From positions 62,001-126,000 of the forward strand of contig CM065323.1 of the NCBI GenBank assembly GCA_033032175.1: a stretch of 64,000 nucleotides of DNA. Direction: 5' to 3'. This document shows, piece by piece, positions 1 to 64,000 of the stretch; the stretch's first letter is position 1, and every line of letters begins with the position of its first letter. The position numbers were made by a program, and so were the translations under genes. The stretch comes from Saturnia japonica (lineage: Eukaryota; Arthropoda; Insecta; Lepidoptera; Saturniidae). The notes beneath the pieces were generated by a model. That model was not told where the DNA came from and searched no databases. It saw only the letters and a program-made list of their open reading frames with translations.

Positions 1-1027
1 TCTCCCTCTTCGAGGTCGACTTTTTCTTCTTTTTCTTCGGCTTCTCAGGCCGGCCGTTCTTTCCAACCAGCACCCATTCCCCCTCCGCAGGTTTAGATGC
101 CGATGTTTCTTTTCTGCTCGTAGAAGGGGCTTGTGTTGCTGGCTTGGCTGCAACCTTAACTCCCTTTTTCCCTGCTGACTTTTGAGGAACAGGGACCTCA
201 GACGGCCGCACTTCCAGAGCAGCTACAGTTTTGGCCGCTATTTGTTCGGCTTTTCTGTCTGCAGCCAGAGGTGGTCGGAGCCGTTTCTCTGGCTGGAGCC
301 TATCTTGGAAAGAATCCAGGCGAGCAGTCATGATATTCATCATTCTCTGCACCGCCTGGTTTAACACCTCTACTGTAACCACTGCCGTAGAGTCATTTAG
401 AGGCCCCACTTGGCGAGGCTTTGGCAGTGGGGGAAAATCCTCCCGTGCCACAGCCAACCTTTTAGGAACTGGAAGAGAGGCAGACTCCGAAGATGTGGCA
501 GTTGCAGGTCTGGGCACCTCTCTCATCACAGGCTCCGGACAGCGGTCCTTTGCCATCTCAGCCCTTACGCCCGCGAGCTCTTTACGGAGCTCTGCCAATT
601 CTTCCGCCTGTTTGGAGTACCTCTCCTCTAAACTTGTGTAGGCAGCCTGGACCCTCACCAACTCTTCCGAGGTAGTCCGGCTGCTAAATTCTTGTATCGC
701 CACTGTGATAGACGCCGCTGCATCCTTCAGGGCCTTCTGAAATGTGCCCTTGAGGTTATGGGATTTTTGGGCAACTTTCAGAATAACCTCTATGTCACCC
801 AGAACCCTCTTATTCAATTGACAGGCTAGTTCCTCCACGGGGGCAGGGGCAGCATTTCCCTTCGCGGCACGCTCAAGCTGCGCCCGTGAGGCTAGCTCCG
901 CCACCTCCTCCTCGGCTGAGAGGCGAAGTTCCTCCTCCTTGAGTTTTAGGTATCGCTCCTTTGCTGCTGCCATACCCGCATACTCTCCAGTGGTGATGGG
1001 ACGCCCTCTGCCTCGCTTTGGAGACAT
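1..1027 (-). pseudogene. SL1: SART-like ORF1 (gag-like) fragment, runs off left edge
   Basis: The - strand frame is open from about 1027 to the window edge, read by eye. It encodes the N-terminal and middle part of an ORF1 nucleic-acid-binding protein. Near the start is an RGRGRP motif followed by TTGEY, as in the ORF1s at 16387-18561 and 32290-34446. Next come a Glu/Lys-rich helical stretch, the family motif NLKGTFQKALKDAA, a coiled coil, PPLAADRKA, and GEWVLVGKNGRP before a Lys tract at the edge. The zinc knuckles would lie outside the window. The native N-terminus of roughly 110 residues is absent: upstream, at about 1035-1050, the sequence switches abruptly to ORF2 of another element. The first ATG (1027-1025) is therefore internal to the original ORF1. 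I infer a dead fragment. Confidence 0.75.
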
Positions 1028-1836
1028 AACACCCTACGGGCCCTACGGAAACGGTCCGCGATCGCGTCGATATCTTCACTCGCCGGAGCCGGCGCTCGCC
1101 AGCTCTGCACAATGGCCGCCTCCTCCGCCACCTCTCGGTCGAGGCGGCCAAGAACCCAACTGGGGAACGCCGACCCCCCACGACTACGACGCACCAGCTC
1201 CCCCAGGGAGGTGGAGACCTCAAACCGAATGTAGCGGTGATCAGAAAAGGTCTCCACCTCCTCCAGAACCCTCCAGTTCTCCACACGGCGCACGACAGAC
1301 GGCGTGGCAAATGAGACATCCACCACGGACCCTCCGTTCTGCCGCACGCACGTGTGCACAGCTCCTCGGTTGAGGAGGGACAGCCCAACCTGGACTGCCC
1401 ACTCCTCCACCACTGCCCCTCGAGGGTCCGTGGCCACCGCTCCCCATGTCCGCGACTTGGCGTTAAGGTCACCAAGCAGGACAATGGGGAGCGGCGACAG
1501 CCGCCTGACCACCGGCCCCAAAGAGTCGAGGAACGTCTCGAACTCCCTCAGGGGCCGGTTGGGGGAGAAATAGACTCCCACAACACCAAATCCTCCCCAG
1601 GCGGCCGCCACGAACCCTGACCCCCTCTCCTTAATGGAGGGGGGGGAGCCCGTACTGTAAATCGCTACGGAGCCGTCAAGGTCACCCGCCCAATAAGGTT
1701 GGGCGGGGACACAGTACGGCTCCGCAGCCACCGCAACACTGATGCTCCACTCCGCCACTGATTGCACAAACAAGTCTTGTGCAGTGGCGGAGTGGTTCAG
1801 ATTCGACTGGAGGTAGCTGGTACGGCTGTAGTACAT
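946..1836 (-). pseudogene. SL2: SART-like ORF2, N-terminal endonuclease part only
   Basis: This encodes the start of a non-LTR retrotransposon ORF2, the apurinic-like endonuclease (exonuclease-endonuclease-phosphatase fold) that nicks the target DNA. Visible motifs in order: QSNLNHSATAQDLFVQS at the N-terminus, AEPY, a Ser/Ala-rich core strand, LLGDLNAKSRTWG, and SDHRYIRFEV. ATG (1836-1834) overlaps the ORF1 stop in the string TAATG, the stop-start arrangement reported for SART1. The domain is complete to about residue 260. The reverse transcriptase is missing because the element is fused to SL1 there. The product could not be mobile. Confidence 0.8.
1028..1055 (-). other. Chimeric junction SL2 ORF2 / SL1 ORF1
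   Basis: Reading the - strand, ORF2 of SL2 stays homologous to other SART-like ORF2s up to the residues DRFRRA. It then continues in the wrong frame through SL1 ORF1 sequence, giving a meaningless 30-residue tail that stops at 946. No telomere repeat or poly(A) lies at the join, unlike every other element boundary in the array. Confidence 0.6.
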
Positions 1837-3905
1837 TACTGAGCCATACCAACTACCTCCGACCTAGGTCTCACCAGGCGAGCCCCGGGGAACCTCCTCT
1901 TGGCGGTGGGGGGCTTGCAACTTGCCCCTCCCATATAGTGGGCCGCGGCAATGCCAGCGGCGGCACATACAGCACAGTGCAGCTTTGTAGATACACATTC
2001 CGCCGCCGCGTGGCCAGACCCCCCACATCTGTAGCATAGGGCGCTCCGATCAGCTTCTGACTCACACATCGGGCGAGTGTGGCCCAAGCCCATACACTTA
2101 AAACAGCGCATGGGCTTCTCTTCGAGTGGTCGAATACGGGCCACACTCCAGCCGACCATGAGACGCCCAGCTTCAGCCAGCTTCTTGGCTTCCGCCACGG
2201 GGAGAGACACAACTGTCACTCCCCCTCCCCAATCTTGCCGGATGGAGCCAACCTTTATCATGGCTGGCTCACATCCAGTCTTTCTGGCAATGGTCACCAA
2301 AACTTCTGTGTGGTCGACCGTTTCGTCCAAGCCAAGGATCCTGAGCTCCGCACGCTTTACCGGCCTGGAAACCACAGCGACCTCTGCAAGCGCCGATGTC
2401 AGCTGTGTCGCCAGGCCAGCCGCTTTACTATCACCGTCAGAGCCAGGTATCTCTAGGATCCTGGCTCCTGTTGCCGTCGTGCGGAGCTTAAGCTCCTCTA
2501 TTCCCAATTCCGACAATTGGACGGACTCTCGCGCCTTCATTACCACAGCCGCATATGACACTCCCTTTGCAACTGCTTCCGGCTTCAACGTTATCAGGAC
2601 AGCAGCCGAGCGTGGCACTTTAGGCATCCTCGGCTGAGCCTTCTTGCTCCCCTTCTTCGCGGGAGTTGCTGCTGGCACCACCACCGGCGCTGTTTTTCTC
2701 CTCGACTTCCTCACCACCGTTGTCCAGGCTTCCGTTCCGGTTTCAGATGGAGCCTGGGAAACAGAAGACCCCGGGAGAGCCACCCACTCCATGTTTCGAG
2801 GAGTCGATATGGGCACAGCTGCCCCCTCCGACCTGACCCGCGATACCGACCGGGGCCTTTTCCCGCCTGGCCCCACATTGGGACCAGTAGACCCAGTGGA
2901 CCTGGATTCTGCAGTCGGCCTGGGTCTTTTCTCCCCCCCAGGTCTTTTATCTCCTGCCAAAGGGGGTCGGATCACCTTCTTAGGCAAAAGTCGGCCATCC
3001 ACCTCCAAGCTATCAAAGCGCGCATCCAGCACTTTGCCCAGCGTGGAGTGGATTGACCGCTCAAGCCTTTCAATTATCCCCATCATAACCTTCTCGCACT
3101 CATGTGGAGAATCAAGCTGGTGAGTGGGAGGAGGAGGAAGAGGAGGAGGAGGGGGAGGAGGCATAATATGCCTCGCACCAGCTTCCCGACGCCATGCGAG
3201 GACCTCCTTTTTGAGGTCGTCGACCTGCTTTCTCAAGACCCTTGTCTCTCTTCCGAGACGGGCCGTCTCTTCACTCACAGTGCGCGCCATGAGCGTCTCC
3301 ATTACCTCCTTGAGCTCTTTGGCCGCACCCTTGAGGGCTTTGATGGCAGTCCCCTTCAAATTACCCGAGGTGCGGCAAACCTCCAGAATGGTGGCCACTC
3401 CACCCTCCGTGCGGGACTTTAGAGTCTCCGCATCCAATTCCTCAACACTGGTGCACCTTTCAGCACCATCACTCCCCCTGACTACGACAATTTCATCATC
3501 GGCAGAGCTCCCATCCTCCACTCTATCCTTCAGAAAGGAGCTTACTGGGACACTATTCTTAAGAATAGAACGTCCCACGCTCCTCGAGCGGCCTAGAGCA
3601 CGGGTAGCCCCTCTTCTTGCGGTGTTCTGCTTCGGAGGCTCAAGGTCTGGGTTTTCACCCTCCAAGATATCGAAGCGAGACCCGAAGGTACGCTTCCCCG
3701 CGACTACCTTCCCGCCGGAAGCACCGCTGGACGCCATGCGAGAGATTCGTGAATTCTCGCAAGTAACGTCGTCCACGTCTGAACACTTTTTTCCTGCCTC
3801 CTGCCCATTACCGGGCGGAATTTCGGCCAGTTTGCTGCATTCCTTCTTTTCCTTAGAGCTAAAACTTAAACTAAGAGATTTTGTTTTTTGTAAATTTGTG
3901 TTCAT
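1836..3905 (-). CDS. SL2: SART-like ORF1 (gag-like, zinc knuckles)
   Basis: This is an open reading frame of about 689 codons, taking the ATG at 3905-3903. The frame is open further upstream but only with a GTG. ORF1 proteins of this clade bind the element RNA and, in SART1 and TRAS, carry it to telomeres. Seen here: a low-complexity N-terminus; the motif NLKGTAIKALKGAAKEL; a coiled coil of the type ETARLGRETRVLRKQVDDL; a Pro-rich tract; PPLAGDKRP; an alpha-beta region beginning SAAVLITLKPEA; and three CCHC knuckles near the C-terminus, the first CFKCMGLGHTRPMC. It is nearer to the ORF1s of GO1 and GO2 than to SL3 and SL5, because it lacks RGRP. The frame looks intact although the downstream ORF2 is broken. 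Confidence 0.85.
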   Translation of the reverse strand: MNTNLQKTKSLSLSFSSKEKKECSKLAEIPPGNGQEAGKKCSDVDDVTCENSRISRMASSGASGGKVVAGKRTFGSRFDILEGENPDLEPPKQNTARRGATRALGRSRSVGRSILKNSVPVSSFLKDRVEDGSSADDEIVVVRGSDGAERCTSVEELDAETLKSRTEGGVATILEVCRTSGNLKGTAIKALKGAAKELKEVMETLMARTVSEETARLGRETRVLRKQVDDLKKEVLAWRREAGARHIMPPPPPPPLPPPPTHQLDSPHECEKVMMGIIERLERSIHSTLGKVLDARFDSLEVDGRLLPKKVIRPPLAGDKRPGGEKRPRPTAESRSTGSTGPNVGPGGKRPRSVSRVRSEGAAVPISTPRNMEWVALPGSSVSQAPSETGTEAWTTVVRKSRRKTAPVVVPAATPAKKGSKKAQPRMPKVPRSAAVLITLKPEAVAKGVSYAAVVMKARESVQLSELGIEELKLRTTATGARILEIPGSDGDSKAAGLATQLTSALAEVAVVSRPVKRAELRILGLDETVDHTEVLVTIARKTGCEPAMIKVGSIRQDWGGGVTVVSLPVAEAKKLAEAGRLMVGWSVARIRPLEEKPMRCFKCMGLGHTRPMCESEADRSALCYRCGGSGHAAAECVSTKLHCAVCAAAGIAAAHYMGGASCKPPTAKRRFPGARLVRPRSEVVGMAQ

Positions 3906-4283
3906 ATTTGATCCCACGAGTGTGGGGGAAAGAAACGGTCCACCCAGGCAGTGCCCCCTGTACCTGGGTAAGCCTAGCGTAACCCGTCAAGAGAGTCGGC
4001 CGTTTCTCTGACGGGGGTCGCACTAAAGACTGAACATCCCATCAGCCATGCATCCTTTCGCGGTGCGCCGCCGCTTAGGATTCGGGGTAATTTTTGTAGA
4101 GGTTTTCTTCCTCGCGGTCCGGGCGGTTAAGCCGAGACCCTCGGTCCCATACGAAGCCGCGAGACGTGACCACGACACTCCGATGGGATTACGAGATCGA
4201 CAGCGACAAGCCAGACAAAGTGCCCGACCAGCCTGCCCGACGGCAGTGTGAGTGCACGCCGAACCCGCCAACACGCCACGTTT
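3906..4283 (-). promoter_or_regulatory. SL2 5' UTR, truncated
   Basis: This matches the 5' UTR seen at 18562-18960, 28253-28680 and 34447-34867, including the block reading (on +) CACCCAGGCAGTGCCCCCTG and the CCCGTCA...TGACGGG inverted repeat. Homology stops at about 4280, before the segment that in other copies holds the ribozyme and the telomere junction. The 5' end is therefore lost and no CCTAA tract remains. Confidence 0.7.
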
Positions 4284-4892
4284 TTCAAGTACATTTTTAT
4301 CTTGACAGCGTGTTTTAATATTCACTAAAAAGGGCTTAACTTAGTGACTATAGTGGATAGAGAAGATACAAAAACGGTTTTGGAATTGTGGAAGCTCTGT
4401 CTACAACTTGTATATAAAATAATTAATATACATATACTTTTTAAATAAAAATTTGATAGGCTGCAAGCAGCGAGAAATAAATTTGTATATATAGTTTGAA
4501 TTAGTTTTAGGTTTTTAGTTATTATTGACATTTTTAACTAATTTGACATTTTATTTTAATATAATATTGACCTTTTTAATTAATTCAATTATACACAACC
4601 GTAGTTAGTAAGTCGCCCTATTGCGACAGTATATTAGCTCGTAGTTATTATTTAAGTTTAAGATTAATCTAGTGTAATTTATATCTGTGATATTAGTATA
4701 AGGCTGGTTAGAGTCAGCATAAGCTACTGACGACCTACTGACTATTATCTTTGATAATCAGCAGAGAGGGACCATTGCTATATCTGGCTCTACCAACAAA
4801 TTTAGTAACCATACCTATCTGGATTCTTTTGATCCAGATAGCTAGCTGTAGTACCTTTATATTTTATAAATCTGACAAATCCCTCCAGTAAT
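4284..4892 (+). other. Probable TL1 5' UTR; AT-rich
   Basis: The 600 bases upstream of TL1 ORF1 are AT-rich and hold no convincing ORF. Two small inverted repeats lie just ahead of the start codon: ATTATC-TTT-GATAAT near 4743, and TATCTGGAT...ATCCAGATA near 4816-4842. I assume this is the TRAS-like 5' UTR. The exact 5' end cannot be fixed because there is no telomere repeat at the left junction and no second full copy to compare. Confidence 0.45.
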
Positions 4893-6401
4893 ATGATAAG
4901 AACACCCACCAAAGAAGGAACCACCACCTCACCCTTGAAATCGCCCGACGTTCAGTCAGCTCAAACGAGAGTACTTTCGGCCGAAACCAGCGTTAGGAGG
5001 AGTATTGGGGAGTGGGAGGCCGGCAAACTTGAGTTGTCGGTACCCAAGCCCCAAAAGACCATCCGACGTAGCCCACAAATCGGAAAGGAGCTGACTGAGG
5101 GACAAAAACGTGTAGAGACGGCGACGACAAGGACCGTCGCAAAACCTGCTGGCTCACCAACTGGCGGTGACAGGTATAAGGACCGTCTAACGGAAGCGAG
5201 AGCTTGTGTTCAAAAAGCAAGCATTAACTTGGGGAACTCGCGCAATATTAAGACGGAAATAAAAAAGGAGGTACAGAGTGCAGTTGATCGCCTCTTCCAA
5301 TTAGTAAAAGAGGCTGAAGCCAGTGCCAAAGAAGGCAACAAAGGGAAAGGCACGGGAAAGGTATCTCCGCCTAAACAAACCAGGGAGCAGGGGACCACGA
5401 CGGACCGTGATCTGACCGACATAAAAACCCAGGAGGCCGAAAAACCCAAACAGAAGGATGGTCTTGTCGATGGCCTACTCGAGGGGCTCAAGGTTCATGA
5501 AACCCTCATTGAGGAGAACAACAAAAATATACTTGACCTCAAGGGGGCCATCGAGGCCCACAAAGCCGATCTCTGGGAAGGCAGGGCGATCTACGCGGGT
5601 GTGGTTGCCGGAGATAGTACAGGAGCAAAGGCCCAAGTGAGGCAGGCGCTACACTCGGTGGTCGTCACGGCCGAGGGAGATCGGCAGACGGGTGACGAAG
5701 TCCTGGAGAAAGTCATAACGGCCCTCAACGCCAAGGACGGGGGCGTTGAGATAGAAAGGGTGAGGAAGGCCAGAGACAGCAAAATTATTATAGGGTGTCG
5801 CACACATGCGGATAGAGAGGTGGTGAAAAAACGACTGGAACGCGGAAGCGGGAATTTAAGGGTGGAAAACATGCAGAACAAAAACCCGCTGGTGATGATC
5901 TCCGGGGTACTGAGGAGCCATACGGACGTCGAAGTCTGCGGGGCCCTCAGAAGCCAAAACCGGAGCGTCTACAGCGGGCTAGAAGACAGTGAGGCCACAA
6001 TGGAGGTGGCCTACAGGATTGCGGGACGCAACCCGCTTACCAATCGGGTGGTGTTGAGAGTGGCTCCGAAATTGTGGAGGAGACTCATAGACACCGCCCG
6101 GGTAAAGGTAGACCTCCAAACCCTGCCAGTCGAGGACAGGTCTCCGTTGGCGCAGTGCTCGAGGTGCCTGGGATACGGGCACGGGAGGAGACTGTGCACG
6201 GAGACAATAGACAAGTGCAGCCATTGTGCCGGCCCGCATATGAAGTCTGAGTGCCCGGAGTACGCGGCTGGCGCGCCGCCCCGTTGCTGTAACTGCGTGA
6301 AGGCCAGGAAGCAGGACGTTGGCCATAACGCGTTCAGCAGCGAGTGCGCAGTGCGCAGAAGGTGGGATGCGCTAGCGCGGGCGTCGGTCGCCTATTGCTA
6401 A
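4893..6401 (+). CDS. TL1 ORF1 (gag-like, CCHC)
   Basis: This is a 502-residue ORF1 protein of an R1/TRAS-type element and a presumed RNA-binding component of the retrotransposition particle. The N-terminal 250 residues are charged and low in complexity. A helical segment, then an alpha-beta domain (ETGDEVLEKVITAL-like to residue about 410), lead into a Cys-rich C-terminus at about 421-488. Its first knuckle is CSRCLGYGHGRRLC; two more follow, the last with long spacing (CCNCVKARKQDVGH...C). ATG 4893 is the first in frame and the frame is uninterrupted. ORF2 lies downstream in another frame, and the ORF2 frame is already open across the ORF1 stop. Confidence 0.85.
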   Translation: MIRTPTKEGTTTSPLKSPDVQSAQTRVLSAETSVRRSIGEWEAGKLELSVPKPQKTIRRSPQIGKELTEGQKRVETATTRTVAKPAGSPTGGDRYKDRLTEARACVQKASINLGNSRNIKTEIKKEVQSAVDRLFQLVKEAEASAKEGNKGKGTGKVSPPKQTREQGTTTDRDLTDIKTQEAEKPKQKDGLVDGLLEGLKVHETLIEENNKNILDLKGAIEAHKADLWEGRAIYAGVVAGDSTGAKAQVRQALHSVVVTAEGDRQTGDEVLEKVITALNAKDGGVEIERVRKARDSKIIIGCRTHADREVVKKRLERGSGNLRVENMQNKNPLVMISGVLRSHTDVEVCGALRSQNRSVYSGLEDSEATMEVAYRIAGRNPLTNRVVLRVAPKLWRRLIDTARVKVDLQTLPVEDRSPLAQCSRCLGYGHGRRLCTETIDKCSHCAGPHMKSECPEYAAGAPPRCCNCVKARKQDVGHNAFSSECAVRRRWDALARASVAYC

Positions 6402-6474
6402 GGGCACCCCTGGGGACCGAGGGACTGACATAGAGCAGGGCACTTACCTGGCGGCTCAGGCGAATCTCCAACGC

Positions 6475-9400
6475 ATGGAGCTAGCAACGCAGGAGCTAGT
6501 TATGGAAGCCGGCCGCAGGCGAGTCGCCTTTGCGCTGCTCCAGGAGCCATATGTCGGAGGGATCGGTAGGATGAGATCCTACCAGGGCGTCAGGATCTAC
6601 CAGCACACCGGCACGGGGGAAGACAGCACAAAAGCGGCAATTGCCGTTTTCGACCCAGCGTTGCATGTCACCCCCTGCCCAACGTACACAAGTAACAACA
6701 TTGTTGTTGTTAAGATCGGGAAGGGTGTTGGCGCCTTGGTGGTGGTCTCATTCTATTTTGAGCCCAATGAAAACCTCCATGACTACCTGGAGCAGCTGAG
6801 AGCTGTTGTCAGAGGGGTCGGAACCAGGAGGGTAGTGATGGGCGGCGACGCAAACTCGAAAAGCATTTGGTGGGGCAGTCCTACAGAGGACGCGCGAGGG
6901 GCGCTCGTGGCCGGCACATTCGAGGAACTGGGCATGCAGGTGCTAAACGATGGCGACACCCCTACGTTCGACACAGTTCGGGGGGGTAGAACGTTGACAA
7001 GCTTTGTGGACGTGACTGCTTGCGCGGCGGAGATACTTGACCTGGTGGACGGATGGACCGTAGATAAGGGCGTGACGAGTTCAGACCATAACACAATCTT
7101 TTTCAAAATTCAGCTTAGAATAGATAGGGCCTTCAATGTAAATCGGACAACAAGGATATACAACACTAGAAAAGCAAACTGGAACCATTTTCGTGTGAAA
7201 ATGGACAGTTTGCTGAGAGTCAAAAATTTTAACAGTGTTGAAATAGATAACATTGAGGACCCGAATTTGTTAGAAGAAAAAATCGAGGAATTTACTAATA
7301 TAATAAAAGACACTTGTGACGATTCTATTCCAAAATTAAGAAATAGAAGTAAACCAAATTTTCCTTGGTGGTCTGATGAACTCGCCACAATGAAGAAGGA
7401 GGTCGTCCGGTGGAAGAGGAGGCTCCGCTGCGTAGCGCCGGTCCGCAGACAGTACGTCGTCGTAGAGTACCTGCAAAAGAAAGAACAATATAGAACAGAG
7501 GCAAAGAAAGCCCAGATTGCTAGCTGGAAGGAGTTCTGCGGTAAGCAGGACAAGGAAGGCCTCTGGGAGGGAATCTACCGGATAGTGGGTAGAACGAAAA
7601 GGAGGAGCGAGGATGTGTTGCTCAGGCGGGGGAACACGGTGCTGGACCCGATGGAGTCCGCTGAGTTTCTGGCAGAGATATTCTACCCGGAGGACGACCC
7701 GCGGAGTGATGAACCTATCCACTCAAAAATCAGAGCGCAGGCCGAGGGCCTAAATGGTCAGGGCCATCATAACGATGAACCACCATTTACGCACGTGGAA
7801 CTTAGGGCCGCAGTGGATAGGTTCAATCCTAAGAAGGCGCCTGGGTCAGATGGACTCACGGCGGATATTTGTGCACGCGCCATAAACTGCGCTCCGGAGG
7901 CTTGCCTATCGCTGGTCAACAAGTGCCTAGAGTTGGGGTACTTTCCCGTGGCTTGGAAGCAGGCTACCGTTGTAGTCCTGAGGAAGCCCGGGAAGGAAGA
8001 CCACTCAAGTCCGAAGTCTTACAGGCCAATAGGACTGTTGCCAGTGGTGGGCAAAATACTCGAGCGAATGGTAATCGAGAGAGCTAAGTGGCACATCCTC
8101 CCCACGCTGTCCAACCGTCAGTATGGATTCATGCCCCAAAAAAGCACCGAGGACGCCCTCTATGATCTGATGACACACATCCGCGTCAAACTTGACGAAA
8201 AGAGGATCGTCGTACTTGTGTCCTTAGACATAGAGGGCGCGTTCGACAGTGCTTGGTGGCCGCAGATAAGGGTCCGGCTGATGGAGGTGGGCTGCTCTGT
8301 AGGTATCCAGAACATCTTGGGTAGTTACCTGAGTGACAGAGTAGTCCACCTGGGATATGCGGGGGAGAGGGTGTCAAGAAAAACCACAAAAGGCTGCGTG
8401 CAAGGCTCAATCGGGGGTCCTATATTGTGGGACCTTTTGTTGGATCCGCTGTTGTGGGGATTGGAAGAACGGGGAGTCCGCGTGCAGGCGTACGCGGACG
8501 ACGTAGTCCTCGTCTTCGACGGAGACAGTGCGTCACAAATAGAACGACAGGCCAACCCCGTTTTGGAATATGTGCAGGAGTGGGGTGTCTGCAACAAATT
8601 ACGGTTTGCTTCACATAAAACCAGCTCACTAGTTATAACTAGGAAGCTTAAATACGACACCCCACGCCTCACAATGGGTGGAATGGATGTCGTGGTGTCA
8701 CCTCGGATGAGGATCCTAGGGTTGACCATTGACAGCAGTCTAACGTTTAGCGAGCACGTGGGCGGCGTCTGCAACAGGGCATTGGCGTTGTACAGACAGC
8801 TGTCCCGTGCTGCTAAGGTCTCCTGGGGTCTTCATCCCGAGGTGATTAGAACCATCTATACGGCGGTTGTAGAGCCGACAATCATGTACGCGGCGAGTGC
8901 CTGGGCGCCAGTGTGCAGCAGGATTGGAGTGCAAAAGCGCTTAAACGTTGTTCAACGTGGCTTCGCGCAGAAGCTTTGTAAGGCCTACCGGACCGCTTCT
9001 CTTAACTCGGTGTTAGTGCTGGCGGGGCTGCTCCCCCTTGATCTGCGTATACGGGAGGCAGCTGCATTGTACGAGGTCAAGAGAGGGAGGCGCCTGCCGG
9101 CGCTTGGAGACAGAGAGGTGGAAAGGATGGCAGCTTTTACATGCACTCCACATCCGGCACGACATGTGGACCTCGAGCTCAAGGGCCTGGTGGACCAGGA
9201 TCAGGTCAACTGCAGTAGCGAGCACGATCTACGCATTTTCACCGACGGCAGCAAGATTGAGGACCAGGTGGGGGCATCATTGTCCGTTTGGTGCAATGAT
9301 GCGGAGACACACCGTAGGAAACTCAAGCTGTCGTCGTACTGCACAGTCTACCAGGCCGAGCTCCTGGCCATATGTGAGGCCACGGAAGAAATCCTGCGCA

Positions 9401-10088
9401 GCACTGGCCATAGCAATGGCATCTACAGCGATTCGCTGTCGGCTCTACAGACAATCGCGAACTGGCGCACTGTTCACCCCTAGCGGTGAGGGCGAGAGAA
9501 AACATTGTTGAGTGCCAGAGCAGCGGAAGACAGGTACACCTGTATTGGGTCAAGGCCCATGTTGGCATCGGAGGAAACGAGCGTGCGGACCAACTGGCAA
9601 AGGAGGCGGCCCTGACGATAAAAACCAAGCCACATTACGACAAGTGCCCATTGTCGTATGTGAGGAGGATCATCCGTATGGGCACCATTGAGACCTGGGG
9701 AGAAAAGTACTCAATGGGCGGGACCGCCTCCGTCACCAAGTTTTTCTTCCCGGATGTGGCCTCAGCGTTCAAGACGGTGAAAGTGATCGGGGTGGACCAT
9801 CACTTTACGCAGCTCTTCACAGGACACGGGGGCTTTGCGCAGTACCTGGCAAGGTTTAAATGCAAGGACAGCCCCTTGTGTGCCTGCCAGACCAATAGTG
9901 AAGAAACCGTCTACCACATCCTATTTGACTGTGATATTCATGCTAGGGACAGATTTGACTTGGAGACGGAACTGAACATTGGAATAACGCCTGACAATAT
10001 TGCCCATTTAATGAACAATACAAATCGTGAGATTTTCTTAAAATTCTGTGTTAAAATAGTCAAGGTAGTCATAACTAGAAATAAATAA
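6475..10088 (+). pseudogene. TL1 ORF2: endonuclease, reverse transcriptase, RNase H; one frameshift
   Basis: ORF2 protein nicks telomeric DNA and primes reverse transcription there. Endonuclease: QANLQRMELATQ just upstream of the ATG, LLQEPYVGG, GGDANSKSIWWG, TSSDHNTIFF (residues 1-225). RT: KAPGSDGLTADI, SYRPIGLLPVVGKILERM, LVSLDIEGAFDSAWW, CVQGSIGGPILWDLLLDPL, and AYADDVVLVF near residue 672. RNase H: FTDGSK near 921, YQAELLAI, YSDSLSAL, then after the lesion GNERADQLAKEAA. A C-terminal Cys/His motif ends VYHILFDC. At 9477-9482 the frame shifts. Aligned with TL2, exactly one C is missing from a C-run, so TAG at 9481 is read. It could be a true mutation or an error in a homopolymer. The frame is open upstream of 6475, so the exact start is uncertain. 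Confidence 0.85.
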
Positions 10089-10571
10089 TTAATATGTTGT
10101 TAATTCTTCCTGTGAATGTTTGTCTTTGTCTCTTGTTATCTGTTTTCAAACTAAATGCTCCAAATTTTAAAAAACTTTTTGCTTGTCGTTTGGTAGATTC
10201 CCGCCTTTAGTAATATAAGCTGTCTGTTATATTGTAGATTTACTTCGAATTAGAATCTAGTACACTGTATATTGGTGAACTTCCACCCTTAATATTATAA
10301 GTCCACCATTACATTTTAACCTAGAATTAGAATTTATTAAATTGTGCAATAGCAATTTTCATTTTGAATATTATAATTTGATTGATTTTACATTTTATCT
10401 TAGAATTAGGAATTATTAAATTGCATTAAAAAGTTTTTCACTTTTAATATTATAAATTGTTTAAATTTTAACATTTTAAATTGTTTTAGAATTAGAATTT
10501 TGAAACTGTACTTAATAAATTAAAAGATAATAAAGTTCTAGACTCATCCGCGTCTGGAGGGATGCTTTAAG

Positions 10572-10599
<28 letters not shown>
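10089..10599 (+). other. TL1 3' UTR and poly(A)
   Basis: About 480 AT-rich bases contain several loosely repeated runs (TTAGAATTAGAATTT and similar) and are followed by 28 A at 10572-10599. There is no coding potential. Confidence 0.75.
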
Positions 10600-10602
<3 letters not shown>

Positions 10603-10612
10603 AACCTAACCT
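10600..10612 (+). repeat. Telomeric repeat tract (CCTAA), about 2.5 units
   Basis: CCTAACCTAACCT lies between the TL1 poly(A) and the truncated 5' end of TL2. It is the target sequence of the telomere-specific elements. Confidence 0.9.
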
Positions 10613-10613
10613 G

Positions 10614-12212
10614 TACTGTCAGGCCTTTGCAGACGATGTCGTCCTGGTTTTCTCTGGGAGTGAGGTCGGGCCCATGCAGGAATTCGCGTGCCGGACCCTG
10701 CAGACCGTGGTGGACTGGGGCGTCGAAAATAAGCTCTCTTTCGCTCCGCTAAAGACAAAAGCGATGGTGCTCACAAGGAGGCTTAAGTTTGACGCCCCAG
10801 TTCTATCTATGGGAGGTGCCCGGTTACCGTTGGAGAAGGAGTTCCGCCTGCTGGGCCTGATTTTGGACAGTAAGCTCACCTTTGAGGCACACGCCGCTGT
10901 TGCCTGTAAAAAGGCCGCAGATATTTACAAGCAGCTGGCGTGTGCAGCTCGGGTGAGCTGGGGCCTAAACCCGGAGATTATCAGGACGATATATAGCGCC
11001 GTCATTGAACCGATAGTTTTGTATGCAGCAAATGTGTGGGGCCTCTCTGCTAGGAAGATCTCTATTAGGAACAGATTAGATTCGCTGCAGAGGGGCTTCG
11101 CACTAAAAATCTGTAGGGCATACAGAACAGTATCATTAACATCGGCATTGGTTCTGGCAGACTTGCTTCCGCTTGACCTCCGCGCCCAAGAGGTGTATAG
11201 ACTTTACCGTGCAAAGAAAGGAGTAGGACTGGACGAGATTGTGGCCGACCGTGTGTTGGAGCGGCCAGTAAGCTTCGCCGACTATCCGCATCCAGTGCAT
11301 TGTGTTGGTGAAGCGTACGAGAGCCTGGAAGTCCTCCCTGAGTCCGGCGGCTCCGGGATCTTCACCGACGGCAGTAAGATCGACGGTGGAGTGGGAGCCG
11401 CTGTGACTTGGTTCAAGGAAGGACGTGAGACCAGGTTCTCCACGTTTCGCCTAGAGTCCTTCTGCTCTGTTTTTCAAGCCGAGTTGTTTGCGTTGCACAG
11501 GGCGGTACAGATGGTCCATAAGGCTGGTGACGGGGAGGTCAGTATTTACAGTGACTCTAAGTCGTCGCTGGAGATGCTGGCAAACCCAGTCCCGCCTCAC
11601 CGTCTGGCTCTCGCGACGCAGACGGAAATTCGTGCGATAAGAGCGGAGGGACGGGTGCTGCACTTGTACTGGGTGCGTGCTCACATCGGCACGGTCGGAA
11701 ACGAACGTGCTGATGTGTTAGCGAAGAGGGCCGCCCACAAGAAGACCGCGGCCGACTACGATCAGTATCCGGTGTCATATGCAAAGAAAATCATACGAGA
11801 GGAGACTGTCCTTAAGTGGCAGGAACGCTACGAGTCCTCAGACACGGGTGAGGTGACGCGGGCCTTCTTCCCCAATGTGGCAGATGCCCATCGGGTGTTG
11901 AGGAAGGTCGATCTGTTACCCGCCCATGTCCAAGCCCTTACGGGCCACGGGGGATTTGCGGCGTACCTGCACCGCTTCAAGATAAAGGATAGTCCCGCGT
12001 GTGAATGCGACCCGGATGCGGCCGAGACAATCTTCCATCTCATTATAGATTGTCCGCGTTTCGGCTCGTCCAGGTTTGACCTTGAGTCCAGGCTAGGTTG
12101 CAGGATAGAGAGGGTCATGCTGCACACCATGATGGTAGATGAGGACATAAGAGGGCATTTCCTGAGATTTATTGAAAAAATCGTAAGAGTCGCAAAAGTA
12201 AGACACAAATAA
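10614..12212 (+). pseudogene. TL2 ORF2 C-terminal part (RT palm end, RNase H, zinc motif)
   Basis: The frame is open from the truncation to the stop at 12210-12212. It begins with the RT catalytic box QAFADDVVLVF. It continues with the thumb region, RLLGLILDSKLTF, then RNase H with all expected acidic positions visible: FTDGSK, FQAELFALHRAV, YSDSKSSLEML and GNERADVLAKRAA. A Cys/His cluster of the form CECDPDAAETIFHLIIDC follows. The sequence is clearly related to TL1, but the two are different copies. It serves as the reference that reveals the one-base loss in TL1. It has no frameshift but lacks the endonuclease and most of the RT, so it is dead. Confidence 0.85.
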
Positions 12213-12795
12213 ATAAATACATGAGCAGACTAAATATTTGGTTGTGACTGGACAGACATTATATAGATTAAGTAATTTGGTATGTTTTCGTTAAAAATAG
12301 TTAAGTGTGTATTAATTGAAATGTTTTGGATTATTGTTTATTGTTTTATTTATACAAATTCTTAGGTTAAAACTTGACATACTATATACATATGTTCTTT
12401 TTAAAATAGTTAGTAAGTTATTGGATTGTCGTATTGTTATATTATTTTAGTTTACTTTTATACAAATTCTTAGGTTAAACTTGACATACATTATACATAT
12501 GTTCTTTTAAAATAGTTAGTAAGTTATTGAATTGGATTATATTATTTTACTTTTATACAAATTATTAGGTTAAGCTTTTCTGTAAACAATGTAATAGACC
12601 TAAGACTTTATAACTAATAAACTAAAAAGAAGTGCTTAGGGAATGTAATGCCTAAGGCATTACATAAAATTGGGACAATTATAGGGTAAATATATAAAAT
12701 GAACTACATTAAACTAAGAAATTTATTCTCTGATTATGTTAGAGGCTCTTTAGGGGGGGGGGGGGGGGGGGGGGGGGTTATTACCCTCCCCATTT
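12213..12795 (+). repeat. TL2 3' UTR with a tandem repeat and a 25-G run
   Basis: A unit of about 95-105 bases beginning TTTATACAAATTCTTAGGTTAA occurs at about 12348-12450 and 12457-12549, with a partial third copy from 12551 to about 12573. At 12753-12777 there is a run of 25 G. The remainder is AT-rich and non-coding. Confidence 0.7.
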
Positions 12796-12817
12796 AAAAA
12801 AAAAAAAAAAAAAAAAA

Positions 12818-12832
12818 CCTAACCTAACCTAA

Positions 12833-12835
<3 letters not shown>
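12818..12835 (+). repeat. Telomeric repeat tract between tail-to-tail elements
   Basis: CCTAACCTAACCTAACC sits between the poly(A) of TL2 (+ strand) and the poly(T) of SL3 (- strand element). The two families meet 3' end to 3' end with three repeat units between them. Confidence 0.92.
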
Positions 12836-12899
<64 letters not shown>

Positions 12900-12901
<2 letters not shown>

Positions 12902-13225
12902 GTGGGGAAATCCTCCATGGATCCGCCTCCCGAGCCGGGCAGCTCGAGAGGGGTATGTCAGACTCTTAGTGACTAAAACCCCACGGTGTTCCTCTTTCAC
13001 CCATTTGGCCGGGGAGTAGGGACAGCTTGCGCATTACTTCTACTCGCCCGACGGGTGTAGGCCCCTCATAAGGGTCCACCTTCAGCGGTCTGAGGGGTCG
13101 AGATGTGTGACACCCTCCGACGAACCTACGAGGGGCGCATCGAACACTGATGCGCCACGCCTCGGGCCTGTGCATTAGCTGCAAGGGCGAAGGACGTGCC
13201 CGCGTCCGACACCCGCAGCCCGTTT
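12900..13225 (-). promoter_or_regulatory. SL3 3' UTR with conserved hairpin
   Basis: Next to the poly(A), the outer arms CGTGGGG (12901-12907) and CCCCACG (12979-12985) are complementary. Inside them lie a CCTCCCGAGC/GCTCGAGAGG stem and a small hairpin, GTCA (12957-12960) and TGAC (12970-12973), around ACTCTTA. The same layout recurs in all the other SART-like 3' UTRs with matched changes. A 3' UTR structure is known to be needed for SART1 mobility. Confidence 0.7.
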
Positions 13226-16200
13226 TTACGGCGGCAGGAGGTCATTCCTGACCCTGCGCCGCCGGGTTCGTCGAACGCGGGAGGGGAGCTCTGACGCCTG
13301 CTCCCTCTCCCTCTCCGCCGCCTCCTTTGCGAGCATGACGTCCTCGCAGAATGAGGCGACGGAGTTCCACCCGCTCTCACTCGCAACCATGGACGATACG
13401 ACGGTCGGGAGTGAGAGATCGGGCCCTATAGCCGCGATGAGGTCGCGGCGTGACGAGTCCCAAGCGGGACAGGCGGCAAGTGTATGCTGCGCGTTATCGA
13501 CCGCGCAGCCACAATGATGGCACCCAGTTGTTGGCTCTCGGCCTATGCGACACAGGTAACTCCCGAAACATCCGTGTCCCGAGAGCACCTGCGTCAGCCG
13601 GAAGGTTAGGGTGCCGTGCCGCCCCCGTACCCATGCCGTCAAATGAGGCCTCACGGCCTCGACGGTCGTCACGCCGGCGCTGGGGTGCTCCAGTCGTCGG
13701 TCCCACTCCGCCATGACCAGGATCTGGTGGAGCTCTGCCCTACGCGCCTCGATCTCACTAGGCGCAGGTCGCATTCCTCTCTCAAACGCCTCGCCCCGCC
13801 ACCTGTAGAGCGACGCGAGGGCTTTCGCCTCCAGATCCCATGGCGGAGATCCGGCCAGTAGGGAGGCCGCCTCGAAGGAGATCGTGCGATATCCCCGGGC
13901 TGCTCTGACGGCCATCGCTCTCTGTGGTTTGCGCAGAGCGGTGATATTACGGGCCGCCAGGTTCTCAGCCCACACCGGGGCCCCGTAAAGGGCCATGGAC
14001 CGCACGACCCCCATGTAGAGCTTTCGGCAAGCGGAATTTGGACCCCCCCGGTTGGGCAACAGCCGCGCTAACGCGGCCGCAGCGCCCATAAGACGGGGGG
14101 TCAGCTGCCTGAAGTGCTCTACAAAGTCCCATCGGCTATCCAGAACGAGTCCAAGATATTTCATATTGGACTGGATGCCGATTGGGACGCCTCCCACGAT
14201 GATCTGGGACCCTCTCGGTGGCGCATTCCGAGGCCCATGGAAACACAGAGCCTCAGATTTTTGCAGCGCCACATTTAGTCCCAGACGCCGGATCCGACCG
14301 ACGACGTGTGCCACCCCAGCGGTTGCCAATATCGCGGCTTCGCGGTGCGACTTAGCTCTCGACGTGACCAGTGTGTCGTCGGCATAACACACGACACTGA
14401 GGCCACGGAGGAGCGCACCGCGCAACACCCAGTCGTATCCGATGTTCCAGAGAAGAGGGCCCAAAACTGACCCCTGGGGAACACCGGATACGACGTCTCG
14501 CCGACACATTCCACTCCGACCCGGGAAGACTACATACCTCTCGGAGAGGTACGCCCCGACTATGCGGCGGAGGTAGGACGGCACTCCGTGAAATCGGAGC
14601 GCCTCTCTAATTGTGGCCCAGGGCAAGGTGTTAAAGGCATTTGCGATGTCTAAAGACACCGCTATCACCACCTCGCCCCGAGCAATGGCCTCCTCCGCCA
14701 GACTCCTCACTTGCGCTATCGCGTCAATCGTGGAGCGCCCTCTGCGGAAACCGAACTGGTTCGCCGCCAAATCCGGCCCCACGTGCGTTAAATGGCCGAC
14801 GAGGCGGTTTGCAATCACTCTCTCGAAGAGTTTGCCCACATCGTCGAGCAGCACAATGGGGCGGTACGCAGACGGCGAGTCCGCCGGGCGCCCCGGCTTT
14901 TGGAGCAGGACTAGACGGCCGGTTTTCCACTTCGACGGAAACCGGCCCTGCTCCAGACACGCGCTCAGGAGTCCCAATAGTCGGGGCTCGAGGACCTCTT
15001 GGGCCAGGACCCACGCTCGACCAGGCAGGCCGTCGGGCCCTGGGGCGGTGTTTTTGGCCGCGAGGCGTTTTACCGCCGCCCTCAATTCTTCCCGGGTCAC
15101 GTCGGGCACTTCGTCTCGGTCCACGTAGGGCTCGGCCGCGGGCGGAGCCATGTGGGGAGGTGAAAACTCCTCCCTGGAGGGAAACAGAGCGCTCACCACC
15201 TCCTCGAGGAACTCTAACTGGAGACTCTGGGTTACCGGTGGGGCCCATTGGCGAAGTTTGCCGCGTACCATCCTGTACGGGCGGCCCCACGGATCCCGAT
15301 TGAGCGTCTCCAGGAATTCCTCTCTGGCCAGAGCTTTTGCGCGCTCAATGGCCCGTCGGAGGGTGAGCTTAGCTGCTCTGTAACCCTCATGCAGCTCCGC
15401 CTCTCCGGGGCTTGCGACCTGCGAATGACGTCGTCTGCGCCTTATCCTGGTGTACTGGCGGCGCGCTGCTACGCAAAGTGCGCGCAGCTGCGCGATTTCA
15501 GCGTTCCACCAGTACACCTGGCGCTTAGCTGGACGACGCCCAACTCTCGGCATCGCCGCGTCACACATTTGCGACACGGCGGCTCTCAGTCGCTCCGCCC
15601 CATCTTCGACATCGGCAGGCCTCTCGGGTGTTCCATCCATCACCCAGGCTTGCACGATGGCGGCCTCGAGGAACACCTCGCGATCGAGGCGTCCCAGAGC
15701 CCAACGTGGACTTTCCTCCTCAGGGCCTCTCGGGACTGGTCGTCCCGAGGTCTGGGCGGACACTTCGAACTGTATGTAAAGATGGTCCGAAAGTGTCTCT
15801 ACCCCCTCCAGGACTCTCCAGTCCCGAACACGGCGTGCTATTGCAGGGCTTGCGAACGATATGTCCACTATGGATTCGCCCTGCGGTCGCACGCACGTGT
15901 TTATAGAGCCCCTGTTAAGGACGAGTAGGCCTGATGTTATGGCCCACTCTTCCAGCACCTCACCCCTAGCGTCCGTGGACGGGGAACCCCAAGCCGTAGA
16001 TTTGGCGTTGAAGTCCCCTAGGACTAGAATGGGGTAAGGGTGGCTGCCCGAGACGACAGTGCCCAACTCTACCAAGAAAGCCTCAAATTCGGCGAGACTC
16101 CACCGAGGAGGTGCATACACCCCCACCACCACAACGTCGCCGAGACGCGCCGCCACGTATCCCTGGCCCTCCTTGATGTTAGTGAAGGGCGGGGAGCCGG

Positions 16201-16384
16201 CGGCGGGCTGGGAAATGATGGCCACCGAGCTATCTCGATTACCCGCCCAGTTATCTCGGGGCGGCACGAAGTATGGCTCGGCTATCACGGCGACGTTGAT
16301 TGACCACTGTGCCATGCTTTGGACTAGCAGGTCCTGCGCACTGGCACAGTGGTTTAGATTCGCTTGGAGGAGACGGATGGCCAT
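13226..16384 (-). CDS. SL3 ORF2: endonuclease and reverse transcriptase
   Basis: This is an intact 1,052-codon ORF2. Endonuclease (1-225): QANLNHCASAQDLLVQSM, AEPYFVP, VLGDFNAKSTAWGSP, LSDHLYIQFEV. RT: NTAPGPDGLPGRAW, AYRPIVLLDDVGKLFERV, QFGFRRGRSTIDAI, VSLDIANAFNTLPW, GVPQGSVLGPLLWNIGYDW, CYADDTLV near residue 666, then YLGLVLDSRW. C-terminal zinc motif CHHCGCAVDNAQHTLAAC near 955. There is no RNase H domain, unlike TL1 and TL2, as is usual for R1-type elements. ATG lies in TAGTAATGG: the ORF1 stop TAG is followed in frame by TAA, which overlaps the ORF2 ATG, consistent with coupled translation. The product should act in the nucleus at TTAGG repeats. Confidence 0.92.
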   Translation of the reverse strand: MAIRLLQANLNHCASAQDLLVQSMAQWSINVAVIAEPYFVPPRDNWAGNRDSSVAIISQPAAGSPPFTNIKEGQGYVAARLGDVVVVGVYAPPRWSLAEFEAFLVELGTVVSGSHPYPILVLGDFNAKSTAWGSPSTDARGEVLEEWAITSGLLVLNRGSINTCVRPQGESIVDISFASPAIARRVRDWRVLEGVETLSDHLYIQFEVSAQTSGRPVPRGPEEESPRWALGRLDREVFLEAAIVQAWVMDGTPERPADVEDGAERLRAAVSQMCDAAMPRVGRRPAKRQVYWWNAEIAQLRALCVAARRQYTRIRRRRRHSQVASPGEAELHEGYRAAKLTLRRAIERAKALAREEFLETLNRDPWGRPYRMVRGKLRQWAPPVTQSLQLEFLEEVVSALFPSREEFSPPHMAPPAAEPYVDRDEVPDVTREELRAAVKRLAAKNTAPGPDGLPGRAWVLAQEVLEPRLLGLLSACLEQGRFPSKWKTGRLVLLQKPGRPADSPSAYRPIVLLDDVGKLFERVIANRLVGHLTHVGPDLAANQFGFRRGRSTIDAIAQVRSLAEEAIARGEVVIAVSLDIANAFNTLPWATIREALRFHGVPSYLRRIVGAYLSERYVVFPGRSGMCRRDVVSGVPQGSVLGPLLWNIGYDWVLRGALLRGLSVVCYADDTLVTSRAKSHREAAILATAGVAHVVGRIRRLGLNVALQKSEALCFHGPRNAPPRGSQIIVGGVPIGIQSNMKYLGLVLDSRWDFVEHFRQLTPRLMGAAAALARLLPNRGGPNSACRKLYMGVVRSMALYGAPVWAENLAARNITALRKPQRAMAVRAARGYRTISFEAASLLAGSPPWDLEAKALASLYRWRGEAFERGMRPAPSEIEARRAELHQILVMAEWDRRLEHPSAGVTTVEAVRPHLTAWVRGRHGTLTFRLTQVLSGHGCFGSYLCRIGREPTTGCHHCGCAVDNAQHTLAACPAWDSSRRDLIAAIGPDLSLPTVVSSMVASESGWNSVASFCEDVMLAKEAAEREREQASELPSRVRRTRRRRVRNDLLPP

Positions 16385-16386
16385 TA

Positions 16387-18561
16387 CTAATTGACTTCAT
16401 CCATCTCCTCCGTTTGGTTCGTCGACGGCGCTACCGGAGCAGCCGACGAGGCAAGGGGCTGTGCAGGGTATTTTCCCTTCTTCCCCCTCCTTCTCTTCTT
16501 GGGTGGCGACGACGCAACGCATGTCTTGCCGCCCACCCGGTGCCCAGCTGGTTTACCCGCACCTGCACATATTAAGCAATGCGGGTCCACTGTGCAGGCT
16601 GCCGCCTTATGGCCGGGTTGACTGCAGCGATAGCAGAGTGCACTGCAGTCAACTTCTGATGAGCATTTTGCCCCCAGATGACCGGCCTGAAGGCAACGGA
16701 AACACCTCTGTGAGCGGGGCTGCAAGACTTTTACTCGCGCCGACACCCAACCTACCAATAGCTTACGGCCGTCGCCGAGTTTTTTGGCCACCGTCACTGG
16801 GCACGAAACCACGGCCGTTCCAGCCCCATTAAAGCTGGGGCGTGGATCAGTGGCCTTAACGTGCTCTGGGGGGCATTCCCCAGCACGTGCAATGGCGGCA
16901 ATCAGCTTCTCTGCTGTAACGGAGTCATCCAGCCCCGAAATGCGCACGTCTGCACACCTCATAGGCCTGGACACCCGAATATCCTCTGCTGGAAAGGACG
17001 CCCTAATTTTTTCTGCAAGGGCGTCTGCTTGCGGACCACTGGTGGCACCTGGAACCTCTAAGAGGGCAGCCCCTGTTGCCGCCCTTCTATAGTTGACGCC
17101 CTCAATGCCTAGAGCGCCAAGGTCGGCTTGCTCCCATGTTTTCGTTAGCACCTCCCTGTAGGTGATGCCCCTCTTCGCAGCCTCAGGTTGCAGTGTTATA
17201 ACCACCGCAGTGGATTTGGAGGTGCGAAGTTTGGGGGCTCTGTTCCTTTTTGGAGGTGCTACTTTAGCCGCCTTTTTCACCTTTTTCTTCGGGGCCTTAC
17301 CCCCCTTGCCTACTAACACCCACTCCCCTTGAGTGGGTTTAGGAGTGGCCACCTTCTCGCTGTAGGAAGGACGAGGGGCGGGTGTAGTTGTCGACTTAGG
17401 ATCGGCGTTCCCTGCTTTTTGACTGCCCTTCTTCTTGGCTGCTTGCCGGGATTCAGGCTGCCGCGGAGGACCACTTTTAGGTGCTCCCGTTTTCGCAGTC
17501 TGCGCAGCCTTTCTATCCGCCGCCAAAGGAGGGCGGAGTTGTCTTTCTGGGAGGAGCCTATCCTCCAAGGCCTCGAAGCGAGCACTCATTATATTGAGTA
17601 TGCGCTCGAACTTCTGCTCAATGTCAGAATTCTCGCTCCGAGGCCTCCCTGGCAACGGCGGAAACTCCTCCCTCCTCCGTGGAGCTGGAGAAGTTGAAGG
17701 GTCCAGTGCTGTCTCTGTCGCTGTGACTAGAGGGACTTCAGCTCCTGGCGATGGCTGGCGGACCTTATTCAGGTCTGCTCTCATTAACGTGAGCTCCTTA
17801 CGAAGCTCTGCCAGTTCTTCCGCTTGTCTGGTGTTCGTCTCCTCTAGCCTTGCGTACGCTGCTTGGACCCTCGCCAACTCCTCGGTGGTGGTCCGACTGC
17901 GGTATTGTTCCACTGCCTCCTTAATGGACACAGCCGCATCCTTGAGGGCCTTCTGGAAAGTGCCCTTTAGGTTCGCCGATTTTTTGGCGACCTTGAGGAT
18001 CACCTCCACGTCGCCCAGCACCCTTTCACTTAATTGGGAGGAAAGCTCTTCCTCCGGTGCAGAGGCAATCTCTTTAGCGGACCTGTTGTATCGTGCCCGC
18101 GATGCCTCCTCTGCCAACTCTTCTTCAGCTGTTAGGCGAAGCAACTCCTCTTTCTTCCGGATGTAATCCTCCTTCACTTTGGCCAATCCGATATACTCCC
18201 CGGTAGTCGGGGGCCGCCCCCTACCCTTTTTGGGGGTAGGATCTGACGTCTGGGTCTGGTCAGCACCTTCGACCTTCCTTTTCCGCCAGAAGGCACCTGA
18301 CGGAGCGTCCTCAGCGCCAGACATAGGGTTCTCAGATGACCCTACCGTCACCATAGAAGCCTCACTTGACTCGCTACACACCGACAATCTGTCTAGTGAA
18401 GGGTCCCTTACGATAGCCACAACGGGATTGAATTCACCTTCGCGACCATCGACTATTCTCTCCTCACACGTAACTCCACTAGTGGAGCCACCGTCCTCGT
18501 TCTTCTTAAAACTAGGTATATTTACAATATTTACAGAGGTTTTTTTAAAAGGTTTGCTCAT
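16387..18561 (-). CDS. SL3 ORF1 (gag-like; RGRP motif, coiled coil, three CCHC)
   Basis: 724 codons from ATG 18561-18559; the frame is open further upstream but without an ATG. N-terminal Ser/Asp-rich region; an AT-hook-like core in PKKGRGRPPTTGEY near residue 114; charged helices; NLKGTFQKALKDAA; a coiled coil (RVQAAYARLEETNTRQAEEL); PPLAADRKA; GEWVLVGKGG before a basic tract; an alpha-beta region starting STAVVITLQPEA; and VRISGLDDSVT. Three zinc knuckles lie near 615-675, the first CFRCLQAGHLGAKC. ORF1 of SART1 is known to form particles and to direct telomere localisation. The same role is inferred here. Confidence 0.9.
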   Translation of the reverse strand: MSKPFKKTSVNIVNIPSFKKNEDGGSTSGVTCEERIVDGREGEFNPVVAIVRDPSLDRLSVCSESSEASMVTVGSSENPMSGAEDAPSGAFWRKRKVEGADQTQTSDPTPKKGRGRPPTTGEYIGLAKVKEDYIRKKEELLRLTAEEELAEEASRARYNRSAKEIASAPEEELSSQLSERVLGDVEVILKVAKKSANLKGTFQKALKDAAVSIKEAVEQYRSRTTTEELARVQAAYARLEETNTRQAEELAELRKELTLMRADLNKVRQPSPGAEVPLVTATETALDPSTSPAPRRREEFPPLPGRPRSENSDIEQKFERILNIMSARFEALEDRLLPERQLRPPLAADRKAAQTAKTGAPKSGPPRQPESRQAAKKKGSQKAGNADPKSTTTPAPRPSYSEKVATPKPTQGEWVLVGKGGKAPKKKVKKAAKVAPPKRNRAPKLRTSKSTAVVITLQPEAAKRGITYREVLTKTWEQADLGALGIEGVNYRRAATGAALLEVPGATSGPQADALAEKIRASFPAEDIRVSRPMRCADVRISGLDDSVTAEKLIAAIARAGECPPEHVKATDPRPSFNGAGTAVVSCPVTVAKKLGDGRKLLVGWVSARVKVLQPRSQRCFRCLQAGHLGAKCSSEVDCSALCYRCSQPGHKAAACTVDPHCLICAGAGKPAGHRVGGKTCVASSPPKKRRRGKKGKYPAQPLASSAAPVAPSTNQTEEMDEVN

Positions 18562-18973
18562 TTTTGTTCCCACGAATGTGGGGGAAGTAACAGTCCACCC
18601 AGGCAGTGCCCCCTGTGCCTGGGTAAGCCTAGCGTAACCCGTCAAGAGAGTCGGCCGGTTCTCTGACGGGGGTCGCACTCGTGACTGGTCTCCCACCAGC
18701 CACGCATCCCCTCGCGGTGCGCCGCCGCTTGGGATTAGGGTAATTTTTTATAGAGGTTTTCTTCCTCGCGGTCCGGGCGGTGAAGCCAAGACCCTCGGTC
18801 CCATACGAAGCCGCGAGACGTGACCACGACACTCCGATGGGATTACGAGATCGTCAGCAACAAGCCGAACAAGTTGCCCAACCTGCCCGCCCGACGTCAG
18901 TGTGAATGCACGCCGAGCCCGCCAACGCGCCACGTCTTCGAACCCTATAAAGAGCAGTAAACGTCGCCCCCCC
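18562..18973 (-). promoter_or_regulatory. SL3 5' UTR downstream of the ribozyme
   Basis: About 410 bases are conserved with SL2, SL4 and SL5. The block just upstream of ORF1 includes CCCAGG...CCTGGG and CCCGTCA...TGACGGG inverted repeats. In SL3 and SL5 it also reads as an open frame joined to ORF1, but in SL2 it is out of frame, so I treat it as a structured leader. Confidence 0.55.
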
Positions 18974-19051
18974 GTCAGGTATTAGCCGTCGGCCGAGAAG
19001 CGGCCGCCGTTGCCCGGGATGCACCACGCGGAGGTTCCTGACTCGCACCCC
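18974..19051 (-). ncRNA. HDV-like self-cleaving ribozyme at the SL3 5' end
   Basis: On the - strand from 19051: P1 GGGGUGC (19051-19045) pairs with GCAUCCC (19022-19016). P2 GUCAGG (19042-19037) pairs with CCUGAC (18979-18974). P3 ACC/GGU closes loop UCCGCGU. Next come GGGCAAC (19015-19009), with GG available for P1.1, a GGCCG-CUUCU-CGGCC P4 hairpin, and CUAAUA supplying the candidate catalytic C. Order and motifs match the nested double pseudoknot of HDV ribozymes. Predicted cleavage falls exactly at the telomere junction. Such ribozymes are known at the 5' ends of R2, RTE and L1Tc. The fold was read by eye and activity is inferred. Confidence 0.8.
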
Positions 19052-19060
19052 AACCTAACC
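19052..19060 (+). repeat. Telomeric repeat tract between SL3 and GO1
   Basis: AACCTAACC separates the SL3 5' end from the poly(T) of GO1 (19061-19086). Confidence 0.9.
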
Positions 19061-19086
19061 TTTTTTTTTTTTTTTTTTTTTTTTTT

Positions 19087-19395
19087 AACGTGGAGAAACC
19101 CGTCATGGGTACACACCCGCCCGGGGGGACGAGTGGTTATGTGAGACTCCTACTCACTAAAACTCCACGGTGTACCATCGGCCGCCATAGTGGGACGCGC
19201 GGGCACTGCGGATGCAATCTGCCGCGACGCCCCGGCGGCCGGCCCCAGTCGGGCCCCGGCGCTAAAGAGAGACAGTCTGGTACAACCCCAACTGTCTCCC
19301 AGACGGCTGAGCCAGTGCAATGGGAAGACGGGCCCCCCGACCCGTCTCCCCTTGGTTCAGCAATGGTGACGGAAGGAGGCGAAAAACACTCCCTC
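19087..19395 (-). promoter_or_regulatory. GO1 3' UTR
   Basis: Homologous along its length to the 3' UTRs at 37182-37491 (GO2) and 35960-36237 (SL7). Outer arms CGTGGAG (19089-19095) and CTCCACG (19163-19169); hairpin GTGAG (19141-19145) and CTCAC (19153-19157) around ACTCCTA. Sharing the 3' UTR with an ORF2-bearing subfamily suggests it can recruit that enzyme in trans. Confidence 0.75.
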
Positions 19396-21549
19396 CTAAC
19401 ACCCAACGTCTACGCTATCCTCTGAGCTTGGTAGAGGTAGTTGCGGCGCCATTCCCTTAGTGGGCGGCGGCTTACAGGCAGCTCCAGTCATCTGGTGATT
19501 CGCCGGCCTCCCGGCGTCGGCACACAAGGCACAGTGGAACTTTTTTGCTGCACACTCCAGCGCCTTGTGGCCAGGCTGCCCGCACCGGAAACACAGGGCT
19601 CCGCGGTCTATCGTCGACGGGCAGAGTGGACGAGTGTGGCCCACACCCATGCACTTGTAACAGCGCATGGGCCCACTCTCCAAGAGGCGCACACGTGCCG
19701 CACTCCATCCGACAAGGAGACGACCCGCCTCCACTAGAACCCTGGCAGCGGAAGCCGGGAGCGAAAGATAAACCGCTCCCATACCCCTGCTATAGGCACG
19801 TATGGGGCCAGCCCTAATAAGGGCCTGCTGACAGCCAGCTTTCGCAGCCGCAGCCGCCACGACCTCCTCGACCGATACTGATTCATCCAGTCCGATCACA
19901 CGGACGCTTGCCTTTTTAATGGCCTTGGCGATAGTGGCCTCGCCCGCCAACACCGTCTGCAGGATCTCAACCATCCGGTCCGCCTGCTCTGAACCACGGG
20001 AGCCACGGATCTCGACAATCCGGGATCCCGTGGCTGTGGGCCGCGCCGAGATGTCCTCGATCCCGAGGTCCGCTAGCGCGACTTGTTTCTGCGCGTTTAA
20101 AAAGGCATCCTTATAACTCATTCCCCCCGCCAAAGCCTCTGGCTGCAGCGTAATAATCACTGCAGCTGAGCGCGGTGACGAGGGTAGCTTCGCCTTAAGC
20201 TTGCTGGCACGCGCTCTCCCAACAGGAGCGGGAGCCAGTGTCGCAGCAGCCTTCGGTTCACTAACTGGCTTTTTCTTCCTCCGTCGCCGACGAGACACGG
20301 TGGTCCATCCTTCGGCGGTTGCGGCTGGAGCAGGAACATCAGCCCCTGTCATAACATGCTCAACCCCCAGGGAGTCTTCTTCCAAATTCCTCTCCGCCTC
20401 AGAAGGCGCTGGACCAGCCACTCTGGATTTAATTCCCGAAGTTTTAGCCCTGGAAGGCTTAGGTCTTGTGGGACCCGGGGCAGTCTGTCTGTCCGCAGCC
20501 AGAGGAGGGCGGACCACCTTGGCGGGGAGGAGACGGTCATCCAAGGCCTCTATGCGGGCAGTAACTAACTCCCCCATAGACACCCGGAGCGACCGCTCCA
20601 TCCTCGACATGTGTTCCGCCATCGCATCAAACACAGCCTGCATCAGGGAATCCTGTCCCTGACCTACTGGCATCTTTTGCGTCAAAGGCAGCGCAGGCGA
20701 AGCCCCCACCCGACCGCGCAACGAGGAGAGCTCCTCCTTGAGGGCATCGACCTCCCGACGAAGCCTCCCCGTCTCGCGTCGCAGAAGGAGGGTCTCCTCC
20801 GTCACCGTACGCGTTAGAGCGGTGGCAGTGACCTCATGGAGGGTCCACGCTGCCTCCTTCAGGTTTTTAACAAACGTGCCCTTGAGGTTGCCAGATTTCT
20901 TGGCAATCTCAAGGACCGCGTCTACTTTCTCCTTTGCGAGGGCCCTCAAACTGTCGGGATCGAGGAGCTCGATGCCCTCGAGTACTCCCACTTCAGCAAA
21001 GGCACCAGCCGCATCAACAACGGCAGCCGCAGCCGCGTCCGTAATACAACCAGCCTCATCAGAGCTTGTCAACCCAGGAAGGGGACAATCCTGCGGCAAC
21101 GCACAAGTAACTTCCGCGCGCGTTCTTCCTACAGATGAGCCCAGATCACGGGCTTTGCCCCTCCGAGCTGACGTAAACTTGTTGGGAGGAGTCTCCTCCC
21201 CATCCTCATCAGCTTTAGCAAGCAATCGCTTCCTATCGGCAGCTGCCACTGGCCCTAACCTACAAGATCCATCATCCCAGTGCCTGATTGAAAACCTCTC
21301 AAGCATAGGGTCACGCTCAAGCATCACGACAGGCGAAAGATTCCTTTGTTGTAAAGCCGTGGTCGTCATTGTATTGGTGGAATCGGTTTTCCTTAAACTA
21401 GCATTGGTCTTCGTTTGTTTCTTACAATCACGCAAAATTTTGCCCCCCCCCCCAGAGAACGTGGGGCAGCCCGAGCTAAACTCGGGGAGGGATTCTCCAG
21501 CAGGGCTGGTACCCTCCTGGGGTAATACTTTTTTCAATTGTGCGTCCAT
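19396..21549 (-). CDS. GO1 ORF1 (gag-like, three CCHC)
   Basis: An open frame of 717 codons. ATG 21549 lies at the break with BEL sequence, so the ATG at 21369 (657 codons, MTTTALQQ) is a plausible native start. Features: basic N-terminus, NLKGTFVKNLKEAA, a coiled coil (LLLRRETGRLRREVDALKEE), PPLAADRQTA, a Lys/Arg-rich stretch, SAAVIITLQPEA, GLDESVSVEEV, and three zinc knuckles (CYKCMGVGHTRPLC, CFRCGQPGHKALEC, then one ending in H-x4-C). It lacks RGRP. It ends in SVDVGC and TAG and is followed directly by the 3' UTR. The intact frame in an element without RT suggests the protein itself is what has been maintained. Confidence 0.85.
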   Translation of the reverse strand: MDAQLKKVLPQEGTSPAGESLPEFSSGCPTFSGGGGKILRDCKKQTKTNASLRKTDSTNTMTTTALQQRNLSPVVMLERDPMLERFSIRHWDDGSCRLGPVAAADRKRLLAKADEDGEETPPNKFTSARRGKARDLGSSVGRTRAEVTCALPQDCPLPGLTSSDEAGCITDAAAAAVVDAAGAFAEVGVLEGIELLDPDSLRALAKEKVDAVLEIAKKSGNLKGTFVKNLKEAAWTLHEVTATALTRTVTEETLLLRRETGRLRREVDALKEELSSLRGRVGASPALPLTQKMPVGQGQDSLMQAVFDAMAEHMSRMERSLRVSMGELVTARIEALDDRLLPAKVVRPPLAADRQTAPGPTRPKPSRAKTSGIKSRVAGPAPSEAERNLEEDSLGVEHVMTGADVPAPAATAEGWTTVSRRRRRKKKPVSEPKAAATLAPAPVGRARASKLKAKLPSSPRSAAVIITLQPEALAGGMSYKDAFLNAQKQVALADLGIEDISARPTATGSRIVEIRGSRGSEQADRMVEILQTVLAGEATIAKAIKKASVRVIGLDESVSVEEVVAAAAAKAGCQQALIRAGPIRAYSRGMGAVYLSLPASAARVLVEAGRLLVGWSAARVRLLESGPMRCYKCMGVGHTRPLCPSTIDRGALCFRCGQPGHKALECAAKKFHCALCADAGRPANHQMTGAACKPPPTKGMAPQLPLPSSEDSVDVGC

Positions 21550-21552
21550 CTT

Positions 21553-22362
21553 AAATCGATGAGTAGGCGAGCGATTTTATGTTTCCCGTCTAGGACCGCC
21601 AAGTTTCCGCTACTCATGTTCATTTTCCGTGTTCTGTCTCGCAACCGAATGATGCCGTGTTCATCGAGTTGGACGTCTATTTTCTTCAGTTTGCTACCTG
21701 TCTTGATGGGTAAGTTTTTCCGTAAACATTCCATCTCGTCCCCGAATGCATCCAGTTGACTGTGGTGTAGTAGGGCTAGTTCGGCCCGCTGTAAACAACG
21801 ATCGGGTATTGGTATAAACTTCGTTGTATTTTCTTGAGTCTTTTTTGTTCGGACGGTTTTCTTGGTTTCTTTTTTCTTATGTGGCTTCCACTCGCTATCG
21901 CGCGCGACGTTCACGACGCGACCTTTCTTACACAGTTCTGTAAATTGGAATATTCTCGCCACGGTTCGCAGTAGTTTTATCCAACTTGAAAATCGTTCCG
22001 GACTCGGTAGTGTGTCGTCGTTTCTTGTGCGCGTGGTAAGTACAGTCGCAGATTTCCTTTCTTCATCCGATACTTGGTCGCACTTTCCCAAGCGTTTCTG
22101 CGGCCAATCCGCTTCTGGCCGATGAAGAAAATCTGGACCGACGAACCATTTTGAGTCTTCACTGAACCCATTTGGTACTCCCCGGGTGGCTATGTCCACC
22201 GGGTTTTCGCGTGTCGGCACCCACCTCCACTCGTGTGACTTCGAAATCTCTTCGATGGCTGCCAACCTGTGAGCCACGAACGGTTTGAAGCGGCGCGGAT
22301 CGGCTTTCATCCACTGCAGTACTGTGCTCGAGTCTGACCAGTAGAATTTGTCCGTGGTTTTT
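21553..22362 (-). pseudogene. BEL/Pao pol scrap (RNase H to integrase N-terminus)
   Basis: The - strand translation carries FYWSDSSTVLQWMKAD, FVAHRLAAIEEIS, NPVDIATRG, WFVGPDFLHRPEADWP, then a region ending GKHKIARLLID, where an integrase zinc domain should begin. These are hallmarks of the BEL/Pao RNase H to integrase segment. The frame is cut at both ends: at 21552 by GO1 and at about 22362 by unrelated AT-rich DNA. No LTR or target duplication is visible, so it looks like captured DNA, not an insertion. Confidence 0.75.
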
Positions 22363-22517
22363 AGTTTGACTTGACTTATATATTGTTCTTACATACCTAC
22401 ACGCTATAGTAACATATTCAAAACATTAGAAACATTTAATTATTGATCGTTTGTGCAAATTATTCATCCTTACAACTTATATTTACAAATGTTATTCTTA
22501 TATCATTACGCTTAGGC
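22363..22517. other. AT-rich filler, nothing recognised
   Basis: About 155 AT-rich bases lie between the BEL/Pao scrap and the broken 3' end of SL4 ORF1. I see no ORF, repeat or structure. Confidence 0.5.
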
Positions 22518-23497
22518 TTATGCGTCGCTAACAGCCCGTGCTGCCAGAGACTTTCTCCTCTTTCTCTTGTTTCTCCTGGCAGGAGAAACAGAGCCTTCAA
22601 CGTTGGAAGTATGTACAATAGGTTCCACGAGCGAAGATTGGCCTACCTGATCAGCAACCACTGATGAGCCTATTATCCTCCTCTTCAGAGTTTCAAAGTA
22701 AGCCTTCGTTTGGCCTCCTATTTCAGATTTTATACTGTCCAACGCCTCATTAAGAGTGCTTTTTGTCACTACATCAGGTAGGGTGTAGCTCGTTGCAGGT
22801 AGAGGAGCAACCCCCTCAATGCGCCTATCCCTACAAAGACCTTCCCACAGCTCGACCAATTCTTTACGAAGTAGGTCTATCTCCGTCCCCTGCTTTACCT
22901 CGTTTTCCTTCAGCCTGTCATATGACTCCTGGAGTCGTATTACCTCTTCCGATGACGATCTGTTGGCCAACACGAAAGCCTTATCCGCAATAGAGGAGGC
23001 TGCTTCTTTGAGGGCACGCTGGAACGTGCCTTTCAAATTCTTCGATTTTTCCGCGACTTTCAGAACAACATCAACCTCGTCAAGAATACTCTTCTTAATA
23101 TCCGCCACAAGCAGCTCATCCGTCTTTGGAGGGTAATTCCTCATCGCAGCACGATCTACTCTAACACGCGATGCTATATCCGCCACCTCTTCCTCCGCCC
23201 TAAGACGAAGTTCCTCCTCCCTGAGTCGGTTAAGGTCCATCTTGGCTTTTGCCAGGCCTTTATAATACCCCGTTGTTGGCGGGCGACCCCTACCTTTCTT
23301 GGAAACAGGGGTACGCGTAGAATACTGACCACCATCTTGAAGTTCCGAATCCGAAGATGAAGATGAGTCTGTAGCCAAACATATTCTGCCCTTATGACCG
23401 CGAATGGCCGCAACAGGAATATCACTGCCCTCACTGGCAGTAGCCATACCAAATGCGTTACAGTCTGAAAGCACCAAATCGCTCTCCAGGCCCACAG

Positions 23498-23645
23498 TGT
23501 TGTGAGTAGGTAACATCACTAGTCGATGAGAAGGCGGTCTGTCAATGTCACTAAGTTGGAAGAAAGATTCTGTTTTTGTCAATGTGGCGTCGGGCGTTTA
23601 TTTATTTAAACATTCATAAAATACAGTAATAAACAGACCAAAACA
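23498..23645 (+). repeat. 5' LTR of the Ty3/gypsy element
   Basis: 148 bp, TGTTGTGAGTAGG... to ...CCAAAACA, matching the 3' LTR base for base in my reading. It is short for the family. Confidence 0.93.
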
Positions 23646-23721
23646 TGGTGTCAGAATTGGGTTCGTACCGTAAACGTAAACCTTGAGTCATTGTGAAATC
23701 CTCGTGTGCAAATACGGCGTC

Positions 23722-25002
23722 ATGTCTGACGAAAATCAAAAGCCCAAGAAACTTTCTGGAATGTCCAGTCCGCAGCCCATGGTGATAAGTGGTAACTTGG
23801 CTCAACAATGGAAAAAATGGGTACAGTCATTTAAATTTTATTTACGTGCGTCTGGCTTGGATGAAGAGAGTAATGGCAGAAAAGTAGCTTTATTTCTACA
23901 TGCCATTGGTGAAAAGGGCGTGGATGTATTCAATACATTTGGAAAAGACGACGATAAAATTACATACGACGAGCTTATAAGGTTATTTCAAGATCACTTT
24001 GCCCCAAAAACTAACCTCACTTATGAATGTCATAATTTCTTCACATACAAACAAGGTGAAAATGAAACCTTAGACGATTTTGCTTGCACATTAAAATTAA
24101 GGTCACAAAACTGTGAGCTAGGACAGCTGCAACAACGCCTAATCAAAATAATGTTTATATGTAACATGCATCAAAAATACAACTATATCAGAGAAAAATT
24201 ATTGCTTGAAGATAAGCTGGATCTTGATAAGGCCTTAGAGATGGCAAAGGCCATGGTTACGTCCAGACATCAAATGGATGAACTGACAGCAGAACAAAGT
24301 ACAGTCTTGTATAATACAAGTCAGTCACGCTCAAGATTAAGGTCTAACTCAACGAACGTCAGTCGATATAGTCAGCAGTCAAGACAGGAAGTTTGTACAA
24401 GGTGTGGACAGGTGCATCGTTACAAATGTCCAGCATTAGGTGTAAAGTGCAAAAAATGTGAAAAAGTTGGTCATTTTGCAGTCTGTTGTCGGTCATCTCT
24501 GTCAAAGTCAATAAGATATGTACAGTCAGATAGTAATATGCAACAGGTACAGTCAGAACAAGATGAATTGTTTATAGGTCATATTCAGTCATCCAAGTCG
24601 TCAAGTGAATGGACAATTAATTTATATATAAATAATTCACAAATAAATTGTATTATTGATACAGGCAGTGATGTCAATATTATGTCAAAAAGTCTTTATG
24701 ATTCACTTAATACTAAAAATTTACTGTCTAAAACTGATGTAAAAATTAAGTCATACACTAGTAATAGTCTAGAGGTACTAGGTCAACAAAGCTTAGAGTG
24801 TAAATTTCAATTTAATGACCTCTATATGACAAAACAAATTAATTTTATAATTGCAAATGTGAATTCTCCAACTGTATTAGGTAAACTTACTTGCTCAGAA
24901 ATTAGTCTAGTTAAAAGAGTTTTCTGTGTAGACACTAGAAGCATGCAAACTTCAGAAAGTGATAATAGTCAATTGTTTTCTGAAACAAGTCAAAATGAGT
25001 GA
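23722..25002 (+). CDS. Ty3/gypsy Gag with protease at the C-terminus
   Basis: About 426 codons from ATG 23722; the frame is open upstream to a TTG but has no earlier ATG. The helical capsid-like region includes WKKWVQSFKFYLRASG and LDDFACTLKLRSQNCELG. A nucleocapsid has CTRCGQVHRYKC and the knuckle CKKCEKVGHFAVCC near residues 243-256. The aspartic protease signature CIIDTGSDVNIMS is near residue 313. Having protease upstream of the stop is unusual, because it normally sits in the pol frame. The ORF ends at TGA 25000-25002, and the pol ORF continues in the same frame. Confidence 0.88.
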   Translation: MSDENQKPKKLSGMSSPQPMVISGNLAQQWKKWVQSFKFYLRASGLDEESNGRKVALFLHAIGEKGVDVFNTFGKDDDKITYDELIRLFQDHFAPKTNLTYECHNFFTYKQGENETLDDFACTLKLRSQNCELGQLQQRLIKIMFICNMHQKYNYIREKLLLEDKLDLDKALEMAKAMVTSRHQMDELTAEQSTVLYNTSQSRSRLRSNSTNVSRYSQQSRQEVCTRCGQVHRYKCPALGVKCKKCEKVGHFAVCCRSSLSKSIRYVQSDSNMQQVQSEQDELFIGHIQSSKSSSEWTINLYINNSQINCIIDTGSDVNIMSKSLYDSLNTKNLLSKTDVKIKSYTSNSLEVLGQQSLECKFQFNDLYMTKQINFIIANVNSPTVLGKLTCSEISLVKRVFCVDTRSMQTSESDNSQLFSETSQNE

Positions 25003-27774
25003 AATTCAAGTCAAGCACAGTCATCTCCATTAAAGTCAAGTCAGTCACAAAATATGAATTTAAATAAACTTGTTGAATGTAATAATTCTGTTTTTACCGG
25101 TCTTGGTTGTCTTCCTGGTGAGTGTCATATAAGTACAAATCCTGAGGTCCAGCCAAAAGTCGATGCTCTGAGGAAGGTACCATTTGCATTACATCATAGA
25201 CTTCAACAAGAACTTGAGAAGATGGAAAAAATGGATGTCATTACCAAGGTCACAGAGCCTACTGAATGGGTGAGTTCTTTAATCTTAATAGAAAAGAAAA
25301 ATGGTCAATTAAGGGTATGTCTAGACCCCCGTAATTTAAATCAGGCGATTAAGAGGACTCATTATCCTATTCCATCAGTAGATATTGTCCGTGCCAAGGT
25401 GGCTGGTGCAAAATTTTACTCCACTTTGGATGCAAGTAGTGGATTTTGGATGTGTAAATTGAGTGAGAAGAGTTCTTACCTCACAACTTTTAATACACCT
25501 TTTGGCCGATACAGATTTAAACGTCTTCCATATGGAGTCAGTTGTGCTCCTGAGTATTTTCACAGAATTATGACTGAAATGTTTGGTGACATACCAGGGG
25601 TAGCAGTATACAGCGATGATATTTTAGTCAGTGGTCAAACACTACCAGAGCATAATGAGCGTCTTAATATAGTATTTAAAAGAGCAAAGGAATATAATGT
25701 CAAGTTTAATAAAGAAAAATGTTCATTCAACAAGGAGAGTATTAAATATCTGGGTCACATTTTTTCAGCGGATGGAATCACAGCTGATCCAGAAAAAGTC
25801 AGAGCAGTCAAAGAGATGCCCTCTCCTACCTGTCTAAAGGATTTACAAAGATTTCTAGGCATACTTAATTATTTAAGTCCTTTTATTAAAAATATGGCAG
25901 GCGAGACAGAAATTTTACGGCAATTATTAAAAAAATCTACTGATTGGCAGTGGACTGCCAACCATGAAACAACATTTTGCCATCTGAAGCAATTAATATG
26001 TCAAGTTCCAGTGTTGTCACATTTTAATGTTCATGATCCTATTGTTCTACAAAGTGATGCTAGTAAGAGTGCTGTCGGAGCGGTGTTGTTGCAAAATCAA
26101 CATCCAGTATATTATGCTTCAAAAACTTTAACAGATACACAGCAGAAAATGGCTCAGATAGAGAAAGAACTCTATTCAATAGTTTTTGCCTGCATCAAGT
26201 TTCATCAATTTATATATGGACAAACTGTAACTGTAGAGACAGACCATGCTCCTTTAATAACATTGTTTAAAAAGCCATTATTCGAGGTCCCAACACGTCT
26301 TCAGAGAATGATGTTAAAAATACAGCTTTATAGTCTAAATGTAGTTTACAAGAAAGGTAGTCACATGTACATTGCAGATACCTTGTCGAGAGCAGCTCTC
26401 TCGGAAACAAGTTCAGATGAATTAGATGATAATGTCATTGTTCATGTAAATTTACTGATTAAGTCATTACCAGTTTCATCAGAACGTCTACAGTGGCTAA
26501 TCAGAGGCACTAATGAAGATAGAAGTCTGGGGATTTTGAAAACATACTGTAAAGAAGGATGGCCGTCAAGTAAAACTCAAATTCACAAAGATCTGCAAGA
26601 GTATTGGCAGTATAGATTTGATTTACATACAGAACATGATTTAATTTTCAGAAGTAACAGTATAGTCATACATAAAAAGTTAAGGCCAGACATTTTGAAA
26701 ATAATACACAGTGGACATCTGGGAATTGAGAGGTCAAAAGCGTTTGCTAGAGGACATGTATTTTGGCCATTTATGTCAACTGATATAAAAAACATTGTCC
26801 AGTCGTGTCATATTTGCTTGTCACATAGAAGCTCAAATGCTCCTGAACCACTTCTTCCACATGATGTTACATTACTTCCGTGGGAAAAAGTTGGTGTTGA
26901 TTTCATGGATTATAAATCTAAAAAATACATAGTAGTACAAGATTATTACTCAAATTATATTGAATTAATGGCAGTGGCAAGTACTAACGCCAAAACAGTA
27001 ATTGTTTGTCTTAAAAGTATCTTTAGCAGACATGGTATTCCAGTTGAGTTATTCTCTGACAATGGGCCACCATTTAATTCGGCAGAGTTTAAGAATTTTA
27101 TGTGGGACTGGGGAATACATCATAATACGTCAAGTCCCTACATACCAAGGTCAAATGGGTTGGTAGAGTCCGCAGTAAAGATATGTAAACGTTTCCTTAC
27201 CAAGTCAGAGGAGTCAGGGACAGATCCATATCTGGCTTTGCTTCAATTCAGGAATACACCTAGAGGAAATCTACCATCTCCAGCACAATTATTAATGTCA
27301 CGTTCACTTAGAACACAATTACCAACAGTCACAAAAAACTTAATACCAAGAACAGTCAAATTTCAAGAATATGTCAAAATTAAGGAAGAAAGTAAAAATA
27401 AAATGAAGGATTACTATGACAGAAAGACTAAATCATTACCAGAACTACAAGAAGGAGATGAAGTCTATTTTAAGAAGATGCCAGATACTCCATGGATTAC
27501 AGGCACAGTAAGGTCCAAATGTGATCAGCCTAGGTCTTATATCGTTGAAGGGTCAGATGGATTTATAGGAAGGAGAAACACACAGCATATTTTGAAGCCT
27601 ATGCAATCACCGCAAATGGTATCTCAAGATATTAGGTTACAAAAAAGTTCAAATATCAAGACATCTCCTAATCCTCATACAGTAGCACCGTCTATTGAAG
27701 AGCATAGAACTCCAGTTGAAAAGCGTACTAGGTCTGGGAGAGTCATAAGACCACCAAGACGGTTAGATTTATAA
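25003..27774 (+). CDS. Ty3/gypsy Pol: RT, RNase H, integrase
   Basis: The first ATG is at 25054 (906 codons), but the frame is open back to the Gag TGA. Read-through of that TGA would therefore make one Gag-Pol. RT: WVSSLILIEKKNGQLRVCLDPRNLN, FSTLDAS-type box (FYSTLDASSGFW), LPYGVSCAPEYF, and the catalytic YSDD at 25609. RNase H: LQSDASKSAVGAVLLQ, YASKTL, ELYSIVFA and TDHAPL. Integrase: a zinc H-H-C-C region (HSGHLGIERS to CHICLSH) and catalytic Asp in GVDFMDY, Asp in FSDNGPPF, and Glu in GLVESAVK. It ends with a basic tail. No lesion is visible and no envelope ORF follows. Confidence 0.92.
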   Translation, partial: NSSQAQSSPLKSSQSQNMNLNKLVECNNSVFTGLGCLPGECHISTNPEVQPKVDALRKVPFALHHRLQQELEKMEKMDVITKVTEPTEWVSSLILIEKKNGQLRVCLDPRNLNQAIKRTHYPIPSVDIVRAKVAGAKFYSTLDASSGFWMCKLSEKSSYLTTFNTPFGRYRFKRLPYGVSCAPEYFHRIMTEMFGDIPGVAVYSDDILVSGQTLPEHNERLNIVFKRAKEYNVKFNKEKCSFNKESIKYLGHIFSADGITADPEKVRAVKEMPSPTCLKDLQRFLGILNYLSPFIKNMAGETEILRQLLKKSTDWQWTANHETTFCHLKQLICQVPVLSHFNVHDPIVLQSDASKSAVGAVLLQNQHPVYYASKTLTDTQQKMAQIEKELYSIVFACIKFHQFIYGQTVTVETDHAPLITLFKKPLFEVPTRLQRMMLKIQLYSLNVVYKKGSHMYIADTLSRAALSETSSDELDDNVIVHVNLLIKSLPVSSERLQWLIRGTNEDRSLGILKTYCKEGWPSSKTQIHKDLQEYWQYRFDLHTEHDLIFRSNSIVIHKKLRPDILKIIHSGHLGIERSKAFARGHVFWPFMSTDIKNIVQSCHICLSHRSSNAPEPLLPHDVTLLPWEKVGVDFMDYKSKKYIVVQDYYSNYIELMAVASTNAKTVIVCLKSIFSRHGIPVELFSDNGPPFNSAEFKNFMWDWGIHHNTSSPYIPRSNGLVESAVKICKRFLTKSEESGTDPYLALLQFRNTPRGNLPSPAQLLMSRSLRTQLPTVTKNLIPRTVKFQEYVKIKEESKNKMKDYYDRKTKSLPELQEGDEVYFKKMPDTPWITGTVRSKCDQPRSYIVEGSDGFIGRRNTQHILKPMQSPQMVSQDIRLQKSSNIKTSPNPHTVAPSIEEHRTPVEKRTRSGRVIRPPRRLDL

Positions 27775-28013
27775 GAATTAATATTTGGTTAACTAAGTAA
27801 ACATTGTAGCAATGACTGTGAAGGACTGATTGATTTCGTTAAGTCTAGAATATATATAGATTATAGATAGAGATTAAGTTCAACAAACTGTCTTATTTTG
27901 AGTTACTTAAATAGTCTTTGTAATTAAGGGTTATTGTTAAGAGTTTAGTCAATTTTTGTAAACTGTCTCAAGTTGTAAAATTATATTAAATTAACTTTTT
28001 CTAATAAGGAGGA

Positions 28014-28161
28014 TGTTGTGAGTAGGTAACATCACTAGTCGATGAGAAGGCGGTCTGTCAATGTCACTAAGTTGGAAGAAAGATTCTGTTTTTGTCAATG
28101 TGGCGTCGGGCGTTTATTTATTTAAACATTCATAAAATACAGTAATAAACAGACCAAAACA
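28014..28161 (+). repeat. 3' LTR of the Ty3/gypsy element
   Basis: 148 bp, preceded by the purine tract and followed by the CACAG target duplication. Confidence 0.93.
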
Positions 28162-28252
28162 CACAGTTGTAGTGGCACCACCCTCAGTTCCAAGGACATT
28201 TTCCTCCTCAATTAATTTAACTTTTTTAGATTTTGTTTTTGTTTTTGAACTC

Positions 28253-28680
28253 TTCATTTCTGATCCCACGAGAAAGGGGGAAGTAAAACGTCCACCCAGG
28301 CAGTGCCCCCTGTGCCTGGGTAAGCCTAACGTAACCCGTCAGAGAGTTGGCCGGTTCTCTGACGGGGGGTCGCACTCGTGACTGGTCTCCCACCAGCCAC
28401 GCATCCCCTCGTGGTGCGCCGCCACTTGGGATTAGAGTAATTTTTTATAGAGGTTTTCTTCCTCGCGGTCCGGGCGGTGAAGCCAAGACCCTCGGTCCCA
28501 TTCGAAGCCGCGAGACGTGACCACGACACTCCGAAATGGGATTACGAGATCGACGACGACAAGCTGGACAAGGTGCCAAACCTGCCCGCCCGACGGCAGT
28601 GTGAGTGCACGCCGAGCCCGCCAACACACCACGTTCTTCGATCCCTCTGACTAACAGAGCGACGGTAAACGTAGCCCCCC
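28253..28680 (-). promoter_or_regulatory. SL4 5' UTR
   Basis: Homologous to the SL3 and SL5 leaders, including the CCACCCAGGCAGTGCCCCCTG block (+ strand reading). It links the ribozyme to ORF1. Confidence 0.6.
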
Positions 28681-28758
28681 GTCAGGTATTAGCCGTCGGC
28701 CGTGAAGCGACCGCCGTTGCCCAGGATGCACCACGCGGAGGTTCCTGACTCGCACCCC
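28681..28758 (-). ncRNA. HDV-like ribozyme at the SL4 5' end
   Basis: Same architecture as SL3: GGGGUGC at 28758-28752, GUCAGG/CCUGAC P2, loop UCCGCGU, GGGCAAC, and CUAAUA. The last base of the 3' strand of P1 is U, leaving a G-U pair at the cleavage-site end. P4 has a G-U wobble replacing a G-C. It is flanked upstream by telomere repeats. Confidence 0.75.
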
Positions 28759-28782
28759 AACCTAACCTAACCTAACCTAACC
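28759..28782 (+). repeat. Telomeric repeat tract, about five units
   Basis: The longest clean CCTAA tract in the window, between the SL4 5' end and the SL5 poly(T) (28783-28794). Confidence 0.93.
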
Positions 28783-28794
28783 TTTTTTTTTTTT

Positions 28795-29121
28795 ATTTAC
28801 ATGGGGAAATCCTGCATTGGATACACCTCCCGCCGTCGGGGGACAGCGAGTGGGTTATGCCGGACTCCTACCGGCTAAAACCCCATGGCCGCATCAGCGC
28901 GTATGTGAAACAGGGTCGCGGGAAAGGCGGCAAGCATGCTACCGCTACCCTGTTCACGCGTTCGGGTCACCCGCAGGTGGTGAAAGCGGGGACCCTCGTC
29001 TCAAGGAAAGACAGCTTCTCTCCTATGCTTCTTCTAGAAGCAGCGGCAACCCGCGCTTCTCCTTCACGGGTCCTCCTTTATCTGACAATAGGCGCCCCCG
29101 CGTCTATTGCCTGGAGGTTTG
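28795..29121 (-). promoter_or_regulatory. SL5 3' UTR with conserved hairpin
   Basis: Outer arms CATGGGG (28800-28806) and CCCCATG (28881-28887), the latter shifted in sequence from SL3 yet still complementary. Hairpin GCCGG (28859-28863) and CCGGC (28871-28875) around ACTCCTA. Confidence 0.7.
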
Positions 29122-32100
29122 TTAGGGAGGCCTCTGATTGTACAGGCCTCTTCCCCTTCTACGCCTGCTCTGTGCACGACGCACTGTCGGTGCCCCAGGT
29201 GCTCTCTCTCTATATCTTTCTGCCTCTTCCTTCTGTGACATAACGCTCTCACAAAAGGAGACAGCTGCGTTCCATTGTCTCTCCCCACCAACAATAGAAG
29301 CAACCACAGCCGGCAGAGAGAGGTCATTACCAATGACTGCCATCATCTCCACGCGCTCTCTATTCCAGGCAGAGCATTCCTCTAACGTGTGTTGTGCTGT
29401 ATCCACCTCACAGATATCACAATGGTGGCACCTTGGTGTCGGCTCTCTTCTGGCTATCTGGTGCAGATACTTACCAAAACAGCCATGACCTGTCAGTATC
29501 TGCACTAGCCGATAAGTGAGCTCTCCAAAACTCCTATCCAACCATTCCCTAAATACTGGGCGGACTGCTTCAATTGTTCTTAAACCAGCGCTCGGTGTCG
29601 CTAAAGCCCTCATCCATTCTTGGAACATTAAACGCTGCAAGTGAGATCTCCATATGTCCTTTGACCTCAGAGTAATTTCCTCTCCATGAGCAACCCTCTC
29701 AGCACACCAAAAATAGAGCCTGGCATGAGAGCACGCTACCAATTCCCAAGGCGGGAGCTCGCCAGCAGGCATGCCGCCTCGTACGATACCGTACGATATC
29801 CACGTAGCACTCTAATTGCCACAACTCTCTGCAAATTCCGCAGGACAGCAGAATTGGTGGCCGTTAGGGCTTCGCTCCATACTGGGGCTCCGTACAAGGC
29901 CATTGATCTAATAACACCCAAGTAAAGGGATCGGCAGCTAGTACCAGCCCCTCCAAGATTAGATAAAATACCAGCCAGGGCAGAAGCATTCCGCAAGACC
30001 TTACGTGCTAATTGGCGAAAGTGTTCGCAAAAACTCCAACGACTATCTATACAAAGTCCCAGGTATTTCAATTTGGAGCCCACATCAATGCGGACTCCAA
30101 CGACTGTCAAGTGAGTGCCAGACGGTAGAGCTCTACGCGGGCCATGGAAACAAATGGCTTCAGTTTTATTAAGAGCTACTTTCAGTCCTAGAAACCGAAT
30201 CCTTCCGATTATCTGTGCAACGGTCACCGTAATCAGCCTAATGGCAGCCTGTAGATTATCACCACGCGCCGTCACGAGAGTGTCGTCGGCATAACAAGTT
30301 ACAGCAGCGCCAGTCAGTAGCACACCTCTCAGCACCCAATCATACCCAATATTCCACAGGAGCGGCCCTAGGACCGACCCCTGTGGAACACCGCACGATA
30401 TTTCCCTACTATAAGTGTGCGCATCCTGCCCGACGCATACAACTTGCCTGCCTTCCAGATAAGAGTTGATCAATCGACGTAGGTATATAGAGACTCCATG
30501 ATACTTTAACGCCTCCTTAATGCATTCCCAGGGGAGGCTGTTAAAAGCGTTTGCGATATCTAATGACACCGCCAACAGCACTCCCCCCCTGGAAACCGCA
30601 TCATCTGACAGTGCCTTAACACGCAAAATTGCGTCGATCGTCGATCGTCCAACCCTGAATCCGTACTGCACCGCAGAAATGTCAGGGCCCCTCCCGGACA
30701 GATGCTTAGCCAAGCGCCGTACAATAACCCGCTCAAAAAGTTTCCCACCCTCATCCAGCAAAACAATTGGACGGTACGAAGATGGCGAATCTACAGGGCG
30801 CCCCTGCTTTGGTATCAGTACAAGGCGACCCATCTTCCACTCGGTAGGGAACAGTCCAGTTTCAAGACAGGCATTAAATAGCCACCTAAGCCTCTCCCCT
30901 AGCACCGGCATGGCAAGAACTCAAACACGGCCCGGGATTCCGTCGGGCCCTGGAGCAGTATTCTTAGCTCGGAGCCGTCGCACGGCCACATCAAGCTCTG
31001 CCTCAGTAATAGGAGGCACCCCATCATCCAAGCCTTCTCTGGTCGCATCAACCGATCCCAAAAATGGAGGCGTGAATTCAGTACAGCGTGGAAAAAGTGT
31101 GGACACTACAGTATCCAGAAGCTGCGGCTGAAGACTCTGCGTGACTGGGGGGGCCCAGGGGCGTAAAGAACCCATCACCATACGATATGGTCTTCCCCAC
31201 GGATCACCGTCCAGAGTCTCCAGGAGGTTGTCCCTCGCCCGGGCTTTGGCTCTCCTGATCGCTATTTGAATGTCTTTTTTGGCCTCCCTGTAGCAAGCAT
31301 ACAATTGAGCCTCTATGGTTGCATCCCGGCCCTGACGTAACCTGCGGTGTCTAGAGTATTGGCGCCTTGCAATCACGCACACAGTCCGCAACCGTGCGAT
31401 CTCACAAGACCACCAATAAACCTGTCGCCTTGGTGGACGCAAATGAACTCGAGGCATGGCTGCGTCAGCGATGCGAGCCATAACTTTCTGAAACTTGCCA
31501 GTTTCCTCGACCACGTCCATCTGCTCATCCGGTTGCGATATCCAAGACTCAAGTACAGCAGCTTCCAGTAGAAGCTCTTCATTCAATCGTTTCAAAGCCC
31601 ATCTAGGAGACAACGAAATATTTCTGTTAGAAGCTGAGGACGTTGATAATTGGGAAAGGTCAAATCTAATATATAAATGATCTGACAGACTCTCTGCTTC
31701 TTCCACAACTCTCCAATTTCGGATTCGCTGGGCGACAATAGGATTAGCGAAGGTGACATCTACAATGGAGCCACCCTGCTGCCGAATACAAGTATTCAAA
31801 GACCCCTGATTGACGACAGAAAGGCGAATTTCAATGGTCCACTCATGCAAGACCCTACCACGCATATCAGTGACGGGGCAACCCCACGCCGCTGATTTAG
31901 CGTTAAAGTCACCCGCCACCAAAATGGGACAGGGTAAAGTCTGCCTAACTATGGAGCCCAATCTATCAAGGAACGCTTCAAATTCTGCAAGCGTCCTGTT
32001 TGGGGAAAAGTAAACTCCCACTACTACAATTTCCCCCCATTTAACAGCAACAAAACCTGAATCTCTCACAATTGCAGACATAAGAGGAGAGCCAACCCTT

Positions 32101-32279
32101 CCTGCCGAGACAACGGCCACTGTACCCATCAAATCCCCCACCCAGCTATCCCTAGGAGGGATGGAGTAAGGTTCAGCGACTACCGCTACGTGAACCGACC
32201 ACTCAGACAAAGTTTGGACCAGGAGATCCTGTGCCACAGCCGAATGATTTATATTAGCTTGGAGAAAGTTATAAGCCAT
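29122..32279 (-). pseudogene. SL5 ORF2: endonuclease and RT, one stop and one frameshift
   Basis: Endonuclease: LQANINHSAVAQDLLVQT, AEPYSIP, VAGDFNAKSAAWG, LSDHLYIRFDL. RT: NTAPGPDGIPGR, SYRPIVLLDEGGKLFERV, QYGFRVGRSTIDAI, VSLDIANAFNSLPW, GVPQGSVLGPLLWNIGYDW, CYADDTLV. C-terminal zinc motif CHHCDICEVDTAQHTLEEC. At 30921-30923 a TGA stands where SL3 has Trp (TGG) in the same frame. Near 29750-29772, after AACLLA, a single base is missing compared with relatives, shifting the frame before GELPPWELVA. Either could be repaired by one base, so inactivation is recent. TAG stands right before ATG 32279. Confidence 0.88.
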
Positions 32280-32289
32280 CTAATTTAAT

Positions 32290-34446
32290 TTAATTATTGT
32301 CCACCGCCCGAGACGTCAACGGCGCGTCATTGCTCGCCGATGGCATCAGGGTCTGTGTGGGACTCTTGCCCCTCTTTCGCAACTTCTTTGCAGCTCCCTT
32401 ATTCGACAAAGGCGCAGATCCTGTACAAGACCTGCCTCCTATTAGGTGGCCCGCTGGTCTGCCTGCAGCTGCACACATCACACAATGCGGTTCGGCACTA
32501 CACCCACTGACCTTATGACCTGATTGGCCACATCTAAAACACAACTGACTACAGTCAACCCCAGAAGTGCACTTTGCTCCGATATGGCCTTCCTGGAAAC
32601 ATCTATAACACCTTTGAGGCCGTATCGGCAGGACCTTTACCTGTGCCGAAACCCACCCAATTAATAATCGCCGCCCGTCACTTAACTTCTTTGCAGCCGC
32701 CACAGGACAAGAAACTACAGACGCCCAAAGTCCTTTCCAACCTGGAGGGATACCGCTTGTTCGCACCTGATCATGAGAGCATCCAGTAGCTTCAGCCACA
32801 GCGGTAACTACTTCTTTTTCAGTGACAGATTCATCCAGGCCTGAAATACTCACTTCGGCGCATCTCAAGGGCCTGGAGACTCTCACACCTTCTTCAGGTA
32901 CAGCAGCCTTGATTTTAGCTACCAATTCGTCCGCTTTTGCACCACTGGCAGCACCGGGTATCTCTAAAAGATACCCGCCAGTAACCGTCTTTTTCCATCG
33001 AATCCCTGTAATACCGATGTCGGCCACCTTTACGTCCCTCTTAATTTTCTGCAGAACTTCCAAATAGGATAATCCCTTCTCCTGCGCCCCAGCCTGTAGT
33101 GTGACTGCTACAGCGGCTGTTTTAGGAGGCCGTAGGTTCGGAACACTCCCTTTCCTGTTAGCTGACTTCTTTTTATTCTTGGCCTGCCTCTTTGGCCTGC
33201 CGTTTTTCCCCACCAGAACCCATTCCCCTTCCTTAGGTTTAGACACTGGTGGTTGTTCCGTACCGATAAATACAGTCTTGGTAGCTGCCTGATTGACTGA
33301 AGTCTTCTTTATACTCTGCTGATTCCCTCTAATCTTCTGGAGTTCAGATGGCGCTTCGGGCGCAGCCTTCACTGTAGTCACTGACTGGGTACTTTCTCGA
33401 TGCGTACTGGAGGGAGACCATTCTTCCTGCAGTAGTCTCTGCTCAATAGCCTCAAGCCGAGAAAACATACTTTCCATTCGACTCATCACCCTTTCAAGCT
33501 TTTCACTTTCTCTCTCCCCGTTTTGAGTGTCTTTCAATTTCTGTGAAATCGTAGAAAGGTCTTCTTGCACCGTTCTCTTTAATGGGGGAAAGGCATCTCC
33601 CTCACAAACAATGGTGGGAAAATGAGCAACACTACTCACAGGCTCTGGGTGACGAGTCTTTTCCACCTCCGCCCTAAGCTCCACCATCTCCTTGCGTAGT
33701 TCCGCCAGCTCAGCCGCCTGCTTAGCCTCTTTTGCCTCTAACTCAGCGTACGCTGCCTGGAGCCTCCTCACCTCATCAGAGACAGTGCGAGATTGTAACT
33801 CGTCAACTGCATTCACTATAGACGAGGCCGCATCATTAAGAGCACGCTGGAAAGTGCCCTTAAGATTTTTAGACTTCTTGGCAACTTTACGAATAACCTC
33901 AACGTCCTCAATAACCCTTTCGTTCAGATCAGCAGCTGTTTGCTCCTCAGAACCTGGTGACCGTGCTTTTGCAGCGGCTCTTTCATGCCTTGCTCTCGAA
34001 GCTACCAACGCAACCACTCTTTCATCCCTGAGGCGAAGTTCCTCCTCCTCCAAGCGAATAAACTCTGCCTTAGCTTTCGCCAAATCCCTGTAGTGTCCCG
34101 TTGTTGGAGGGCGACCCCTGCCTTTTTTCTTGGGTACGGGGGTACACAACCCTGTCATGCTAGTTTCAGGATCGCTCCCTGAAGATGAGTCCGTACGGAG
34201 ACGTAAGCGCTCTCGTTCTTTAACTCTACGAACATCAGCTAGGGGAACATCACTCCCCTCGCTGGCCGTCACCATTGTAGCTCTGCTTATATCCGTGGCG
34301 TCCGAAAGACACTCTAGCAACACATTGCACTCCGGGCCCACAGCAGGGATATCGGTTGAAGCGGCACCATCCTCAATACTCAAGCTATCTTCTTTATCAT
34401 TCACTTTCATTTTAATTGATTTTGTTTTTGATTTTGAATTCTTCAT
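32290..34446 (-). CDS. SL5 ORF1 (gag-like; RGRP motif, coiled coil, three CCHC)
   Basis: 718 codons from ATG 34446 (MKNSKSKTK); upstream extension is possible only with non-ATG codons. Same order as SL3: acidic N-terminus, KKKGRGRPPTTGHYRDLAKA, NLKGTFQRALNDAA, coiled coil (RLQAAYAELEAKEAKQAAEL), GEWVLVGKNGRPKRQ, TAAVAVTLQAGAQ, VSISGLDESVTEKEV, then knuckles CYRCFQEGHIGAKC, CFRCGQSGHKVSGC and a third ending H-x4-C. No lesions, so this ORF1 outlived its own ORF2. The stop is 10 bases before the ORF2 ATG, without the TAATG overlap of SL2 and SL3. Confidence 0.88.
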   Translation of the reverse strand: MKNSKSKTKSIKMKVNDKEDSLSIEDGAASTDIPAVGPECNVLLECLSDATDISRATMVTASEGSDVPLADVRRVKERERLRLRTDSSSGSDPETSMTGLCTPVPKKKGRGRPPTTGHYRDLAKAKAEFIRLEEEELRLRDERVVALVASRARHERAAAKARSPGSEEQTAADLNERVIEDVEVIRKVAKKSKNLKGTFQRALNDAASSIVNAVDELQSRTVSDEVRRLQAAYAELEAKEAKQAAELAELRKEMVELRAEVEKTRHPEPVSSVAHFPTIVCEGDAFPPLKRTVQEDLSTISQKLKDTQNGERESEKLERVMSRMESMFSRLEAIEQRLLQEEWSPSSTHRESTQSVTTVKAAPEAPSELQKIRGNQQSIKKTSVNQAATKTVFIGTEQPPVSKPKEGEWVLVGKNGRPKRQAKNKKKSANRKGSVPNLRPPKTAAVAVTLQAGAQEKGLSYLEVLQKIKRDVKVADIGITGIRWKKTVTGGYLLEIPGAASGAKADELVAKIKAAVPEEGVRVSRPLRCAEVSISGLDESVTEKEVVTAVAEATGCSHDQVRTSGIPPGWKGLWASVVSCPVAAAKKLSDGRRLLIGWVSAQVKVLPIRPQRCYRCFQEGHIGAKCTSGVDCSQLCFRCGQSGHKVSGCSAEPHCVMCAAAGRPAGHLIGGRSCTGSAPLSNKGAAKKLRKRGKSPTQTLMPSASNDAPLTSRAVDNN

Positions 34447-34867
34447 TTCTAATCCCACGAGTGTGGGGGAAATAACGGTCCACCCAGGCAGTGCCCCCTG
34501 TACCTGAGTAAGCCTAGCGTAACCCGTCAAGAGAGTCGGCCGGTTCTCTGACGGGGGTCGCACTCGTGACTGGGCTCCCCCCAGCCACGCATCCCCTCGC
34601 GGTGCGCCGCCGCTTGGGATTGAGGTAATTTTTTATAGAGGTTGTCTTCCTCGATGTTCGGGCGGTGAAGCCAAGACCCTCGGTCCCATATGAAGCCGCG
34701 AGACGTGACCACGACACTCTGATGGGATTACGAGATCGACGGTGACAAGCCAAACAAGTTGTCCAGTCTGTCCGCCCGACGGCAGTGTGAGTGCACGCCG
34801 AGCCCGCCAACATACCACGTTCTTCGATCTCTCTGACTAACAGAGGGACGGTAAACGTAGCCCCCCC
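34447..34867 (-). promoter_or_regulatory. SL5 5' UTR
   Basis: Conserved leader between ribozyme and ORF1, closely matching SL3 over its length, with the same CCCGTCA...TGACGGG inverted repeat. Confidence 0.55.
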
Positions 34868-34945
34868 GTCAGGTATTAGTTGTCGGCCGTGAAGCGGTCG
34901 CCGTTGCCCGGGATGCACCACGCGGAGGTTCCTGACTCGCACCCC
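34868..34945 (-). ncRNA. HDV-like ribozyme at the SL5 5' end
   Basis: GGGGUGC P1 (34945-34939) with GCAUCCC; GUCAGG/CCUGAC P2 (3' strand 34873-34868); L3 UCCGCGU; GGGCAAC; CUAAUA. P4 carries one mismatch (A-C) compared with SL3. AACCTAACC is directly upstream. Confidence 0.75.
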
Positions 34946-34954
34946 AACCTAACC
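34946..34954 (+). repeat. Telomeric repeat tract between SL5 and SL6
   Basis: AACCTAACC followed by the SL6 poly(T) at 34955-34977. Confidence 0.9.
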
Positions 34955-35931
34955 TTTTTTTTTTTTTTTTTTTTTTTACGTGGGGAAATCCTACATGGAT
35001 CCGCCTCTCGAGCCGGGCAGCTCGAGAGGGGTATGTCAGTATGTCAGATTCTTACTGACTAAAACCCCACGGTGTTCTCCACACACCTATGTGGCCGGGG
35101 AGCAGGAACTGCTGTAGCAAAACTTCTACTCAACCCGGCAGGTGTCAGCCCCTCCTGAGAGGCCTCTTCTTGCGGTCTGAGGGGTCGGATGAATGGACAC
35201 CCTCTGACGAACCGTCGAGGGGCGCATCGAACACAGATGCGCCTCACCTCGGGCCTTTGCATTAACTGCAAGGGCGAAGGACGTGCCCGTGTCCAACGGC
35301 CGCAGGCCTTATTTACGGCGGCTGTAGGTCATCCCTGACCCGTCGCCGCTGAACGGTTCGTCGACCACGGGAGGGAAGCTGTGATGCCAGCTCCCTCTTC
35401 CTCTCCGCCGCCTCCTTCGCGAGCATAACTTCCTCGCAGTATGAGGCGACGGAGTTCCACCAGGTCTCGCTCTCGGCCATGGACTTCACAACGGTCGAGA
35501 GCGAGAGATCTGGGCCAATAACCGCGACGAGCTCGCGGTGTGGCATTTCCCAGGCGGGACAATCTACGAGGGTGTGCTGTGCGGTGTCCGTCGCACAGCC
35601 ACAATGGTGGCACCCTGCTGTCGGTTCCCGGCCTATACGACACAGGTAGCTCCCGAAACAGCCGTGTCCCGAGAGCACCTGTGTCAGCCGGAATGTCAGG
35701 GTGCCGTGCCGCCTGGTTGGCCATTCGGCCAATACGGGCCGAACGGCTTCCACTGTTGCCACGCCCGAGCTCGGTCGCTCAAGACGTCGGCGCCACTCGT
35801 CCACCACTAGGACCTGGTGGAGCTGTGACCTCAGCGCCTCGATTTCCCGAGGTGCGAGTCGTATACCTTGCTCCAGCACCTCCACGCGTCGAAGATACAG
35901 AGACGCGTGGGCTCTCGCCTCCAGGACCCCA
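34955..35931 (-). mobile_element. SL6: 5'-truncated SART-like element (SL3 subfamily)
   Basis: Poly(A), a 3' UTR nearly matching that of SL3 (arms CGTGGGG 34979-34985 and CCCCACG 35065-35071; hairpin GTCAG/CTGAC at 35043-35059 around ATTCTTA) and the C-terminal end of ORF2. TATGTCAG is duplicated at 35032-35047. Only AACC remains of the telomere repeat at the truncated end. Confidence 0.8.
35313..35931 (-). pseudogene. SL6 ORF2 C-terminal fragment
   Basis: Open from the truncation to the stop. It carries the post-RT region of ORF2 (EVLEQGIRLAPREIEALRS, HGTLTFRLTQVLSGHGCFGSY) and the zinc motif CHHCGCATDTAQHTLVDC, closely matching SL3. RT and endonuclease are absent, as expected of incomplete reverse transcription. 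Confidence 0.8.
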
Positions 35932-35959
35932 ACCTTTTGTTTTTTTTTTTTTTTTTTTT

Positions 35960-36237
35960 AACGTGGAGAAACCCATCATGGGTACACACCCGCCCGGGGG
36001 GACGAGTGGTTATGTGAGACTCCTACTCACTAAAACTCCACGGTGTACCATCCGCCGCCATAGTAGGGCGACGCGGGCACTGCGCTGGCATACAGCCGCG
36101 CCGCCCTGGCGGCCGGCCCGGCTTAACCGGGCCCCGGCCTAAATAAGAGACGGCTCAGTACATCCTAGCCGTCTCCTCTGTCCGCCGAGCCTGTGCAATG
36201 AGAAGACGGGCCCCCCGACCCGTCTCCTTTGGCTCGG
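35960..36237 (-). promoter_or_regulatory. SL7 3' UTR
   Basis: Arms CGTGGAG (35962-35968) and CTCCACG (36036-36042); hairpin GTGAG (36014-36018), ACTCCTA, CTCAC (36026-36030). Homology to GO1 and GO2 extends back to the ORF2 stop codon. Confidence 0.75.
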
Positions 36238-37151
36238 CTAGGATGGCGGGAGTTGGCGAATGAACCGCCTCCTCCTGCCACCCGTTCTTCTTTGTCGGAG
36301 AGGGCCGCTCAGGGGATCCCCCTCGCGTGCCCTCTCCGCAACCTCCTTCTGCGAGATGACTTCCTCGCAGAAGGAGGCCATCGCCTTCCATGCATTCTCG
36401 CTGCCGAGCATGGCTCTCACCACACTCGGCAGCGAGAGGTCTCCTCCAACATCTACGGCCAGAGTGCGGCGCTGCCCCACCCACGCAGCACACTCAGACA
36501 AAGTGTGCTGCGCCGTCTCCTCTGCAGCCCCGCACTCGTGGCACGTAGTGTTGGGCTCCCTCCGTGCTATCTTGTGCAGGTACCATCCGAAACAACCATG
36601 TCCGGATAGCACCTGCACAAGTCTAAACGTCAGAGAGCCCCGCTCCCTGGCGCACCACTCCCGGAGGACCGGGCGGACGGCGTCTATGGTATAACGCCCA
36701 TAGCGCGCGTCCGCCAGGTCCTCCTCCCATCTCCTAGTGACCTCCTCCCGGGCCTCCCGCCGGACCCTGTCTACCTCTGTGGGAGCTGGAGGCTCCCCTA
36801 ACTCTCTCCTCGCCGCCGTGAACCTGTACACGGCGGCGAGCACCTCCGCCTCCAACTCCCACGGCGGGGAGCCAGCAAGAACCATGGCCGCCCCCGCGGA
36901 CACCGACCGGTACCCGCGGATTACTCTCAGCGCCACGACGCGCTGCGTAGCACGCAGTACGCGCCTGTTCGTGGGGCTGAGGGCATCCGACCAGATCGGT
37001 GCCCCGTAGACGGCCATGCTCCGGATAACTCCAGAAAACAAGCGGCGACAGCTCGCGCCCGGCCCCCCCGAATTCGGAAGAAGCCGGCCGAGAGCCGCCG
37101 CCGCTCCCACTATCCGCGGTTCGAGTCCCTTAAAGTGGGACTCGAACCGCC
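36238..37151 (-). pseudogene. SL7 ORF2 C-terminal fragment
   Basis: Open frame from truncation to stop: HFKGLEPRIVGAAAALGRLL, SMAVYGAPIWSDAL, GYRSVSAGAAMVLAG, GSLTFRLVQVLSGHGCFGWY, then the zinc motif CHECGAAEETAQHTLSEC. It belongs to a different subfamily from SL3 and SL6 but is clearly orthologous in layout. It matters because it shows what ORF2 once sat, or sits elsewhere, with the GO-type 3' UTR. Confidence 0.8.
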
Positions 37152-37181
37152 AAACCTTTTTTTTTTTTTTTTTTTTTTTTT

Positions 37182-37491
37182 ACGTGGAGAAACCCGTCAT
37201 GGGTACACACCCGCCCGGGGGGACGAGTGGTTATGTGAGACTCCTACTCACTAAAACTCCACGGTGTACCATCCGCCGCCATAGTGGGACGCCGCGGGCA
37301 ATGCGGTTGCAATCTGCCGCGACGCCCCGACGGCTGGCCCCAATCGGGCCCCAGCGCTAAAGAGAGACAGTCTGGTACAACCCCAACTGTCCCCCAGACG
37401 GCTGAACCAGTGCAATGGAAAGACGGGCCCCCCGACCCGTCTCCCCTTGGTCCAGCAAGGGCAGAGGAGAGAGGCGGTTAAGCGCCCCCAC
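37182..37491 (-). promoter_or_regulatory. GO2 3' UTR
   Basis: Arms CGTGGAG (37183-37189) and CTCCACG (37257-37263); hairpin GTGAG (37235-37239), ACTCCTA, CTCAC (37247-37251). Nearly identical to GO1 and SL7 in the terminal 100 bases. Confidence 0.75.
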
Positions 37492-38661
37492 CTACTGCCC
37501 GTCGTCTACGCAAATGTCCAGCGGCGGTATCGGCGCTGGCTGAACACTCCCTTTTACAGGAGGTGGCTGGCAGCTGGCACCCCCCATGTAGTGGCCTGCT
37601 GGCCTTCCGTTATCGGCACAGTAAGCGCAATGAAGCGCCTCAGCCTTACACTCTTGCGCCCTATGCCCCGGCTTCCCACACCGGAAACACAGTCCCCCCC
37701 TGTCGACCGTCGATGGGCACAATGGCCGCGTGTGACCCAGGCCCAAACACCTAAAGCACCTTAAAGGCCTTTGCTCTAGGAGATGGACTCGGGCCGAACT
37801 CCATCCTACTAGGAGTCGTCCCCCCTCAACCAGCACTTTCGCCGCGGTGACAGGGAGGGACACATGCACTCTACCCAAGGTCCTCCCCATGCTCTGAATT
37901 TCACCCACCCTAATTTGTTCTGCCGTGCACCCCCCCTTACATGCGACAGCAGCGACCACCTCTTCCTGCGATACAGAATCGTCCAGGCCAACGATGCGGA
38001 CGTTCACCCGTTTTATCGGCCTGCTTATTGTGGCAACGCCTGCTAATGCCATCTGAAGGCACTCTGCCAGCTTGTCTGCCTGTTGCGCGCCTTGGGGTCC
38101 AGGAATCTCGACGACCCTTGTCCCCGTAGCGGTCTCCCGGACCGACAAATCCTCAATGCCCAGACTGGGCAAGTCAGCCGCCAATCTTGCCCTCAGAAAG
38201 GCATCCTTGTAGCTCACCCCCTGAGCCACTGCCTCAGGCTGCAGCGTTATAAGCACTGCAGCTGAGCGTGGGGGCAAGGGGAGCTTAGGTTTGGGCTTTT
38301 GCCCAGGTGTACCCTTCCGAGGAGCGAGAGCAACCGGTGCAGCCACCACTGGAACCGAGTTTGTCGCCGCCTTTTTATTCCTTTTGCGACGGGCCACAAC
38401 CCTGGTCCACGCCGCATCGGAATCCGTCGATGCCGGAAGCCACGCCCAGTCCATCCCTAGGACAGGCACTTGGGAGGACGTTGCCGGCCCAGTAGCTGAA
38501 GCGCGAGGCTGAGGCCCCGCACGTAGACCAGGCTTTGAACCAAGAGTCTTTTGTCCCGCAGTGTTAGATGCCGTCTGCCTCTTATCTGCCGCTAGAGGGA
38601 GCCGATTTACCGGAACCATGCGATCCTCCAGCACCACCAGGCGGGCGCTCATATCTTCCAT
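37492..38661 (-). CDS. GO2 ORF1 (gag-like, N-terminally short, three CCHC)
   Basis: The frame is open from beyond 38799 to 37492, but the first ATG is at 38661 (390 codons). Translation may start there or at a near-cognate codon. Compared with GO1 and SL2 it lacks the N-terminal half (NLKGT motif and main coiled coil). It begins just before the short helix SARLVVLEDRMVPVNRLPLAADKRQ. The rest is complete: a basic tract, SAAVLITLQPEAVAQGVSY, VRIVGLDDSVSQEEV, LLVGWSSARVHLL, and knuckles CFRCLGLGHTRPLC, CFRCGKPGHRAQEC and a third. The C-terminus aligns with GO1 to the last residues. Long uninterrupted coding despite clear divergence from GO1 argues for past selection on the RNA-binding half. Confidence 0.75.
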   Translation of the reverse strand: MEDMSARLVVLEDRMVPVNRLPLAADKRQTASNTAGQKTLGSKPGLRAGPQPRASATGPATSSQVPVLGMDWAWLPASTDSDAAWTRVVARRKRNKKAATNSVPVVAAPVALAPRKGTPGQKPKPKLPLPPRSAAVLITLQPEAVAQGVSYKDAFLRARLAADLPSLGIEDLSVRETATGTRVVEIPGPQGAQQADKLAECLQMALAGVATISRPIKRVNVRIVGLDDSVSQEEVVAAVACKGGCTAEQIRVGEIQSMGRTLGRVHVSLPVTAAKVLVEGGRLLVGWSSARVHLLEQRPLRCFRCLGLGHTRPLCPSTVDRGGLCFRCGKPGHRAQECKAEALHCAYCADNGRPAGHYMGGASCQPPPVKGSVQPAPIPPLDICVDDGQ

Positions 38662-38744
38662 AGACCTCTTGAAGGAACGCTCAAGCCCCTGGATAGTATC
38701 TGCCAGGTTATTCGGCCCCTCAGGCCCCGACTGAAGTATGGCAG

Positions 38745-38963
38745 GTGGGTTTCCTTCCACTGTCTGTCCTTGATTTTTTATACTGGTGGTTTTCTCCACC
38801 TCCGTCCAGTAATTTTTTAAGGTGGTTGTCTTCCACCGTCCGTCGGTGATTTTTTAAAGGGTGGCTTACTCCACCACAGTCCGTCCAAGGTTTTTTAAGG
38901 TGGTTTACTCCACCGCCGTCAGCGATTTTTTAAAGAGGTTGTATCCTCCTCCGCCGTCAACGA
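38745..38963 (-). repeat. Tandem ~38-bp hairpin repeats in the GO2 leader
   Basis: About five and a half units of 35-41 bases, consensus on - strand GACGGACGGTGGAG then TAAACCACC then TTAAAAAAT. Each unit has a GGTGG/CCACC-type inverted repeat followed by an A-rich box (TTAAAAAAT or ATAAAAAAT). One unit has GAGG/CCTC in its place, a matched change. A tandem promoter or protein-binding array is possible. Function unknown. Confidence 0.75.
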
Positions 38964-39061
38964 CGAGTCCGTCCGTAGTGGACGAGCCGAAGCAGGTCCA
39001 CTCTTGCCCCATCCCCTGTCTCCTCTGGTGAGCAGAGGGGTACAGGGGAGGAACGCCGTCG

Positions 39062-39140
39062 GTCTGGTATTAGCCGTCGGCCGTGAAGCGGCCGCCGTTG
39101 CCCGGGGCACACCACGAGGAGGTTCCAGACATAGTGCCCC
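39062..39140 (-). ncRNA. HDV-like ribozyme at the GO2 5' end
   Basis: P1 GGGGCAC (39140-39134) with GUGCCCC (39110-39104); P2 GUCUGG (39130-39125) with CCAGAC (39067-39062); P3 ACC/GGU around UCCUCGU; GGGCAAC (39103-39097); P4; CUAAUA. Compared with SL3, two P1 pairs and one P2 pair have changed on both sides. That is the strongest internal evidence for the fold. L3 is even closer to the HDV loop than in SL3. Confidence 0.82.
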
Positions 39141-39183
39141 ACATAAACCTAAACCTAACTTAACCTAACGTAAACCTAAACAT
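39141..39183 (+). repeat. Degenerate telomeric repeats, proximal end of the array
   Basis: About seven imperfect units (AAACCT, AAACCTAACTTAACCTAACGT, AAACCT). They are more decayed than the other tracts. This is the last telomere-type sequence moving away from the chromosome end. Confidence 0.75.
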
Positions 39184-39797
39184 ACTTCGGTACACGCCCG
39201 CCCCGGGGGACGGGGGACGGGGGGGGGGGGACGATAGGTATGTAAAACTCCTACTCACTAAATAAAACTCCACGGTGTATCTTCCCCCCGCACCTGTGCA
39301 ATGAAGATAAGATAAGAGACAGGCCCCTCAACCCGTCGCCTCTGGTTCGGCTAGGGTGGCAGAGTTGGTGGATAAATCACCTTCTCCTGCCACTCATTCG
39401 TCGAATAAGTCAGATATCTCATCTGGGCCCCAACCCGGACCCTAACATTCTCGACGACATGTATGTGGGCCCCAGGAGGCGGCCCACACCGAGGCCCATG
39501 GAAATGAATGGCATCGGTCTTCTCCGCCGCCACCTTGAGGCCCAACTACTTTATGCGTCTTGCCACGAGGGCAGCGCCCTCTGTGTTCCCCCCGGCTACG
39601 ACAGGAGTGTTGTCCGCGTAGCATAGTACGCGAATTCTCTCAGGGAGCGCTACGCGGAGCACCCTGTCGTAGCACATGTTCCACTGGAGCGGCCCCAGCA
39701 CTGACCCCTGTGGAACACTACACCCAACGTGACGCCATACCACAGCACCTCTTCCGTCCACGAAGGCGACCTCCCTGCCCTGGAGGTATTCCCCCTA
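39184..39797 (-). pseudogene. SL8: decayed SART-like ORF2 and 3' UTR
   Basis: The 3' UTR of SL7 type is recognisable by ACTCCTA (about 39247) and CTCCACG (39269-39275), but the hairpin arm has decayed (GTAAA replacing GTGAG) and a G-rich expansion is present. It is joined to RT pieces: CSVPQGSVLGPLQWNMCYDRV, a mutated catalytic box CYADN, and EKTDAIHFHGPR. Hundreds of codons between RT and C-terminus are deleted. An old, dead copy. Confidence 0.72.
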
Positions 39798-39935
39798 ACT
39801 ACTCTTATAGACTGCTGCTTTAAAGTAACCCCATAGGAAATAATCCAAAGGTTTAGGTCAGACGAGCGTGGTGGCCAAGCTATAACACCTCCGCATCCAC
39901 TCCATCGATTAGGGTACAACTCATTTGAGTAATGC
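39790..39935 (-). pseudogene. Tc1/mariner-like transposase C-terminal scrap
   Basis: The - strand gives NRWSGCGGVIAWPPRSSDLN and, after a one-base shift, a stretch starting PLDYFLWGY. This is the WPPRSPDLNPLD-type block around the last acidic residue of mariner-like DDE transposases. About 45 codons only, frameshifted, at the point where telomeric-array sequence ends. Confidence 0.65.
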
Positions 39936-40810
39936 CGAGAAATGCTGCGCCAACGCTGACTAAATCCATGTCAAAATAATAATAGTTTAATAATAAATGC
40001 ATGTGAAAGCATATCGACAACTGTAAAAAAAAAAAAAAAAAAAAACGTGCGGACGAGTGGTCTATAAATTGCGTTAAACTTGTATTTTTATTTAAAAAGG
40101 AATTTATGCATATGTAATTTTGTCATATATAATATTTAGAATGTCGACCGTGTTATGGAAGAATTTCGTAAGCGACAAAATGTAGGTATTTATAATTGCA
40201 ATTGGTAGTTTAAATCATTTAGAACATAATAATAAAATCCACATAACGACATCTACATAAATGAAAAAAAAAAAGAAATACCAAAAAAAAAGATTCTGAT
40301 AACGATAGATGTTGAATAATATTGAATGAGAAAGGCAAAAGTTTATCTTTGGTGAAGATCAATGTTTCGTCAAAGGTAGTCTTCTGATGTTTAAATCTAA
40401 AAGTAAATCCGGAGACTATCATGATGTCATGAATCACCAACATTTTAAAAAGTGGCGGAATAGAAATTATTACCAATCGAGTTACCGCGATCGACAGTTG
40501 TATTATACAACGCTTCGTACCACAACGTCGAATTAAACAAAATACCAACGTAATCCGTCTTGAAGCAGACAATGCTTACTTGGCTACAAGAACATGATGT
40601 TACATGTAATCTAAAGACGAATACCATTCCTCATACCATGCAGACTGTCCAATTGTATAGTAAATTCATGGTAAAATAATGCAAACGAAAAGTTTTATAT
40701 TAATTTTGTAATGAAATTCATGTATATTATTAATTTAACATATTAATTGCATTGACTCTCGATAGGTGGCTCTGTGCCTACTCCTGAATCGCACGATCGT
40801 TTACGTTACC
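39936..40810. other. AT-rich intergenic DNA; A-run at 40025-40045
   Basis: No gene recognised. A 21-base A-run at 40025-40045 may be the tail of an unidentified + strand retroposon. The short ORF on the - strand (40219-40572) is low in complexity and unconvincing. Confidence 0.4.
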
Positions 40811-40811
40811 C

Positions 40812-41440
40812 TTTTTTTTTTTTTTTTTTTGAACTGACTACACTGTTAGCCTTAGGGGCCCTAAAGCCGCTGCGGCTTTTACAGCTTCACCGGACTTGGG
40901 GTTTACGTTACCCGATTTGTACTGGTATTTTAAGTAAGTTCAAAAGTGCGTGCCCGCGCGATATAAGTGACGCTATACGTGCAACACTTAGCTACCCACA
41001 TACAACGACACACACGTGCACACCAAACAGGTACATAGGTTCTGTAAGGGACCTTTTTTTTCTTTTTTTTTTTTGCGCTAGTTAGACTAATGCGCTAGTT
41101 AGTGTAGAAAAACCATTCCGATTATTAAATACACATACGCATGGTCCACTCCTTCCTCCCAGGACGAGGGGAACGTGTATATGAGTATATGTTAGTTAGT
41201 TCGAATTCTCGTAGGATTAGGGAATTAGTTAGATCGCGACCTTTTAGCATTCGCGACGACCGCCCGAGCCGAGGTTCGGCCATTCTGGCACCCTCGTGCG
41301 GGTCGTCACAAAATTTCGCAGCTGAGTGCCCTAAGCGCTCGCCCCCAAGTCCGGTGAAGCTGTAAAAGCCGCAGCGGCTCTGTTTTAGGATAGGGCCCCT
41401 AAGGCTAACAGTGTAGTCAGTCCTTAAAAAAAAAAAAAAA
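40812..41440. repeat. Two retroposon 3' ends in inverted orientation
   Basis: Left copy on - strand: T-run 40812-40830, then 40834-40901. Right copy on + strand: 41343-41420, then A-run 41426-41440. They are reverse complements (AAGTCCGGTGAAGCTGTAAA / CCTTAGG / ACAGTGTAGTCAG blocks), with an extra stretch of about 11 bases in the right one. Each ends in poly(A), so they look like tails of one SINE or LINE family. Another T-rich run is at 41054-41074. Confidence 0.65.
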
Positions 41441-43119
41441 TCAATTTTGCGTCTATTCAGTTCCAACAACAGTGTGAAGTTGTTATGATTATAATTTAAT
41501 TTAGGATAGTTATGTATAATTTTCCAGCATACCTTACAATTTTCAAATAATATGGGTTTTACAATTTATTAGTACACAATTTTAATGTCCATAACCGAGA
41601 CGTTCTTCTTGCTCCGACAGCTCAGCGTAGAGATCCTTGCCTAGGATCTAGAATAGAAGTCAGCACGGTGTAGGCCGTATCAGGATACACTGCTCAAGCA
41701 GACGACGCAGCACCAAATATCTTATCTATTGAGATTTCCTCATATGTAAAAGGAAAAGTTATTATTTGTATTATAAATACAAAATCCAGGTGATACTTTC
41801 CCGGTAGTGTTCTTTCAATGTTCAGTAGGTATTTGTCGTTTTGACAAAGGGTATTTCACCCATATTAATATTAAAATTATAAATTATAACAATTAAAATA
41901 ACTTTTCTATATAAATATGTTATAAAATAAACTATCTTTTCGACTCCCAGGTCTGTTGTACAATGAATCCCATGATCAGATCCCTCCTGAAAAATCTGTC
42001 ATCCTCTCTGTTCTAATTTTCTCTTTTGTTTGAATTCAAAATTTCATCTTACTAGACTTTTCTCATTTTAAAAATTCAAAATAAATCTAATCATAGATTT
42101 ATTTTGCTAAACTAGAACCTGGATAGAATATTTGTCTATACCTGAGAAACTCCTAATTGCGCATGCTCTATTACTATCAAAGAATTATCAATGACAGAGA
42201 TTGTCATAATATTGCAATGTAAACAATACGAACCTAAAATATTAACAAAGCTGTTATTAAACCAAAATTATCAAGTTATAAATTATCTAAACGCATCAAT
42301 ACATAAACCTATCATTAATTGGTATCCTGGAAATAAAAGAATAGGTACACCAAAACAATAATAAAGTAAATCAAATGAACTTATGATGAATAATATAAAG
42401 TAGATATTAAATAAGATAAATAAGATTATCTTCCAGATAATATAACAAAGTTTTAATTAGTGCTGACACAGACCTTAACCCATTTAAAATGGTATGGGGG
42501 TTTTATGAAAAACAAATTAGCAAAATTAGATCTCAGCACAAATTTAAATCAGAAAGCAGAGCAACTTGAACACATCTTTGCAAAGTATTCTAAAGGCTCA
42601 ATGGATTAAATGTGAATCACGCAATCGAATTTGAAAAGGATTACTTAAAAAAAAAAAAAAAAAATAAGAATTTGATTATTAATCGAAATTACGATGACCT
42701 AATATATAAGACGTTCACAATACACTTAACAGAGTAGACGGAACCAGATTATTCATCAAGTTTAGCATTTGCAAGTGATCCGGATTGAAAATATTTTTCT
42801 TATTATTGCTAAATTCTTGGATTACGCAACTTTCAAAAAAAAAAAAAAAAAAAAAACAGATCCTTAAGAATCACTTTGCCATCCATCTTTCTTTCTGTAT
42901 TTGCATCCGTATGTCAAGACATTTTTTCTCGAAAACAACTTGAGGTATAAAGCTCAAATAAATATCTAATACTAACACTGAACAAACAAACAAACTAATA
43001 CTGCTGTAATTTATATTAAAGTATTTTATTTACCATTACATATCCAGCACACTTGCAATATCATACGTAAATTCATCTGAAGATTTAGCTTAATCAAATA
43101 CCGTATATATTTATTCACA
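41441..43119. other. AT-rich non-coding DNA
   Basis: About 1.7 kb without a recognisable gene. A-runs near 42646-42664 and 42837-42856 could be old poly(A) tails. I cannot define the elements. Confidence 0.4.
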
Positions 43120-43188
43120 CCCGCTGCCCCGCTGCCCCGCTGCCCCGCTGCCCCGCTGCCCGCTGCCCCGCTGCCCCGCTGCCCCGCG
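43120..43188 (+). repeat. Microsatellite, 8-bp unit CCCCGCTG
   Basis: About eight and a half units in AT-rich surroundings, with one unit shortened by one C near 43160. Confidence 0.9.
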
Positions 43189-43689
43189 TCCCGCAAACGT
43201 TAGGGAAGGCCGACCATATAGCGGTTCGGCTATAGAAGGTCCCCAGTGGACCGATTATGGAAAATATATAGGTTTAGGCTGTGAGAGAATGATATAGAAT
43301 GCGCTTCTATATAGTTTCCCTATCCTTCGTCTATCCTCAATATACTCGAAATATATATAAAGAGAAGGAGAGAGAGAGACAGAGAGAGAAGTTTCACTAC
43401 GACCACGTGGGAACTCACAAGGTTTTTTTTTTTACCTTTGACGTTAGAAAATAGCTCCTGAGTAGTGTTTTTCAACTTAAAGGTGGTAGCTAGGCGAGAC
43501 ACCTTTAGGAAATGCCATACCAACATAATAAAACAATTCTTTTCTTTACTGAAAGCGCAAGCTCGTGTAGGATTTGAACCTACTTCGATCGACGCGGTGT
43601 CATAAGGACATCAATATTCGATACATTAGTAATATTAAGTTATAATATAATTATATAATATAATAACACTATATAATAATATTGTATTC
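43189..43689. other. Non-coding; GA-rich tract 43360-43392
   Basis: Contains a GAGAGA-rich stretch. At 43567-43583 is a sequence whose - strand looks like a tRNA T-arm (GTAGG TTCAAAT CCTAC), without the rest of a tRNA. No gene called. Confidence 0.35.
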
Positions 43690-44057
43690 GACACTACTAT
43701 CAACACGCTGAACATTGGGCAAGATAAATAAATCTCATACATTTAGTTTTGTCTGCATTTAGCAGTAACTTATTTCAAGCAAACAATTCAGAGATTTCAA
43801 CTAAAGTAGTAGTATTGTTTAATTGCCTAAGCTCCGAAATCTATTTTTTACACTTTGAAATATAAGTGCAAAAAGAACCATGCCAAATAAACGAGAAACA
43901 AAAATGGTTTCAAAATCTATCCTTGAGGGATGCCGATTCTAACCCATGATTCCGAAGAGTCGAGCCATTTACACTTATTTTCTGACGGCGTTCTGTTAAA
44001 TAAGAAATTAGCAGGTCTAGAGAAGTTTCACACACACCGTAGTGTTTCAGCTTAAAT
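43690..44057 (-). pseudogene. Non-LTR RT pseudogene, downstream half (Jockey/CR1-type)
   Basis: Read on the - strand from 44057: KLKHYGVCETSLDLLISYLTERRQKISVNG, then GIPQG-type box remnants and, further on, NKLLLNADKTKCMRF. These are RT palm and thumb motifs, with several frameshifts and stops. The upstream half is at 62009-62375, on the far side of BEL-1. The two join at the BEL-1 target site. Confidence 0.7.
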
Positions 44058-44062
44058 ATAAG

Positions 44063-44463
44063 TGGTTGCGTCGCTTTTATATAGTTTTAAATATTGTGCG
44101 ATATTGTGATCGGTTCGCAACTTTTCTATCTCCGCTTACCCCCCCCCCCCTCCCCCCTTCCTCCTTGGCACATGCAAACAGTACGATAAGTCGCGAGTTC
44201 GTCGCCGCGCCTCGTCGAATAAAGTTGATTTTCGCTCGGTTGTTGATACATTGACTTTAGTGCTCGTCATTGTTATGAAGGAGAAGAATTTGGGCAGTAC
44301 GTCGAAGACGACCACCTAGCCGGCTAGCCAGGTGAAACCGGAACCCACCACGAGGTATGTGCCAAATTCCTATCCTATATCCATATAGCTGATCACAATC
44401 CCCGCAAATACAGTCCACACAATTAGTAGTATTAAATGCGCTGCGCTTCCAACGGCGCAAGCA
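44063..44463 (+). repeat. BEL-1 5' LTR
   Basis: 401 bp, TGGTTGCG... to ...GGCGCAAGCA. It differs from the 3' LTR at a handful of bases plus length changes in a C-run near 44140. Low divergence suggests a fairly recent insertion. Confidence 0.9.
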
Positions 44464-45084
44464 TAATTTTTGGATCTCACGAGCAGGATATTGAATCCAT
44501 CGTTAATTTAATTATTCGCTGTATAGTACTTTATTCCATAGGGAATAATTGCTTTGCACCTAAATATCTATATTTTAGTAGAAAACCCGCAATAGATATT
44601 CAGGACTAGAACTTAGGTAACCTAACTAGTGCATAGGCATAGGGTAGGACTAACGCTCTAAGTATTTAGAATCGCAGTTTGTTACTTATTAGTTTGTTCG
44701 CACCACAACCCTTTTGTTTAATTTAGTTATATTTGATTTAGTTTCGTATGTAGGTAGGTAGACAATTCGAAAGAACGTACGAAATTAATTATCAAGCGAG
44801 TGTTTAATCTTTCTTTCCGTACTTCTTTTAGGTACCTACGTATATTTGAAGTTTTACCTCGGGCTATTTAATTATTAGTAAAATAAACTCTCAGGACGAA
44901 GCAGCGACGTGACCTAGGGGGTATTATCCGATCTGTATATTTATCGTTCGATAGCTCCGCACTGTTATCTGATCATACATATACCTAACTACATATTCAC
45001 AGTCGCACACTACTGTTTTCCACCGCTTGCGTTACGATTTGGTTTGTTTGTAAGTAAGTAGGTAGTTGCTATTTAGTTGTCGCT
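44464..45084 (+). other. BEL-1 leader between 5' LTR and gag
   Basis: About 620 bases, presumed 5' UTR with the primer-binding site close to the LTR; I cannot name the tRNA. Confidence 0.45.
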
Positions 45085-46500
45085 ATGCCACCCAAGGCTA
45101 TTAATCGCGATAATGATCTAAGGATGTTGTATGCTAAACGAGATATGTTATTTTCTCGCATAAAACTCATTTCTGATTCTTCGAAAAATATTTACGATGA
45201 AGAGACGAAAGAATCATTTCTATGTTCAATGGAAACTGTAGACGATATTCGTATAGATTTTGAAAAAACGCTTGATAAAATTAATACATTTGAATTAGAA
45301 GTGAATCCTGATTTCGTGATCAAAATTTGTCGTCTTTTGAAGATTTGTTTTGTCGCGTAAAGCGAGCCGCGAAATTGTTGCAAATACCTGCAAATTCAGA
45401 ACAAAAACCGATTGTTGAACAACCGCTCAAACGCGATAGACCAAAATTACCGCCCTTTCAAATTCCCGAATATAATGTTGATATTAAAAATTGGCCTTTG
45501 TTCTATGATAGTTTTGAGAATACAATTCATAAAAATGAAAATTTAACGGATCATGAAAAATTACATTATCTCGTAAATAAATCTTACTGGTAAGGCAAAA
45601 TCTGTTTGCGCCGGAATCACGCTTTGTGCACAAAATTATGAATTAATTTTAAATACTTTAAAAGTAAAATACGAAGACAAAAAGTTAGTGACAAGTGCTT
45701 ATTTAGATCAAATATTCGATTTGAAAAATGGTTCATCTTTCAATGAACACAATTTGGAAAAGTTTTTATATATTTTTGCATCATCTGTTCGCGCCATAAA
45801 GAATCTTAAAGTTAATGACCTTAGTGATTTTTTGTTTTTGTACATCGGCTTAAAGAAATTAGACACAGAAACAGTTCGTTTATTTGAAATGGACAGACGT
45901 GGAGACAATCAACTACCCACATTCGACGAGCTAGAAACGTTTGTACGCGATCATATAAAAATCTTGCAACGCACTTCGGCACCAAAACATGAAGCTACAA
46001 AGAAAATTAATTCTGATCGTCGAACGGACGCGGTATCGAAATCATTTAAGCCCACTCAAACATACGTAAATATCGCATCACAGTCTGTTTGTTCGTTAAG
46101 TAACGCTCATCATGACCATATTTATAAATGCTCGAGTTCCCTAAAACTTACACCTAGTGAGCGTTATAAATTTGTTCGTGCCAATAATTTGTGTATCAAT
46201 TGCCTTAGTGATGGACATCGTGTTTCATTTTGCAATTCAAATTCTAGTTGCCGTAGATGTCAAAATAAGCATCATACATTGCTTCATTTTAATGATAAGA
46301 ATGCCGCATCCAATGTGAGCAGAGTTGGTTTATCGCACGGTGGTAATGGTTCGTCAGTAATAAACTCTGCGCCCGCGCCCGGCCGCTTCTGCGCAGTCGC
46401 GCAGCCACCCCCCGCCACTACCCGGTTACCATCCATTAGCGACGCGCAGTCCGACACTGCGAGCGCGCGCGCCGCCGCGGCCTCCGCTCACACCGACCAT
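45085..46500 (+). pseudogene. BEL-1 gag, two frameshifts, 3' cut
   Basis: Starts at ATG 45085 (MPPKAINRDNDLRMLYAKRD). The frame shifts near 45322 (after NPDFVIK, before SSFEDLFCRV) and again near 45585 (after HYLVNK, before TGKAKSVCAGI). Each is explained by a single base. The remainder has AYLDQIFDLKNGSSFNE and Cys/His knuckles CINCLSDGHRVSFC and CRRCQNKHHTLLH. Homologous to the gag of BEL-2. Beyond a Pro/Ala-rich stretch, at about 46500, it meets BEL-2 integrase in opposite orientation. Confidence 0.8.
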
Positions 46501-46509
46501 TCAAATGAC

Positions 46510-48470
46510 GTCACTTTATGCTCGTTATCGTTATTGCGAACTCCTACTACTGTCAAGAGAGTTTTCACAGATTTAATATTACTTTCCCAAATACCACCAA
46601 AATGAGGGGAGTATGGCGGATTTCTCTTAAACTGAATACGTAAGTCTGATAACGTTTGATCCAAATATTTATTGTGAGCCTTAGATGCTAACAGCGAGTA
46701 AAGTTCATTCAATTTTCTTTTAGCACCCACAAAATTTGCCCCTCCGTCGCTTACAAGCGTTGATACAGGGCCACGTCTACTAATAAAGCGCTTAAACGCC
46801 GCCAAAAATAATTCTGAGCTAAGATCAGATACTAACTCCAAGTGTAGAGCCTTTGTTGTAAGACAGACAAAAAGACATACATAGGCTTTGAGAGATCTTA
46901 TACCTCGTCTTCTGTAAGGCGTTACAAAAAACGGACCGGCATAATCTACACCAGAAAATACGAAGCTCTTGACTTTACTTACACGAAAGTCAGGTAGGTC
47001 ACCCATTAGAAGAAATGTATTTTTAGGTTTCAGTTTGAAACAAATATTACAGCTTTGCACTCGTTTGCGTACCATATTTCTAGCGGACAAAATCCAAAAG
47101 TTTTGCCGAAGTAACGCCAAGAGAAGACTTGGCCCAGCGTGTAAATTTGAAACGTGATAGTAGTCTACTAATAAAATTACAAGAGGATCTTTTGCAGGTA
47201 GAACAACTGGATGCTTTTGAGTGTAAACTAGGTCTGCGTTATTTAGACGACCTCCTACACGTATAATATCGTATTCGTCAAGGAATGCGTTCAGCTTGCG
47301 TAAAAATGGACTACAAATCTTTCCTAGTTTAAGTGCTTGATAATCAGATAGAAAATGTTTCCGTTGAATAGACCGAAACAAATATCCTTCAACGACCTCT
47401 AAATCACTGACTGTAATTAATCCCTTTGACTTCAATAACCGGGCAAATCTCAAAACGTAAACACAAATATGCAATAATTTTGTCCATTTCGAACAACGCG
47501 CAGATAGATCATGGAACATGTTGCATTCGTCGATTTGAGTAATAAGAACTGTTGTCTTTGATTCCGGAAGTTGATACTCTGAGTCATGCTCGCTAATAAA
47601 GGGTTCAGAAGGCCATTCGTTGTGAGAAAGAACGAGCCATGAAGGGCCTTGGAACCAAAACGTATTATTAATAATTTTACTTGGCGTTATAGGGCGCGAT
47701 ATAATGTCGGCTGGATTATCATCACCAGCAACGTGAAACCAATGCTTAGCTGGAAGATTTTCATTTATAGCTGCGATTCTGTTCGCAACAAAGGTTTGGA
47801 ATTTGAACGGCGGTGCGTTTATCCACGATAAAGTGACCATGGAATCAGAAAAGGCGAAAATGTTATTGATGTTTATGCGTTCTTTAATGGAGTCTGTAAC
47901 AGCAATAATTAAATTTGACAATAATAGAGCCGCACAGAGCTCTAGGCGTGCTAAACTTATAAGTTTAAGGGGTGCTATTCTTGATTTAGAACACATCAGC
48001 GTTACGTAACCAGAATCGCAGTCGTTCTGACTGACCCTAATGTAAACCATAGCACCATAACATCTTTCGCTTGCGTCTGCGAAACCTATAAGAGAAATAC
48101 TTTGATTCGCATTCAATATACCTATGTGACGAGGAATATTTAAATCCTGCAAAAGGGGCAATTCAGTTTGAAACTGATGCCATTGTTTTTCGATATATGC
48201 TGGTACTTTATCATCCCAATCTAAGCAGATTCTCCAGCATTCTTGCACTAGTAACTTAAGTAAAGCAGTGACCGGGCCGATTAGAGATAGTGGATCGAAC
48301 AAGCGAGCCGCAAGGGAAAGTATTTCGCGTTTTGTACACATCTTTGGATCTGCGTTAATTTTAAAAAAGAATATATCTTCTTTAGGCTTCCATTGAAGTC
48401 CTATAATTTTCGTTTGCGCATCGTTGTCGAAGGTTCTGACATCAGAGGATAAAGTTTGCGGCGGAATACG
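46510..48470 (-). pseudogene. BEL-2 pol, C-terminal part: RNase H and integrase
   Basis: REILSLAARLFDPLSLIGPV, IGFADASERCYGAMVYIR, LISLARLELCAALLLS, FSDSMVTLSWINAPP, NPADIISRP; integrase zinc region ending CNICFKLKP; GVDYAGPFFV (Asp), VSDGGANFVGAK (Asp), HFGGIWESNIKSVK (Glu). These are classic BEL/Pao blocks. It is continuous with 48473-49891 except for a one-base shift near 48520 in a G-run. The integrase C-terminus is missing beyond about 46510. Confidence 0.85.
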
Positions 48471-48472
48471 AT

Positions 48473-49891
48473 TTAAAAATTCTTTACTGTTAGAGACCCA
48501 CTTAGCGAGATTGAACCCCCGGCCATGAATAACCCGACTAGCTCATGATATAACTGTTGTGCTTCACTTACAGAGGAAACAGAAGATACATAATCGTCCA
48601 TGTAACAGTGTTTTACAGCGACGTGAGCAGCAGCGGGAAATTGTTCGCGTTCATCTTCCGCCAACTGTTTAATTACGCGCATAGCTAAATACGGAGAACT
48701 CGATACTCCAAAAGAAACGCAGTTAAATTCATAAGTCGATATTGGATCATAAGAGCTTGTTCTATAGAGTACGCGTTGAAATTTCTGATGTTCTGTGGTT
48801 AGTTTAATGCGAAAATACATTTTTTCGACATCAGCGGATAAAGCGATAGAAAAGAGTCTTAAATTCATTAAAAGATCGAATATATTTTTTTGTAAATTGG
48901 GTCCCGTATATAAAATATCATTAAGTGAATTATTAGTAGAAGTTTTGCAACTGGCATCAAGTACTATTCTAATTTTCGAAGTTGACTTCTCAGGGCGATA
49001 TACAGCATGATGCGGAATATAGTAGCAGGGCCCGGAAGCGGGATCTACGATCTTATTTAAGTATCCCTTATTTATGTACTCCATAAATGTAGCGTTGTAG
49101 CTTTCGCGTAAATCGATATTTGAATCTAAGCGCTTTTCTAGCTTAAACAGGCGTTTCTTTGCGATTAACTCTGAATCACCTAAGCAGTTAGGATCCAATT
49201 TAAAAGGTAAGGCTACTGTATAGCGACCGGAATCATCACGAGAATAATTTTGTAAAAAATGGGATTCGCATGCAACTTCATCGGGGCTTAAATGTTTTCT
49301 GTTAGGAACCTTTTCTAATTCCCAAAATTTCTGCGTTAAAGTTTCCAAACTTGCTTCTATTGAAGTGTGAAAAGTTTTACTGTTATTCATAGGGCTGTTT
49401 TGTGTACAATCAGCCCTGCCCATTACTACGTAACCTAGAGTGGTTTGAACACCCACTGCTGAGGTTGAAGGTGAGAAGACTTTATTACTGCCTATAATGA
49501 ATGGGAATAATTCATTACTGATTAAACAGTCTATCTCGTTCGGGGAATGAAATTCTTCATCGGCTAAAGGTAAGTCGCTTAAATGTAAATTATCTTTATT
49601 TATAAAAGAGGTTGGTAATTTGTCCGTAATTGTGTCGATAACATGAGCGTTGACAATATATCGACAGCGATCGTCATAGCGGAAATAAATCGTGAACTGC
49701 GCGTGCCCTAACGTCTGACGTTCTGCTAAACCTATTCCTCTAACCGTTGCGGTAGCGTTAACAATGGGTAAATTTAATCGTTCACAACATGATTTAGTTA
49801 TGAAATGACTCATTGAGCCACTATCCAAAAATACCCTAACATTATATCGTTTACCGTATACATCATAAACGTACACAAGAGCGGTAGGCAA
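48473..49891 (-). pseudogene. BEL-2 pol, N-terminal part: protease and RT
   Basis: Aspartic protease FLDSGSMSHFITKSCCERL; the region NEIDCLISNELFPFIIG typical of BEL/Pao; RT IRIVLDASCKT, ADVEKMYFRIKL, VSFGVSSSPYLAMR and the catalytic CYMDDYVSS. The ORF starts without an ATG and is open upstream, as expected of a gag-pol joined by frameshifting; it is not in the gag frame. It ends prematurely near 48475 owing to one base gained or lost in a run of five G. Confidence 0.85.
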
Positions 49892-50000
49892 TAAAACAGT
49901 TGAACTTGTAACAGAACTACTAATATGATTAGCTATAGAAAGAGCGATATTATTGTTATCGGCGCGAGCGCAAGCGCGACCGGTGGAAGGTGAAGCTAAG

Positions 50001-51317
50001 CTACGTAGTCGGCTTATCGGTTAAGCGATCACGAGCAGCGTAGTTCGCGGGTTCGACTCCCGGTGAACTTAGATTGCTATGCAACTGAGTGTGGTGCATG
50101 CGTCCGCATATATTACAACGGCTGTACGATTTACATTGCCGCGTATGATGGAATCCCATACAGTTGACACATAAATTATTATTTTTAATAAAAGCGTATT
50201 TCGTACTTGTATCTAGCGAATTAAAAACGCTGCATTTATAAAGCGGATGTATTTGATTTTTACAATACGGACAGTTAGACATTTGTTTATAAGAATTATT
50301 TGTCACAAAAGCGTGAGAGGCATTTCTATTATTTGACTTCGATTGTGTAGTGAGGGGTTTATAAGTGTAAGCGGTTTGAGACTTAGAATGCGAAACATTG
50401 CGTAGCATATATATTTTACTTTGCTCCTTAACGAATTTCAATAACGAATCAAAAGTAGGCATAGCGTTATCTGAGCGATGCGTTTGTTCAAAATCGGTAA
50501 CAGTAGTCTTATCTAATTTCGTCAGTGCAATATGCGTGATGATAAAGTCGGACAAATCTGTTATTTCTAACTGTTTAAGAGCCGCTTGTGCCGAACAAAA
50601 CGTCTCAATAAACGAATCTATAACACTATATGACGACACCTGACTGCCTTTATAATTTAACATTTGTTCAAGGTACAATGTCGCTAACGTGCGCTTATCA
50701 TGGTATTTGTCCTTGAGAGCGTTCCATAATATTTCATAATTACCCGCGATGGGAGGTATGCCTGCACAAACGGTAAGCGCCCTGCCGCTAAGTTTACCAA
50801 TTAAATATTGCACTTTTTCAGCATTAGAAAGATTCGGGTTGTTATGAATCAGTGCATTAAAATTTTCATAAAAGAGTACCCATTTGTTCGGCGATCCATC
50901 AAAGGTCATTAATTCTAAAGCGGGTAATTTTTTATTCAACATATCGTAATTTAAAGAAGGATGTTTATTAGCGTATGGCGATGACTGATTGAGCTTCGAA
51001 GTGATTTCACTTTCCTTTGTCTTAATATTACAGTATAAATCGTCAAATGACATTAAAGCGGAAAAATCAGGATTTGCAAGGGGATCACTAAGCATAATTT
51101 CAGCATTTAACTGATCTGTCACTTCAGCAAAATCAGTGCGTAATTTATCCAACGATTTAGTATGTGCTAAAAACAAATTATTCGTTGTTTCGTTTTTGGC
51201 CTTTGTGCCGTAATCATATATTCTTTGCACCATTTGAAACAACGTTTGTTTTTTGGCTGTTAATATCGCCACGTTTGAGGCAAGCGATTTAGACTCTTTA
51301 TCTGCGTTCCTAGGCAT
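50001..51317 (-). CDS. BEL-2 gag
   Basis: 438 codons from ATG 51317 (MPRNADKESKSLASN). A coiled N-terminus, the capsid-like block LPALELMTFDGSPNKWVLFYENF, EKVQYLIGKLSGRAL, LYLEQMLNYKGSQVSSYS, LSDFIITHIALTKLD, and C-terminal zinc knuckles CVNCMGFHHTRQC and CNICGRMHHTQLH. Frame intact. The upstream in-frame extension to 51431 is hydrophobic and lies in the leader, so the ATG at 51317 is preferred. Confidence 0.83.
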   Translation of the reverse strand: MPRNADKESKSLASNVAILTAKKQTLFQMVQRIYDYGTKAKNETTNNLFLAHTKSLDKLRTDFAEVTDQLNAEIMLSDPLANPDFSALMSFDDLYCNIKTKESEITSKLNQSSPYANKHPSLNYDMLNKKLPALELMTFDGSPNKWVLFYENFNALIHNNPNLSNAEKVQYLIGKLSGRALTVCAGIPPIAGNYEILWNALKDKYHDKRTLATLYLEQMLNYKGSQVSSYSVIDSFIETFCSAQAALKQLEITDLSDFIITHIALTKLDKTTVTDFEQTHRSDNAMPTFDSLLKFVKEQSKIYMLRNVSHSKSQTAYTYKPLTTQSKSNNRNASHAFVTNNSYKQMSNCPYCKNQIHPLYKCSVFNSLDTSTKYAFIKNNNLCVNCMGFHHTRQCKSYSRCNICGRMHHTQLHSNLSSPGVEPANYAARDRLTDKPTT

Positions 51318-52125
51318 TCTGATTATTACAGTAAGCGAATGTTCAAGAAAGTTCGACAGCAAAAAAAATAAGGTAGTGTAGCGGTGACTGCCGAATATAA
51401 ACGAAAAATGGTTAAATGTAATAAATAGCATTGCGTAGTATATATAAATAAGAAAAGAGTTAAATATATACTACTAAACAATAATAGGCGACTACAGAAT
51501 GCGATAAGAAATAAAATAACAGTGTAATATGGTAAGTATTCGTATGAGTGTTATATATAAATATATGCGTAAATGTATATTAAGCGTGTAATATGATGAA
51601 TCGTATATATTTTAAACATATATAGCGTATATCCGAGGGAGAAGGACCAAAAAATGTTGCGGCGGATAAAGATAGGAATATAAGGAGGTACCTCGTTTTC
51701 TTCGGCGCTGGTTCTGATGATAGCGGTTGAGGTAACTTGTATATATGCACGTTTTAATGGCACGCGCGCGTGGTGCTTCAGAGCACAGCGGCAGACACAC
51801 ACTGACTTTCTGAGGTAGGGACGAGAGCGGGGGAAGAGAGCGGGGGGAAATGTGAAGGAATGTAGGGTATATTTAAAAGGAATCGAATAAATATAATTAT
51901 GATAGATAAAAGAGAATGTTAGAATATATAATGGTGTGTATACTCGGCGCAACCACCCTGCTTACGTTTGAATTGACTATGCGAATTCAAAGACCATTGA
52001 TATATGGTAATGAACTGTGTAGGTTAATAAATAGATATTAAAATAAAGGTAATTATAGTTAGATTAAGACTATATGATAATATAAAATATTCTTTATATT
52101 ATAAGTTAGGTTACAATTATGGAGA
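51318..52125. other. BEL-2 leader and LTR, then remnant of the BEL-3 3' end
   Basis: 51318-51947 is AT-rich and probably the BEL-2 5' leader and LTR; the outer edge reads GGCGCAACCA on +. 51948-52125 lies between that edge and the BEL-3 integrase stop and may be a piece of the BEL-3 3' region. I could not match it to the BEL-3 5' side. Confidence 0.45.
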
Positions 52126-53248
52126 TTAGTTATTTTCCTCTGTTGGAAGAGGACAGATTTTTCCCACTGGCCTTACAAGCAGGCCCTTGGAGGTACGAAC
52201 CGTTACAACGCGAACTATACCATCGTTACCAGGATGCAACTTAACCACGCGGCCTAAGCGCCATGCATTAGCAGGCAAGTTGGGTTTGACGATAGTTACA
52301 AGGTCGTTCAGGTTTGGCTGTCGGTTGCCGGGTTTAAACCATTTTATTCGCTGCTGTAATGTGTGTAGGTAATCTCTTTGCCAAGTTCGCCAAAAACAAG
52401 TTTCCAGCGAGCTCTCAGACCTACATTTTCTTCTCGTACCGGTTCAGGTAGAGATACCAACGGACGGCCTATTAAAAAATGCCCAGCGGAGAGAGCATCA
52501 ACCTCACCGGGATCGGACGAAAGTTCCACTAAGGGTCTAGAGTTCAACATAGCTTCTATCTTCGTTAGAACAGTATATAATTCCTCATAGGTAAGGACTT
52601 GAGATCCTACTGTTCGCTTGAGATGGTATTTCGTGGATTTAATACCGCTTTCGAAAATGCCTCCAAAGTGAGGCCCTGATGCAGGGTTCAACTTCCAAGT
52701 TATGCCACGTGATGCGAGTTGACTTGAAATAGTATCGCCTTCTTTATTGAGCATTTCTGAAACTTCCGAAAGATAACGTTTGGCCCCAACGAAGTTTGTA
52801 CCTCCGTCGGTGATGATAACTTGACAAAGCCCTCTTCTGGATACGAAACGGTCTAAGGCTGCTATAAATTCTTCAGTTGTTAATTCAGTGACGAGTTCAA
52901 GATGTACCGCTTTAATCGAGTGACAAACCATAAGACATAGATACGCTTTATAAATTCGTGCACTACGACGCTTGCTTTCTTTAACCATAAAAGGACCTCC
53001 GAAATCTATTCCAACCGTTTTACTTTAAAACATGTCACGCATTTAGCTAATCGGGATCTGATAAGATTACGAATCCCGAGTATCCAAAATTGTCGCTGAA
53101 CCAAAGACTGTAAGAGACGAGGTCCACAATGAAGATAAGTTATATGAAAATGATCAATTAAAAGGTTGCATAGCCGAGACGTTTTTGGTAAGAGGTATGG
53201 ATGTTTAACACTTTGAAGAAAATTTGTTTGTTTAAGACGTCCCCCCAC
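52124..53248 (-). pseudogene. BEL-3 integrase
   Basis: MGGRLKQTNFL, a zinc region (HFHITYLHCGPRLLQ to CVTCFKVK), then after a frame break ESKRRSARIYKAYLCLMVCHS, VIITDGGTNFVGAK (Asp), HFGGIFESGIKSTKYH (Glu), LSAGHFLIGRPL, and, after another shift near 52375, the C-terminal domain RIKWFKPGNRQPN...LGRVVKLHPGNDGIVRVV ending at about 52124. All integrase blocks are present but in three frames. Confidence 0.82.
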
Positions 53249-53422
53249 ACGTAGAACTCCACAAGAGTCCAGAAACGGTGAGAGTTTTTATATATGTTTA
53301 GGTACTATTTTGTTAGATTGGATAAGAGATATAACATCTTTGAAATGTGTATGCTGCACATGTTTTACTAAAAGGTTCATTGAGTAATCAAGTTCCCTGG
53401 AAGTCAAAAAAGGAGATAAATT

Positions 53423-54859
53423 TCAATGAGATCGGTGCAATTTCGTATTATTTATAAACCGATAAATCCAAGCTACTACTCTTTGTATATGTGTTAGATT
53501 AGAAGATCGTTCTAGTAGCGTGTTTAGCAAACTGGTTTGCACATTTTCAACATTGACGTGACACAAGTGGGACCCTGATTTTAATTCTAAAATGCGATCC
53601 TGCTCTTCCACTATTAAGACAGGCCAATCGGTTTGCTTACTAGTCAGCCATAGTGGACCTGACCACCACCTTTCACAATTAGCTAGATGAGCGCATGACA
53701 TTCCACGACTACAAAGGTCAGCTGGATTGTCCTGAGTGGACACATGTCGCCATACGAATGGGAAAGTAGTATCCGTAATCTGCACTACACGGTGAGCTAC
53801 AAACGTTTTTAATTTATGCGGTTCGGTATTTAGCCATGACAGGACTGTTGAACTATCCGTAAATAAAATAGTTTGACTTATATTTATGGTTTTTGTAAGT
53901 AATGTGTGAATACGATTGATTACCTTTGAGAGGAGAACCGCTCCACATAGTTCTAAACGATTCACTGTTAAGACTTTTAACGGAGCTACCTTAGACTTCG
54001 CTATCAAAATATGTATATGAACTTTATGAGAAGTAATAGAACGGAGATACACAGAACATCCGTATGCTTTTATTGAGCCATCGCAAAATCCTATCAGTTG
54101 GAATTCTATGGCCTTAGAAGGTGCAACATGACGGGGTATTTGAATATGTTCTAAATTATTTAGATCGGAGATGAAATCTCGCCAGTTGTCAGAGATGTCC
54201 CTTGGCACGGATTCGTCCCAAGAAAGTTTAAGTCGCCATAAATCTTGAAGGAGTAGTTTCGCTTTGAGTATGACTGGTGTTAACCATCCTAAAGGGTCAA
54301 ATATACGAGCAACGTTTGATAAGATAGAACGTTTCGAATATTCTGTATCGACGATAGGCCGGTATGAGTAAGTAAAGTTATCACCCGTCGGATCATATTG
54401 AACACCCAAGATTTTAAGGGAGGATGTGTTGGTTACTTCAGAGAATAGTTTTGGAGATTGACAATGGTCAGCCGGTAGGGTTTTTAGAAAACGTTCAGAA
54501 TTACTGCTCCATTTCTGAAGTTCTAATTGAGCATAACCTAAAAGTTTTACAAGTTGATCTTTTAATTCGATTGCTTCTTGCACAGAGGGCGCCCTAGTCG
54601 TAATATCGTCCATAAAGGTTTCATAGAGGAGTGCCTGGGCAGCGCGAGGATATTCAGTGCCCTGATCAGCAGCAACTTGATGGAGAGTACGTATGGCGAG
54701 ATAAGGTGAACTGCTAACTCCATATGTGACAGTCGAGAGTTCGTATTCTTGAACTGGATCACTGGGAGATTCGCGCCATAATATATGTTGATAGCAACGA
54801 TCCTCTGGTCTGATTAGGATCTGCCGATACATTTTTGATATGTCACACGTAAATACCAC
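53423..54859 (-). pseudogene. BEL-3 RT and RNase H
   Basis: MVFTCDISKMYRQILIRPED, VTYGVSSSPYLAIRTLHQ, a palm block ETFMDDITTR in place of the usual YMDD, ILGVQYDPTGDNF, KRSILSNVARIFDPLGWLTP, FCDGSIKAYGCSVYLRS, NRLELCGAVLLSK, FTDSSTVLSWL, NPADLCSRGM. The frame ends near 53423 within the linker to integrase. A one-base shift separates it from the preceding pol segment. Confidence 0.85.
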
Positions 54860-54932
54860 TGCGTGTAGTCGAAAGCTAGTTATGATATCGATGATGTCAA
54901 CTTGAAGTTTAAACCGGTAAACACTATGTCAT

Positions 54933-55724
54933 TTAAAGACTGACCGTTAGTGGTCTTACAACTTGCATCAAAAACAACAAAATCAAAATTAGCCGTGACG
55001 AGCAACGCGTGTATGATTCACTTAGATCAGCGTTGCGGTCTTTCAAGAGGATTGGAACGACGTAACGACCATTAGGCTCACGATATGTAAGATTGGAGTA
55101 TAAACGGTCACAAAGATCATCCTCGGGAACGCGGATACGTGTGCGCGGTGGTTCTTCGACTTCCCAGAATTGCTTCACCTGGTCCTCGAGTGTACAGGTA
55201 GAGGCTAGTAATGAGGCAGTAGTAGGAGGTGGTCTGGAACTGTCCGTATCGAGTACTCCGGTAAGTACCCAACCAAATACACTATGCAAAGCTGCCGGAA
55301 GACCGGGCCCTAGCTGAATACGTTGCCCATCATACACTTCATGGAAGAATTCAGCCCCAATCAATAAGTGGATTTCATCTGAGCAATCGAAACTGTTATC
55401 TGCTAATGTTAAATGTTTACATCGTTCTCTCAATATAGAAGGTAATTTAGTACAGGGCATGTGGGTTGTGATATTGTCTAACACGATCGGATTTATAGTG
55501 AACTGCGGATGATCACCATCGAGAGGTCGCAGTACGCACTCAGTTTCACCCTTGACCTGAAACACGGTATTTCGTCCTAGTCCGGCTACAGTAAGATTGC
55601 AGCGGCGGAGCTTTAAGCCAAGTTTACGTGCGCAGGCAGTAGTGACAAAACAATCCTGTGCGCCGCTATCTAGTAGTGCGCGTACCGTATGCTCGGTACC
55701 GGTAGTAGCGTTGTACAGGCGCAC
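54933..55724 (-). pseudogene. BEL-3 protease and start of RT, internal deletion
   Basis: Protease ALLDSGAQDCFVTTACARKLG; EIHLLIGAEFFHEVY; VFGWVLTGVLD; FWEVEEPPRTR. After NADLSES the next recognisable block is FDFVVFDASCKTTNGQSLND, in another frame. BEL-2 has roughly 85-90 more residues between these points, so an internal deletion plus a shift is likely near 55015. The ORF overlaps the gag ORF end by 59 bases in a different frame. Confidence 0.78.
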
Positions 55725-57054
55725 TTGACACGTACCTAGCAGTACTATAACCCCGGCTGCTCCCTACGTGAACACTGGTACTAGCTTGGGTAGTGGTAAC
55801 AGAGTTTGATTGTGCTCGCTCAGTGTGTAGTAAAGTATGATGACGCGAACCGTATTGTAGACAACTCACTTGTGATTTACATTGATTTGTTACATGATTA
55901 CCCCGTAAACAGTTTTTACAAAGATTTTTATTTTCAATCAATGAGAGTCTGGAATTAGCATTCAAAGACTGAAAGTTTGGACACTTATAAATAGAGTGTG
56001 CTTCGCCACAACATACACATTTAAAGGATGTTTGTGAGCTAGATTTAACAAGATAAGATGAGCGTTTTGATACGCTGCTAGATCGCCGATTAGTTGGCGC
56101 AGGTTTTTTCCCGTCAAAGGTCCGGGTAGGTAATAGATTAGCTGAAGATAATTGGCTGGTTTCTAAGACCTTTACGTAGTCTTGAAGAAACTTTAATAAT
56201 GCCGAGAAGGTAGGTAATTGTGAAACATTTTGAGTTTCAAAACTATGACGCGTGTCTGCGTCGAGTGCTCGCGATGCTAAATAAAATAAAATAAATTCTC
56301 CTAAGTTGCCAATATTTAAAGTTTTCAGGGCCTGATTAGATTCATAAAATATATTTGTTAACGCTTGTAAATCCCTAAAGTTACTCATTTTCAGTATTGG
56401 ATAATTTAGGATTTTATCCAAATATGTAATGGCTAAAACATGTTTGTTTTGATATCGCTCAATCAATGCATCAAAAACTATTCCATAACTATCAGAAGTT
56501 ACCGGAACCCCTTTCACAAGAGACAAGGCCGGTCCGGATAAACAACTAATAAGGTAGTGGAATTTTTCTATTGGAGATATAGAATTATTTTCGTGAATGA
56601 GAGTTTTAAACGTATCATAAAATGTTTGCCAGTTTTCTATGTTACTATCGAACTTAGGTAACTCGAGTTTAGGTAGACGCGCGTTCACTGAACACCCGGT
56701 GTCAGACCGTAAAAGAGTTTCCGACCCGGTGACGCCGGTGCTCCCGCAAGGGTTCGGTTGAACTGATAACTGCCGGTCGGTGGCGCTAATTACTGCGTAG
56801 TACAAATCATCAAACGCGCTGATCGATGATTGATTGATAACCTGCTCAGGATTCACACTTAATTGTAATGTTTGTATTTTTTCGTTAACTTGAATAAACT
56901 CTTCGCGAATTGAATGTAAACGAGTATACCTCGACTTGAACGCCGAAACCTTTGATCGATCTTTAATCATCTCGTTAGATAAATCAAAAAGGATTTGCAT
57001 CGCCCGAAATACATATTCACGCTGCGATATGAGAATTTTAAGTTTATTCTCCAT
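55666..57054 (-). CDS. BEL-3 gag
   Basis: 462 codons from ATG 57054 (MENKLKILISQREYVFRAMQ). Coiled N-terminus, LPKLELPKFDSNIENWQTFYDTFKT, EKFHYLISCLSGPALSLVKG, YLDKILNYPILKMSNFRDL, and zinc knuckles CVCCGEAHSIYKC and CKNCLRGNHVTNQC. The third position has CLQYGSRHHTLLH, where a Cys seems replaced by Tyr. The frame is open throughout, while the pol of the same element is broken in several places. Confidence 0.83.
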   Translation of the reverse strand: MENKLKILISQREYVFRAMQILFDLSNEMIKDRSKVSAFKSRYTRLHSIREEFIQVNEKIQTLQLSVNPEQVINQSSISAFDDLYYAVISATDRQLSVQPNPCGSTGVTGSETLLRSDTGCSVNARLPKLELPKFDSNIENWQTFYDTFKTLIHENNSISPIEKFHYLISCLSGPALSLVKGVPVTSDSYGIVFDALIERYQNKHVLAITYLDKILNYPILKMSNFRDLQALTNIFYESNQALKTLNIGNLGEFILFYLASRALDADTRHSFETQNVSQLPTFSALLKFLQDYVKVLETSQLSSANLLPTRTFDGKKPAPTNRRSSSVSKRSSYLVKSSSQTSFKCVCCGEAHSIYKCPNFQSLNANSRLSLIENKNLCKNCLRGNHVTNQCKSQVSCLQYGSRHHTLLHTERAQSNSVTTTQASTSVHVGSSRGYSTARYVSSAPVQRYYRYRAYGTRTTR

Positions 57055-58105
57055 AGTTGTAATTACTTCAATATTAACGTAACACTGGTAGGGTAAATCG
57101 AAATAAACTTAGAAATGTACGATTATAATGTAAAAATTGAATATTTATGTAGAATATATATGTTTATAGTTACATATATATGTATATAATTATATGTGTA
57201 TATTTATATATGATGAATTTATATATAGAAAAGATAAATTAGATAAATAAAAAAAGTGAATATAATTATGCTGCTAGGTTAAGATAATCAATGAATCCGT
57301 ATAGTCGACTATAATGCAAAACAATTGCTATTTGACAAGGTTAAAACTGATAATTCTATAGGAATTCGCGCTCGAAACGGACCACAATTTATGTTACAGC
57401 TTAAGGTAGGATAATGGTGTTTGGTATGTATTTTGGACTTACGGAATTGAATGCACCGTCACTATATGAACACTCACTTTCTTCACTTAATACTGTTAAT
57501 TTTCTATCTTTTTTATTGAATTGACCGGAGCACTCGCGAGGCCATTTATTGTTCGGTAGATTTTTTTTAACCGCCTTCCCGTCGATGATTGATTGTTTCT
57601 CTCTCTCTAGAGGGCGCGAGTGGTTCTTGTGTTGCGCGGTCGCGCGTGGCGCTGTCCACGGCTCACTGACGGGAGATTTTAATGTGGAAGGGAAAGGATT
57701 AAGCTTGTTCAGCCGCTGAAGTAATTAGTCTCATGAAAGCGGGTCAGTTTGATCTAGTGAAATGGATTAGTAACTCGCGAAGGGTTTTGGATTCAATTCC
57801 GCTATGATATCGCTTGTCAACTGTTAAAGAGTTTGACGAAGGTGATTTGCACAAGATTCTTGGCTTGCGCTGGTCACCTAAAAAAAAAGACTATAATAAT
57901 AGGATTAAATAATTATATTATATTAGGATATTATATATTATATTATTATTATTTATTAAATTATTATTAGGATTATATAATAATAAGATTATAATATTTC
58001 CAACGATTACATTGATGAAAAAAGATAAAGAAGAAAAAATATATTGTGACATGACAATGTCTAAAATAAAAAAAAAAACAATTATAACTAAAAAGGTTTC
58101 TTCCG
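57055..58105. other. BEL-3 upstream region; no gene seen
   Basis: About 1 kb, AT-rich with (TA)n-like stretches, presumably the BEL-3 5' leader and LTR followed by a return to BEL-1 near 58080. No LTR pair could be matched by eye. Confidence 0.4.
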
Positions 58106-59858
58106 ATGCTTAAACACCTACATCAGATTCATTCAGTTTTAAAGTTTGTTTGACTCCACCAACTTGCACCAAACGCATTATATTGTCTTGTGTAGCTAGA
58201 ATCTGGGATATAATGGGGTTTGTAGCTCCTGTAGTTTTGTATGCAAAGCTTCTTATAAAAGAGCTTTGGTTGTCAGGTTGTGACTGGGATGACAAGCCGC
58301 CAGATAGAATCGCTCATTTTAGGGAAGAGCTTCCTTTGCTCGACCAAATTAAAATCCCACGGCATGTTGGTACCAATAAACATAGTATCATTACAGTTAT
58401 TGGGTTCGTAGACGCTAGCGAGAAGGCGTATGGAGGCGTTGTTTACTTCCACATTCAGAATAATGACAACCTCTCAGTGAGCCTTATTGCTGCCAAGTCT
58501 AAGGTTTCACCTCGTAAAGTCGTGTCTCTTGCGCGCCTTGAGGTTTGTGGTATACTTGTACTATCAAAACTCATTGGTGCAATTGTCACGGCTTGTCATA
58601 ACCGCATTCGTATAAATAAAATTTTTGCATTCTCGGATTCAACTATAGCCTTGTGTTGGGCTCATTCTTCTCCTCATCGTTGGGACACCTTTGTTGGCAA
58701 TAGGGTTGCAAAAATTCAATCTGAATTATCACCGCAAAATCTCTTCCACGTTGCTGGCACGGATAACCCTGCCGATTGCTTATCTCGTGGGCTAACTCCT
58801 GCGCAGATTTTAGATCACCCGCTTTGGTTTCAAGGCCCTTCATGGACCCAATCATCGCCCGAAGAGTGGCCTGTTTGTCCTTTCAACCCATCAACTGTGT
58901 CAGAACCACCAGAACAAAAGAAAAGTACTTTGGTTACAACTGCACCACGCGAGGAGTCACCAATATTATTATTGTCTAGTAGACTGTCGTCTTGGTCTAA
59001 ACTCTTGCGCTGCGTAGTTTATATTATGTGTCGTTTTGTTAAAATATTACCACCGCGTGAGTATATAGTTGCTGCAGATCTCGATAAAGCTGAGATAATT
59101 ATTCTCCGTGAGCTTCAGCATAACCAGTTCTCCACTGAATTTAATAAACTTAAATCCAACAAACCTTGTAGTCGCGCTTTTCGGTGTTTAAAACCCTTCT
59201 TACAAGATGGGCTCATACGAGTCGGTGGTCGTTTGAGTCAATCAAACTTGGTATTTGAACACAGACATCCGGTAGTTTTGCCATGAAAAGACCATGTTCT
59301 TAATCTTTTAGTGGATTATTATCACAAAATAAATTGTCACGCAGGACCTGATTTGTTGATGTCGATTATGCGGCAAAAATACTGGATATTTTCCGCTCGT
59401 AATTTGATTCGCTCTAGAGTGCACCAATGCGTGCCGTGTTATAGGCTTTGTCCGAGAGCTGCAGCTCCGGAAATGGCTGACCATCGTGCTTGTCGTGTAG
59501 TAGAGTCAGTAAAGCCATTCATACATACCGGAACGGATTACGCCGGTCCGTTAAGAGTAACGATTTCACGCGGTCGTGGTATACGCTCGACGAAGGCTTA
59601 TTATGTGTGTATTTTCGTTTGCCTGACAACTCGTGCAATTCATATAGAGTTAGCTAGTGATTTAAGCACGTCAAGTTTCATGGCTGCGTTTAAAAGATTT
59701 TTGTCTCGTCGTGGCGCTGTAGGACAAATGTATTCGGATAATGGCACAAATTGTGTTGGAGCTAAACGTAATATCACAGAATTGCATGCATTTTTACGAT
59801 CAAAGTATTTTAACACTGAATTTGCTCAAGTATTAGCTGAAAATCGCATTAAATGGTC
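58106..59858 (+). pseudogene. BEL-1 pol: RNase H and integrase core, interrupted
   Basis: TCTKRIILSCVARIWDIMGFVAP, VIGFVDASEKAYGGVVYFH, SLARLEVCGILVLSKL, FSDSTIALCWAHSSP, NPADCLSRGL, then VVLP followed by TGA at 59284-59286. The same frame continues with LLVDYYHKINCHAGPDLL, a zinc region to CVPCYRLCP, GTDYAGPLRV (Asp), and YSDNGTNCVGAKRN (Asp). The foldback element is inserted at 59859, just before the block with the catalytic Glu. One nonsense codon plus the insertion inactivate it. Confidence 0.85.
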
Positions 59859-60932
59859 TGGTTGCGCGCGGGAGTAGTAATAATATGCGTAGTGAGTTAT
59901 TGGGATTGTGCCACCTGGGGAGTTTGTTAGTTACTAATTACCGCGAGTTTTCCAAAGCGTGCTTCTAACTCTCGGTCGATAACGCTTTACCGCTAGCTGC
60001 CTAGATGGCGACACATTATTTAGTACTTAGAAGCTACGTGATCTACGTCACACCCTCACCGCCCACGCGCTATCATCGCCAACGCCCGCACCGCAGTCGC
60101 TAGCAAGGTCTACATGTAAGTGCACGTTCTTCTAACTTATTGCCATTTTATTGCTACTTTCATGTGATCATTCGCCCGCCCGCTCGCCTATGTGTATTTA
60201 TTTCTAGTCTAGTTAGTGTCTCTTTTAGTTTACCGCTTAGGAAGGCTATTTACACGCTTTTCTAACCCCCAATTATATGCACCCGCCGTAGGAGGGCTAT
60301 TTACACGCCCTTCTGCTACCCCATTGAGATGTTGATGCTGTGATCTCAACATTAACAGTTGCTCCCGACCGATAACCAAACAGTATACAGACTGGGGGAA
60401 GGCGAAACTCGAAGTTTGGAACTAAACACATCCTCGATATCACAAACCTTAGTCTTCATTCATCTCAATGGGTAGCAGAAGGGCGTGTAAATAGCCCTCC
60501 TACGGCGGGAGCATATAATTGGGGGTTAGAAAAGCGTGTAAATAGCCTTCCTAAGCGGTAAACTAAAAGAGACACTAACTAGACTAGAAATAAATACACA
60601 TAGGCGAGCGGGCGGGCGAATGATCACATGAAAGTAGCAATAAAATGGCAATAAGTTAGAAGAACGTGCACTTACCTGTAGACCTTGCTAGCGACTGCGG
60701 TGCGGGAGTTGGCGATGATAGCGCGTGGGCGGTGAGGGTGTGACGTAGATCACGTAGCTTCTAAGTACTAAATAATGTGTCGCCATCTAGGCAGCTAGCG
60801 GTAAAGCGTTATCGACCGAGAGTTAGAAGCACGCTTTGGAAAACTCGCGGTAATTAGTAACTAACAAACTCCCCAGGTGGCGCAATCCCAATAACTCACT
60901 ACGCATATTATTACTACTCCCGCGCGCAACCA
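59859..60932. mobile_element. FB1: foldback-type DNA element with ~473-bp inverted repeats
   Basis: The left arm 59859-60331 and right arm 60461-60932 are near-perfect reverse complements; spacer 60332-60460. Ends are TGGTTGCGCGCGGG... and ...CCCGCGCGCAACCA, flanked by TGGTC at 59854-59858 and 60933-60937 (a 6-bp reading ATGGTC is also possible). No transposase ORF. Each arm has two copies of GGCTATTTACACGC. It sits in BEL-1 integrase, and the BEL-1 frame resumes after it. Confidence 0.88.
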
Positions 60933-60937
60933 TGGTC

Positions 60938-61520
60938 GCTGAATACTCCCACCGCGAGTTATTTTGGAGGAAACTGGGAGGCCAACATAAAGGCCTTAAA
61001 ATCGCATCTATATCGCGTGATAAGCGAGCAGATACTTTCATTCGAAGAGTTAAGCACGGTGCTCGCTCAAGTGGAAGCGGTTATGAACACCCGCCCACTC
61101 TGTCGGACGTTGTCTAGTGATCCTTCAGAGCCACTAGCACTACCGCCTGCACATTTTTTAAACATGACTCCTCTCAAGTATCTGCCTTGTAGAAATATTG
61201 ATGAAGATCGACTACATGTTCTTTCGCGTTATGACTTATTGGATAAACTCGTTCAGTCGTTCTGGAAGCGTTGGAGGACAGACTATTTGCACACATTGCA
61301 GTCGCGTCAAAAATGGAATACACCATCGACTCCAATTACTGTTGGAATGGTCGTGATTATTAGAACTGAAAATACACCGCCTCTACATTGGCCTCTAGGC
61401 ATTGTTGAAGAAGTTTTTCTGGATCCGATGGCATTACTCGCATAGTTCGCGTTAAAACCGCAACCGGATCGTATTTACGCCCGGTTGTTCGTCTCTGTCC
61501 TCTGCCTAATCTACAGTAGC
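60938..61520 (+). pseudogene. BEL-1 integrase C-terminus
   Basis: Resumes with YFGGNWEANIKALK (catalytic Glu), ELSTVLAQVEAVMNTRPL, LALPPAHFLNMTPL, SFWKRWRTDYLHTLQSRQKW and HWPLGIVEEV. A one-base shift near 61415 then leads to DGITRIVRVKTATGSYLRP and a stop near 61515. This is the end of pol. Confidence 0.83.
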
Positions 61521-61604
61521 AGTGGTTAGTTTACTTTAGGTTTAGTTTATCATAGATCCGCTTTAGTTTAGTTATTTTGAAGGGAACCCTTCAAGCCGGG
61601 GAAA

Positions 61605-62003
61605 TGGTTGCGCCGCTTTTATATAGTTTTAAATATTGTGCGATATTGTGATCGGTTCGCAACTTTTCTATCTCCACTTACACCCCCCCCCCCCCCCCCT
61701 CCTTGGCACATGCAAACAGTACGATAAGTCGCGAGTTCGTCGCCGCGCCTCGTCGAATAAAGTTGATTTTCGCTCGGTTGTTGATACATTGACTTTAGTG
61801 CTCGTCATTGTTATGAAGGGGAGAAGAATTTGGGCAGTACGTCGAAGACGACCACCTAGCCGGCTAGCCAGGTGAAACCGGAACCCACCACGAGGTATGT
61901 GCCAAATTCCTATCCTATATCCATATAGCTGATCACAATCCCCGCAAATACAGTCCACTCAATTAGTAGTATTAAATACGCTGCGCTTCCAACGGCGCAA
62001 GCA
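61605..62003 (+). repeat. BEL-1 3' LTR
   Basis: 399 bp, preceded by the purine-rich GCCGGGGAAA and followed by ATAAG. It matches 44063-44463 apart from a few substitutions and the C-run. Confidence 0.9.
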
Positions 62004-62008
62004 ATAAG

Positions 62009-62375
62009 CGTACTGTGGTCAACGCAATCGAAACCCTTTGAGTGATCAGGTGATCACACCGACTCCTCCCAGGCCCCAATTATATGACTTAGCAGCATTT
62101 AACTATCGTCAGTGTTTTTTATTTTATTTCGTGAATACATATTGCCGACCATCCAAACTCTCGTGTTTAAATATGTATTCTACTAGCTGCTTGAGCATAA
62201 TTTTTTCAAAAATCTTACTAATCGACGGAAGTACAGAAATTGGTCTATAATTTCCAATATTACTTCTACAACCTAATTTAAACAGAGGAACTACTTTACT
62301 TATTTTTATTAATTTAGAGAAAGTTCCTGTTTCTTTACATTGATTAAAATAATATATTAGCCAGATATGGTGAAA
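62009..62375 (-). pseudogene. Non-LTR RT pseudogene, upstream half
   Basis: From about 62375 on the - strand: YYFNQCKETGTFSKLIKISKVVPLFK, NYRPISVLPSISKIFEKIM, DGRQYVF, then after damage GFDCVDHSTLI right at the BEL-1 site. The downstream half is at 43690-44057. An NYRPIS-type RT finger block of a Jockey/CR1-like element; short and damaged. Confidence 0.75.
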
Positions 62376-63241
62376 TATTGACAATCAAGGACTGAACTAC
62401 GATTGCTGACATTGTGACATTGTGAATGTGTTACATTATTTTAATTTAACTCTGCGTAAGCAATGTAAGCGCCCGGTAATCATTTTTGGACGATTTCATT
62501 ACAGACCATTGGACTTTCCCAACTATACAACAACTTAATTAGAATGTATTGTATACGCAAACCCTCCGTAAGAAAATTTCTAAATGACAGTGACAACAGT
62601 ATAAAAATCCGTCGCGTAGTTTACAAGAACTAAGCGGACAAACAGACAAACGCGGATAGCGACTTTCTATTATACTATGTATTTATTGATATTGATGATG
62701 GATATGAAATATCGGATGTCTAATAAAATGTAATATTTTTAGGAACCCTGGTTAATGGTATGCTCGGCAAAAGTGAGGGAGTGAGAAGCCCTCGCACACT
62801 ACGGCCGCCGTGCGCTGTGCCACGTTGTGAGCTTAAGTAATGAGGGCCGTGTCTCTCTTGCTACATAGTTTCAACTGAGTGTCTGACCGCGAAATAGCGC
62901 CAGGAGAGACCGGCCGGCGCCGCCCGCCGCCGCGCACTGCCGCCCGCCGCACGCCGTCCGCAGTCGCTCGGCGCTCAGTGTGTCGCGCGCACGGCTCGGA
63001 GTCTGTCGTGTATTTGTTGTTTTGCGACTGGACGACACTGAGACCGCGATCTCCGCGAACCGGTCGTACCAACTTACCTTATGTATCACTAATCCTTTGC
63101 GCCGACATTAATACAATATTACCTGAGTTACACTAGTGTGTGTTCGTGCGTAAGTCTCTCTGTATGTGCTTGTGTGTGTGTGTGATGGTGCGAAGTGGCA
63201 TATGTGCGAGGTGCAGCACGCGCGGCAGGTGAGGGTCGCGC
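62376..63241 (+). promoter_or_regulatory. Probable upstream region of the LRR gene
   Basis: 62376-62750 is AT-rich with nothing recognised. 62760-63240 becomes GC- and CpG-rich and includes an arthropod initiator-like TCAGT near 62975 and a (TG)n stretch near 63170. A sequence resembling a strong splice donor, CAG/GTGAGG, lies at 63227-63235, just before the proposed ATG. A non-coding first exon ending there is therefore also possible. Promoter assignment is inference. Confidence 0.35.
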
Positions 63242-63450
63242 ATGGGGCACGCGGCGCTGGCACTGCTGGCGGCAGCGCTGGCAGCGACCGCAGCCTCGTG
63301 CCCGACCGGCGCGGGAGTTGGCGCGGGAGCGGGCGCGGGGGTGGGTGCGGGCGAGGGTGCGTGTCGGTGCAGCGAGGGAGGCGCGCGGATGGAATGCAGA
63401 AGCGCAGGGCTGCACAGGCTTCCTCCGCTGCACGAGAATTTGATGTTCCT
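63242..63450 (+). CDS. First coding exon of a leucine-rich-repeat protein (partial)
   Basis: ATG 63242 opens a hydrophobic signal peptide (MGHAALALLAAALAATAAS). Next come a Cys, a Gly-Ala-Val tract of about 17 residues, and a cysteine-rich N-cap with CRC, a further Cys, and GLHRLPPL. This is the start pattern of an extracellular LRR domain (LRRNT). Coding ends at a good splice donor, CT/GTGAGT at 63451, phase 2; the next codon would otherwise run into TGA. The Gly-Ala tract lies between the first and second Cys of the N-cap, where most relatives have only two or three residues. Later exons are outside the window. The family is clear; the identity of the gene is not. Confidence 0.6.
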
Positions 63451-64000
63451 GTGAGTGTCTCCCACAGTTCTCAATTTTAATATATTAGCTCTGGTTACGG
63501 TTCCTCTATAACAACGAGTCTGCCGATCGAATATTTGAATTGGGCTAGGAATAATAATATATCCTCACACAGAGTTATTAAGAACGTCTGAGGTTGGAAA
63601 ACTGGCATTCAGTTTGGTGCGCGTTGAAGTCTTTTCTTCGCGGCTCAGTGCACTGGGCCATCGCTGCGCCGCGCCCGTCGTTAACAACAATAAACTATAA
63701 AATTATATCCATAAACCATAACGTACGATATACTTAGATACCGATTTTAAGTTACACATTTAAATGCGTGAACTCTTTTAAATCCAAATTATAGAAGTGT
63801 AGTACGAACGGGTACAATTCTCTCATATGAGTATAGATTTTAAAACGAGTTTCTTGAGAAGTGAGAACGCGTTTTAAAAAAGTGTCAATATCCACTGTTC
63901 CTCGCCACTCATAAGAACAAAACTGCCTAAGTTTAATTAATACAATGGGTATTAGTAGAGATGGACTAAACCTTTGACAATTTTATAAATACTTATAGGA
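63451..64000 (+). other. Probable intron 1 of the LRR gene
   Basis: From the GTGAGT donor to the window edge: AT-rich, no ORF, no repeat recognised. Confidence 0.45.

Follow-up and report, generated by a model that had tools for sequence, protein, structure and literature searches.

The Window and the Two Insertions

The window is a 64,000-nt stretch of Saturnia japonica contig CM065323.1. It contains two insertions on the minus strand, GO1 and GO2, in which ORF1 runs straight into a 3′UTR, as originally predicted; no ORF2 match was found within either. GO1 is an ORF1-only SART-type element (19061..21552), 5′-truncated within a few bases of the ORF1 ATG, that is, at about the start codon. Its poly(A) (19061-19086, minus strand) reads T26 on the plus strand, and telomeric AACCTAACC lies past it at 19052-19060. 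The 3′UTR (19087-19395, minus strand) has a fold z-score of -6.1, and its last ~110 nt, referred to here as the tail (19087..19196, minus strand), form a near-invariant branched fold that is also present in SL7 elements. The Gag-like ORF1 (19396-21549, minus strand) has 717 codons, with three zinc knuckles near the C-terminus. At the joint (19396..19425, minus strand) the end of ORF1 abuts what remains of the lost ORF2, its final ~18 codons.

GO2 is an ORF1-only element with a ribozyme-like 5′ end and a rearranged interior (37157..39130, minus strand). Its poly(A) (37157-37181) and 3′UTR (37182-37491) are on the same strand, and the latter is 96% identical to that of GO1 across the last 250 nt. 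The ORF1 remnant (37492-38853, minus strand) is a 453-codon frame from which the N-terminal region is gone, and in which three zinc knuckles are retained; a zf-CCHC match (Pfam) is found in the ORF1 frames of both insertions. The joint is identical in the two, confirming an earlier observation: close to the ORF1 stop, the sequence becomes that of SL7, first the final ~18 ORF2 codons and after them the 3′UTR. GO2 had also been taken for a complete unit, and this did not hold. It matches other GO copies over ~123 nt at the start and ~1.17 kb at the end; between these, ~1.4 kb of leader and N-terminal ORF1 sequence has been swapped for ~0.7 kb barely resembling other GO copies, which includes 4.6 copies of a 39-bp tandem repeat (38785-38953, minus strand). 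Of the parts attributed to GO2, the 3′UTR, the poly(A) and a 5′ end are present, the last (39062-39130, minus strand) with 87-90% identity to its counterparts in two SART-type elements of the window. No 5′ end within the window, that of GO2 included, reaches the Rfam ribozyme cut-off. Both GO1 and GO2 are non-intact copies.

The window also holds a fragment of the ORF2-bearing relative SL7 (35940..37150, minus strand), consisting of the C-terminal part of ORF2, the 3′UTR and a poly(A) at 35940-35959. E1 (1020..4284, minus strand) was at one point read as a plain SL7 element, but closer comparison shows it to be a composite of an SLA-like leader, an SL7-type ORF1 (1836-3986) and the first ~290 SL7 ORF2 codons; SLA-type ORF1 sequence runs on to the window edge.

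The GO Family in the Genome

The joint is not limited to these two places. With a 171-nt joint query, all 40 scored matches (the best 40 of 1627 loose candidates, GO1 included) span it at ≥91%, and their occurrence on many contigs rules out an assembly product. A single ORF1/3′UTR joint is common to 28/28 aligned GO copies. Elsewhere in the genome 27 GO units with both ends were found, 25 of them sized 2.69-2.86 kb, and none of the 27 contains an ORF2 match. Their layout consists of a ribozyme-like start, a ~300-nt leader, a single ORF, a ~310-nt 3′UTR and poly(A). An ORF1 frame of at least 664 codons, open to the joint, is present in 13 units, and the other 14 have shorter or broken frames; three zinc knuckles are kept in all 17 GO ORF1 rows. 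Among nine GO-type 5′ ends at loci L020-L022, five reach the Rfam cut-off for the ribozyme, barely. Outside the window there are complete units of the predicted kind, which combine an open ORF1 with a ribozyme-like start, a leader, a UTR and poly(A) and are flanked by telomeric or duplicated target sequence. The near-total loss of ORF2, which left the last ~18 codons and the 3′UTR, is common to a large and diverse family.

Poly(A)-GGTTAGG junctions show that GO sits in (TTAGG)n; the TTAGG strand is its sense strand and carries the poly(A), which therefore points towards the chromosome end. A 5′ end, poly(A) and a 10-14 bp target-site duplication occur together at L025, L027 and L028, the last of which is without about the first ten bases of the unit. 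Target-site duplications were seen at four of ten further GO sites, a fifth, within an array, being ambiguous. Isolated copies with target-site duplications and poly(A) are also found at non-telomeric sites. Since isolated copies carry 10-14-bp duplications, the whole GO unit was retrotransposed, and units spanning the joint have been copied into new sites.

Many GO copies form head-to-tail arrays sharing one spacer, and some units are nearly identical between loci, as would be seen if one dead deletion copy had been multiplied by unequal exchange in telomeric arrays. Such spread at the DNA level is highly improbable in view of the isolated non-telomeric copies and of subfamilies whose dS ranges from 0.7 to saturation at an omega near 0.28. 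Array expansion by DNA alone was dropped on the target-site duplications.

Selection on ORF1

GO ORF1 is under purifying selection. In calculations restricted to open frames, the median NG86 omega was 0.27 and the maximum 0.385 (71 GO pairs with dS 0.15-1.5). An MG codon model of 12 sequences and 685 codons gave omega 0.28, with lnL -20996.9 vs. -21710.8 at omega=1, the latter being worse by 714 log units; codon-model estimates ranged from 0.28 to 0.30. Near-identical pairs give omega 0.2-0.85, and selection is thus visible only at the level of the lineage. A simple pseudogene reading was dropped on the omega of 0.28. Neutral evolution of ORF1, which would have spoken against the original prediction, does not describe these genes. 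With the joint common to a diverse family and ORF1 under selection, the ORF2-less form very probably spread as a lineage rather than being a one-off deletion.

A Single or Recurrent Origin

GO ORF1 groups with the ORF1s of SL7 and SLA and is homologous to that of the telomeric SART-like elements in the window. A branch with 100/100 support splits 22 SL7 rows from the GO and SLA rows. Monophyly of GO has moderate support, 79/95, in an ORF1 tree from which the outgroup rows L016 and L024 (wrong frames), the L020 chimera and the C-terminal row L019 were left out; in a tree including L020, its GO-type ORF1 part falls among the GO rows, as expected. On a 190-column tree, for which L089, one of 20 new ORF1 rows, was too short and in which L084 sits on a very long branch, GO monophyly was neither recovered nor rejected (AU p 0.29). 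Because this support is moderate, the main argument for a single origin is the common joint.

The same event, either splicing or a preferred template jump, might instead have stripped ORF2 repeatedly from autonomous parents, and the constraint on ORF1 would then mirror those parents and not a Gag-only lineage. The joint does sit where a fixed mechanism could act, with AG in SL7 directly before the common part, and the moderate support for monophyly is compatible with recurrence. The sampled ORF2-bearing copies speak against this. All 20 sampled ORF2-bearing copies have an SL7-type ORF1 with 50-63% identity to GO; a GO-type ORF1 next to ORF2, which would have counted against the original prediction, was absent from this sample, and rare parents of that type might escape it, as it comprises 20 of 150 scored matches out of 2735 candidates and includes nearly identical copies. 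The upper 3′UTR of the sampled ORF2 copies was SL7-type in 16/17 and GO-type in none, one (L104) being unmatched. GO copies have a family-wide UTR block, 94% identical among themselves vs. 71% to SL7. Past the ribozyme part, the GO leader has a single 24-nt match in five SLA/SL7 5′ regions. Recurrent origin is accordingly an improbable account.

The Shared 3′ Tail and the Presumed Helper

The most alike 3′ part between GO and its ORF2-bearing relatives is the last ~110 nt, with a conserved branched RNA fold. Identity over the last 110 nt is 99.0% among GO copies and 97.1% between GO and SL7 (four SL7 rows), compared to 93.8% and 70.9%, respectively, in the 3′UTR upstream. Among a further 16 SL7 copies, 13 were 92-96% and three 83-86% identical to the GO1 tail; SLA tails are ~72-75% identical to that of GO. 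GO, SL7 and SLA tails have like folds with covarying closing stems, the covariation being counted at free positions only because the search pattern fixes part of the stem. The closing stem is identical in GO and most SL7 tails. The tail is a putative RT-recognition element.

A tail search gave 40 matches, of which 36, GO1 included, are GO-type 3′ ends (hand count), a sample skewed to GO because all 40 are 100% identical to the GO1 tail. The remaining matches are a chimera whose 3′ part is GO (L014), a tail behind a run of N (L018), a short fragment that is one of two copies at L026, and one unmatched sequence (L070). L018 was at first considered to be an SLA element ending in a GO tail, and this was dropped because the N run separates the parts. 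A further tail search pattern missed some tails.

Open SL7 ORF2s are present, as in L019 (1057 codons), and by hand count 41/150 scored SL7 matches have an ORF2 frame of at least 1047 without a stop. GO has lost its own reverse transcriptase, yet its gene for an RNA-binding protein is under selection, and it very probably uses the reverse transcriptase of a related element. We favor, at a probability of about 0.85, a long-lived ORF1-only lineage of the SART type that supplies its own Gag and relies on an SL7-type ORF2, recruited through the tail. An HDV-like ribozyme would free the 5′ end of the GO transcript, which would encode its own ORF1 protein; this protein may coat the GO RNA and deliver it to telomeres. 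An autonomous relative, most likely of the SL7 type, would contribute an ORF2 protein that recognizes the ~110-nt structured tail plus poly(A), nicks the (TTAGG)n target and reverse-transcribes the GO RNA in trans. There is a precedent in SART1Bm, whose proteins are described as mobilizing, in trans, a reporter RNA with the SART1 3′UTR end into telomeric repeats (PMC7265360). Weighing against the favored reading are the moderate support for GO monophyly, the GO 5′ end being unmatched in the four SL7-type 5′ regions compared, the ribozyme scores that fall short of the Rfam cut-off or barely reach it, and the broken or shorter ORF1 frames of 14 units.

It is less likely, though it deserves some weight, that an SLA-type or other related ORF2 mainly mobilizes GO and that SL7 merely shares tail ancestry. 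The fold and closing stem are common to all SART-type tails here, SLA elements with an open ORF2 adjoin GO copies, e.g., at L013, and three of 16 SL7 tails are just 83-86% like the GO1 tail. The 92-97% identity of GO with most SL7 tails and their identical closing stem, against ~72-75% for SLA, favor SL7 as the helper. GO/SL7 chimeras in L014/L015 and L020, which are contiguous sequence with non-homologous junctions, could be template jumps by the reverse transcriptase or deletions between neighbors; the former would fit one enzyme jumping between both RNAs. It seems doubtful that GO ORF1, beyond its role as a selfish cis factor, has become the principal Gag for the whole community of telomeric retrotransposons, packaging and targeting the RNA or ORF2 protein of SL7 as well as GO RNA. 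If it had, the arrays would be upheld by a division of labor in which a Gag-only element is paired with an RT-bearing one, and the HeT-A/TART arrangement would have been reinvented independently despite the presence of TTAGG repeats.

Comparison with Known Systems

HeT-A, found with TAHRE/TART at Drosophila telomeres, is the standard Gag-only telomeric LINE and is associated with the loss of telomerase. The parallel drawn originally between GO and HeT-A stands for the Gag-only strategy and fails for the mode of insertion and the orientation of the poly(A). In the account of PMC5537684, HeT-A is a Gag-only non-LTR element in head-to-tail telomeric arrays with RT presumably from relatives, as is proposed here for GO, and conservation of its gag is interpreted as negative selection (PMC5537684). 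GO likewise has a Gag-only coding capacity kept by selection. However, GO does not add end-on: it integrates internally, within (TTAGG)n or at other sites, and leaves target-site duplications of 10-14 bp; its poly(A) is on the G-rich strand and faces the chromosome end, whereas that of HeT-A faces the centromere; its 3′UTR is about 0.3 kb, that of HeT-A very long; and TTAGG repeats persist in its host.

HAL1 (half-L1) of mammals has been reported to have several origins and is not known to be telomere-targeted. In structure it is at least as close to GO as HeT-A is: GO, too, derives from a LINE, codes for ORF1 only and has a 3′ end like that of its parent. HAL1 is L1-derived, whereas GO ORF1 is homologous to the telomeric SART-like ORF1 of the window. 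ORF1 coding in guinea pig HAL1 is estimated to have been kept for 29-44 Myr, and the element is interpreted in these accounts as combining ORF1p in cis with ORF2p in trans (PMC3627910; PMC5753468). GO would work like HeT-A or HAL1 and is classed with neither.

GO is of the SART type, a label taken from structure and target; the homology seen is to the SART-like elements of the window. It has insertion in (TTAGG)n and C-terminal CCHC knuckles and lacks an ORF2 with APE-type endonuclease and RT. SART1 of Bombyx mori, as described, inserts into the same repeat and on the same strand as GO, likewise has its poly(A) on the TTAGG strand and possesses a trans-usable 3′UTR (PMC7265360), and differs in that GO is without ORF2. 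MoTeR2 of Magnaporthe oryzae is an RT-less telomeric partner whose two termini are also those of an RT-bearing element and which forms head-to-tail arrays; its RT is described as replaced by unrelated sequence of no obvious function (PMC7367193), whereas GO retains a selected Gag gene. Persaeus, a SIDE of moths and butterflies, is an internally deleted LINE derivative with a partner, CR1 Zenon; it is CR1-derived, and the description in PMC6740152 claims no retained coding for it (PMC6740152).

GO makes it testable why Gag is kept and whether Gag or RT chooses the telomere. The recognition of RNA in trans by a LINE enzyme also becomes testable, as GO and its presumed helper resemble each other most in the ~110-nt structured tail. 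If the proposed reading is correct, an independent Gag-only telomeric lineage has arisen in an insect whose TTAGG repeats persist, and the Gag/RT split known from HeT-A is possible without loss of telomerase.

ORF1-only elements and the joint

GO1 (19061-21552, minus strand) and GO2 (37157-39130, minus strand) are SART-type elements that carry ORF1 only. As the original prediction had it, both pass straight from ORF1 into a 3′ UTR resembling that of SL7, the ORF2-bearing relatives of which the window holds a fragment (35940-37150), and their ORF1s have diverged, being ~50% identical; each ends in three zinc knuckles. The claim that GO2 is a complete unit did not hold: ~1.4 kb covering the leader and the N-terminal part of ORF1 has been swapped for ~0.7 kb of other sequence, within which there is a 39-bp tandem repeat. 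GO1 is also incomplete, its 5′ end lying at about its start codon. The joint, where ORF1 gives way to the 3′ UTR, had been placed at one position in GO1 and GO2, and an alignment of 28 GO copies bears this out: in all 28, and at a single alignment position, the end of ORF1 leads into the final ~18 codons of SL7 ORF2, with the 3′ UTR after them; ORF1 stop codons scatter around that position over some tens of bases. The genome search for the joint proposed earlier, with a 171-nt query across that of GO1, gave 1627 loose candidates, which are not confirmed copies; each of the best 40, those scored, GO1 included, crosses the joint at no less than 91%.

Copies, insertion and selection

A 110-nt query from the GO1 tail, the last ~110 nt of the 3′ UTR, yielded 910 loose candidates, again not confirmed copies, of which the best 40, all at 100% identity, were scored. 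Up to 10 kb was extracted around 21 of these (20 loci), and for 18 others the 451 nt upstream were taken; the remaining one is GO1 itself. Both termini, ribozyme-like at 5′ and GO-type at 3′, are present in 27 units of the 20 loci and the window, 25 of them 2.69-2.86 kb long, one 2.34 kb, and GO2 1.97 kb; no ORF2 match was found within any of the 27. An ORF1 frame of at least 664 codons reaches the joint in 13, and 12 of these have an ATG at nt 201-321. Tails found by pattern in the extracted loci number 59 (40 after ORF1 without ORF2, 16 after ORF2, 3 fragments or edges), a count that is drawn from loci each picked for a GO-like tail, enters the L014/L015 chimera twice, has L018 behind N and misses some tails. 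Among the 18 extra tails, 17 are preceded by a GO-type ORF1 and one has no match in the 451 nt upstream.

GO units have been copied whole by retrotransposition. Target duplications flank two copies that have kept both poly(A) and the 5′ end, GGGTTCTTAGAACT in L027 and GGTTAGACTGATGA in L025, and also L028, which is without about its first ten bases (GGTAAGTCAT). Ten more joint hits, remote from contig ends, were inspected, and duplications flank 4 of them (GGTGAAATAAGTAA, GGGCAGTCTAACT, GGTACTATCCGGAC and GGTTTAGTCACAAT, the last with two mismatches between its sides). Another has GGTTAAGCTAA on both sides; since it lies within a head-to-tail GO array, array duplication is possible at this site. 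The rest comprise one in telomeric repeats, two without a 5′ terminus in the stretch taken and two with the 3′ end lost. The target duplications start with GG, as in GGTTAGGTTAGGTT between telomeric copies.

The expectation that ORF1 evolves non-neutrally was borne out: NG86 omega (dN/dS) has a median of 0.27 and a maximum of 0.385 over 71 GO pairs with dS 0.15-1.5, and ranges from 0.2 to 0.85 in near-identical pairs. An MG codon model (12 sequences, 685 codons) puts omega at 0.28, or at 0.30 when kappa is included, and setting omega to 1 costs 714 log-likelihood units.

Relation to SL7 and SLA

In a tree of full ORF1s, 17 GO rows lie on one side of a branch (79/95), opposite 5 SL7 rows (98/96) and 4 rows (100/100) of SLA, the other SART-type elements here, exemplified at 12873-19042. 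A genome search with the N-terminus of SL7 ORF2 gave 2735 loose candidates, and 41 of the best 150, which were scored, have an open frame of at least 1047 codons without a stop (hand count). Twenty of the 150 were sampled, a few of them near-identical; the ORF1 upstream is nearest to SL7 in 20/20, with 63-99% identity to SL7 versus 50-63% to GO. For 17 of these 20 the 3′ end was compared as well: the upper UTR is SL7-type in 16 (80-96% identity to SL7 versus 74-79% to GO) and unmatched in one. When the new ORF2-bearing rows are included in a 190-column tree, 22 SL7 rows form a 100/100 clade and GO is scattered about the SLA root, a single GO clade not being rejected (AU p 0.29).

Two GO/SL7 chimeras occur in contiguous sequence, L020:1-4090 with L029 and L014 = L015 (the same copy). 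One joins a GO 5′ end to SL7 ORF2 and UTR, the other the reverse, through non-homologous junctions with a 1-3-nt overlap; either a template jump or neighbour deletion may have produced them. E1 (window 1-4284) is composite: an SLA-like leader is followed by an SL7-type ORF1 and by the opening ~290 codons of SL7 ORF2, after which SLA-type ORF1 sequence runs to the window edge.

Among 5′ ends in the window and L020-L022, five from GO reach the Rfam HDV-F-prausnitzii cut-off (44.4 bits versus 44), which four other GO-type ends in L020-L022 and those of the window miss. Over their first ~80 nt, GO units share 79-90% identity with the first ~80 nt of one SLA element; beyond that, the GO leader has no match in five SLA/SL7 5′ regions save one 24-nt hit in GO2, and the GO 5′ end matches none of four SL7-type 5′ regions.

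The surrounding array

The window (G000:C20:62001-126000, in a searched genome of 580 Mb and 402 contigs) is a telomeric retrotransposon array of SART-type, other non-LTR and LTR elements. Those of SART type lie on the minus strand, their poly(A) leading into GGTTAGG; the remaining non-LTR elements are plus-strand, and their poly(A) leads into CCTAA. SART and TRAS serve here as labels based on structure and orientation. TTAGG repeats carrying insertions of this sort are consistent with a moth, as the original prediction had it. Non-LTR elements at 4842-12817 (plus strand), in the opposite, TRAS-like orientation, have EN, RT and RNase H matches and CCTAACC directly after poly(A). An LTR retrotransposon at 23498-28161, in which domains of RT, RNase H and integrase are found, lies inside a SART-type ORF1 region and is probably recent, since the 148-bp copies at its two ends match at 100%. 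The window also contains a Pao/BEL-type element (46488-51470, minus strand; Peptidase_A17, DUF1759, integrase), an inverted pair of 473 bp (59859-60331/60461-60932; 98.9% identity, 129-bp gap) and a direct repeat of 406 bp (44060-44463/61602-62003; 96.8% identity, copies ~17.5 kb apart).

The shared tail and a possible mechanism

Within GO, identity over the last 110 nt is 99.0%, and against four SL7 copies (the divergent L012 left out) it is 97.1%; in the remaining, upstream portion of the last 250 nt the two values are 93.8% and 70.9%. The tails of 16 additional SL7 copies are 92-96% identical to that of GO1 in 13 cases and 83-86% in 3. The GO1 3′ UTR has a fold z-score of -6.1. GO, SL7 and SLA elements of the window and L009-L028 share a branched fold directly 5′ of poly(A), and the stem that closes it covaries. 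This stem in the 59 tails reads CGTGGAG/CTCCACG in 46, CGTGGGG/CCCCACG in 6, CATGGGG/CCCCATG in 4 and CGCGGAG/CTCCGCG in 2, and is broken in 1, the search pattern itself fixing part of the stem. The fold is a natural candidate for a recognition element of a shared RT.

GO combines loss of ORF2, retention of ORF1, copying of the unit as a whole and a shared tail. A ribozyme would free the 5′ end of the GO RNA, the ORF1 protein may bind that RNA, and SL7 ORF2 would be the enzyme acting on it. Use of the SART1 3′ UTR in trans by SART1 proteins is established (PMC7265360). No paper listed in searches of open-access literature, a scope outside which most subscription papers and Repbase fall, names a non-autonomous or ORF1-only SART-type element in its title or abstract opening. 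HAL1 and HeT-A are interpreted in the literature as combining Gag in cis with RT in trans (PMC3627910, PMC5753468, PMC5537684), and GO is consistent with the same cis-Gag/trans-RT logic.
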